Below are positions 1-37,943 of a stretch of DNA of 37,943 nucleotides, piece by piece. The position numbers and the translations under genes are program-made. The notes under the pieces are model-generated. The model worked only from the letters and a program-made list of their open reading frames with translations. It searched no databases and was not told the origin of the DNA. Origin of the DNA: Chromatiales bacterium (GTDB lineage Bacteria; Pseudomonadota; Gammaproteobacteria; Chromatiales; Chromatiaceae). The DNA lies in contig JAKSBX010000254.1 of the NCBI GenBank assembly GCA_022360905.1, positions 1-37,943 of the forward strand, read 5' to 3'. Position 1 is the first letter of the stretch. The number at the start of each line of letters is the position of its first letter.

Positions 1-90
1 CAGCTCGGTTGCAATGGCTGCGCCGATCCGGTGCGCCGCGCCTGTGATCAACGCGGTTTGACCCGACAGAGTGGAACGTTTTTGCGTCAT
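1..90 (-). CDS. pteridine reductase-like short-chain dehydrogenase, N-terminal fragment cut by the window edge
   Basis: Only the first 30 codons are present, read leftward from the ATG at 90. The peptide begins MTQKRSTLSGQTALITGAAH and continues RIGAAIATEL. This is the Rossmann TGxxxRIG nucleotide-binding motif of short-chain dehydrogenases. The Arg after TGAAH is the form seen in pteridine reductases, which reduce dihydropterins with NADPH. It is divergent from the methyltransferase at 153, with about 60 bp between them that must hold both promoters. The SDR assignment is firm; the pteridine reductase label rests on this short motif and is inferred. Confidence 0.7.
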   Translation of the reverse strand, partial: MTQKRSTLSGQTALITGAAHRIGAAIATEL

Positions 91-152
91 CTAGCAACTC
101 CATGGTTGAATGGTCTCCTCTACTCTAACGGATTCATATAGGTTTCTGAACT

Positions 153-1358
153 ATGCCGGACTGTCTCAGCGCTCAAGCAGGAAATTCACCGGTGGCATTA
201 CCCATGCCGGATACTAAAGCGCAAGCGGTCAGTGAGCGGCTGATGCGACAGATTGTGCGTGCCATCGAGCAGTCCGGCGGTGCCATACCTTTCGATACGT
301 TCATGGAGATGGCCCTCTATGCGCCTGGCCTCGGCTACTATGTGGCGGGCAGCCGCAAGTTCGGTGATCAGGGGGATTTCATCACCGCGCCCGAGGTTTC
401 GCCCCTATTCGCTCAGTGCCTGGCTCGCCAGTTGGCACCGATACTCTCGGAATTACCCTCGGCCGATCTGCTGGAGTTTGGCGCAGGTTCCGGCATTCTG
501 GCGGCCGACCTGCTGGAAGCCTTGGCGAGTCTCGATCAACTTCCCGATCGATACCAGATTCTGGAGGTCAGCCCGGAGCTGAAGAGTCGCCAGCAAGCTA
601 CCCTGCAGGCTAGGGTGCCCGATCTGTTGGAACGGGTTGTCTGGCTGGAGCGCATGCCTGAGCGATTCTCCGGTTGTGTGGTGGCCAATGAGTTGCTGGA
701 CGCACTTCCGGTAAGCCGTTTTCGTATTGAGGATGGGGAGATTCAGGAGTGTTTTGTCGTTCAAGATGGCGACCAACTGAAGGCCAGCTATCGCACGCCG
801 GTCACGGCGGGGCTTGAAGCTGCGGTAAAGCAGCTGCGGGCTCAGTACGGCCCTTTCAGATCCGTCTATCAGTCTGAGATAAACCTGCGTCAGGCCGCCT
901 GGATAAGAACCCTGGCCCAGTCCATCAGTCAGGGAGTCGTACTGTTGATCGATTATGGCTACAGCGGTGCCGAGTATTATCATCCACAACGGGATCAGGG
1001 TACGCTGATGTGCCATTTCCGGCATCGTGCCCATAGTGATCCATTCAGCTGGGTTGGTATTCAGGACATTACCTGTCAGGTCGATTTTACCGCAGCCGCC
1101 AAAGTGGCGGTTGAGTCGGGGTTCAGTCTTGGAGGCTATACAACTCAGGCTCATTTTCTGCTGGCCAACGGACTCGATAGCCTGTTGGCGGATTCCGATC
1201 CAGAGGATGTGGCCCGGCATATGTCACTGATGCAGGGAGTCAAACGGCTGACGCTGCCATCGGAGATGGGTGAACGTTTCAAAGTGCTGGGTCTGCTGAA
1301 AGGTCTGCAACTCAATCTGCAGGGCTTCACCATGCGGGATATGTGCGAACGTCTTTAG
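153..1358 (+). CDS. SAM-dependent methyltransferase, MidA/NDUFAF7 (DUF185, COG1565) family
   Basis: This 401-residue protein is full length for the family. Residues 47-86 carry the family signature (FDTFMEMALYAPGLGYY, then KFGDQGDFITAPEVSPLF). Residues 107-114 (LEFGAGSG) are the SAM-binding glycine loop, followed by VVANELLDALPVSRF near 180 and LLIDYGY near 255. In mitochondria NDUFAF7 methylates an arginine of a complex I subunit; the bacterial substrate is not established. No strong Shine-Dalgarno precedes the ATG at 153, and an in-frame ATG at 204 is also possible because the conserved part starts later. The TAG stop overlaps the first bases of a phased inverted repeat at 1357. It diverges from the SDR fragment at 1-90. 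Confidence 0.9.
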   Translation: MPDCLSAQAGNSPVALPMPDTKAQAVSERLMRQIVRAIEQSGGAIPFDTFMEMALYAPGLGYYVAGSRKFGDQGDFITAPEVSPLFAQCLARQLAPILSELPSADLLEFGAGSGILAADLLEALASLDQLPDRYQILEVSPELKSRQQATLQARVPDLLERVVWLERMPERFSGCVVANELLDALPVSRFRIEDGEIQECFVVQDGDQLKASYRTPVTAGLEAAVKQLRAQYGPFRSVYQSEINLRQAAWIRTLAQSISQGVVLLIDYGYSGAEYYHPQRDQGTLMCHFRHRAHSDPFSWVGIQDITCQVDFTAAAKVAVESGFSLGGYTTQAHFLLANGLDSLLADSDPEDVARHMSLMQGVKRLTLPSEMGERFKVLGLLKGLQLNLQGFTMRDMCERL

Positions 1359-1523
1359 TCCGCAAATGAACGCTAATAAACGCAAATGGAAAATCATTGT
1401 TTGCTTTTTGGGCTAAAAGGCTGATCAGAAACAGATCACCGATCAATGAGATCCTGACACAGAAAAAGTCCAGACCATCTCATCAAAAAAACATTTGCGT
1501 TTATTAGTGTTCATTTGCGGACT
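1357..1523. repeat. phased 10-bp inverted-repeat pair A
   Basis: Arms at 1357-1388 and 1492-1523 are reverse complements at 31 of 32 positions, around about 100 bp of AT-rich DNA. Each arm is built of 10-bp units (CGCAAATGAA, CGCTAATAAA, CGCAAATGG), so the CG steps recur about once per helical turn. The left arm begins inside the stop codon of the preceding methyltransferase gene. The same unit recurs in pairs at 3335, 17057 and 37679 and as a solo arm at 34396. There is no coding capacity. It may form a strong RNA or cruciform hairpin or act as a protein-binding array. Confidence 0.9.
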
Positions 1524-1600
1524 TAAAAAAATCAATTTAACCCCACTGTCGATCTCTCTGCGTTAGCCCTAATGAAACACAACTCATTCGGGAGCAAACA

Positions 1601-3322
1601 ATGAATTTACGACAATTGAGCCTAACTCTCTCTGCCGCCATATTGAGCGGGCTGTTGGCCGCCTGTGGTTCGGCGCCGGAGACCGAAAGGGATCGGGTTA
1701 CTGACGCCGCTGTGAAGCGGCATCAGCAGACGCTGAATGAAGCGGTACAGAGCCCGGCGCCAGTCCAATCGTTGCATCGGGATCAAGCCGAGCTGGCCGC
1801 TCAGGCCCCAGCCCGTTTATCCCTGGCCAAACAGGCTTACTCAAAGGAGCAAATTGCAGCGCTACCGTTGCTGCGCCAGCCAACCGCCGGCGTTGACCGG
1901 GAGCGCTACGGTGAACTGCGTGAGAATGGGATTCATTCGGTGGCCGACACACCGGTTTCCACCTTCAGCGTCGATGTGGATAGTGGCGCCTATGCACTGG
2001 TCAGGCGATTTCTCAATCAGGGGCAGATGCCGCCCAGAGACCTGGTGCGCGCGGAAGAGCTGATCAACTATTTCAGCTATCACTATCCATACCCTCGATC
2101 CGGGAAGCATCCTTTCAGCCTGACCACCGAGGTGGGTCCAACCCCCTGGAACGAGGATACCCGCCTGGTTCATATCGGCATTCAGGGGATCGCCACGGCT
2201 GCCGACCTGCGACCGGCTGCCAATCTGGTGTTTCTGGTCGATGTCTCCGGTTCGATGAGTGATCAAAACAAACTCCCATTGCTCAAATCCGCCTTCAAAC
2301 TGCTGTTGCAGCAGCTCGGCGCTGAGGACCGGGTGAGTCTGGTGGTCTATGCCGGTGCTTCCGGGGTGGTGTTGGAGCCGACGGCCGGGGACCAGCGAGG
2401 CAAAATAGTTTCCGCGCTGGCCCAGTTGGAAGCCGGTGGTTCGACCCATGGCTCAGCCGGTATCAAACTCGCCTATGAGATGGCGGAGCAGGCACGTATC
2501 GAAGGTGGCATCAACCGGGTAATTCTGGCAACCGATGGGGACTTCAATGTGGGTATGGTGGATCACAGGCGTCTTGTGGAGATGATCGAGCAGCAACGGC
2601 AACGGGGCATCTCATTGACCACACTGGGCTTTGGGCAGGGTAACTATAACGACCATCTGATGGAGCAGTTGGCGGACAAGGGCAATGGCAACTACGCCTA
2701 TATCGACAACATCAACGAGGCCAGAAAGGTGCTGGTAGAGGAGTTGAGTGCGACCCTCGAAACCATTGCCAAGGATGTGAAAATCGAGGTTGAATGGAAT
2801 CCGGCGCTGGTGGCGGAGTATCGGCTGATCGGCTACGAAAACCGTTTGTTGGCTGCTGAGGATTTCAATAACGATAAGGTTGATGCCGGGGACATTGGTG
2901 CCGGCCACAATGTGACGGCCCTGTATGAAATCGCCCTGCACGACAGTGGTGGGCAGCGTCTCTCACCGCGACGTTACCATTCAACCGACAAGCATCAGGG
3001 CAAGGAGGGTGAGCTGGCCTTTTTAAGATTGCGTTACAAACAACCCGATCAGCATCAGTCACAATTGATCAGCCAGCCAATCCTGTTGACTGACCGGCAG
3101 CAACTGGAGCGTAACAGTGAAGCCTATCGCTTCAGTGCCGCAGTTGCCGCTTTTGCCCAGCTGCTCAGAGGTGGGCGTTATACCGAATCGTTCGATTTCG
3201 ATGATGCAGTAGCGCTGGCCAACACGGCTCGGGGTGAGGATCGTTTTGGCTATCGTGGCGAGTTTGTCCGGCTGGTTAGATTGGCGGGTTCCCTTGCGGC
3301 GCCACTGAGCCTAAACGAGTGA
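1601..3322 (+). CDS. YfbK-like von Willebrand factor A domain lipoprotein
   Basis: This is a 573-residue exported lipoprotein. A hydrophobic signal (residues 5-21) ends in the lipobox LLAAC with Cys22 as the predicted lipidation site. Residues about 110-165 match the N-terminal domain that precedes VWA in YfbK-type proteins (FSVDVDSGAY and AEELINYF). The VWA domain runs from about 207 to 385 with an intact MIDAS (DVSGSMS, Asp214-Ser220) plus the conserved GGSTHGSAG and ATDGDFNVG segments, so metal-dependent ligand binding is plausible. The rest fits the YfbK C-terminal domain (DUF3520). GGGAG sits 6 bp before the ATG. An ECF sigma gene follows after a gap holding repeat pair B. The family's ligand is unknown; an envelope sensing or scaffold role is inferred. 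Confidence 0.9.
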   Translation: MNLRQLSLTLSAAILSGLLAACGSAPETERDRVTDAAVKRHQQTLNEAVQSPAPVQSLHRDQAELAAQAPARLSLAKQAYSKEQIAALPLLRQPTAGVDRERYGELRENGIHSVADTPVSTFSVDVDSGAYALVRRFLNQGQMPPRDLVRAEELINYFSYHYPYPRSGKHPFSLTTEVGPTPWNEDTRLVHIGIQGIATAADLRPAANLVFLVDVSGSMSDQNKLPLLKSAFKLLLQQLGAEDRVSLVVYAGASGVVLEPTAGDQRGKIVSALAQLEAGGSTHGSAGIKLAYEMAEQARIEGGINRVILATDGDFNVGMVDHRRLVEMIEQQRQRGISLTTLGFGQGNYNDHLMEQLADKGNGNYAYIDNINEARKVLVEELSATLETIAKDVKIEVEWNPALVAEYRLIGYENRLLAAEDFNNDKVDAGDIGAGHNVTALYEIALHDSGGQRLSPRRYHSTDKHQGKEGELAFLRLRYKQPDQHQSQLISQPILLTDRQQLERNSEAYRFSAAVAAFAQLLRGGRYTESFDFDDAVALANTARGEDRFGYRGEFVRLVRLAGSLAAPLSLNE

Positions 3323-3334
3323 AGGTTTGATATG

Positions 3335-3487
3335 AGTCCGCAAATGAACGCTAATGAACGCAAATTGTTAGTGCTGATGTTTTTTATAAGGGCTACGGTA
3401 AGTTGTGACATCGGTAAATTTTCTCTAGAGATATTTGGTAAGCTAAAGTAATGATTGATTTGCGTTTATTGGCGTTAATTTGCGGAC
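3335..3487. repeat. phased 10-bp inverted-repeat pair B
   Basis: Arms near 3335-3366 and 3458-3487 match as reverse complements at about 27 of 30 positions. They use the same unit order as pair A (GTCCGC, AAATGAACG, CTAATGAACG, CAAAT). The roughly 90-bp centre differs from that of pair A. The pair fills most of the 198-bp gap between the VWA lipoprotein and the sigma factor genes, so any sigma-gene promoter must lie within or beside it. Confidence 0.88.
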
Positions 3488-3520
3488 AAATATCTTTAAA
3501 AACTATAAGGTCTTAATGGC

Positions 3521-4069
3521 ATGAGTGACGAGGAGCCGAGTGATGAAGCGCTGTTTCGTCTGTTCCGAAAGGGTGATGACAGGGCGTTCGAAACCCTCTA
3601 TCAGCGCTACCGTCAGACGCTCTATCTGTTTTTGTTGCGCAGTGCCAGCTCCGCAGGGGATGCGGATGAGCTTTATCAGGATGTTTGGTCCAGAATCATC
3701 ACGGCCGGCAAACAGTTTGATGGAGGTTCATTCAAAGCCTACGCCTTTCGTATTGCCCGAAACCTGATCATCGATCGGCATCGTCGGGGAAGTCTGACGT
3801 TGGTTACTGACTTGGCAACGGTGCATGAGCCGGTCCAGCCGGGCAAGTCTATGGAAGAACAGTTGCAGGATGAAGAGTGCAGTGAACGAATGAAACGCCA
3901 GATCGGTCAACTGCCGGCTGAACAGCGGGAGGTGTTTCTGCTGAAAGAGGAGGCGGGTTTAACCCTGGCACAGATCGCGGCCATGGTCGATGTGGGTCGA
4001 GAGACGGTAAAAAGCAGAATGCGATATGCCCTGAAACAGTTGCGCAAGCTGTTGGAGGAGTGTTTGTGA
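3521..4069 (+). CDS. ECF-type RNA polymerase sigma-70 factor
   Basis: The product is 182 residues, the usual size of an ECF sigma factor. Region 2 spans about residues 20-92 (FETLYQRYRQTLYLFLLR, DADELYQDVWSRI, FKAYAFRIARNLIIDRHRR). Region 4 spans about 125-178 (LPAEQREVFLLKEEAGLTLA, then ETVKSRMRYALKQLRK helix-turn-helix). Region 3 is absent, as expected. The ATG at 3521 follows an AAGG with longish spacing. The 3' end overlaps the next gene by four bases (GTGA), which implies translational coupling. Position suggests it works with the VWA lipoprotein upstream and the membrane protein downstream. Its promoter specificity cannot be told from sequence alone. Confidence 0.95.
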   Translation: MSDEEPSDEALFRLFRKGDDRAFETLYQRYRQTLYLFLLRSASSAGDADELYQDVWSRIITAGKQFDGGSFKAYAFRIARNLIIDRHRRGSLTLVTDLATVHEPVQPGKSMEEQLQDEECSERMKRQIGQLPAEQREVFLLKEEAGLTLAQIAAMVDVGRETVKSRMRYALKQLRKLLEECL

Positions 4070-4704
4070 GTGAATCAGACAAGCTTCCGGAGGATTCGGA
4101 GCTCAACAGACTCTATCGGAGCGGTCGGCATGAAGCACCGAGTGACGCGCTTGATCAGGCCGTTTTGAGTGAGGCGCGCAGAGCCACGGCCAAGTACCGC
4201 AACCGCTGGATCGTACCGCTCTCGTCAGCCGCTCTGATATTGCTCGGTATCGGTTTGTCGTTGCCGCTGATTGATCTTGACATTTACGATGAACATCAGC
4301 ATATGCCAGCCCCGGCACCACAAGCTGAATCAATCTATGAAAGTGATCAGGCGCTGCAAAAACCCGCTTTACCAACGGCACCGGCCAGTGGTGCAGTCGA
4401 GCTGCGAAACCAGGCGGTACCGGCTCCTCAGGCCGATCTGGCGGCACCCCCTCGAATGGAACAGCGCGCTAAGGCGAAACGAGCACCTGAAAGAGAGCCG
4501 CTGCGAGAGGTGCCAGAGGCGGTGTTGCAATCGATCGATCGCGAGCAATCCGACTTGACGCCGGAGCTGTGGTTGGCTGAGATCGAGGCATTGATCGCCT
4601 CCGGCCAGGATCAGGCGGCCAGGCACTCACTGAATGGATTTATGTCGACCTATCCCGACTATCCGTTGCCCGAATCCCTGCTTATCTGGCAATCCGGTCA
4701 CTAA
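4066..4704 (+). CDS. single-pass membrane protein downstream of ECF sigma factor (putative anti-sigma-like)
   Basis: GTG at 4066 is chosen because GGAGGAG ends 5 bp upstream and the start overlaps the sigma stop as GTGA. The protein has 212 residues. A charged N-terminal segment of about 47 residues contains LYRSGRHEAPSDALDQAVL, followed by one membrane helix (about 48-70, PLSSAALILLGIGLSLPLI). Next comes a long Pro/Ala/Gln-rich linker and a C-terminal block (TPELWLAEIEALIASGQDQA, then YPDYPLPESL) resembling a short helical repeat. A cytoplasmic segment, one helix and a periplasmic part fit an anti-sigma topology. No zinc-binding ZAS motif (HxxxCxxC) is visible, so this role is inferred from position and topology. 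The stop overlaps a repeat fragment. Confidence 0.7.
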   Translation: MSESDKLPEDSELNRLYRSGRHEAPSDALDQAVLSEARRATAKYRNRWIVPLSSAALILLGIGLSLPLIDLDIYDEHQHMPAPAPQAESIYESDQALQKPALPTAPASGAVELRNQAVPAPQADLAAPPRMEQRAKAKRAPEREPLREVPEAVLQSIDREQSDLTPELWLAEIEALIASGQDQAARHSLNGFMSTYPDYPLPESLLIWQSGH

Positions 4705-4728
4705 TTGGGTTCGTGTTAACAGGCCCCA
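4704..4728 (+). repeat. solo terminal fragment of the 268-bp repeat family
   Basis: ATTGGGTTCGTGTTAACAGG followed by CCCCA closely matches the inner-to-outer end of the terminal inverted repeat at 15858-15890. It lies in the 40-bp gap between convergent genes and touches the stop codon of the membrane protein gene. No partner arm was found nearby. Confidence 0.75.
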
Positions 4729-4744
4729 GTGTCGTGTTGCAGGT

Positions 4745-5236
4745 TCAGTTAGCTACCGCGATCTTTTTGGCGGCGGATTCCGCTGCATTGAGAATATAAA
4801 ACAGCAGATAATCCATGGTGTTGATACCGAGTATCCGCTCTGCCGCCTCTTCCCCACGGCTGTCGAGAAACAGCAGGGTAGGGGTGACAAATACGCTATA
4901 TCGTTGAGAAAAAGCTGCTGCAGCGAGCCGATTTCCCTGAAAGTCGATCACCATTTCACCATCGTCGATCAACAGCTCCCGCACCAGTGCCGTCTGCTCA
5001 AAGTCGCCACTGATACTCATCGGATAGAGCACGTCCTGTTTCATCCGGTCACAATATCCACAATGGTATTGTGAGACCAGCAATACGATGGGTAACTTTT
5101 TTTCGTTGGCCTCACGGGCGAGTTTTTGTAAATCGTGGATCTGTGGAATGAGGTTTTGATCCGCAGATACCGAGCTGACGATCAGTAACTGGAGCAGAAC
5201 AGCGACCAGCAGAGGCCTATGGGATCGAGATGACAT
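4745..5236 (-). CDS. exported thioredoxin-fold protein with CGYC motif (copy 1)
   Basis: The protein has 163 residues. A signal peptide (about 1-25, VAVLLQLLIVSSVSA) directs it to the periplasm. The redox motif CGYC is at 59-62 in the context QYHCGYCDRMKQDVL, and the cis-proline loop VTPT is near 117-120. The fold resembles SoxW-like and DsbD-gamma-like thioredoxins, with the family's pattern VIDFQGNRLAAAAFSQRYSV before the cis-proline. It is probably co-transcribed with the similar gene at 5334-5792, 97 bp upstream. It should exchange disulfides with an exported partner; which one cannot be read from the sequence. It converges on the membrane protein gene ending at 4704. Confidence 0.85.
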   Translation of the reverse strand: MSSRSHRPLLVAVLLQLLIVSSVSADQNLIPQIHDLQKLAREANEKKLPIVLLVSQYHCGYCDRMKQDVLYPMSISGDFEQTALVRELLIDDGEMVIDFQGNRLAAAAFSQRYSVFVTPTLLFLDSRGEEAAERILGINTMDYLLFYILNAAESAAKKIAVAN

Positions 5237-5333
5237 GAATTGGTTCTTGGGGCCGCTTAAAAAATGGAAACCTGTTGTGACGACTCGCCGGGTCGGGGCT
5301 GGTAACGATTAAGCTGCCGGATTGAGTTTTTAT

Positions 5334-5792
5334 TCAATCAAGGGCTTCGTGGGATGCCAGCAGAGACTCCTGCAACAGTCTCTCATACTCTTCCTGGGAA
5401 TTATAACCAACGATCGGCTCGGCAAGCAGGTTTCCATCCGGATCCAGAATCAACAGCGTCGGGACGGCAAACACCTGGTAGCGGTCTTTAAATTGACGGC
5501 TGCGAATGACATCACCATTGAAGTCGGTAACTTTGCCCCCCGCATAGATATCGAACTCCTTGATCACCGGGAGATTTTGCTGGGTTGTGTCTGAAAGGGG
5601 CTTGAGAACCTCTTGCTTCAATCTGACGCAATAGCCGCAATCTTCGGATTCGAACACGACCATGATAACGGTATGGTTTTGCCGTGCCAGTGCGGAGGCG
5701 TCTGCCCAATTGGTGTTGGTGTCGAGGGTTTCAGCAACGCTCAGGCCGCTACTGAGGAGAAGGAATATCGAGATCAAATACTGCTTTATCAT
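5334..5792 (-). CDS. exported thioredoxin-fold protein with CGYC motif (copy 2)
   Basis: The protein has 152 residues. Its signal peptide is about 20 residues (ISIFLLLSSGLSVAE). The redox motif CGYC is at 52-55 (ESEDCGYCVRLKQEVLKPL), and the cis-proline loop AVPT has the proline near 111. It shares layout and several motifs with its downstream neighbour (CGYC, then a VxDFxG strand, then RYxVFxxPTLL), so the two are diverged tandem paralogues. It is the first gene of the pair; the AT-rich stretch to its right (5820-5900) is the likely promoter region. A SoxW-like role in keeping periplasmic sulfur-oxidation proteins reduced is possible but not shown, because no sox genes are in the window. Confidence 0.86.
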   Translation of the reverse strand: MIKQYLISIFLLLSSGLSVAETLDTNTNWADASALARQNHTVIMVVFESEDCGYCVRLKQEVLKPLSDTTQQNLPVIKEFDIYAGGKVTDFNGDVIRSRQFKDRYQVFAVPTLLILDPDGNLLAEPIVGYNSQEEYERLLQESLLASHEALD

Positions 5793-6037
5793 CAGAAGTA
5801 AACTGCATGATTGATGACTTAAGTTGGGTAGTATATATAAATTTACTAATATTGCAATATATGCAGTTTATAGATACTCAGTATTGATTTAATCTGTGAA
5901 TCCTTTCACTTTTGCCGATCGATCGGCGTGCCTATTTAGCAATTTGCTCAATAAGATGAGCAGCCTGTGAAATGAGTGTCCCCAAATCTGCAGCCATCGT
6001 TCAAAGTGATCGGTTTAGACTGACGGTCAACGGTGAT

Positions 6038-6985
6038 TCACTCAGTGACCTGCCGGTACCGCCTGAAACGCCCTCGATAGCCCTGGTTGGCCAGGTAGCC
6101 GGGTACATGACTCTGAATGGATTCTGGGGCGATACCCAAGGCTAACAGGCCATTCTTTTCGCAGACACTGTCTGTTTGCAGTGAGAGGTAGTTGTCCATG
6201 GTGAAGGGTTTGCCGGGTAATAGGCCAAGCAGCCTAGCTTGCAGGCGAGAGAGGGTAGGATTGAGCGGCAGAATCAATCGGCGAACTCCCTGTTGTCCGG
6301 CGCAATATCTGACCAGCTCTCTCAAGCTGTAGACCTCCGGTCCACACAGGTCGTAGTGGGCTCCGGCGGTTGATGAGTTCTCCAGCGCCCGGGCAAAGGC
6401 TTCGGCCACATCGCCCACATAGACGGGTGCGAAACGACTGTCCGGTACGGCGAGTGGAAAAATCCCGGGTGACAGACTCAGCAGAGCGGCAAAGCGATTG
6501 AACAGACTGTCATTTGGACCGAATATCACGGATGGACGAAAACTGGTTACAGTCAATGCGGAGCCACCATGGGTGTGAGCGCGATTTTCACCCTCTCCTT
6601 TGCTTCGCAAATAGGCACTGGAACCCTTGCCCGCATCCGCGTGCAGAGCGCTCATGTGCAGCAGCCTGGTGGCGCCGCTCTTGATTGCCGCCTCTACAAT
6701 CTGATCTACCAGCGCTACGTGAATCGCCATGAAGCTGGTTTTTTTTGTCTCGTTGAGAATACCGATAAGATTGATCACGGTTTGGCAACCGCTGAAGTGT
6801 TGTTGCAGACTGACCGGGTCGAATCGGCTGGCTTTCACCAGCTCCACGCCTGGGTAGACTTTCAATTCGGCATGGCGTTGTGGATGGCGTGAAAGCACGC
6901 GGCATGAGTAACCCCTTTTACTTAATACCGATACCAATCGGTGACCGACAAATCCACTTCCACCAAGTATACAAATTCGATTCAT
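6038..6985 (-). CDS. NDUFA9-like atypical short-chain dehydrogenase (NAD(P)-binding)
   Basis: The protein has 315 residues. The N-terminal Rossmann motif is GGSGFVGHRL at 8-17. LSRHP follows at the end of the second strand and TVINLIGILNE near 70-80, a segment typical of the complex I NDUFA9 subunit family of atypical SDRs. FRPSVIFGPND (about 150) and YVGDVAEAFARAL (about 190) are the other conserved stretches. Bacterial members are often isolated from the nuo operon, as here, and their substrate is unknown. The gene stands alone with gaps of about 250 bp on both sides. Confidence 0.85.
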   Translation of the reverse strand: MNRICILGGSGFVGHRLVSVLSKRGYSCRVLSRHPQRHAELKVYPGVELVKASRFDPVSLQQHFSGCQTVINLIGILNETKKTSFMAIHVALVDQIVEAAIKSGATRLLHMSALHADAGKGSSAYLRSKGEGENRAHTHGGSALTVTSFRPSVIFGPNDSLFNRFAALLSLSPGIFPLAVPDSRFAPVYVGDVAEAFARALENSSTAGAHYDLCGPEVYSLRELVRYCAGQQGVRRLILPLNPTLSRLQARLLGLLPGKPFTMDNYLSLQTDSVCEKNGLLALGIAPESIQSHVPGYLANQGYRGRFRRYRQVTE

Positions 6986-7241
6986 TCTCTGTTCCTTGTG
7001 ATCGGAATAGCTGGTTGGCAGGCCAATTCAAGTGAGTGCAACGACACTACTGAGGCTTGTGGGCCGGCCCGAAAATTACCTTAATTTACCGCATGGCCCA
7101 CTAGGCTTGGCTGCGAAATATTAACCAGATCGATGAAGATGGCAATACCCAAGGTGTCATATCAACCCGTTAGTCAAACCGTGCGCTTTGTACCACACTG
7201 AGCTTGCCTGTCGTCACGCAGGTGACGATGCTATCGTCGTC

Positions 7242-8009
7242 TCAATCGTCTGCTTGATCGACAGGCTCTTCACTCACATCGGTATCTCTGAGCGGCGCGG
7301 GTTGGGGCTGGGGTGCGGATAACAGGGTTTGGGGAGGGATGGGGATCGGCAGCTGTTTGAACAGCAGCAACACCCCCTGCCTGTTACGCATGATCATTCG
7401 GCCACTATCGAGTGCATACTGGTAGGTCTGGGTCGTGCCATGCGCCAGGTCGTGCATGTGTAACAGATCTCCATCGATATGATAACGCCCGTCACGGTAG
7501 GTCTCTGTATCGGCATAGACACGAAAATAGCCATACATCACCAGGACGATTTCTCCGCCCTGACCGATCCAGATACCATCGACTTCGGAGCCTGGCTGGG
7601 TTGTGTAGTGGGGGGGCGCGGGGTAAGGCCCAGTGGGGTGAGCGGGTGGATAGTATTCCGGATAGGTCGGTGGCGCCCAGTAAGGTGAGGTATAAGGGTA
7701 TACCCGGTAGTTATCGTTGTACCAGCTGTCTCCCCGTTTATAACGATGAGCCAGATCCCCCATGGTATCCATCATGGCGAGCATGGCACTACTCATAATC
7801 TGTGACGCTGAGTTGGCCGCATGGCTTTGCGGTAATCCGGCTGGAAGCAGCAGCATCAGCCAGATCAAACTGTTGTTGAACCAGGCTGCAGCGAATGGTT
7901 TGAGTTTGAAAATGGATCGGTGCAAATCACGCAAGCCGTGCAAGCATCTGCGATGTCTGAGATTCGCATCCCATGAGCGGTCTATTTTGGCAACAGGATA
8001 ATTGTCCAT
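7242..8009 (-). CDS. exported Pro/Tyr-rich protein of unknown function
   Basis: The protein has 255 residues and I do not recognise a family. A basic N-terminus of about 40 residues precedes a hydrophobic segment (about 43-62, NSLIWLMLLLPAGLPQSHAA) that looks like a signal peptide. The true start may therefore be downstream of 8009, although no internal ATG fits. Residues 97-138 are rich in Tyr and Pro (YRVYPYTSPYWAPPTYPEYY). Residues 143-218 alternate like a small beta-sheet or barrel (DGIWIGQGGEIVLVMYGYFR, DGRYHIDGDLLHMHDL). The tail is Pro/Gln-rich and acidic. A periplasmic or surface location is inferred. A short hairpin (7211-7228) follows the stop. Confidence 0.6.
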   Translation of the reverse strand: MDNYPVAKIDRSWDANLRHRRCLHGLRDLHRSIFKLKPFAAAWFNNSLIWLMLLLPAGLPQSHAANSASQIMSSAMLAMMDTMGDLAHRYKRGDSWYNDNYRVYPYTSPYWAPPTYPEYYPPAHPTGPYPAPPHYTTQPGSEVDGIWIGQGGEIVLVMYGYFRVYADTETYRDGRYHIDGDLLHMHDLAHGTTQTYQYALDSGRMIMRNRQGVLLLFKQLPIPIPPQTLLSAPQPQPAPLRDTDVSEEPVDQADD

Positions 8010-8690
8010 GACTTGTTCGGTGGTTCCTTAAACAAGATCCAGGCTGGTCGTGGTTGCAGGCATCTTCTGAGCGTCCAATATTCTGCGATGAAATCGATCT
8101 GTTGTGCTCGATGTAAATAGGCTGAACAAGCAGCCGCATGAAGCCCTGGAAAGCAAACTGGTTGGCTGCCGGTTGATCATGTCATCAATCATTAAGGGGA
8201 AGCCAAGTCACTTAGTCACCATACTATGACTGCAGATTGATAATTGCAATCGGCCAGCCGGGATATTACTCACCAGGCGATAGGCATCCATACACGCAGG
8301 GCTACAAGCGTGGCTCAGATCAAGGCGAGCTGCACAGGCCCTAGCCCCTAACTCTTTGATATTGAATAACAGGCCGCCGTGCGTCTGGATACTTATCGCC
8401 TGGTTGGTAATCATCGATATCAGTCGCCACACTACAAAAATGCATGATATCATCGGATTTTGCTTTACAATTCGTGACATACATTAATGTTGAATGTTGT
8501 GATATTGTAATTTCTCTCGGCACAGGTGATCCGTTTTTTACGGAGCACTCTGGGTTGAGGTTTTTCTGCGAAGCGGCATCAGTGATGCATCATGGTTTTC
8601 GCGATCGAATGTTCACTCTGACGGATTCACGATTTTAGGATCTGATCGGTTTGAGATTAATATAACTAGTATGCCGTTACGGAGGGTTTG
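8010..8690. other. gene-poor stretch before rsd
   Basis: No convincing gene is seen in about 680 bp. Short open frames here lack recognisable motifs and ribosome sites. The right part (about 8440-8520 and 8635-8675) is AT-rich and should contain the rsd promoter, but I cannot place -35 and -10 boxes with good spacing. The left part must carry the promoter of the leftward gene at 7242-8009. Confidence 0.5.
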
Positions 8691-9140
8691 ATGAGTTCTC
8701 AAGGGGGAGCAGTGGAAGAGCGCAGAACTGTCACTCGAGACTTGATTGACAAGCTCTTGAAAGAGCGACAAGAGATGTTGGTTTTGTTTTGTGAAGTGGC
8801 TGGGTTGGAGCCATACCATCGGTCTGCTTCACTGGATCAGCAGTTACAGACGTTTTGTCAGGTGCTGATCGACTATACCGCATTTGGCCATTTTGAAGTC
8901 TTTGGTCGTGTCAGTAACGGCAATGAACGGCGCAGTGGTGTACTGCAGGTTGCAGAAAAAATCTATCCGGAGTTCGTCAAGGCGAGTGAAGTCGCCGTCA
9001 GTTTCAATGACCGATACGATCTGTCCGACCATGAGCTGCAGCTGGATCACTTATCTGAAGATCTCTGTCAACTGGGTGAAGAGCTGGCGATACGAATCGA
9101 ATTGGAAGATCAACTGCTGGCCACCATGCTAGATCGTTAG
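8691..9140 (+). CDS. rsd: Rsd/AlgQ-family anti-sigma-70 factor
   Basis: The ATG at 8691 is used because GGAGGG lies at 8681-8686; a TTG one codon earlier is less likely. The 149-residue product matches Rsd/AlgQ in length and motifs: IDKLLKERQEMLVLFCEVAG near 20-40, LDQQLQTFCQVLIDYTAFGH near 47-66, and an acidic C-terminal helix (LSEDLCQLGEELAIRIELED). In E. coli Rsd binds region 4 of the housekeeping sigma factor in stationary phase and frees core polymerase for alternative sigmas. In Pseudomonas AlgQ has a related regulatory role. The gene stands alone, with about 470 bp before the next gene on the same strand. Confidence 0.9.
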   Translation: MSSQGGAVEERRTVTRDLIDKLLKERQEMLVLFCEVAGLEPYHRSASLDQQLQTFCQVLIDYTAFGHFEVFGRVSNGNERRSGVLQVAEKIYPEFVKASEVAVSFNDRYDLSDHELQLDHLSEDLCQLGEELAIRIELEDQLLATMLDR

Positions 9141-9614
9141 TCCGCTAAAACGGTTTGTGACACACAATCCATGAGCGGACCCTTGTTAGGCAACGGCCAC
9201 TCCAGCGCCAGCTTGTCGTCCAACAAGGTCAATTGGATTGGTGTTAACGGATATACCGGTGTGAAGCCTGAGAATTCTGCAGGATCTATTGACAGGCTGC
9301 AGTCAATGCTCTGGTTGCCGGTTGATCATGCTCTCTGTCATTCTGCCGATAAAAACCAGAACCGAGGATTTGGCTGTAAAACAGACAGCTGGATCAATAA
9401 TTGATCGCTGTATTTTTTAAAACGTTGGTCACATTTCTGTTGTGATGTGAATAAATCTCACTTAGTTACGTTTAATTCTTGAACCTCATCATCTAGACTC
9501 ACTCTATGTAACTTGCTGAGTTTCATGGTAGTTTTACTTTGAAGTCTGGTTGAATAGGTTGCAATTGACCCACCAGGCTGTTAATCAATTAATGAATCGA
9601 GGATTTGTGTAACC
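9141..9614. other. intergenic stretch between rsd and the cyclase-like gene
   Basis: There is no supported gene in about 470 bp. A 77-codon frame at 9171-9404 has no recognisable motif or ribosome site. The last 200 bp (9400-9600) is AT-rich and contains stretches such as TTGTGATGTGAATAAATCTC. It is the likely promoter region of the gene at 9615, but no promoter is called. Confidence 0.45.
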
Positions 9615-12026
9615 TTGGGCGTTCAACTGAATGTTGGAGAATTTCTTGCGCCACTACGACGCTGTCCCTCATGGCAGGTCGATCTGGAGCAGTTTCAAAT
9701 CGGTATAGACAATCGCCATATCGATGTGGCGATCAGTCATCAATTCCGTAGTTCACTGCTTTCCCTGGTTGAGAAGATTGTCCATGAAGATCTGGCCAAG
9801 CATGGTTGGGCCAATACCGGCCAGTTCTCATCAGGAACGGATATCGAGGGTTTTAAAGCAAGCTATCGCAGTGTTCTGCAGGGTGCACTGGAGCAGATAA
9901 ATGCCAATGCGGCCGTTAAGGAACTCCTGCAACTGCTGCATCTGGTGCTGCTGAAGTTGATGCTGGATGCGCCGCAAGCCGCGCTCTCGAAACTGCGGGG
10001 ACAGCTGCAGCAGGATGTGGAATCCACCGCAGATTTGCACAGTGGCCGAGCCATGGAGATGCACGATCGACTGGTCGGCCTGGCCCGTCTCGAACCGGGG
10101 ATTCGCTATCGTACCTTGAGTCGGCTGTTCAAGATTGTTCAGCGCCTCGAATCCAAGGAGCTGCGTAAAATGCGTAAATCCGTGGTAGGTAGCTCCTGGG
10201 TGGTTTCCAAGCGGATTTTGTTCAATCCGTTACTGCATCTGCCAGACCTCACCAGTGAAGAGTATCTGTTGAATCACTATCCGCTGCTGTGTGTCGATCG
10301 GGAAGGCGGCAACTATTTTGATCTGGCGAATCGCTACATCAGTACAACCTACCGCGACTATCTCCCCGAATGGGTAAAACCACAAACACCTGAAACCGAT
10401 CCACCACAAACCGGTGATACTACCCAGTTTCAAATTACCCAGCGAGAGCGCCATAGCGGTTTTTCCGATTTTCTCGAAGGTCAGCGACTTCTGGAACGTA
10501 GTCTCTCTGCACAAGAGTTCAAGGAGATCTATGTCAGCTGGTTGGATGATCCGAGGAATATGGAGTTGTTGCTAAAGCAGACCGGCGATGCCAAGGGTGG
10601 ATGGTTTTCTCGTGCCCCGGTGAAACAGAGCAGCGGCCTATGGGAGAATCCCGAGCAAAATAAAATACAGCAGCAATTGAAATCAGAGCTACTCAAACAG
10701 TTTGATCGATCGGGACTGACTCGACGCGCGATTGCGGCCTATCGTACAGAGAGACTCTATCGACAATTCAATGGCTTGATCTCCAATCGGGATATCTATC
10801 ACTACCTGGTCGATGCGCTTCCCAAAAGAACTCTGCTGAAAAAACTCTCATCAACAGCCGACAAAGGTGTATCGGTAATCAAAGCACTCGATGTGGTGCA
10901 TGGATACATCCGCCGCATGCCGGCGATCAAGCAGCAGGGCTACGCCATTCGCTATCTGAAGGATTTTCTAACCTTCCGCAGAGATTTGAAACTGGCCTAC
11001 TATACCTATCAACAGATGAGCCGTTTGAATATTCTGCAGGATAGTGAAAGCATCCAGTTATCACGGGATAACGGCAGTCTCTATGAGTTTCGACTCAGTC
11101 AGGATGGGGATGCTCAGGATGGCAGGATCAAAGCCCATGCGATTCTGAAAGCGGATGTAAGAGGTTCTACCGAAATTACCAGTCAGCTTGTGGAGAAGCG
11201 GCTTAATCCCGCCACCCATTTCAGCATGAACTTTTTCGACCCGATCACCAAGCTGCTGAATCGCTTCGGAGCCAAGAAGGTGTTTGTTGAGGGGGATGCG
11301 CTGATACTCAGTGTTTTGGAGACAGGCGCTATGTCCACCCAGGGGATGACGGTGGCCAATGCCTGTGGTTTGGCGAGAAAAATCCTCCTGGTCATGGAGG
11401 CGCAAAACAGTCAGAACAGGGCACATAATCTGCCGAAACTGGAATTGGGCCTGGGAATCGCCTTCAGCAGTGAAGCGCCGGCCTATCTGAATGATGAGCA
11501 GCGTAAAATCATGATTTCACCGGCCATCAATGAAGCCGACAGATTGTCATCCTGTTCCTCTGAGTTGCGGCATGATACCAGTTGGCGCAGAAGCCAGCGG
11601 CATCGTGTGGAGGTTTTTTCCGATGACGGCGGCACAGAGAACAAAAGGGCCAGACGGCTGCGCTTCAATGTAAACGGGATTGAGCTGGCGCCGCCTGCAT
11701 TCAAGAAGCTCAAATCGGAAATGGTGCTGCACAAGATGAAAGTGCATAGCCGTTCCGGTGAAGGGGATACCTACCATGTGGGCCGATTTGTCGACCGCAG
11801 AGGCAGTGCCCATTGGCTGGTAATCCGCGAGGCGGTGATCAAGACATGGCAACGGCAAGATGATATGCCCGTAGCTCAGGCAGATGACTGTTTCTATGAA
11901 GTGGTGACCGATCCGGAACTGATCGGCAAGGTTAAAAAACGCCTTAACGCGAAACGCGCACCGAATCAGTTGGAAAGTCAGGAAGCGGAGGAGGTTATTC
12001 CACTCAGCCTGGAATCAGACGCCTGA
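9615..12026 (+). CDS. large protein with a divergent class III adenylate/guanylate cyclase domain
   Basis: The protein has 803 residues. The likely start is TTG at 9615, because no in-frame ATG or GTG lies between the stop at 9582 and it; GAGGA is 11 bp upstream. Residues 1-490 are mostly helical and not recognised. Residues about 506-650 resemble a class III cyclase: both metal-binding aspartates are present (Asp514 in LKADVRGST, Asp561 in VFVEGDALI), and so is the transition-state Asn/Arg pair (Asn639 and Arg643 in SPAINEADRL). The usual base-selecting lysine three residues before the second metal motif is replaced (FVEGD), so substrate choice may differ. Residues about 680-760 look beta-rich. 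No membrane helix is evident. It overlaps convergent slt by 12 bp. Confidence 0.75.
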   Translation: MGVQLNVGEFLAPLRRCPSWQVDLEQFQIGIDNRHIDVAISHQFRSSLLSLVEKIVHEDLAKHGWANTGQFSSGTDIEGFKASYRSVLQGALEQINANAAVKELLQLLHLVLLKLMLDAPQAALSKLRGQLQQDVESTADLHSGRAMEMHDRLVGLARLEPGIRYRTLSRLFKIVQRLESKELRKMRKSVVGSSWVVSKRILFNPLLHLPDLTSEEYLLNHYPLLCVDREGGNYFDLANRYISTTYRDYLPEWVKPQTPETDPPQTGDTTQFQITQRERHSGFSDFLEGQRLLERSLSAQEFKEIYVSWLDDPRNMELLLKQTGDAKGGWFSRAPVKQSSGLWENPEQNKIQQQLKSELLKQFDRSGLTRRAIAAYRTERLYRQFNGLISNRDIYHYLVDALPKRTLLKKLSSTADKGVSVIKALDVVHGYIRRMPAIKQQGYAIRYLKDFLTFRRDLKLAYYTYQQMSRLNILQDSESIQLSRDNGSLYEFRLSQDGDAQDGRIKAHAILKADVRGSTEITSQLVEKRLNPATHFSMNFFDPITKLLNRFGAKKVFVEGDALILSVLETGAMSTQGMTVANACGLARKILLVMEAQNSQNRAHNLPKLELGLGIAFSSEAPAYLNDEQRKIMISPAINEADRLSSCSSELRHDTSWRRSQRHRVEVFSDDGGTENKRARRLRFNVNGIELAPPAFKKLKSEMVLHKMKVHSRSGEGDTYHVGRFVDRRGSAHWLVIREAVIKTWQRQDDMPVAQADDCFYEVVTDPELIGKVKKRLNAKRAPNQLESQEAEEVIPLSLESDA

Positions 12027-13985
12027 AGCCCGGTTTCTGGCCTCGATCGGGGCCAACCATTTTTTCGGCACCACTTTTGATTGCTCCCCAAGGCGATAGT
12101 TGTAGATGACGGTATAGGCGAGCACGCGCTTTAAATACTCCCTGGTCTCGTGGAAAGGGATCGTCTCGATCCAGATATCGGTGGCCTGAGTTCGATCGGG
12201 CAGCCAGCTTTTTACTCGATGTGGACCGGCATTGTAGGCCGCTGTTGCCAATACCGGATTCTCCTGCAACTGTCGGTAAATCTTATTCAGGTAGCCGGTG
12301 CCCAGTCGGATATTGACTTCCGGTCGAAACAGGTCGTCCAGCTTGAGCGGCGAGTGTTTCATCTCCTTGGCCACCTGTTTGGCGGTTTTCGGCATCAGCT
12401 GCATCAAACCCCTTGCCCCGGCCGAGGATCTTGCATCACTGATAAAAGCGCTCTCCTGGCGAAGAATTGCATAGACCCAGGCGCGATCGATACCATGTCC
12501 CCGTGCCTGCCCGGTAATGGTCTCCTGATGTGCCAGGGGAAAGCGCAGCTCCAGGTCGTTCCAGTGGCGCAACTTTGCCAGGGTAATGATGCTTTGTGAC
12601 GGCCAATCCCAGTTTTGCGCCAGATGTGCCGCCGCTTTCAACTCATCGGGTGTGGCCTTTTTCAGTGCCAGGTTCCACTCCTTGCGGGCGGACATGGGGC
12701 GCTTCAATATGTGCAGCTCGCGGGCCCTCTGCAGGCCTGGGTTCAAGGCCATTGCCGTGGTGATTTTCTGATCTGACTGTAGGGCGATATGCTCCAGTTT
12801 CGGCGCTATGCCCAACTGATTGGCCGCCATAAAGCCATAGTAACTGCGCTCCTGTGAAAGGCGTTTAAGAATCGCTCTTGCTTCATTTTCCCGGTCCAGC
12901 TTGGTCAGGGCGCGGGCATGCCAGTATTGCCATTGGGCCTGCCTCTTTTCCGTTGCAGAGAGTGATTCCACCAGCTGCAATACCCAGGGCCAGTCATTGA
13001 CCTGGAGTGCAGCCTGGAGGGCTTTCTCCGAGACTCTGCTGTCCAGTTTCAGCTGTTCCGGCAGCAGTTGGTTGAAGCGCTGGCTGAGCTGCTCGTCCGG
13101 TTCTCTGGCCAGTCCGCCAGCCAATGCATAGATCGCCTTTTGTTGCTGTTTTTCTGAAAATATTCCTGTGGGTTGGAGTTTTTCCCAGGCCGCGAATGCT
13201 GCTTCTACATCGCGCCAGGCGAGTTTTCGGATCACCTGGATGGCCATCTCATCTTTCATCGGGTGATCAATGCCATACAACTTGGCCACTTTGCGGGGTT
13301 GCCGATAGAGCATCAGCCAGAGCTCGGCGATCTGTTGTTCCGATTGGCTGAGATGACGTTTCAGATAGTTGGCCAACCTGGTCTGACGCTGGGACATTGC
13401 CAGTTTGAACCGTTGCCATACCTGCCGTTCAGTGAGATGACCGGCATCTATCCAGCTTTTGAATACCGGATCGCACACCTTAGGTTGGGATCTACCGTTG
13501 AGCCACAGATCGGGAACCTCTGAGTAGGCCTGTTCAGTCTGCCCGGTTTCGAGCATCGCCTGGAGTCTCCGACACTGTTGCCTGACACTGCCTCCCGGTT
13601 TGGCAAATTGCAGATAGGTCTGCCAGAGTTGGTGTTTCGACAGAAACCTGAGCCACTGGTTGTTGAGCATGCGTTGCAGTGGGGTTCCTTCGAGACGAGT
13701 CAGTCGGTTGCTGATGCTTTGAACCGATTGCTGGTCGATATGCTTCACTGTCTCTTGGTAATCCAGATAGACCAGGAGCGGATAGCCAATCAGCTCCTCT
13801 CTCAATGTCTGGTAGGTTGCCTGATCGCCTTTTGACAGCGCGGCCTCTGCCGCCAGGAAGCGTTCTCTTTGCAACGCCAATTTCTCTTCATTCAGATTGA
13901 CCTCAACTGCCAGGATAGTCATAGGCAGCAGACTGATTAACAATCCGATGAAGAGCGATTTGGCTAAAACAGATGTCATGGTCAT
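12015..13985 (-). CDS. slt: soluble lytic murein transglycosylase (Slt70 family)
   Basis: The protein has 656 residues, close to E. coli Slt70 (645). A signal peptide occupies about 1-26 (LFIGLLISLLPMTILAVE). A long alpha-helical superhelix (U and L domains, about 30-480) precedes the C-terminal SLT domain. The catalytic Glu511 sits in ILRQESAF, followed by GARGLMQLMP (523-532) and AAYNAGP (about 582-588), the three classic motifs. The enzyme cleaves the MurNAc-GlcNAc bond of peptidoglycan in the periplasm and releases 1,6-anhydro-muropeptides. A second in-frame ATG two codons in is an alternative start. Its 3' end overlaps the cyclase-like gene on the other strand by 12 bp. Confidence 0.95.
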   Translation of the reverse strand: MTMTSVLAKSLFIGLLISLLPMTILAVEVNLNEEKLALQRERFLAAEAALSKGDQATYQTLREELIGYPLLVYLDYQETVKHIDQQSVQSISNRLTRLEGTPLQRMLNNQWLRFLSKHQLWQTYLQFAKPGGSVRQQCRRLQAMLETGQTEQAYSEVPDLWLNGRSQPKVCDPVFKSWIDAGHLTERQVWQRFKLAMSQRQTRLANYLKRHLSQSEQQIAELWLMLYRQPRKVAKLYGIDHPMKDEMAIQVIRKLAWRDVEAAFAAWEKLQPTGIFSEKQQQKAIYALAGGLAREPDEQLSQRFNQLLPEQLKLDSRVSEKALQAALQVNDWPWVLQLVESLSATEKRQAQWQYWHARALTKLDRENEARAILKRLSQERSYYGFMAANQLGIAPKLEHIALQSDQKITTAMALNPGLQRARELHILKRPMSARKEWNLALKKATPDELKAAAHLAQNWDWPSQSIITLAKLRHWNDLELRFPLAHQETITGQARGHGIDRAWVYAILRQESAFISDARSSAGARGLMQLMPKTAKQVAKEMKHSPLKLDDLFRPEVNIRLGTGYLNKIYRQLQENPVLATAAYNAGPHRVKSWLPDRTQATDIWIETIPFHETREYLKRVLAYTVIYNYRLGEQSKVVPKKWLAPIEARNRASGV

Positions 13986-14342
13986 TTAGGTCGTCCGTTG
14001 CAGGTATTCAACCAACGGGATGTTCTGTTGATATCGGATCATCCCAGTTAACTGCGTTGGTATTTTGTTGTTTTTATGAATCCTGAATCAGGATCGGCCC
14101 AACGCAAATGCTTACACAATATTTGTAGGCGAGTATAAGCTGAAAAAGTACGACTTTTAATGCCTAAATTGTAAAAAAAATGTCCTGCGAAGAAACAGTC
14201 AGGAACGAAGTGTCATAAGCGTTTTATCGGCCGGATGAATAACAGCTTTAACTCGATTGACAATGGCTGCAATTAGACAATGTTATGGAGTGATTCCCGA
14301 GTTGATAACCCGGAGGTGAAGGTGAACTGATTGGATGCCAGG
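13986..14342. other. AT-rich gap upstream of slt
   Basis: No gene is supported in about 350 bp between slt and glcF, both read leftward. The stretch 14040-14240 is AT-rich and should carry the slt promoter. A small perfect dyad (ATCCTG AAT CAGGAT, 14080-14094) lies within it; it has no T tract and could be an operator or a coincidence. No terminator for glcF is recognisable near 14343. Confidence 0.5.
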
Positions 14343-15605
14343 TTAACGGTTGTCTGTTTCGGCGCTTGGATGTTTGAGTTGACTGGGTGAAAGCAACTCG
14401 ATCCAATGGACAACCGGTGTCGTGTCGGGTGCGGTTTTGCTGATATGGCTCAGGCAACCGATATTGGCCGTTGCAATCAGCTCCGGTTCCCCACCCATCA
14501 GCGCCTCGGTTTTACGCTCACCCAGTTGGTTAGCCAGTTCCGGTTGCAGGATCGAGTAGGTACCCGCTGAGCCACAGCAGAGGTGGGCTTCAGCGACCGG
14601 GGTCAGTTGGTAGCCCAGTCGGCTCAGAATCGTCTCGACCACCCCGGTGATCTGTTGCCCGTGCTGCAGCGTACAGGAGGCATGAAAGGCGACCCTTGGG
14701 GGGCTGCTCATCGGTTGCCGCAGTGGTTCGATATCTTCCTGTTGAATGATCTCAGCGATGTCCTTGCAGTGGCAGACAAGCTGTCTGGCCTTGTCGGCAT
14801 ATTGCGGATCGTCCGCCAGGAGTTTGTCGTACTCTTTCACCATCTGAGTACAGCCGCTGGCGGTGATGACCAGAGCTTCGGCCTGATCTTGGAGCAGTGG
14901 CAACCATTGGTCGATATTGTGCCTTGCCGCCTGGCGGGACGCCTCATGATCATCCAGGTGGTGTTCAACAGCGCCGCAGCAGCCCGCTTTGGGGGTGGTA
15001 ATCAGAGAGATGCCGAGGCGGTCCAGTACCTGGGCGGTTGCCAGATTGATATTCGGCGCAAGGGCTGGCTGAACACAGCCATCCAGGATGAGCATTTTAC
15101 GCTGGTGCCGGACTGGCGGCCAATCACTGTCACCTGTTGACACTTTTTTTGGAATCAGGCGGCTCAGTGTTGGTGGCAGCAGAGGTTTGAATAGCCTGCC
15201 AAGGTTCAGCAGGGCGGCGAACAGATCGCTACGGGGAATCACTTTGCGTAGCAGCCATCGAGTGGATCGGTCGGGCAGTGTGCGGGATTGCCGTTGATGC
15301 AGATGTTGTCGTCCGATTTCAAGCAACCGACTGTAATCGACCCCGGATGGACAAGTGGTTTCACAGGCACGGCACAACAGGCAGCGATCGAGATGCTGTT
15401 GTACCGCTGCACTGGGGCTAGCCCCCTCAAGCAGCTGTTTCACCTGATAGATTCGTCCACGAGGGCTGTCCAGTTCACTGCCGAGCAGCTGGTAGGTCGG
15501 GCAGGTTGCGGTACAGAACCCACAATGCACACAATTTCGCAGAATAGCCTCCGCTTCACGGCCGTGTTCAGATGATAGAATGTCGGAGGTTAATTGAGTC
15601 TGCAT
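14343..15605 (-). CDS. glcF: glycolate oxidase iron-sulfur subunit
   Basis: ATG at 15605 is chosen (420 residues), because the upstream in-frame extension to 15680 reads into the repeat element and the conserved part starts just after. Two ferredoxin-type cluster motifs are present: Cys25-xx-Cys28-xx-Cys31-xxx-Cys35 (NCVHCGFCTATCP) and Cys75-xx-Cys78-xx-Cys81-xxx-Cys85 (RCLLCRACETTCP). Two CCG-domain motifs follow (AGCCGAVEHH near 220 and LCCGSAGTY near 350). With GlcD and GlcE it oxidises glycolate to glyoxylate and passes electrons to the membrane; in autotrophs it handles photorespiratory glycolate. GlcD and GlcE are not next to it, and the position where glcE would be expected is occupied by a repeat element. 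Confidence 0.92.
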   Translation of the reverse strand: MQTQLTSDILSSEHGREAEAILRNCVHCGFCTATCPTYQLLGSELDSPRGRIYQVKQLLEGASPSAAVQQHLDRCLLCRACETTCPSGVDYSRLLEIGRQHLHQRQSRTLPDRSTRWLLRKVIPRSDLFAALLNLGRLFKPLLPPTLSRLIPKKVSTGDSDWPPVRHQRKMLILDGCVQPALAPNINLATAQVLDRLGISLITTPKAGCCGAVEHHLDDHEASRQAARHNIDQWLPLLQDQAEALVITASGCTQMVKEYDKLLADDPQYADKARQLVCHCKDIAEIIQQEDIEPLRQPMSSPPRVAFHASCTLQHGQQITGVVETILSRLGYQLTPVAEAHLCCGSAGTYSILQPELANQLGERKTEALMGGEPELIATANIGCLSHISKTAPDTTPVVHWIELLSPSQLKHPSAETDNR

Positions 15606-15622
15606 AATCTTCGGCGGGTTAC

Positions 15623-15890
15623 TAGGGCCTGTTAACACGAATCCAATCGGCCCTGCTGGGGCTATTTTTTCGTCCAGCAAGGCAGAATGAGCGTGGTGTA
15701 GTTATTCTACATGAGCGAATGATAACGCCGCTGGCGGAAAAATAGCCCCAGCCCTTCGGGTTGCCCCTGAAAAAGCGCCACTCCGCGTTGCTCGTCGTTC
15801 ATTTGGAACAACCAAACTTCTCTCCTCGCGCCTTGATTGGCGCTTTTTCAGGGGCAACAGGGCCGATTGGATTCGTGTTAACAGGCCCTA
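15623..15890. mobile_element. 268-bp terminal-inverted-repeat element with two internal hairpins (MITE-like)
   Basis: The ends, 15623-15655 and 15858-15890, are perfect 33-bp inverted repeats starting TAGGGCCTGTTAACACGAAT. Inside are two stems. Stem one has arms near 15655-15678 and 15730-15752 (GCTGGGGCTATTTTT and its complement, with a small bulge). Stem two has perfect 20-bp arms at 15761-15780 and 15838-15857 (TTGCCCCTGAAAAAGCGCCA). There is no open frame of note and no clear target-site duplication. Its ends resemble solo fragments at 4704, 16495, 16997 and 37852. It lies directly upstream of glcF. A non-autonomous element or structured repeat is the best reading; mobility is inferred. 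Confidence 0.85.
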
Positions 15891-16002
15891 ACTTGGTGCC
15901 TTAACAGGCCTTGGTATTGTGATGTGTTTTCGCAGGAAAACCAAGATATTCCATAAGATCCCGAAGGGAGTTGTGGTGCTCGCCGGTGGTATAACTTTTT
16001 TA

Positions 16003-16018
16003 GGCCTGTCAACAGGCC
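16003..16018. repeat. short dyad resembling the repeat-element tip
   Basis: GGCCTG TCAA CAGGCC is a perfect 6-bp stem with a 4-base loop, similar to the GGCCTGTTAACA tip of the 268-bp element. It lies just upstream of the thioesterase gene, about 20 bp before its ATG. Confidence 0.5.
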
Positions 16019-16036
16019 CAGGGATTGAGGCGAGGT

Positions 16037-16489
16037 ATGTCTGGCAGAGACAACAAGCTGACATTGGCTGAGCGATTGGAACGGTTTCCCCCCTTTCAGA
16101 GTCTTGGCGTGAAGCTCTTGTCCATCAGCGATGATTGGGCAACGGTACGCCTGCTTCTGCCGTTGAACCGGTCTACCAGGAATCCTGGCGGCAGTATGTT
16201 TGGTGGTAGTATTGCCGCATTGGCCGATCCGGTGCCGGCTTTGGCCTGCAATCATCGATTTCCGGCCTATGATGTCTGGACCAGAGAGTTGAGCGTGGAT
16301 TTCCGCAGGCCCGGGTTGAGCGACCTGGAGTTACGCTTTGAGTTTCCGGAGCGGACATCGAAACAGATCGCACTCGAGCTGGCACAGCGGAATCGTAGTA
16401 CGCCGGATTTTGAGTTTGGTATCTACGATACCGATGGTGAGTTGGTTGCCTGGGTAAACAACCGGGTGGCTATCCGACCAGGTAGCTAG
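16037..16489 (+). CDS. PaaI/DUF4442-like hotdog-fold thioesterase
   Basis: The ATG at 16037 is preceded by TGAGGCGAGGT, a good ribosome site; the TTG at 16025 is less likely. The protein has 150 residues. The hotdog signature runs from about 40 to 100: VRLLLPLNRSTRNPGGSMFG, then GSIAALADPVPAL, the central helix region, then ELSVDFRRPGLSDLELRFEF. This matches the DUF4442/YiiD C-terminal type of acyl-CoA thioesterase-like proteins. Substrate is unknown. It is a small gene lying between repeat fragments (16003-16018 and 16495-16519) and may be co-transcribed with the Sel1 gene downstream. Confidence 0.8.
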   Translation: MSGRDNKLTLAERLERFPPFQSLGVKLLSISDDWATVRLLLPLNRSTRNPGGSMFGGSIAALADPVPALACNHRFPAYDVWTRELSVDFRRPGLSDLELRFEFPERTSKQIALELAQRNRSTPDFEFGIYDTDGELVAWVNNRVAIRPGS

Positions 16490-16494
16490 GGCGT

Positions 16495-16519
16495 ATTGGA
16501 TTAGTGTTAACAGGCCCTA
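16495..16519 (+). repeat. solo terminal fragment of the 268-bp repeat family
   Basis: ATTGGATTAGTGTTAACAGG plus CCCTA matches the right terminal repeat of the 268-bp element with one change. It sits between the thioesterase stop and the Sel1 gene start. Confidence 0.8.
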
Positions 16520-16554
16520 GTGTAAGAGATTAGTGAAACAGTGAGAAGGTTAAT

Positions 16555-16989
16555 ATGACAGATTCAAACAGTGATATGGATTTTGAGTTAAGCAGTGCCA
16601 TAGCCGCATTTGAAGGTAAAAACTTCTCCCGCGCTGCAGCGCTGCTCTCGCCACTGGCCGAGCAGGGCAGTGTTGAAGCCCAGTACCGCATGGCCATTAT
16701 GTCCCAGGGAGGGCTGGGTATCGCCGTCAATGAGCTGATGGCTTACAAGTATATGAAAGCGGCTGCCGAATCTGGTCATGCCATGGCGCAGCATGGGCTG
16801 GGATTCATGTATCTGGAAGGCGAATGTGTGGAACAGAATCTGGAAAAAGCCGTTGACTGGTTCAAGCAGGCCGCGGAGCAGGGGCTGGCCGGATCTCAAA
16901 CCACCCTGGCGATGCTCTATGAAGAGGGACGGGGAGTGGAAAAAGATCTAGAAGAGGCCAAGCGCTGGTACAAGCTGGCGGGTTTCTGA
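16555..16989 (+). CDS. small Sel1-repeat (SLR) protein
   Basis: The protein has 144 residues and no signal peptide. AGAAGG is 6 bp before the ATG. Three to four Sel1-like repeats of about 36 residues are visible: SPLAEQGSVEAQYRMAIM (about 32-49), KAAAESGHAMAQHGLGFMYL (about 67-86) and KQAAEQGLAGSQTTLAMLYE (about 103-122). The last ends in WYKLAG. Such helical solenoids bind other proteins; no partner is evident. Fragments of the 268-bp element's terminal repeat lie on both sides (16495-16519 and 16997-17021). Confidence 0.88.
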   Translation: MTDSNSDMDFELSSAIAAFEGKNFSRAAALLSPLAEQGSVEAQYRMAIMSQGGLGIAVNELMAYKYMKAAAESGHAMAQHGLGFMYLEGECVEQNLEKAVDWFKQAAEQGLAGSQTTLAMLYEEGRGVEKDLEEAKRWYKLAGF

Positions 16990-16996
16990 ACTACCT

Positions 16997-17021
16997 GGCC
17001 TGTCAAGACGAATCCAACCGG
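16997..17021 (-). repeat. solo terminal fragment of the 268-bp repeat family (opposite orientation)
   Basis: GGCCTGTCAAGACGAATCCA plus ACCGG resembles the left terminal repeat (GGCCTGTTAACACGAATCCA) with a few changes. It begins 8 bp after the Sel1 stop. With 16495-16519 it brackets the Sel1 gene in opposite orientations. Confidence 0.65.
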
Positions 17022-17056
17022 TGTCCCAGCTCCGAATAGCGAAAAACCAGGAGAAC

Positions 17057-17157
17057 AACCGCAAATAAACGCCAAATACCACGGATCTACGCAATTAGAG
17101 GCCGCAATATAAAATTATTTGCGGCATTTTGCGGTGATTGGTGTTAATTTGCGGTTT
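17057..17157. repeat. phased 10-bp inverted-repeat pair C
   Basis: The left arm (about 17057-17084, AACCGCAAATAAACGCCAAA) and right arm (about 17118-17157, ending GTGTTAATTTGCGGTTT) are imperfect reverse complements with the same 10-bp unit as pairs A, B and D. Immediately to the right is AAGTAAGCGCCCTTCGTT (17165-17182), a motif that also accompanies copies at 34.4-34.6 kb and 37.6-37.9 kb. Confidence 0.8.
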
Positions 17158-17242
17158 AAACGCTTAAGTAAGCGCCCTTCGTTCAACCCCCCCAGTGAAA
17201 TTATCCATACGGGGGGCAACGGGGCAGACCGGATTCGTGGAA

Positions 17243-19078
17243 CTAAATCAGGGTCGACCAGAGGCTCTCATAATCGGAGTCGTCATCGAGATCGTTCTGA
17301 TCGTCTTTCAGTTTCGAGGAGGCGTTTTCATCCAGGTGAACGAACTGGTACTGTGAGATGGATCCACTCGATTCCAGCAGTCTGGTGAGTTTGATCTCCT
17401 GGGTGTTTTCTCCGTCGTTGACCAGCAGTGTCTTGCCCAGACTGAATGGGTATGAAGGGCAGATCAGACTGGTGGGTTGACCGGATGTACCGACCTCGGG
17501 CAGCAACAGGCACTTCTCCTGTTGGCCGCCACTCTGTTCTGCGAGTTTGGCCGTAACCGCCATGGCGTTTGGTGCAATCATCTGCACCCCAACCAGCATC
17601 GAATCATCTTCGGAGTTTCGCATCCAGCGTACCATGCCAACGCCGAACTGGGCGGCAGACATGGCGGATTGAACACCAATCAGTTCACCAACCTGAATCT
17701 TGGGGATCTCTTTTCCCCGCCAGTCGAGGCAATAACCACCGGCACTTTCGTTGATGGTGGTAAACAGGCAGGTCGATTTATCCACCTGCTGCTCTTTGTC
17801 ATCCTGCCAGATTTCAAGTTTGGGTTCTTCGGCAATCTCGCTGAAATCTGTGGAGTTGGGGCCAAACTCCTCGAAATTTCCCCGGCGGGGATTGTATGAG
17901 GCGATATCCATGGGTTGCAGGGAGAATCTGCCTTCCACATGCAGCTCGTTACCATGGGCGAATTGAGCATCGATCCAGGTGGCCTCGTTCTCCTCTTCGG
18001 TTTCAGGTGCTGGCGCCGGAACGTCCCCCAGTGTGATCAGCTTATGTACTGAGCGAAGGCCAACGGCGATTCGCAGCTCAAAGTTCAGCTTGGTACGGAC
18101 AAAGGCACGCTTCTGCGCTTTAGACCAGAGCATGATCAACTGGCGGATGACCCCTTTATCCAGTTCGGCGATACCGGCTAGGGTCGGTTTCGACTCCTGG
18201 TCATCGGTGAAATGATCCCGCATTTGCGACAGTAGCCCGGAAACCTCCAGAATCAGCAGATATTTTGTTGCTATGCCAGCGGTTTTGTTTTCATGGCTGG
18301 GGGCCATGTCGGTATCCTGGTGGATGGTAATGGAGCTCTCTTCGGGGGCATCGTCATAACCATAGAGATTGGTGTGTCGACTCCAGTCCAACAGGGTATC
18401 GAACAGCTGTAGGTTCTCTTTCTGGCGCATTTTGTAGGGAGATGCGAGGGAGAACAGCAGACAGCGGGTGTAGTTCTGATCGATGGTCGATTTTTGTTCC
18501 GCTGCTTCGTAGGGGTCACTGACGCTATCCGATCCGATACCATAACGGCTGGCCAGCCTGTGGCAGACGTGGAGTTCCTGCCAGATACGTTTGGGGCAGG
18601 GGTCATAGACAATGACCGACAGCAGTATGACTCTTGAAAGATAAGTGATGCATCGATGGAGTGCCAGGGTGAGTTGGGCTCTGTCCACACCCTCCTGTGC
18701 ATGGGTCAACAGGTCGACGATGACCGCCTTATAGGCCGTTGCCATACCGCTGTGTAACTCGCGATTCAGGTTGGCGATCTTGTGCGACTTCTCACTCAAT
18801 GGAAAGCGGGTGCCAAGATAGTGTTTGTTCAGATTGGTAGCGACATAAGATAGGGGTTCGCGGAAGTTTTCAATGCTTTGCAGTCTTTGAGGCGCTGCCA
18901 GGCTGGTGCGGTTGAAGGCGCGCAGGGATTGAAAGATCTGTCGCGAAGTTTCACCGATATTGGCCATCGGCAACTCCTTGGCCCAGGCCGCAACCTGTCT
19001 ATCACTCAGATAAAAGGGTGTGCCTGACGGGGAGGATTGCTCGGGAATTCTTAAGCCGATCGGATTGCTGGTTGCCAT
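17243..19078 (-). CDS. 611-residue protein with a PilZ-like C-terminal region, function unknown
   Basis: No signal peptide or membrane helix is seen. Residues about 20-340 are largely helical (LPMANIGETSRQIFQSLRAF, RELHSGMATAYKAVIVDLLT, KRIWQELHVCHRLASRYG). The C-terminal part (about 440-600) is beta-rich. TTINESAGGYCLDWRGKEIP, then VGELIGVQ and GVGMVRWMR and LVGVQMIAP read like the PilZ barrel pattern (N-x-S-x-G-G, followed by I-G-x-V-R-W). A clear upstream RxxxR c-di-GMP switch is not obvious, so binding is uncertain. Long c-di-GMP effectors with this layout exist in gammaproteobacteria, which is why I suspect signalling. It stands alone; its 5' side faces a long gene-poor region. Confidence 0.65.
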   Translation of the reverse strand: MATSNPIGLRIPEQSSPSGTPFYLSDRQVAAWAKELPMANIGETSRQIFQSLRAFNRTSLAAPQRLQSIENFREPLSYVATNLNKHYLGTRFPLSEKSHKIANLNRELHSGMATAYKAVIVDLLTHAQEGVDRAQLTLALHRCITYLSRVILLSVIVYDPCPKRIWQELHVCHRLASRYGIGSDSVSDPYEAAEQKSTIDQNYTRCLLFSLASPYKMRQKENLQLFDTLLDWSRHTNLYGYDDAPEESSITIHQDTDMAPSHENKTAGIATKYLLILEVSGLLSQMRDHFTDDQESKPTLAGIAELDKGVIRQLIMLWSKAQKRAFVRTKLNFELRIAVGLRSVHKLITLGDVPAPAPETEEENEATWIDAQFAHGNELHVEGRFSLQPMDIASYNPRRGNFEEFGPNSTDFSEIAEEPKLEIWQDDKEQQVDKSTCLFTTINESAGGYCLDWRGKEIPKIQVGELIGVQSAMSAAQFGVGMVRWMRNSEDDSMLVGVQMIAPNAMAVTAKLAEQSGGQQEKCLLLPEVGTSGQPTSLICPSYPFSLGKTLLVNDGENTQEIKLTRLLESSGSISQYQFVHLDENASSKLKDDQNDLDDDSDYESLWSTLI

Positions 19079-19799
19079 ACTCGTGTTGCCGCCGAAATTA
19101 ACTGTTGCTCATATAGAGTTTAGATTAGTCACTTTTCCCATCAAAACCACAGATAGGTCTCGATGATCCAATTTAACGATAACTGTTCGGGTTAGACACC
19201 GAAGGTCAAGGAAACAGCCATCGAGCTGACAACCTGCTGAGGGTTGCCGAGCCGATCTCTCCGAGGGGATACGTCCGTAGGACGGAATAAGCGAGCACCT
19301 AGGTCATCCGTGAGCAGGTAATTCAGTATCTTGAATAGGTAGGGAAAATACAGATTTTGTAAACGTTTGTAAATAACCCTGAATTTTCTGGGTGTAGTCC
19401 TTTCCATAACCTTGAATGCTCCATGATGACTTCGCTTAAGCTGTTGATATCAAAGTATTTATGTATGTCAACCGGCTTATAGGCCTATCAATATAGGCCG
19501 ACCTTTGACGGATTGCAATAGTGCCTTAAATTCCTCAATTTAATCAGATGTTTATGTCTGATGCCGTGAACTATTAACACGACATACCGAGTTACCGGGT
19601 TATTCGTAGTAAATCGGTCGATAAGTCATCGCCAGCCACTCACAGCCAATGCCTGTCTGGCGGCATTGAGTCGAAGTGGTAATCGAGTGACACACCGGTG
19701 TTGCCGCTGAGCTGATCGCTTCTGGCTCTCTCTATCTGAAACTGAGGTGAATCGACGACAGCAGACAGGCTATCATGTGCGGGTAATGATGAATCGATC
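19079..19799. other. gene-poor stretch between the PilZ-like gene and the GST-like gene
   Basis: No gene is supported in about 720 bp. Open frames here have no recognisable motifs. Visible features are a short GTCCGTAGGACGGAATAAGC segment (around 19271-19290) and a TATAGGCCTAT palindrome near 19480. The region must contain promoters for two divergent genes. Confidence 0.45.
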
Positions 19800-19811
19800 A
19801 TGGTGGGTGAT

Positions 19812-20459
19812 ATGGAACTAAGACTGGTCAGTTTTGCGCTCTGTCCGTTTGTACAGCGCTCGGTAATTTTATTGCGAGAGAAACAGATCGAGCATGCCAT
19901 CGACTATATCGATCTGGACGACCCACCGGAGTGGTTTCTGCAACTATCCCCGACTGGCAAGGTACCTCTGCTGCTGGTTGACGGTGCCACTCTGTTTGAA
20001 TCATCGGTCATCCTGGGCTTTCTGGATGAGTCCTTTCCTCCCGGCTTCCAACCGGCGGATACGCTGAAACGCGCCCAGCATAAATCCTGGATCGAGTATG
20101 GCTCGAGCTTGCTGATGGCTCAGCATGCGATGGCGACAGCCACGGATGAAGAGGCCTTCCTAACTCATAAGCAATCGTTTGAACAGGATATTGCACGATT
20201 GTCTGAGCCGTTGAATGAGGGGCTGTTCGGTAATCCGGACGAGTTTTCGCTGGTCGATGCTGCCGTTGCCCCCCTTTTTATGCGCCTGCAAATGCTCGCA
20301 GAGTTTAATCCACAAGCGGCCGTGAGCCTGCCCGATCCGGTGCGTGTCTGGGGGGAGCGGCTGTTGCAACGCCCGGCCGTTCAACGCTCTGTGGTGAGTG
20401 ATTTCGCTGATCGCTATAGGGATTTTCTGGCATCGAAAAAGAGTTGGCTCTGTGGCTGA
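19812..20459 (+). CDS. glutathione S-transferase/SspA-like protein
   Basis: ATG at 19812 is preferred, because the conserved sequence begins at once (MELRLVSFALCPFVQRSVIL) and GGTGGGTG precedes it; an ATG four codons upstream is the alternative. The 215-residue protein has the N-terminal thioredoxin-like GST domain, with CPF at the active-site position, the cis-proline segment GKVPLLLVD and the ESSVILGFLDE glutathione-binding motif. The all-helical C-terminal domain follows (FSLVDAAVAPLFMRL). It could be a true transferase or thiol reductase, or a regulatory SspA-like protein. SelO begins 83 bp downstream on the same strand, which suggests a shared redox role. Confidence 0.85.
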   Translation: MELRLVSFALCPFVQRSVILLREKQIEHAIDYIDLDDPPEWFLQLSPTGKVPLLLVDGATLFESSVILGFLDESFPPGFQPADTLKRAQHKSWIEYGSSLLMAQHAMATATDEEAFLTHKQSFEQDIARLSEPLNEGLFGNPDEFSLVDAAVAPLFMRLQMLAEFNPQAAVSLPDPVRVWGERLLQRPAVQRSVVSDFADRYRDFLASKKSWLCG

Positions 20460-20542
20460 ATAGAAGCCTGGTGGTGAACGGTTTGTGGCAAGATAACCCA
20501 TTGATCATGCATGGGTAAACAGCCACCCGGCTATGCTATTTT

Positions 20543-22000
20543 ATGGCCATGGTGTTGTCCAATAGCTACGCTGAACTGGGTGGGGCTTTCTATCAAAGCA
20601 CCCCTCCGGAACCCGTGAAAGATCCAAAGCTGTTTCTCTGGAACAGCCCGCTTGCAGAAGCGTTGCAACTGGAGCGGATTTTGGATGCTGAGAGTCCGCA
20701 GCTGGCCCAGTTTTTTTCCGGCAATCAGCTTCTGCCCGGCTCGAATCCCATGGCACTTGCCTATGCCGGCCATCAGTTCGGTCACTTTGTTGCCCAACTG
20801 GGTGATGGCAGGGCCCATCTGCTGGGCGAGTTGATCGACCGTTCCGGTGAGCTGAAAGAGCTTCAACTGAAGGGATCCGGTCCGACTCCGTACGCCAGAA
20901 ACGGGGATGGACGCTATGCGCTGGGGCCGGCGATCCGAGAGTTCATCATGGGTGAGGCCCTGTATGCCATGGGGATACCCACAACCCGCGCTCTGGCTGT
21001 CATCACAACCGGTGAAACTGTCTATCGGGAGACACCCAATCAGGGAGCGGTGTTGAGCCGAATCGCCACGAGTCATCTGCGGGTCGGCAGTTTCGAATAT
21101 TTTGCCGCCAGAGAGAATCTGCAGGCCCTGCAACAGCTTTGTGACTTTGCCATCCGGCGCCACTATCCGGAGCTGCAAGGCCGGGGAGAGGAGCGGTTTG
21201 TGCTGCTGCTCGAACAAGTGATGGATCGGCAGATCGATCTGGTGGTGGAGTGGCTGCGGATTGGTTTCATCCATGGGGTTATGAATACCGACAACACCAC
21301 CATTTCGGGTGAAACCATCGATTACGGACCCTGTGCCATGATGGGGGTTTACAATCCGGACACGGTCTTCAGCTCAATCGATCGAGCAGGGCGCTATGCG
21401 TTTGGTAATCAACCGGCGATTGCCCAGTGGAACATGGCACGTTTGGCCGAGACTCTGCTGCCATTGATCCATCGGGATGAGAAGCGGGCGGTAGAGATCG
21501 CTAGCCGCTGCCTGGAAGGGTTCAGCGATCTTTTCAATGATCGCTATCGGCGGATGATGGCGCGCAAGATCGGTATCACCCAACCACAACCCTCGGATGC
21601 AAAGCTGATTTCGGAGCTGTTGCAGTGCCTGCAGCAGAAGCGCCTGGATTACACAGAGAGCTTTGACCGATTGACCCGTAGTCTCACTTCTCCATCCTTG
21701 GCACAGCAGTTGGGGAGGGAGCTGGGTGATTGGTATGAGCAGTGGCAGGCTCGCTTGAGCACTGACGGGGAGCTTGAACAGGCGCAATCGGTTATGCGGC
21801 AGACGAATCCTCTGGTGATTCCCAGAAATCAGCAAATGGAGCAGGTGATTCGGATTTCCACGCAGCAGGGCGATGCCAGCGCCGCTGAACAGTTCCTCGA
21901 AGTTTTACGATCACCCTACACCCTGACAGATAAAACAGAACCCTATCAGCGCACTTCGCCCGATGCGGATCAGGGCTATCGTACCTTTTGTGGCACCTGA
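20543..22000 (+). CDS. selO: SelO (YdiU) protein adenylyltransferase pseudokinase
   Basis: The protein has 485 residues, near E. coli SelO (478). Motifs in order: YAGHQFGHFVAQLGDGRAHL (74-93), Lys110 in LQLKGSGPTPYARNGDGRYA, FIMGEALYAMGIPTTRALA (135-153), Asp250-Asn251 in HGVMNTDN, and Asp260-Tyr-Gly in place of DFG. SelO binds ATP inverted and transfers AMP to Ser, Thr or Tyr of target proteins, and affects protein glutathionylation under oxidative stress. The C-terminus (GYRTFCGT) keeps the conserved cysteine three residues from the end, the position of selenocysteine in eukaryotic homologues; in E. coli it takes part in a disulfide. The ribosome site is weak. Confidence 0.96.
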   Translation: MAMVLSNSYAELGGAFYQSTPPEPVKDPKLFLWNSPLAEALQLERILDAESPQLAQFFSGNQLLPGSNPMALAYAGHQFGHFVAQLGDGRAHLLGELIDRSGELKELQLKGSGPTPYARNGDGRYALGPAIREFIMGEALYAMGIPTTRALAVITTGETVYRETPNQGAVLSRIATSHLRVGSFEYFAARENLQALQQLCDFAIRRHYPELQGRGEERFVLLLEQVMDRQIDLVVEWLRIGFIHGVMNTDNTTISGETIDYGPCAMMGVYNPDTVFSSIDRAGRYAFGNQPAIAQWNMARLAETLLPLIHRDEKRAVEIASRCLEGFSDLFNDRYRRMMARKIGITQPQPSDAKLISELLQCLQQKRLDYTESFDRLTRSLTSPSLAQQLGRELGDWYEQWQARLSTDGELEQAQSVMRQTNPLVIPRNQQMEQVIRISTQQGDASAAEQFLEVLRSPYTLTDKTEPYQRTSPDADQGYRTFCGT

Positions 22001-22177
22001 AAAGGACTTATTCAATCGCCAGATCAAATAATGACAGTCAATGGTGGAGTCTCGCCTCGGGTTGTCTAAAATGGTCGCTATGGGGGGAGAACTTCTTGTC
22101 GGAAGAAATGATTCCTTAAACACCTTACGATTGCTGCGTCCCAGGGACCTTCAGCAGAATAATAAAACGGGTAGCTC

Positions 22178-24775
22178 ATGATTAAACAAAGCCACAAACC
22201 ATTTGCAATTTCTCAGGGGGTTGCATCTTTCGCCGTCGCCGCCTTATCGATCGGGGCTACGCTTCATTCAAATAGCATTGAAGCGGCGACCGGAGTGCCG
22301 GACATCTACACCATCGATGCCAACGATCGGTCCGAGACCATCGTGGTGACGGTGAATGACCGCCTGGAGATCTCCACTCTGGAAGCGATCAATGCCATCG
22401 AGATTGTCTCGGTCAGTAGTCTGTCTGATGCGGCTGCGGGTTCCGTGCAGATCGATCCGGATGACAACTTCTCGATCAATGTTTTTCCGAATGCGGGGTT
22501 CTCCGGCAGCGTCACTTTCACCTATCGGGTCAGCGACATCCGTGGCACCAGCGATGACACCCTGGTGACCTTGAATATCGTCTCCTCCACCTCAATCCTG
22601 GAGACGGTCAACGATCACTATGTCAGCAGTGGTGGCGCCATCAATCTTTTTCCCCAGGAGAATGACATCCATCCAGGCATCGGATTCAGTGTTGAGATTC
22701 TCTCCCAGCCCAGTCAGGGAACACTTTCCACAACCGATGTTACCGGTCTCTTTCTCTATACACCGCCAGCGGATATCAGTGACCCGACCTCGGTCAGTTT
22801 CGACTATCGCCTGGTGGCTGACAGTGGTGAGGCCAGTGCTCCGGCCAGCGTCACCATAACCCTCGATCCCAGCCTGGATCCCATCGCCAATGGTGGCGCG
22901 GATGAGGCGCAGAGCAGTCTCGCTAAGGTGATGCAGGTGGCCTGCGACGCCAACGCGGCCGCTGGCGGATCACAGACCGATGAGGCGCTCGCTACCACCT
23001 GTAGCACCCTCTCATCAATGAGTGGTTCAGAGCTTGATCGTGCTCTGGAAGAGGTGCTGCTGAGGCAGGTGGGCGCCCAGGCGAACTCGATGAAAGGGGT
23101 GGCTGCAAACCAGATCAAGAATGTGGCCGGGCGTCTGCAGGAGATACGCAGCGGTGTGCCTGGGGTCAGCCTGGCCGGGTTGCGGGCCATCCTGAATGAT
23201 CAGTCGCTCAATCTGGGGCGGTTACTGACCGGCCTGCAGCAGGGAGGAGGTGCAGGCGATGGCCTGGTCAACGAGCGTCTGGGTGGTTTCGTTACCGGTA
23301 CGATCAATATCGGCGATGGGGAGTCGCGCGATCGGGAGAACTCATTCGAGATCGATAATCAGGAGTTGCTGGCCGGTCTCGACTACCGCTTCAACAACGA
23401 TCTGGTGATGGGTACGGCACTCGGCTACAGCAGTTCTGAGACCAGTGAAAACGGCGGTGACACGGGCGTCGATGTGGATGGCTGGAACCTCTCGATCTAC
23501 GGTAACTACTATCCGGCCAAAGATTGGTATGTGGATTGGTTGCTCGGCTATGGTGAGTCATCCATCGATACCAGCCGCTCAATCGATATCGGCGGTGTTG
23601 TCTCCCGGGCGAAGGGTGATACAGACGCCGATATCTTCAGCGCCGTGGTTGGAACCGGCTACAGCTACAACGTTCAGGCCTGGACGATCGATGGCTATAC
23701 CGCGCTTGAATATCGCAACAGTGAAATCGATGCTTACCGGGAGCGTAACGACGCCGGGTTGGATATGAATATCTCTAAGACCTCCAGCGATGTACTGTCC
23801 GGTCGTCTCGGTGTTCGGGCGAGTAACGCACTCAGCTTCAGCTTCGGTGTGCTGGTGCCTCAGTTCGAACTCGAGTTGGTCAAGGACTTCAAGAATGAAG
23901 CACCGGAAATCGAAGCGGAGTTCGCGCTGGTACCGGAAGCGGGTAGCTTCACACTGACCAATGAGGATCCCGATGACAGCTATGTCAATGCGGGGATCTC
24001 GCTCACCGGTCAATTCAAAAACGGCATCACCGGCTTTGTCCGATACAGCACCATGCTGGCCAGGGATGACCTGGACCTGGATACCTGGCAGCTTGGCGCG
24101 CGGATGCCGTTCGGCGGTCCGGCAGAAGATATCCATCTGGTGCAGGCCGGTGAGGATCAGCATGTGGCAGCAGGGCTGTTCATCGGAACCACCGGTCCCG
24201 GTCTGGCCCTGACCCTGCCCCTGCGCGGAGAGAGTCTCAACTTTCGTACCCTGCTGGCAACCATGCCCTACGACACGGAGGAGGAGCTGGATGACATCGA
24301 GTATGACATAGATCTGGATGTGTTCACTTGGGGCGCACTACTCGATTGGCATCCAATGAATGGCGGGTTCAGAGTGAGTGGCGGACTCTACGCCCTGCAG
24401 CCCAATATCACCGCATCCGCTCAACCCACAGAGCCGGTGGAGATCGGCAATACCACCTTTACTCCTGCTCAGGTAGGTACCCTGGAGGCGGAAGTTGATT
24501 ACAGCCGTAATCTGGCTCCCTACCTTGGTATCGGCTGGGGTAATGCAGTAAAGCCGGGCTCCAAGCTCAGCTTCAGTGTCGATTTCGGCATTCTGTTTAC
24601 CGACAATCCAACCATTTCACTGGAAGCGGATAGCGCCTTGGCTGATGCCAACCCGGCGCTGAAAGCCCAGCTGGAGTCGGAATTGGCGGTCGAGGAGAAC
24701 CGGATCAACAGTGACGATCTGGATGACATCAGATATTGGCCGGTGATCAATTTTGGTGTCGCCTATCACTTCTAA
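22178..24775 (+). CDS. secreted protein with two Ig-like domains, an autotransporter barrel and a second C-terminal beta-barrel
   Basis: The protein has 865 residues with a signal peptide ending near 37 (SIEAATG). Residues about 40-135 and 140-230 are two Ig-like/cadherin-like beta domains (VTFTYRVSD, VSFDYRLVAD). Residues 240-360 form a helical linker with two cysteines (256, 275), as before many autotransporter barrels. Residues about 365-645 alternate like an autotransporter beta-domain (GGFVTGTINIG to TWQLGARMPF). Residues about 655-865 look like a second barrel (ALLDWHPMNGGFRVSGGLYA, APYLGIGWGNAV, VDFGILFT, final VAYHF). The terminal Phe is the outer-membrane assembly signal. A passenger plus two barrels in one chain is unusual. 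It converges on dsbA. Confidence 0.82.
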   Translation: MIKQSHKPFAISQGVASFAVAALSIGATLHSNSIEAATGVPDIYTIDANDRSETIVVTVNDRLEISTLEAINAIEIVSVSSLSDAAAGSVQIDPDDNFSINVFPNAGFSGSVTFTYRVSDIRGTSDDTLVTLNIVSSTSILETVNDHYVSSGGAINLFPQENDIHPGIGFSVEILSQPSQGTLSTTDVTGLFLYTPPADISDPTSVSFDYRLVADSGEASAPASVTITLDPSLDPIANGGADEAQSSLAKVMQVACDANAAAGGSQTDEALATTCSTLSSMSGSELDRALEEVLLRQVGAQANSMKGVAANQIKNVAGRLQEIRSGVPGVSLAGLRAILNDQSLNLGRLLTGLQQGGGAGDGLVNERLGGFVTGTINIGDGESRDRENSFEIDNQELLAGLDYRFNNDLVMGTALGYSSSETSENGGDTGVDVDGWNLSIYGNYYPAKDWYVDWLLGYGESSIDTSRSIDIGGVVSRAKGDTDADIFSAVVGTGYSYNVQAWTIDGYTALEYRNSEIDAYRERNDAGLDMNISKTSSDVLSGRLGVRASNALSFSFGVLVPQFELELVKDFKNEAPEIEAEFALVPEAGSFTLTNEDPDDSYVNAGISLTGQFKNGITGFVRYSTMLARDDLDLDTWQLGARMPFGGPAEDIHLVQAGEDQHVAAGLFIGTTGPGLALTLPLRGESLNFRTLLATMPYDTEEELDDIEYDIDLDVFTWGALLDWHPMNGGFRVSGGLYALQPNITASAQPTEPVEIGNTTFTPAQVGTLEAEVDYSRNLAPYLGIGWGNAVKPGSKLSFSVDFGILFTDNPTISLEADSALADANPALKAQLESELAVEENRINSDDLDDIRYWPVINFGVAYHF

Positions 24776-24838
24776 GGATTGTCGCTTCGGCGATGGGTCT
24801 GGCTCATGGGGTTGATGAGGTGAAGGTTTGGGATTGAA

Positions 24839-24864
24839 AGGCAGAGAGCGGTTGCTCTCTGCCT
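24839..24864. terminator. hairpin between convergent genes, possible bidirectional terminator
   Basis: AGGCAGAGAGC GGTT GCTCTCTGCCT is a perfect 11-bp stem with a 4-base loop. It lies between the outer-membrane protein gene (ends 24775) and dsbA (ends 24901). It lacks a good T tract on the plus strand and has only TTT on the minus strand, so intrinsic termination may be weak. Confidence 0.6.
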
Positions 24865-24900
24865 GAATTACTGATGTTTCGAACAGGCGACGGCTCTCTA

Positions 24901-25554
24901 TTACTGGCCGGAACCTGGAGCGGTTGACTGGGCCGCTTTCGTGCTCTCCTGGGCAACCAGTTGATTGACGATTTCAAACATTTTGCTGTAGGTGCCGGCG
25001 CGGCTGCCGCTGGTCAGGTACTTTCCGTTGACTCCGATTGCGGGTACTCCGTCCAGTTTGTAACGCTGCCCCAGCTTTTTCGCATTCTGAACCTTCACGT
25101 AGACGCCAAAGGAGTTCCAGGCCTCCGTGAACTTCTGTTTGTCCACACCCTGTTCCACGGCAAAGTCGATCAACGCGTTCTTGTCGTAGATTTTGCGCTT
25201 CTTGTCGTGGATGGCTGCAAACAGGGGGTTGTGCAGTTTTTCGGTCAGCCCCAGAATCTCGGCGGTGTAAAAGAACTGTGCATGGGCGGTCCAGCGACTG
25301 TTGAGCGGTGCAGGCACCCGAACAAACTCCACATTTTCAGGCTTCTGTTTCAGCCAGCTCTCCAGATCGGGTTCCATGTGGTAGCAGTGAGGGCACCCAT
25401 ACCAGAAGAACTCAAGTACCTCCACTTTGCCATCGGCAACGGAAGTGGCTACAGGCGGGTCCACCGGATCCCATCCTTCACCCCATTCGGCGGCGTACAG
25501 TGTTTGGCTGGTAACAATCAGGAAAAGTAGTGTCAGTCTGTTTATCAAGGGCAT
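24901..25554 (-). CDS. dsbA: thiol:disulfide interchange protein DsbA
   Basis: The protein has 217 residues with a signal peptide of about 21 residues (LLFLIVTSQTLYAAE). The active site is Cys54-Pro-His-Cys57 (FFWYGCPHCYHMEP), the classic DsbA CPHC. A helical insert follows, then the cis-proline loop GVPAIGVNGKY near 165-175. It oxidises cysteine pairs in proteins entering the periplasm and is re-oxidised by DsbB. The tail is Ala/Ser/Thr-rich. It is read leftward, alone, converging on the outer-membrane protein gene, whose cysteine pair could be a client (inference). Confidence 0.95.
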   Translation of the reverse strand: MPLINRLTLLFLIVTSQTLYAAEWGEGWDPVDPPVATSVADGKVEVLEFFWYGCPHCYHMEPDLESWLKQKPENVEFVRVPAPLNSRWTAHAQFFYTAEILGLTEKLHNPLFAAIHDKKRKIYDKNALIDFAVEQGVDKQKFTEAWNSFGVYVKVQNAKKLGQRYKLDGVPAIGVNGKYLTSGSRAGTYSKMFEIVNQLVAQESTKAAQSTAPGSGQ

Positions 25555-25696
25555 AATCTGTCCTTCAGTTTGTTGTAATGGTATAGGATCGAATCCTATT
25601 GAAACCTGTTAGAAATTTGAATAGCGGTATGGTTCCCGGTACGGTATGCCGAATTGACTCAAATCAACTTGAAATATCCTATGCGAGTTGTGATTC

Positions 25697-25942
25697 ATGG
25701 GAAATAATCAGATAGATCGATATGTCGAGATACTCTGCGAGAAGGGTTGCAGATCCGTCCGTGAAGACATTAAGTTGTTGGAACGAGGCGTTATATTACC
25801 CGAATTAAAGGTTCTGGACGACCTTTCAAGAGAGAAAGTGCTGAAAGAGTTACGCGACATTATGGCGGTTTACGGTGAGAGTTGCCCGATTGGCTCGCCC
25901 AAGGATAATCAGCGAAGTGGTATTAAAGATGGCAAACAATAG
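25697..25942 (+). CDS. small hypothetical protein upstream of the SET-domain gene
   Basis: The protein has 81 residues and I do not recognise it. It is charged and largely helical (YVEILCEKGCRSVREDIKLL, then LDDLSREKVLKELRDIMAVY) with three cysteines and no signal or membrane segment. The ATG at 25697 has only a weak upstream ribosome site. The 3' end overlaps the start of the SET-domain gene by 14 bp, which supports it being real and translated together with it. It might be a partner or substrate, but nothing in the sequence shows this. Confidence 0.6.
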   Translation: MGNNQIDRYVEILCEKGCRSVREDIKLLERGVILPELKVLDDLSREKVLKELRDIMAVYGESCPIGSPKDNQRSGIKDGKQ

Positions 25943-26261
25943 AACAAGACTCGGTAATATTGTCTACAAAGCGCCTTCCCGGATACACGGTAATGGACTG
26001 TTTGCCAAGGTATCCATCGCCAAAGGTGACTACATCGGAACCTACGAAGGTCCTGAAGCGAAGCGGGACGGCACCTATGTGCTCTGGGTGTTTGAAGATG
26101 ATAAGCAACCGGTAGGCCGCAGCGGTAGAAATCTGCTTCGCTATCTCAACCATCAGGATCAGGGGAATGCTGAATTTGATGGCTTCGATCTGTTCGCTCT
26201 GCAGGATATTAAACCCAACGAAGAGATCACCTTCGATTATGGCGGCTGGGAAGAGGAGTAG
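25929..26261 (+). CDS. bacterial SET-domain protein (putative lysine methyltransferase)
   Basis: ATG at 25929 (MANNRTRLGNIVYKAPSRIH) is chosen because the SET domain starts about 10 residues later; the open frame extends further upstream without conserved sequence. The 110-residue product is essentially only a SET domain: GNGLFAKVSIAKGDYIGTYE near 21-40, NLLRYLNHQDQGNAEFDGFD near 72-91 (the pseudoknot strand, NH kept), and EITFDYGGW near 99-107 (the family's ELxxDY). SET proteins transfer methyl from SAM to lysine side chains. The pre-SET and post-SET cysteine clusters are missing, as usual for short bacterial forms. It overlaps the small gene upstream by 14 bp and ends 5 bp from batD on the other strand. 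Confidence 0.85.
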   Translation: MANNRTRLGNIVYKAPSRIHGNGLFAKVSIAKGDYIGTYEGPEAKRDGTYVLWVFEDDKQPVGRSGRNLLRYLNHQDQGNAEFDGFDLFALQDIKPNEEITFDYGGWEEE

Positions 26262-26266
26262 GCCCA

Positions 26267-28009
26267 CTAGGGGTTCAGGGGTATCAGCAGGCTCTGTTCG
26301 GCTTTATCAGCGGGTTGTGCTGAATCCTTAGTCTCAATCAGTTTCAAGATCTCATAATCTGACCAGCTGACTTCCGAATTTGGGCTGTAGATGGCCCTCT
26401 CAAGTGCGTCTACCGCCATGGCGAGATCCGGATCGCAGCGTTTCGCCAGACGGCTGAGGTTGTTCGGTGGATTGTCGGGCCAGCTGAGTTGGGCCCAGTG
26501 GAGCCAGGCATCTCTTGCCGCCTGTCCATCCTTATCCTGATAGGCATCTGCCAACTGTTGCAGGACTTTTTCCACGGCTGTCTGATCGGATCTCTGCTGA
26601 GTAGGCTTTTTTATCGCCACGGGTTTGGGTTGCTTCTGTCGACTGCTGAACCACCAAGCGCTGAGTGTTACCAGCCAGGCTAAACCGAACAGCGTGGCCA
26701 TCCAAGGGAAACTGTCGGCAGACTCCTCGGTAACGGCCGTTGGGCTCTCTGCAGCCGAAGTCTGCTCACTGGATTGCGATGCGGTCGAGGGCTGAGGTTG
26801 ATTGTTAGCGATCGCCGTTGGATTGGGCATAAAGCTGATCTCTCTGGCGGGCAGTCTGGCGATCTCCTGCTGACGGGTCTCCGTATTCCACCAGGGAATC
26901 TCAATCGAGGGCAGGGTGTAGTTTCCCGGGTCTGTGGCGATCAGGGTCAGGCTCTGCTGCAAGGAGCTGCTGATCCCGGAGCGATTCGGTTTGTCATTCA
27001 GCTGTGGGCTTTCCGGGTAGAGCTTCACTCCGCTCGGCATCGCCTGTTCGATGGTTGGCAGATGGTTCGACATCACGCCGTCGGCGATAATCATCACACG
27101 CCGGGTGATCGGACTGCCGGCCAGTGCCATCTCGTTATCGATGCCATTCTCCACGATCTGCAGATTTTTAGCCGGTAGCCAGCGCTCACCGGTGAACGCT
27201 GGCGGTATTGGCAGTATCTCCAGCGAGACCTGGTTGGATTCAGCTCGAATGATACGGCTGGGCTGTTGACGGGAAGGAAAGCCATTGCTGAAAAAGGCAC
27301 TGAAGGGATCCTGATTGCCCCCGGAATGGCCGCGAAATTTGGCGCCAGCCAGGGTCAGTGTGCCGGTTTGGCGTGCGAACAGGGCGTAGACTCGCTCCAC
27401 GACCCGGTAGTCCACCCCATCCTTACGGCTGCTGTAGCGATCCTCATGGATCAGGCTGATCTGGGTATCTTCCAGGGAAGGTTCGGGCGGATCCAGGAAC
27501 TCACCCCGGACCCCCTTGGCCTGGTAGAGCTTCAGGGTCAGCAGAATCTCTTCTTCGAGATAGGCGGAATCCTTGTTCAGGCTTAATTCGATCAGTGCCT
27601 GCTTGGTTGCCTGCGTCTCCTCCTGAGGCTGCTGTTCTACCTGAAGCAGCAGGGGTTGTGTGGCTTGGTCGCCTACCTGGATCGCTGGGATGGTCAAGCG
27701 GCCGGCCCGAAGCGGCAGCAGCGTGAGCTTCAGGGAGCGCTTTGCCGTCATCTCCCCATTGATCACCGAGATGCTCTGTTGCGTGGAGCGGCTGAGAATT
27801 TCAAAATCCTGCTCGAGCGGTGTGAGGTCGGGAGAGAGCTCCTGCCCGCCTTCAATCTCTATGGTGAGCTGCACCGGCTGATCCAGGCCTGTCACCTGGT
27901 GGGAGAGCCGGCTTTGTACCTGCGCTTGAAGTAAGCCTGCCGGAAGGCACAGCAGAAACACCATCAAGGGTGCAAGATTACGGGTGTCGATTTTAAAAAA
28001 CTCTGGCAT
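26267..28009 (-). CDS. batD: BatD-family (oxygen tolerance) membrane protein
   Basis: The start at 28009 is preferred because a signal peptide follows directly (about 13-30, NLAPLMVFLLCLPAGLLQAQ); a GTG start at 28087 would put 26 residues ahead of it. The protein has about 580 residues. A large beta-sandwich periplasmic part (VQSRLSHQVTGLDQPVQLTI, then DFEILSRSTQQSISVINGEM) matches BatD. After an Ala/Ser/Thr/Gln-rich linker one membrane helix (WMATLFGLAWLVTLSAWWF) anchors it, followed by a cytoplasmic helical tail. BatD usually sits at the end of a MoxR-BatA-BatB-BatC-BatD operon; here no bat neighbour is present. The function is poorly defined (envelope or oxygen stress tolerance). Confidence 0.88.
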   Translation of the reverse strand: MPEFFKIDTRNLAPLMVFLLCLPAGLLQAQVQSRLSHQVTGLDQPVQLTIEIEGGQELSPDLTPLEQDFEILSRSTQQSISVINGEMTAKRSLKLTLLPLRAGRLTIPAIQVGDQATQPLLLQVEQQPQEETQATKQALIELSLNKDSAYLEEEILLTLKLYQAKGVRGEFLDPPEPSLEDTQISLIHEDRYSSRKDGVDYRVVERVYALFARQTGTLTLAGAKFRGHSGGNQDPFSAFFSNGFPSRQQPSRIIRAESNQVSLEILPIPPAFTGERWLPAKNLQIVENGIDNEMALAGSPITRRVMIIADGVMSNHLPTIEQAMPSGVKLYPESPQLNDKPNRSGISSSLQQSLTLIATDPGNYTLPSIEIPWWNTETRQQEIARLPAREISFMPNPTAIANNQPQPSTASQSSEQTSAAESPTAVTEESADSFPWMATLFGLAWLVTLSAWWFSSRQKQPKPVAIKKPTQQRSDQTAVEKVLQQLADAYQDKDGQAARDAWLHWAQLSWPDNPPNNLSRLAKRCDPDLAMAVDALERAIYSPNSEVSWSDYEILKLIETKDSAQPADKAEQSLLIPLNP

Positions 28010-28317
28010 GGTTCTGGTTATTTGAAAATTTCCATCGTGCCCGGCTGCAGGTTGTAAGCAGCGAGTAACGTCCAGTATCAGCAACACGGGAGGTTGTCAC
28101 TCTCTTGTCTCACCAATAGGCTTTTAAAAGGCCTGAGACAAGGCGTGACATCACGTTATAATTCGGCACTTCATTCGGTCACCCCCTTTAGATAGGGGTG
28201 GCAAGCATAAGTTTCCGATGGATTTTACAGAGTTTTTACTCTGATATCCTTAGCCATAGAGTAACGCGCAGGACCACGCTGAAGCTGAAACATCGTGCCA
28301 GGCAGAATAACAACCCA

Positions 28318-30051
28318 GTGAAAATCCAAGCAAGAAGCCTTTCGTCAGAGCCTCCCCGGTTTTCATCGGAGATACACCCGGTGCTGCAGCGGATCTACCA
28401 CGCCAGGGGGCTGACCCGACAGGAGGAGCTCGACCTGACCCTGTCTCAACTCTGTCCAGTGTCCCGGCTGAAAGGGGTTGAAGCGGCCGCCGAGCTGCTG
28501 TTCCAGACCATCCGTGCTGGAGAGCCGATTGTGATTGTCGGTGATTACGATGCGGATGGTGCGACCAGTACGGCACTTTCGGTGCTGGCCCTGCAGGCAT
28601 TCGGTTGCGCCAACGTCTCCTATCTGGTGCCCAATCGGTTTGAGTTCGGCTATGGCCTGAGTCCGGAAATCGTCGACCTGGCGGCACAGCGCAACCCCGG
28701 TCTGATCGTGACTGTGGATAATGGCATTTCCAGCCTCAGCGGGGTTGAACGGGCCAGCTCTCTGTGTATTCCGGTACTGATCACCGACCATCACCTGCCG
28801 GGCCAGCAGCTGCCAGAGGCCGCTGTGATCGTCAATCCCAATCAGCCGGATGACGACTTTCCCAGCCCTTATCTGGCCGGGGTCGGGGTGATCTTCTATG
28901 TGATGATTGCGCTTTACAATCTGCTCAAAACGAACGATTGGTTCCAGCAGCAGGGGCTCAAACACCCGCAACCGGCGGACTGGCTCGATCTGGTCGCATT
29001 GGGCACCATCAGCGACCTGGTGCCGTTGGATCGCAATAACCGCATCCTGGTATCACAAGGCTTGAAACGGATTCGCGCCGGACGCTGCAGGCCCGGAATT
29101 CTGGCGCTGTTGGCGGTGGCCAAGCGCAATTTTCAGCGTGCGGTTGCTTCTGACATGGGTTTCGCCGTGGGTCCCAGGCTGAATGCCGCCGGTCGCCTCG
29201 ACGATATGGCTTTGGGCATTGAGTGTCTATTGAGTGAAGGCCATGATTCAGCCACCGCCATGGCGGCTGAACTGGATCGGCTCAACCACGCCAGACGGGC
29301 GATCGAGCAACAGATGAAACAGCAGGCTGAGGCGTTGTTGCAGGAGCAGTTGCTGCCGGCCGACGGTGTGCTGGCTCAGGGTTTGTGTCTCTACGAAAAG
29401 CGCTGGCATCAGGGGGTGATCGGCATTCTCGCTTCGAGGATCAAGGAGCAGTACCATCGCCCGGTAATCGCTTTTGCGGATGCCGGCTCCGGCGTATTGA
29501 AAGGTTCGGCCCGCTCCATTGCCGGGCTGCACATACGCGACCTGCTTGAGCGCATCGACAGCGCCAATCCCGGTTTGATCAGCCGCTTCGGCGGCCATGC
29601 GATGGCCGCTGGGCTGAGTCTGCCCGCGGAAAGATTTGATGATTTTAAGCACGCCTTTGAGCAGACGCTTGAACGGCAGATGGATCCCCAGCTGCTGGAG
29701 GGGGTTATACTGACCGACGGCGCACTCAAACAGGAGGAGATGAGTCTTGCTCTGGCGGAACTGATCCGGGCTGGTGGTCCCTGGGGACAGGGGTTTCCTG
29801 AGCCGATGTTTGAGGGACGTTTTACCGTCAAGCAGCAAAGGGTGGTTGCTGAGCACCATCTGAAGCTGGTGCTGGGGGATGACAGCGGAGAGTGGCTGAT
29901 CGATGCCATTGCCTTCAACCAGCCACCGCTGTCTGAGCGGGCCGGGCAGGTCTTGCTGGCCTACCGGCTGGATGTGAACGAATTTCGCGGTCAGAAGAGC
30001 GCACAATTGATTGTGGAGAAGATAGCATCGACATTCGAGACGACGAGCTAG
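28318..30051 (+). CDS. recJ: single-stranded-DNA-specific exonuclease RecJ
   Basis: GTG at 28318 is chosen: it begins MKIQARSLSSEPPRFSSEIH, matches the start of known RecJ proteins and gives 577 residues, the same length as E. coli RecJ. An open frame continues upstream to 28198 without conserved sequence. Motif I is GDYDADG (75-81), motif II-III includes VTVDNGIS and TDHH (156-159, the DHH signature), and GFAVGPRLNAAGRLDDM and GGHAMAAG belong to the DHHA1-associated part. RecJ degrades single strands 5' to 3' using Mn2+ or Mg2+ in RecF-pathway recombination and mismatch repair. It diverges from batD with about 300 bp between them, and its 3' end overlaps the probable true start of yjgA. Confidence 0.96.
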   Translation: MKIQARSLSSEPPRFSSEIHPVLQRIYHARGLTRQEELDLTLSQLCPVSRLKGVEAAAELLFQTIRAGEPIVIVGDYDADGATSTALSVLALQAFGCANVSYLVPNRFEFGYGLSPEIVDLAAQRNPGLIVTVDNGISSLSGVERASSLCIPVLITDHHLPGQQLPEAAVIVNPNQPDDDFPSPYLAGVGVIFYVMIALYNLLKTNDWFQQQGLKHPQPADWLDLVALGTISDLVPLDRNNRILVSQGLKRIRAGRCRPGILALLAVAKRNFQRAVASDMGFAVGPRLNAAGRLDDMALGIECLLSEGHDSATAMAAELDRLNHARRAIEQQMKQQAEALLQEQLLPADGVLAQGLCLYEKRWHQGVIGILASRIKEQYHRPVIAFADAGSGVLKGSARSIAGLHIRDLLERIDSANPGLISRFGGHAMAAGLSLPAERFDDFKHAFEQTLERQMDPQLLEGVILTDGALKQEEMSLALAELIRAGGPWGQGFPEPMFEGRFTVKQQRVVAEHHLKLVLGDDSGEWLIDAIAFNQPPLSERAGQVLLAYRLDVNEFRGQKSAQLIVEKIASTFETTS

Positions 30052-30092
30052 AACAGGACGAAGGGCCGAGCAAAAGCGAGCTCAAGCGTGAA

Positions 30093-30536
30093 ATGCTCGC
30101 CCTGCAGAAACTGGGCGAGCGGTTGACCGGCCTGTCAGCAACCCAGCTGGGCAGAATGCCACTGAGCGAAGCCATGCTGGCCGCCCTGGAAGAGGCAAAA
30201 CGGATCAAATCACTGAATGCCCTGCGCAGACACTACCGGCGCCTGGGTAAGCTTTTGCAACAGGAAGATCTGGATGCGATCCGCCAGGTTGTTGACGAGC
30301 TGGACAACAAACATCAGGCATCGGTTGCAAAATTTCACAATCTCGAACGTTGGCGGGATCGCCTGATCGAGGGTAGTAGCGAGGCGTTTGGTGCCTTCCT
30401 GGCAGAGTATCGGAATGCCGACCGTCAGCATCTTCGTCAACTGATTCAGGCGGCAAAGCGGGAGCAGGAGAAGGGTGGGCCACCTCAAGCCTTTCGTAAG
30501 TTATTCAAGTATCTGCGGGAGGTCTCCGGGCTTTGA
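30093..30536 (+). CDS. yjgA: ribosome-associated protein YjgA/DarP (DUF615), start uncertain
   Basis: The first canonical start is ATG at 30093, giving 147 residues. Conserved family sequence begins earlier in the same frame (DDELEQDEGPSKSELKRE), like the SKS-x-x-KRD segment of E. coli YjgA. So translation probably starts inside the end of recJ. The only upstream candidates are non-AUG codons: ATC at 30027 (8 bp after GGAG) or ATT at 30033. The body matches the family: LGRMPLSEAMLAALEEAKRI, ALRRHYRRLGKLL, FHNLERWRDRLIEG, and FRKLFKYLREV at the end. In E. coli DarP binds the 50S precursor late in assembly. It converges on gluQRS, with about 50 bp between. Confidence 0.85.
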   Translation: MLALQKLGERLTGLSATQLGRMPLSEAMLAALEEAKRIKSLNALRRHYRRLGKLLQQEDLDAIRQVVDELDNKHQASVAKFHNLERWRDRLIEGSSEAFGAFLAEYRNADRQHLRQLIQAAKREQEKGGPPQAFRKLFKYLREVSGL

Positions 30537-30584
30537 GCTTGGCGCATCGAGCCTATCCTGCGGGCACTTGGGGAGAGGGCGATC

Positions 30585-31481
30585 TCACGTATCAGTGTGA
30601 GACTGTATGCGAGGGAGTATCTCGGTCCGCCATCTTGGAATCGCCCATTGCCAGAGTGATTCCGGACTCTCCGGTCGTTCCGGGGGGAGTGGCTGTTGCA
30701 GGAAGGCCAGGACTCTGAGCAGGGAACTCACCGGGTCTTCAGGTGCCACCGGCCTGTCCCGGTCCTGTTTACTCAGTTTACGCCCCGTGTTATCGACGGC
30801 CAGCGGTAGGTGCAGATAGTTGGGCTGTTCCAGGCCAAGCAGCTGTTGCAGGTAGCACTGCCTGGGGGTCGAGCTGAGCAGATCGGCGCCACGCACCACA
30901 TCGGTGATCTTCTGCCAGGCATCATCCACCACCACAGCCAGCTGATAGGCGTGATAGCCATCCACCCGTCGGATCACGAAATCGCCGATCTCCTTCCCAG
31001 GGTTCTGTCTGAACACCCCCTGTAGTCTGTCTTCGATTCGGATATCCCGATCCTGGGTTACCAGCCGGATACTGTTTGTGGCTAGGCTTGGGTTGTTTCC
31101 TGATCGGCAGGTGCCCGGGTAGATCGGTCCTTCCGGGCCGCTCTCTGCCTGCTCACGGATCTCTTTACGGGAGCAGCTGCAGGGATAGGCCAGGTCTGCA
31201 GCAAGCAAGCGCTCAACCGCTTCAGCGTAGCTGTCAGTACGACGGCTCTGATAGACCACCTCCCCATCCCAGTGTAAAGCGAACGCTTCGAGGCTGGATA
31301 GGATCTCCGCTGCGGATCCGGGGACTTCCCTGGTACGATCCAGGTCTTCAATTCTCAGCAGCCACTCGCCCTTGTGGTGGCGGGCATCCAGAAAGCTGCC
31401 CACGGCGGCGACCAGGGAGCCAAAGTGGAGTTTTCCTGTCGGCGATGGCGCAAATCGCCCCCGGTAGGCGGTACGGCTCAT
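30585..31481 (-). CDS. gluQ: glutamyl-Q tRNA(Asp) synthetase
   Basis: The protein has 298 residues, the normal size of GluQRS, which is a truncated GluRS without the anticodon-binding domain. The HIGH-type motif is in FAPSPTGKLHFGSL (10-23) and the KMSKS-type motif in GRKLSKQDRD. The zinc site is formed by Cys101, Cys103, Tyr121 and Cys125 (YPCSCSRKEIR and IYPGTC). It activates glutamate without tRNA and attaches it to the queuosine of tRNA-Asp. It lies 66 bp downstream of dksA in the same direction with a terminator between, the arrangement seen in E. coli, where some read-through from dksA drives expression. Confidence 0.96.
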   Translation of the reverse strand: MSRTAYRGRFAPSPTGKLHFGSLVAAVGSFLDARHHKGEWLLRIEDLDRTREVPGSAAEILSSLEAFALHWDGEVVYQSRRTDSYAEAVERLLAADLAYPCSCSRKEIREQAESGPEGPIYPGTCRSGNNPSLATNSIRLVTQDRDIRIEDRLQGVFRQNPGKEIGDFVIRRVDGYHAYQLAVVVDDAWQKITDVVRGADLLSSTPRQCYLQQLLGLEQPNYLHLPLAVDNTGRKLSKQDRDRPVAPEDPVSSLLRVLAFLQQPLPPERPESPESLWQWAIPRWRTEILPRIQSHTDT

Positions 31482-31500
31482 TGACCGTTATCCATAACGC

Positions 31501-31526
31501 AAAAAACCGGCTTGCGCCGGTTTTTT
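31501..31526 (-). terminator. rho-independent terminator after dksA
   Basis: AAAAAACCGGC TTGC GCCGGTTTTTT is a perfect stem with a T run in both directions. It lies in the 66-bp dksA-gluQ gap, downstream of dksA on the minus strand. It should limit gluQ expression from the dksA promoter. Confidence 0.93.
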
Positions 31527-31547
31527 ATGGAAAAAGTCCGATCAGCA

Positions 31548-31988
31548 TCAGCCCATCTGTTTTTCACGAATCTCATCTAACGTCTTACAGTCTATGCAAA
31601 GGGTGGCGGTCGGCCTGGCCTCCAGTCGGCGAATACCGATCTCGATGCCGCAGGACTCGCAATAACCATACTCTTTGTTGTCGATCTGCTCTAAGGCTTC
31701 ATCGATTTTTTTGATCAGCTTCCTCTCCCGGTCCCTCGTACGCAGTTCAAGACTGAATTCAGACTCTTGGGTGGCGCGGTCGTTCGGATCAGGAAAATTG
31801 GCAGCCTCATCCTGCATATGGTGAACCGTGCGGTCGACCTCCTGCATCAGATTGGCTTTCCAAGCAGCGAGTATGGAACGGAAATGGTTCTCCTGCCCCT
31901 CACTCATATACTCTTCACCCTTAGCGGGTTCATAGGGCTCGATGCCGAAGGATCCAGCCCCTTTTGCTGTGGCTTTCGTCTGGGCCAT
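31548..31988 (-). CDS. dksA: RNA polymerase-binding transcription factor DksA
   Basis: The protein has 146 residues; E. coli DksA has 151. The coiled-coil tip carries Asp67, Asp70 and Ala72 ([14 protein letters not shown]), the acidic pair needed near the polymerase active site. The C4 zinc finger is Cys110, Cys113, Cys131 and Cys134 (YGYCESCG and LCIDCK), followed by the C-terminal helix. DksA works with ppGpp in the stringent response, repressing rRNA promoters and activating amino-acid promoters. AAGAGG precedes the ATG at suitable spacing. A hairpin terminator and gluQ follow. Confidence 0.97.
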
Positions 31989-32466
31989 TCATGGTACCTC
32001 TTACGTGAAGGCGCATATCTATACCAGAAAGGGGAGAACGAAACAATACATGGCTAAATCAGAATCGGGAATCTGCCCCTGAGTCGTTACATAGGGCGCT
32101 CTTCTCTCTAAGGCCATAAATAGCCATTTGCTAAGTTCTCTCTATCCAACAATAAGGTTGGACAAAATTCAGAAAAAATAAAGGTTGAAGCGGGAATAAC
32201 GTTCCTTGACGAAGCCTCGGCATTCATTCATAGCCGGCAAGAGATCTTTTCTATCTATGGATTGAGCCGTTGTAATGACCCGAGCGAAGCCGACCATCGG
32301 CTGAAACCTTGGTGGTTTACGGAAAAATGCCATACCCAGGCAAACTTCGGGGTAATCGCCGAGATAATTTCCCCACATGATCATGTGCGAGCCATGCCGA
32401 TTTTGTTGTTACACTATTCCGCCGTCGGGGTAATCATCCCGGGTTGTATTTGACGAAGGTGTAAAA
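31989..32466. other. intergenic region upstream of dksA and cbbY
   Basis: No gene is supported in about 480 bp between divergent genes. Open frames here, for example on the minus strand at 32169-32384, have no recognisable motif. The dksA promoter should be near 32000-32150 and the cbbY promoter near 32380-32450. I see no riboswitch or clear operator. Confidence 0.45.
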
Positions 32467-33240
32467 ATGGCTGAATTAGAGGCACTGATATTTGACGTGG
32501 ACGGCACCCTGGCCGACACCGAGAGGGATGGTCACAGAGTCGCTTTCAATCTGGCTTTCAAGGATGCCGGGCTGGATTGGGATTGGTCTGTGGCGTTGTA
32601 TGGAAAACTGCTTGCGGTAACGGGCGGCAAGGAGCGTATACGTCACTATCTGGCAAACTACAATCGCGCTTTTGCAGGCCCGGCTGAGCTGGACCAGTTT
32701 ATTGCCGAGCTTCACGCAGCAAAAACCGAGCACTACACCAGGATGCTTGAAGAAGGGCTGATTCCCGTGCGAAACGGCGTGAAACGGTTACTGCGGGAGG
32801 CTAGAGAGCAGGGTTTGCGCCTGGCAATCGCTACCACTACCACTCCGGCGAATGTCAGTGCACTGCTGCAGCACAGCCTGGATCCGCAAGCGGAATCCTG
32901 GTTCGAAGTGATTGCGGCAGGCGATATTGTGCCGGCGAAAAAACCGGCGCCGGATATCTATCTCTGGGCCATGCAGCAGATGAAGTTGGAGCCACAGGCC
33001 TGTATGGCATTTGAGGATTCCCACAATGGGGTTCAGTCGGCGAGTCGCGCCTCGATCGAGACCATTCTGGTAACAACCAATGGCTACACTGCGGAGGATG
33101 ATTTTAGTGGTGCAACCCTGATCATCGACCAGCTCGGTGAACCTGATCAGCCTTTCCAGCGGTTGAATGGGCGTGCCGGTGATTTCGGTTACACCAATAT
33201 CGAGATGCTGCGGGCACTGCATGGCGGTGGTGCGACATGA
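32467..33240 (+). CDS. cbbY: HAD-superfamily phosphatase, CbbY type
   Basis: The protein has 257 residues. The HAD motif I is FDVDGTLADTERDGHRVAF (Asp10 nucleophile, Asp12). The cap region GLDWDWSVALYGKLLAVTGG, then KERI, is the pattern of CbbY proteins. Motif II is AIATTTTPAN, motif III AKKPAPDIY and motif IV FEDSHNGVQSA. CbbY removes xylulose-1,5-bisphosphate, a dead-end inhibitor of Rubisco, so it supports the Calvin cycle; no Rubisco gene is in the window. GAAGG precedes the ATG. The stop overlaps the start of the aminotransferase gene by four bases (ATGA), so the two are translationally coupled. Confidence 0.88.
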   Translation: MAELEALIFDVDGTLADTERDGHRVAFNLAFKDAGLDWDWSVALYGKLLAVTGGKERIRHYLANYNRAFAGPAELDQFIAELHAAKTEHYTRMLEEGLIPVRNGVKRLLREAREQGLRLAIATTTTPANVSALLQHSLDPQAESWFEVIAAGDIVPAKKPAPDIYLWAMQQMKLEPQACMAFEDSHNGVQSASRASIETILVTTNGYTAEDDFSGATLIIDQLGEPDQPFQRLNGRAGDFGYTNIEMLRALHGGGAT

Positions 33241-34394
33241 CCGAGATCGCCAGACGCATGGCGCAGATCGCGCCGTTTCATGTGATGGATCTGCTGGCTA
33301 AAGCCCGCCAGCTGGAGGCTCAGGGCCGCTCGATTATCCATATGGAGATCGGTGAGCCGGACTATCCGACGCCCGCACCCGTGGTCGCGGCGGCGCAGGC
33401 GGCCCTCAGCGGTGGGAATGTCCACTATACCCCGGCTACCGGCCTGCCGACGTTGCGTCAGAAGATTGCGGCCTACTACAAGAGCAAATATCGGGTCGAT
33501 GTGGATCCGCATCAGGTGATCGTAACACCCGGCTCATCCGGTGCTTTGCAACTGTTGATGAATGTGCTGATCAACCCGGGAGAATCGGTTCTGATGGCCG
33601 ACCCCGGTTACCCCTGCAATCGCCATTTTGTATCGATGGTCGATGGCGTACCGGTGGGGGTGCCGGTCGGGGAGGAGACGGACTACCAATTGACCGCCGA
33701 ACTGGTTGAGCAGGCCTGGCGGGATGATACCAAAGCGGTTCTGATCGCCTCCCCCTCCAATCCCACAGGTACCCTGCTGGCAGAATCCGAGCTGCGACAG
33801 CTTTATGACAAGGTGACCGAGTTGGGCGGTGTGCTGATCGTTGACGAGATCTATCTGGGGCTGACCTATGGCGTTGATGCGAATACCGCCCTGGATATCA
33901 GTTCCGAGATCTGCGTGATCAGCAGCTTTTCAAAATATTTCTGTATGACCGGCTGGCGATTGGGTTGGATGGTTGCCCCCGAGCCGATGATCGATCCACT
34001 GGATCGTTTGGCGCAAAATATGTTTCTCTCAGCACCAACCCTGTCGCAGATGGCCGCCTTGAGTGCCTTTTCACCCGAGGTGATCTCGATTCTGGAACAG
34101 CGACGCCTGGCCTTTCAGCAGCGGCGGGATTTTCTGCTGCCGGCGTTGCGGGATCTGGGTTTCTCCCTGCCGGTAACCCCCCAGGGCGCCTTCTATCTCT
34201 ATGCCGGCAGTGGTGAGCACGCCAGTGACAGCCAAAAATTGGCCCAGCAGCTGCTCAATGAAGCCGGTGTGGCCGTTACACCCGGTCTCGACTTCGGTTT
34301 CAACCGACCTGAATCCTATTTGAGATTCGCCTACACCACAGCCATGGATCAGCTGCAGGAAGGGGTGGAGCGGATCGCCCGTTTTCTCGCCTAG
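33237..34394 (+). CDS. PLP-dependent class I/II aminotransferase
   Basis: The protein has 385 residues, normal for fold type I aminotransferases. MEIGEPDYPTP (36-46) and GNVHYTPATGLPTLR are the substrate-side motifs. ASPSNPTGT (171-179) and VDEIY (Asp203, which holds the pyridine nitrogen) follow. The Schiff-base Lys233 is in SSFSKYFCMTGWRLGW, and RFAYT near the end contains the substrate carboxylate Arg. It probably moves an amino group between an amino acid and an oxo-acid in the cytoplasm; the exact substrate cannot be assigned. Coupling to cbbY by a four-base overlap is clear, but the metabolic link is not. Confidence 0.9.
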   Translation: MTEIARRMAQIAPFHVMDLLAKARQLEAQGRSIIHMEIGEPDYPTPAPVVAAAQAALSGGNVHYTPATGLPTLRQKIAAYYKSKYRVDVDPHQVIVTPGSSGALQLLMNVLINPGESVLMADPGYPCNRHFVSMVDGVPVGVPVGEETDYQLTAELVEQAWRDDTKAVLIASPSNPTGTLLAESELRQLYDKVTELGGVLIVDEIYLGLTYGVDANTALDISSEICVISSFSKYFCMTGWRLGWMVAPEPMIDPLDRLAQNMFLSAPTLSQMAALSAFSPEVISILEQRRLAFQQRRDFLLPALRDLGFSLPVTPQGAFYLYAGSGEHASDSQKLAQQLLNEAGVAVTPGLDFGFNRPESYLRFAYTTAMDQLQEGVERIARFLA

Positions 34395-34395
34395 T

Positions 34396-34413
34396 GGCGT
34401 TCATTGGCGGTAA
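34396..34413 (+). repeat. solo phased-repeat arm
   Basis: GGCGTTCATTGGCGGTAA is identical to part of the right arm of pair D (GGCGTTCATTGGCGGTTA) apart from one base. It starts directly after the aminotransferase stop codon, and no partner arm is nearby. The companion motif AAGTAAGCACCATTCGTC follows at 34455-34472. Confidence 0.75.
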
Positions 34414-34454
34414 ATCTATCAGGGGCACCCAATTTCTTCGGGCGTAAATGACTC

Positions 34455-34627
34455 AAGTAAGCACCATTCGTCGCCAGACCGTAGGTTACTTACTTAAGCG
34501 TTATTTGGTGGGGCATGGCCCCACCCTACTGTGGAGTTCGTGGTGTAGGGTGGGGCCATGCCCCACCAAAACCCTTTGATAAAACGAGATGCAATGAGTT
34601 TTAGTGCATAAGTAAGCGCCATTCGTC
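34455..34627. repeat. repeat cluster: two AAGTAAGYGCCATTCGTC copies around a 26-bp perfect inverted repeat
   Basis: AAGTAAGCACCATTCGTC (34455-34472) and AAGTAAGCGCCATTCGTC (34610-34627) are direct copies with one difference. Between them, arms 34504-34529 and 34545-34570 form a perfect 26-bp stem (TTTGGTGGGGCATGGCCCCA plus CCCTAC) with a 15-base loop. The stem arms are internally palindromic (GGGGCATGGCCCC-like). It fills most of the gap between the aminotransferase and cysZ genes, which converge here. The stem could also end transcription from both sides. Confidence 0.88.
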
Positions 34628-34659
34628 CCTAGACTCGTTTTGCCGGCAGCAGACATTGG

Positions 34660-35403
34660 CTACCCCTTCGGCATCTTTTGCAATTGCCGATGCCAGAATA
34701 CGGTGGCGCCGGCCACGCCTGCCGGCATGGCCAGAAAGTTCAGCAGGGGTACCATCATCATCGCCGTCAGACCGCCGCCAAAGGCCAGTGAGGTCATCCG
34801 TACCCGCTTTAAGCGTTGATGTTGCTCTTTGAAAGGCAGGCTGTGATTGGCCATCGGGTAGTCGCCATATTCCAGGGCGAGAAACCAGGCGCTGAAGAGC
34901 AGCCAGAGGAAGGGGGCGGCCAGATTGACGACCGGAATCAGAAACAGTAACAACAGGGGTATGGCGCGAAGCAGGAAATAGAAGAGTTTGCGCAATTCAG
35001 AGAGCAGGGCGGGCAAAACATCTTTCATGATCTGTTTGGCACCACTGGGTTGACTGGCGAGTTCACCACCCAGATAGAGCTCCACCTTCTCCGCCAGCAG
35101 ACCGTTGAACGGCGAGGCGATCAGATTGGCGATGACGGTGAATGTATAGAAAACGACCAAAACAATAGCGATCGCGAAAAGCGGCCACAACAGCCAGCGA
35201 AGCCAGGCCAGCCAGCTTTCATCGTCGGGCAGAAAGCGATCCATCAATTGCTCGAATTGAGCGACACCCAACCACACCAGCAGACTGAATACCAGAATGT
35301 TAATCAACAGTGGGATCAATACGAAGGGTCTGATTCCCGGTTTGAAAAGTAGTTTCAAACCTTGTAACAGATAGCCGGCGCCAGAGATTGGATTGCTATT
35401 CAT
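34660..35403 (-). CDS. cysZ: sulfate transporter CysZ-like membrane protein (EI24/CysZ family)
   Basis: The protein has 247 residues, near E. coli CysZ (253). It starts NPISGAGYLLQGLKLLFKPG, typical of the family. Hydrophobic segments lie near 25-48, 72-98, 140-180 and 205-235, with FTVIANLIASPFNGLLAEKV (about 87-106) as the best conserved stretch. CysZ allows high-affinity sulfite and sulfate uptake for cysteine synthesis. No cys genes adjoin it, so regulation by CysB cannot be judged. Its stop faces the large hairpin cluster at 34455-34627. Confidence 0.9.
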   Translation of the reverse strand: MNSNPISGAGYLLQGLKLLFKPGIRPFVLIPLLINILVFSLLVWLGVAQFEQLMDRFLPDDESWLAWLRWLLWPLFAIAIVLVVFYTFTVIANLIASPFNGLLAEKVELYLGGELASQPSGAKQIMKDVLPALLSELRKLFYFLLRAIPLLLLFLIPVVNLAAPFLWLLFSAWFLALEYGDYPMANHSLPFKEQHQRLKRVRMTSLAFGGGLTAMMMVPLLNFLAMPAGVAGATVFWHRQLQKMPKG

Positions 35404-35982
35404 CTATGAATACCTGGATTACTTGATTTGCATGACATCTTGAAAGGGGGGCACTATAAACGATTCAAAGTGTCGGGTTAATCATTCTGATACGCCCGGA
35501 GAGTACACTGATTCTATCGATCAGAAAAAACTTTGCGCGCGGATCGGAGGGAAGCATACAGTTTTTTACAATTCGGATTTCGCTCCTTCGATCAAGTGAA
35601 TGTGTGTGCAAAACAGCCACAGGTCCCTTTAAAACAGTCCCTATCGGAATATTATTGGTCCTATTCTCAAAAGATTGATTCACTTCACATTAGAGCCTGG
35701 GAAGCGCTATCAACAATCTCTCGAATCAGTCGATATAAAAGTAGGATTGTAGTTCACGGCTTTACCGCGCTGACTACTGAGAATGGGTGGTACCTATGGG
35801 TTATCCTACTGATTCATTTGATAAATCGTTTTTGGTTGTACCTAGATTTACCAACTATACTTGGATTCAGTTCACACTTCTCATAGACTGAATGGTAACT
35901 TGTGAGTACGATCAACAAAATTTTAGTGGCGGGAATTTAAACTTCCTAATAAATCGGATTTGTATCTTGCCTGAGGCTGAAA
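35404..35982. other. AT-rich gap upstream of cysZ and the exported protein gene
   Basis: About 580 bp with lower GC than the flanking genes. One open frame (35533-35886, 117 codons) lacks recognisable motifs and a good ribosome site, so I do not call it a gene; a lineage-specific gene cannot be excluded. Promoters for the two divergent neighbours are expected here. Confidence 0.45.
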
Positions 35983-36819
35983 ATGTTGAAACACAACACT
36001 AAATATTTCTCGTATACACGTATGCGTTATTCTGTTGTTGGTCTGTTGTCCATGATTCTCTTGGCCATGCCGTTGAGCGGCTTTGCCAGAAATGTTGGAA
36101 CTCTACCCTTCAATGAGAGTTTCGATGTCAACAACTATGGGGACATCGTCTGGGTTACCCAAGGCGCTCGACACAACTGGCTGTCGAGTGGCGGATGGCA
36201 GGGTGGTGGTGCCGCGCAGATTTTCCCAGTCTCCACTGGCCAGGGTTATAACGGCGTGGGTCAGTTTACCGGTATGAATACCGAACAGCTCAACGTCAGA
36301 TGGCTGATGCGCCATGGGCCAGGATTCAATTCAGCCGGTTTTGATGAAACCAAAGTCATCATCATGAACCGTATCAATTACCGGGAAAGACCGATGATCA
36401 TCGGTCGCGGTCAAGACTGGAGAACCTGGGGCGCCTGTGACAACACGGTTTGTCGATATGAAGGTGGCGACTATTGGCCGGACGGTACTGACTCCTTCAA
36501 GATCGGTGATCCTCCATTTCACCGTGAAGATGAGTGGATCAGTGTGGAGCTTGAAGCCAATGCCCGCACCGGTATCATCAGACTCTATATCACCACACAG
36601 GATGGTGAGCATAATGGCCTCTATGTCCAACAGACCATGAGTACACCGGGCGGTGAGTTCAACTATGTCGATGTCATCGGTGGTTACTTCAACACGCCAG
36701 CCCCTGCCAGTCCCGATAACTATTTCATCATCGATGAGCTGGTTATCGATGACAGCTATATCGGGCCACCTGCCGGATTTATCGTGGGAAACCCACCCAA
36801 TCCCCCAATTCTTGAGTGA
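35983..36819 (+). CDS. exported protein of unknown function, possibly a jelly-roll (concanavalin-like) fold
   Basis: The protein has 278 residues. TGAGG about 10 bp upstream supports ATG 35983, although the signal peptide core starts at a second Met (residue 14, MRYSVVGLLSMILLAMPLSG) and cleavage is likely after FA near 35. The mature part has the order expected of a lectin-like beta sandwich: LPFNESFDVNNYGDIVWVTQ, GGGAAQIFPVSTGQGYNGVG, EWISVELEANARTGIIRLYI, then YFIIDELVIDDSYIGPP. That is the LPFxExF...DELVI pattern of jelly-roll domains in secreted proteins. No catalytic residues can be pointed to. A bidirectional terminator follows. Confidence 0.72.
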   Translation: MLKHNTKYFSYTRMRYSVVGLLSMILLAMPLSGFARNVGTLPFNESFDVNNYGDIVWVTQGARHNWLSSGGWQGGGAAQIFPVSTGQGYNGVGQFTGMNTEQLNVRWLMRHGPGFNSAGFDETKVIIMNRINYRERPMIIGRGQDWRTWGACDNTVCRYEGGDYWPDGTDSFKIGDPPFHREDEWISVELEANARTGIIRLYITTQDGEHNGLYVQQTMSTPGGEFNYVDVIGGYFNTPAPASPDNYFIIDELVIDDSYIGPPAGFIVGNPPNPPILE

Positions 36820-36825
36820 TTCTAG

Positions 36826-36858
36826 AAAAAACCCTGATCCCCGGATCAGGGTTTTTTT
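36826..36858. terminator. bidirectional rho-independent terminator
   Basis: AAAAAACCCTGATC, a CCCG loop and GATCAGGGTTTTTTT form a strong stem with T runs on both strands. It lies between the exported protein gene (ends 36819) and the convergent lipoprotein gene (ends 36857), so it can serve both. Confidence 0.93.
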
Positions 36859-37240
36859 ATTCTGTAATGGTTTTTTCGATACGATCAGAGATCGGGCTGT
36901 TCAAGCCGTCAGTATCGTAGGCCACAATACCGAAAAAGTAGTTGCCGGGCGTCATGTCGGAGAGGTCGTAGGAGGTTGAGTGGCCATCCTCGATATCGGC
37001 AATCAATTCCAGATTGTTTGACGACGGGCCACTGTAGATTTTAAAGCCTGCAAGCTCGCTGAGATCCAGAAAGCTGCCATCCGTTCTTGTGGACGGGGCG
37101 ATCCAGCTCAACTGTTGTGCTTGATTATCCGGTGGATTGACAGGGGTATTATCGTCATCTCCACCACCGCCACCACCACCGCCACAGGCAGCAAGCCCAT
37201 AGGTAAGTACGACGAGTGTGTAAAGTGCTGATCTTTTCAT
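36857..37240 (-). CDS. small fibronectin-III-like lipoprotein
   Basis: The protein has 127 residues. Signal peptide and lipobox LAAC give a lipidated Cys19, followed by eight glycines and DDD, a flexible tether often seen in such lipoproteins; Asp after the tether does not occupy position +2, so outer-membrane sorting is likely. Residues about 42-125 form one fibronectin type III-like domain (LSWIAPSTRTDGSFLDLSEL, AGFKIYSGPSSNN, YFFGIVAYDTDGLNSPISD). This version of the domain is common in surface proteins and usually accompanies larger ones; here it stands alone. Its 3' end shares the terminator with the convergent exported protein gene. Confidence 0.8.
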   Translation of the reverse strand: MKRSALYTLVVLTYGLAACGGGGGGGGDDDNTPVNPPDNQAQQLSWIAPSTRTDGSFLDLSELAGFKIYSGPSSNNLELIADIEDGHSTSYDLSDMTPGNYFFGIVAYDTDGLNSPISDRIEKTITE

Positions 37241-37640
37241 GGTTTCCTACCACTGTTATCTGTTGCCGGAATCCGTTGTTGAGATGTTACAGCACAAAAT
37301 GGCTTTAGCACGGTAATTTGCACATTTTAGTAGAAACAGCATCCGCGATGCGCCCACTAAAATTATACAAAATAACGCTCAACAGTGATTGGCTTTTCGC
37401 AATCTTCGATTCAGGCCCCGGTCATCGTGTAGGAGGGCGCCCCCCCACGTCACACTGCCATTGATCTTTACAATGGTAATTAGTTCACTCGGCCTGGAAA
37501 ATCCACTATTTATTGACAGAGTCAATCAAATACCGGATGAGCCCATATGATGATTTATGATAATTCCGGATCGTGCCGCAAAGGTGTGATGGGCTTCAAT
37601 TTTCTGCTTAACGACGATTGGTGTGGATTACCATGGTTGG
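37241..37640. other. non-coding stretch right of the lipoprotein gene
   Basis: No gene is supported in about 400 bp. The first 150 bp should carry the lipoprotein promoter. The remainder has no recognisable element before the composite repeat that starts at about 37641. Confidence 0.5.
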
Positions 37641-37651
37641 GTCCTAAGGCA

Positions 37652-37915
37652 AATGGCACTTAGCTTGAAGAGAATAAACCGCCAATGAACGCTAATCACC
37701 GCAAAATGCCGCGAATAACTTTCACATAGCGGACTCTATTAGCGTAAATTCGCGGTGATTGGCGTTCATTGGCGGTTAATCTCTTAGAATGGCCCAACTT
37801 CTCCAGCAGAATTGGGGCTTAACGCCTTCAAGTTAAGTGCCATTCGGTCCTGGGGCCTGTTAACTCGAATCGTATCAACTCGCACTATTTTATCGATATT
37901 GGGGTAACAGGCCCC
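37652..37915. repeat. composite nested repeat: companion motif, phased pair D and repeat-tip pair
   Basis: Three layers are visible. Outer arms AATGGCACTTAGCTTGAAG (37652-37670) and its near complement (37826-37844) match at 18 of 19 bases; in rightward orientation the right one reads AAGTTAAGTGCCATTCGGTC. Inside lies phased pair D (about 37679-37718 and 37741-37775) made of 10-bp units (CGCCAATGAA, CGCTAATCAC, CGCAAAATGC, CGCGAATAAC). To the right, GGGGCCTGTTA (37852-37862) and TAACAGGCCCC (37905-37915) form a perfect 11-bp inverted pair resembling the tips of the 268-bp element. No coding capacity is seen. Confidence 0.85.
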
Positions 37916-37943
37916 TGACGACTCAGGTTAATTACCAGCTTGC

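Follow-up and report, generated by a model that had tools for sequence, protein, structure and literature searches.

Helically phased inverted repeats in a Chromatiales symbiont genome as probable gene-less copies of an element encoding a GxxExxY nuclease

RAYT enzymes are Y1 (TnpA_REP) tyrosine transposases, and REPIN arms are small palindromes with GTAG/GGAG tags. In mobile insertion cassettes, terminal inverted repeats surround gene-less or passenger-gene centres. REPIN-RAYT systems comprise many dispersed inverted doublets (PMC8049555, PMC3116915). We analysed a window of 37,943 nucleotides from a Chromatiales bacterium (contig JAKSBX010000254.1), whose repeats likewise form dispersed inverted doublets with variable spacers and accompany an enzyme gene that is kept vertically and has these repeats at its flanks, with a repeat number that follows the enzyme. 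They differ from REPIN-RAYT in the enzyme, a TIGR04256/PF13366 PD-(D/E)XK nuclease and not a Y1 transposase; in the arms (GTCCGCAAATGAACGCNAATNAACGCAAAT), which are non-palindromic rows of phased 9-10-bp units without GTAG/GGAG tags; and in centres that are replaced or carry genes. With MITEs they share terminal inverted repeats, gene-less or passenger-gene centres and a high copy number, but neither a parent insertion sequence nor a known transposase nor a target duplication was found, and most centres are unrelated, 18 of 26 having no match among the other loci retrieved; an autonomous-looking parent does exist, encoding GxxExxY, which is not a known transposase. Like invertons, they have short inverted repeats on either side of a segment that is seen in both orientations, but with up to 130 arms per genome, centre replacement and some sites of a single orientation. 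We consider it probable that the window's pairs are copies, non-autonomous and without a gene, of a small element whose full form has GxxExxY between terminal inverted repeats of phased units. The reading that we favour is a REPIN-RAYT-like system driven by an unrelated nuclease, with putative mobility and cleavage.

The two-unit pattern CGCNAATNAACGCNAAT matched the window 16 times with up to 2 mismatches, against 0.25 matches expected, and none of 100 shuffles reached 16. An earlier note on this DNA, made from the sequence alone, had proposed a genome-wide search with the unit pattern; with up to 1 mismatch this returned 435 matches in the 4.59 Mb of the symbiont genome against 14 for the reversed pattern, and the 30-bp arm (up to 3 mismatches) matched 103 times genome-wide against 0 for the control. 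Within the genus, arm copy number ranged from 0 to 130 per genome. The four inverted pairs and the solo arm of that note are all present where it had placed them (Table 1). It had treated them as one family and had missed the nuclease gene, the centre inversion and the division into two families: the units are related, but the pairs belong to family I (elements A and B), with 30-bp GTCCGC-ended arms of the form GTCCGCAAATGAACGCNAATNAACGCAAAT and mostly unrelated centres, and to family II (elements C and D), ACCGC-ended near-palindromes of about 95-105 bp whose third unit is often CACCGC and whose centres are shared in part. A unit spacing of 10 bases, also claimed earlier, was found in 499 of 525 cases from 116 loci of other genomes, loci that were themselves picked by a 10-bp pattern and read with a detector that accepted only 9, 10 or 11 and tried 10 first, so that freer spacing would be missed; spacing-8 arms occur at the L061 site in G011 and G008, and other arms linked to GxxExxY have 9-10-bp units.

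Table 1. Repeat elements of the window, with positions counted from its first nucleotide.
Feature	Position	Strand	Description
Family I left arm, element A	1358..1387	+	GTCCGCAAATGAACGCTAATAAACGCAAAT, 0 mismatches to arm pattern
Centre of element A	1388..1492	.	105 bp, no gene; orientation opposite to that in G011, G008 and G016
Family I right arm, element A	1493..1522	-	1 mismatch to arm pattern
Family I left arm, element B	3336..3365	+	0 mismatches to arm pattern
Centre of element B	3366..3457	.	92 bp; unrelated centre instead in G002 and G016
Family I right arm, element B	3458..3487	-	0 mismatches to arm pattern
Family II element C	17057..17156	.	Arms 17057-17097 and 17116-17156; inverted repeat, 71% complementary
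Solo arm remnant, family II-like	34393..34409	-	1 mismatch
Family II element D	37674..37780	.	Arms 37674-37717 and 37737-37780; inverted repeat, 84% complementary

The left arm of element A starts at the stop codon of a 401-aa ORF (153-1358), element B lies between the ORFs 1601-3322 and 3521-4069, and the likeness of the solo arm to element D continues beyond the arm (34384-34437 against 37749-37802, 74%). Arms proved conserved while centres differ, as the earlier note had read from the window: in 16 orthologous pairs the 32 arms averaged 94.1% identity against 62.9% just inside, 76.9% just outside and 56.8% for random sequence, figures tilted towards the arms by a sample holding only pairs with both arms detectable. 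We compared 13 sites with relatives, placing the centre boundaries by hand from the alignments, and the centre was inverted at four (window element A, L023, the L027 site and L061) and replaced at three. One of the latter is site B, where the replaceable centre proposed earlier is literally so: in neither orientation is the window centre similar to those of L114 and L116 from two relatives, which resemble each other (score 50, shuffled maximum 13), and it matches those of L115/L117. For element A, reverse local alignments of the centre scored 20, 28 and 46 against G011, G008 and G016 (shuffled maxima 14, 13 and 14), and G009 has the orientation of the window. Two more inversions (L149/L187 and L122/L161) were found between G004 and G020, among 34 orthologous loci of which 18 were compared in detail.

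Both centre orientations were thus seen at six sites in comparisons between genomes. A segment between inverted repeats that occurs in both orientations is also the arrangement of invertons, here as seen from one genome to another. That a recombinase flips the centre in a programmed way to switch the flanking genes is in our view very improbable: inversion at 4 of 13 sites and 2 of 34 loci would fit it, but L050 (4/4 relatives) and L026 (2/2 relatives) keep a single orientation, 20 of 22 elements lie in tandem or convergent gene gaps, and palindrome-associated inversions are known in plastid spacers too (PMC2903610). We rejected programmed phase switching as the main role on the single-orientation sites and on the two inversions that arose between G004 and G020, in both of which the gene is shortened. 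Of the earlier suggestions, the one that makes the arms the termini of a small mobile unit agrees best with the data, since a gene is present in the full copies. No clean empty site was seen at the 8 loci compared between two close genomes (one of the 8 unresolvable). Aligned presence/absence differences resemble decay or replacement; at L139 the close genome lacks the element and holds other DNA within an 83-86% identical stretch, and at L152 it has the left arm, one unit shorter.

Intrinsically bent DNA, another of the earlier proposals, found little support, with an in-phase AA/TT value of 2.77 against 2.21 in shuffles (sd 0.17) and 9.85 for an A6-tract reference, and we rejected strong bending on so modest an excess. 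The phased protein-binding array of the same note is compatible with the data, with the two arms of one element matching at free (N) positions only at chance level (70.4% against 70.2%, 25 pairs); the arms therefore look conserved as duplex sequence and not as a base-paired hairpin, and we rejected base-paired selection on them. Hairpins acting at the RNA level, as terminators or mRNA stabilisers 3' of genes, would suit elements that often start a few bases past an ORF end in convergent or tandem contexts. We nevertheless give this explanation hardly any weight, since it is opposed by the free positions, by arms that hold sequence beyond mere complementarity, by arm pairs that enclose whole genes and by the absence of any Rfam match in the window, on which we also rejected an RNA family identity.

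Long-centred arm pairs from named genomes were picked blind to gene content, and three of the six enclosed GxxExxY, in a Methanothrix MAG (frameshifted), a Lentisphaeria MAG and a gammaproteobacterial MAG (TIGR04256 E-values 2.7e-21 to 2.1e-41). The full-length copy encodes a member of this family (TIGR04256 / PF13366 PDDEXK_3), a PD-(D/E)XK nuclease of roughly 130 residues, above the curated cut-offs (76-141 bits against 35 for TIGR04256). Its D...ExK nuclease motif reads D67 and ELK in L306, with AD invariant in 4 aligned rows; the predicted structure is PD-(D/E)XK-like at moderate model confidence, and the PDB search by sequence returned only a weak unrelated match. In the G011 copy (L386) the Glu of ExK is changed to Ala, so that enzyme may be inactive. 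Among 19 pairs with centres of 280-3500 bp, the large ones contained TacA/GNAT (L026), CopZ (L027), GxxExxY, an inserted ORF that by eye is IS110-like, or other genes, and on these contents we rejected an autonomous copy with a known transposase.

TIGR04256 was found in 18 of 22 genus genomes. Family I arms stand on both sides of the gene in ten (G021, G006, G008, G019, G012, G011, G002, G016, G009 and G007) and family II-type arms flank it in four (G010, G004, G020 and G003), all at one orthologous site by flank similarity (G011 by one flank only) with the order carA-GxxExxY-carB as read in G008; as for RAYT, this is a single-copy, vertically inherited enzyme gene flanked by repeats, and some genus genomes hold further copies besides this home copy. 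On one side of the gene G008 and G011, both with an open gene, are about 98% alike. Purifying selection acts on the home gene. The two flanks of the site stop at contig ends in the window's genome, so its GxxExxY would fall in an assembly gap. At the home copy, by eye, an arm forms the end of carA, and an arm also contains the start codon of GxxExxY, which could mean that the arms are host sites, a phased array for a nucleoid or regulatory protein, with GxxExxY as that protein or regulated by it. Unit spacing of one helical turn, uncorrelated free positions of the two arms and slow arm evolution beside fast-changing DNA would agree with such sites; a copy number varying from 0 to 130 within the genus and the frequent loss of sites in relatives make them quite improbable to us.

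Across the compared genomes, repeat survival is highest where GxxExxY is intact. The median arm count was 80 with an open gene and 10 otherwise (p=0.002), counting G010, whose open gene is family II-type, among genomes without an open family I gene; with G011 moved to the other group, p=0.009. Of 23 sites in genomes whose gene is open, 15 had intact pairs, and of 23 in genomes whose gene is broken, 1 had. Without G011 the counts were 9/13 against 1/23 (p=6.6e-5). G009, also open, retained neither of its 2 sites, and its inclusion gives 15/25 (p=4e-5). The genomes are not phylogenetically independent, and the pair decay of G002 and G016, close relatives, may be one event (p=0.0045 for G008 against G002 alone). 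The family II-type gene is shortened in G004 and G020, which hold 62 and 63 arms. The number of family II arms does not simply track that type of gene: 154 were counted in G008, whose gene is of family I.

Outside the genus, phased flanking inverted repeats of other units were found at 18 of 29 GxxExxY loci (all 29 from one other family of genomes, 11 of the 29 below score 16) against 0 of 417 controls, and in plasmid records of several phyla at 4 of 8 loci against 1 of 119 controls, the four without a clear repeat being from Fusobacteria, Prevotella, Treponema and Persicobacter. The survey covered 60 loci (4 not located, 1 at a contig edge); among the 55 surveyed, L391/L398 and L393/L397 are two places each entered under two names, and a single orthologous site underlies the AAT-arm genus loci. 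In the reverse direction the association is weak: among 240 loci of viral contigs picked for CGCAGAG or CACGAAG arms, none encodes GxxExxY; a protein scan for relatives in viral contigs gave 7 pattern stretches, 0 confirmed, and 50,697 phage records held no match. The openly licensed PMC literature, searched with the arm sequences, GxxExxY and PF13366/PDDEXK_3/TIGR04256, yielded no paper describing the association; the passages retrieved mention GxxExxY in passing and are silent on flanking repeats.

The rarity of the gene among arm-chosen loci and the other cargo would also be expected if the arms were ordinary MITE-like elements served by a transposase still to be found, with GxxExxY a mere passenger like TacA/GNAT and CopZ. 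We judge this unlikely, because GxxExxY recurs with several arm unit types and the other cargo occurs at one site each, and because GxxExxY is under purifying selection and arm number and survival follow it. If GxxExxY instead runs the system, as we favour, the nuclease would recognise the arms in duplex form, with one 10-bp unit for each helical turn, and would cut or nick at them; repair from the partner arm or another arm-bounded copy would restore the arms and let the centre be replaced or exchanged. Such cut-and-repair would preserve the likeness among about 100 arms scattered through each genome while the enzyme works, and breakage of the gene would lead to pair decay; inversion alone may be passive recombination between inverted arms. 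Insertion events, target duplications and cleavage were not seen.

More tentatively, GxxExxY proteins may define a class of repeat that is mobile or maintains itself, is widespread among bacteria and is also present in an archaeal MAG. In this class a small PD-(D/E)XK nuclease would read a helically phased array, with one 9-10-bp unit for each turn, and would sustain hundreds of arm pairs by cut-and-repair, and the CRCRRAKNNA-type repeats of many environmental genomes would all be members; since arms would be copied and centres swapped, any DNA between two arms could be carried. The prediction is testable with one small protein and a 30-bp site, and an enzyme that exchanges centres but keeps arms would be a natural cassette-swapping tool. 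The finding provides a candidate DNA substrate and biological role for GxxExxY, a nuclease family that is unstudied, would explain common phased repeats of several phyla that are unnamed in the literature searched, and offers a second, unrelated solution to the job that RAYT does for REPINs.

The inverted pairs that the earlier note had described in the window were found again at their positions, with 16 two-unit matches in the window against 0.25 expected. Across the 4.59-Mb genome the two-unit pattern matched 435 times and its reversed form 14 times, and the 30-bp arm of family I (GTCCGCNAATNAACGCNAATNAACGCAAAT; elements A and B) gave 103 matches at a tolerance of 3 mismatches, where its control gave none. 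Using 61 own-genome sequences (the window and 60 fetched stretches), we called 29 family I pairs, 26 of them with at least one strong arm, with centres of 78 to 1137 bp. No match to any other fetched locus (E≤1e-4) was obtained for 18 of these 26 centres, and one sub-group shared a common centre at roughly 70-80% identity. Family II (elements C and D and the solo arm) consists of short palindromes with ACCGC ends. By eye, each family occurred within the other: L010 and L065 were sites of family I inside family II, and family I centres in turn held family II-like arms. Other repeats, and other cargo carried between arms, are listed in the table.

Coordinates of other repeats in the window and of cargo or arm pairs in fetched loci
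Feature	Location	Remarks
Perfect 26-bp inverted repeat, GGTGGGGCATGGCCCCACCCTAC type	window 34504-34529 and 34545-34570	recurs in many fetched loci
Separate inverted-repeat family TAGGGCCTGTTAACACGAATCCAATC	window 15623-15658 and 15855-15890	97% complementary, 196 bp between
Third short repeat, CTTAAGTAAGCGCCATTCGT type	window 17154-17182, 34443-34471, 34598-34626	near family II elements
TacA1 antitoxin and GNAT acetyltransferase pair	L026 1669-2865; L216; L217	between family I arms
CopZ N-terminal-type metallochaperone ORF (NF047645)	L027 1851-2453	centre of family I pair, window's genome
1.9-kb arm pair	L264 1267-3162, Salinisphaera shabanensis	Phd/YefM-type antitoxin ORF and 256-aa ORF

The GGTGGGGCATGGCCCCACCCTAC-type repeat looks like a REPIN, and a partial ORF in L052 (3-266, minus strand) with MSNYRRACLAGGTYFFTVVTYHRK looks, by eye, like its RAYT transposase. 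Arms related to TAGGGCCTGTTAACACGAATCCAATC lie near 4704, 16488 and 37850 of the window, and this family also occurs within some family I centres (L066, L115). The window repeats form mosaics, as with the CTTAAGTAAGCGCCATTCGT type near family II elements. The TacA/GNAT cassette of L026 occupies one site in one orientation common to three species, its arms near-identical beside unrelated non-coding DNA; at the L027 site, relatives carry another centre in place of the CopZ ORF. A family search with the 256-aa ORF of L264 gave no match.

Family I hardly occurs outside the genus: arms were present in 20 of the 22 genus genomes (range over the 22, 0 to 130 arms), in 2 of 13 other genomes of the same family (1 and 10 weaker matches) and in 0 of 21 genomes from other families of the class. 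Of 369 genomes of the class, 8 had the family II core with at most 1 mismatch. The general pattern CGCNAATNAACGCNAATNAACGCNAAT matched at least 116 stretches in genome_contigs, with well under one expected by base counting; the matches listed came from Gammaproteobacteria ('Candidatus Thiodiazotropha' among the named records), Planctomycetota, Verrucomicrobia/Kiritimatiellales/Lentisphaeria, Acidobacteria, Chloroflexi, Spirochaetia and one Methanothrix MAG, mostly as MAGs, in which binning errors may underlie single placements. The 116 loci listed yielded 96 pairs and 68 solo arms; the unit spacing was 10 in 499 of 525 cases, in loci picked by the 10-bp pattern and with a detector that allowed only 9, 10 or 11 and tried 10 first.

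Two genus genomes, G004 and G020, were matched at 34 loci, most of them with 97-99% identity, and 18 of the 34 were compared in detail. The centre stands in exact reverse orientation at two loci: L149/L187 (reverse score 94 against a shuffled maximum of 16) and L122/L161, the latter with an additional IS110-like insertion in G004; an internal deletion turned a pair into a solo arm at L124/L165, and part of the element was amplified fourfold at L138/L167. The amplified unit, 124 bp of arm and adjoining sequence, stands four times in tandem in G020 (L167 1581-2096, reverse strand numbering) and once in G004. We also set 13 sites from the window's genome against their counterparts in up to five relatives (mean flank identity 87.5%). 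The centre was inverted at four (window A, L023, the L027 site in G008 vs G011, and L061 in G016 vs the other three) and replaced at three: window B, L027 (own genome vs G008 and G011) and L062, where two relatives have a family II element instead. Judged by alignment alone, some pairs at L010 and L049 also appeared unalignable. In 16 retained pairs, a sample biased to detectable arms, identity was 94.1% in the arms, 76.9% outside and 62.9% inside, with 56.8% for random sequence.

Three of six long-centred pairs in named genomes encode GxxExxY (TIGR04256), a family found in 18 of 22 genus genomes. The gene is flanked by two family I arms in 10 genomes, by a single remaining arm in G015 and by family II-type arms in G010, G004, G020 and G003. 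By flank similarity (one flank only for G011), all the arm-flanked copies share one site, read in G008 as the carA/carB junction, where by eye a single arm contains CarA's final codons with the stop as well as the start codon of GxxExxY. In the window's genome contigs stop at both flanks of this site, which makes an assembly gap the best explanation for the missing gene. Among eight open copies, dN/dS was 0.04-0.12 in 23 of 25 computable pairs, many with dS >1. The arm-flanked copy of G011 (L386), one of these eight, may be inactive: Ala replaces the Glu in its catalytic ExK motif, a change absent from the close relatives G008 and G009. GxxExxY matched eight times in G007 (L379, L395, L400-L405); several of these matches are truncated, and some have CGCAAAG- or CGCAGAG-type arms.

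Arm number followed the state of the gene. Genomes with an open family I gene had 74, 130, 106, 32, 86, 30, 99 and 51 family I arms, vs 15, 10, 26, 62, 1, 41, 0, 0, 32, 9, 10, 2 and 63 without one (p=0.0023; p=0.009 with G011 moved to the second group). Retention, counted as intact pairs kept where the window's genome has an element, was 9/13 in G008 and 6/10 in G011 (open), vs 1/11 in G002 and 0/12 in G016 (broken; p=2.3e-5). Without G011 it was 9/13 vs 1/23 (p=6.6e-5), and adding G009 (open, kept 0/2) to the set with G011 gave 15/25 (p=4e-5). Because G002 and G016 are close relatives, the contrast may reflect a single loss; G008 vs G002 alone gave p=0.0045.

With the gene positioned by tblastn, 39 of 55 GxxExxY loci had a flanking inverted repeat scoring at least 16, vs 0 of 417 same-geometry placements within the same loci. 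Outside the genus the figure was 18 of 29, or 22 of 29 at a score of at least 13 (controls 7/417); these 29 loci represent several genera of a single Pseudomonadota family. Their units were CGCAGAGNA, CACGAAGNN, CACAAAGA, CACAGATGAA or CGCGGATGAA, not CGCNAATNAA, and a CGCAAAGAA type is additionally present within the genus. By tblastn, GxxExxY occurred in 8 of 72,556 plasmid records, with flanking repeats in Gemmatirosa, Bacteroides, Bernardetia and Sphingomonas (score 16.5-54; controls reaching 16, 1/119) and without such repeats in Fusobacteria, Prevotella, Treponema and Persicobacter. On the Sphingomonas parapaucimobilis plasmid (L685) the order is fabD-GxxExxY-fabG, all in the same direction, an operon-like junction which together with carA-carB suggests a taste for such junctions. 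From arm to gene the association is weak: none of 240 viral-contig loci picked by such arms encodes GxxExxY, a result consistent with gene-less copies being in the large majority, and not evidence for the link.

The case is weakened by the single family behind the 29 outside loci and by the catalytic change in G011, and strengthened by the plasmid test; overall its likelihood stays as it was. We found no description of the arm-GxxExxY association in the open-licence PMC papers searched. In organisation the system is like REPIN-RAYT (PMC8049555, PMC3116915), with another enzyme and other repeats; the arm/GxxExxY system is not a member of the REPIN-RAYT family.
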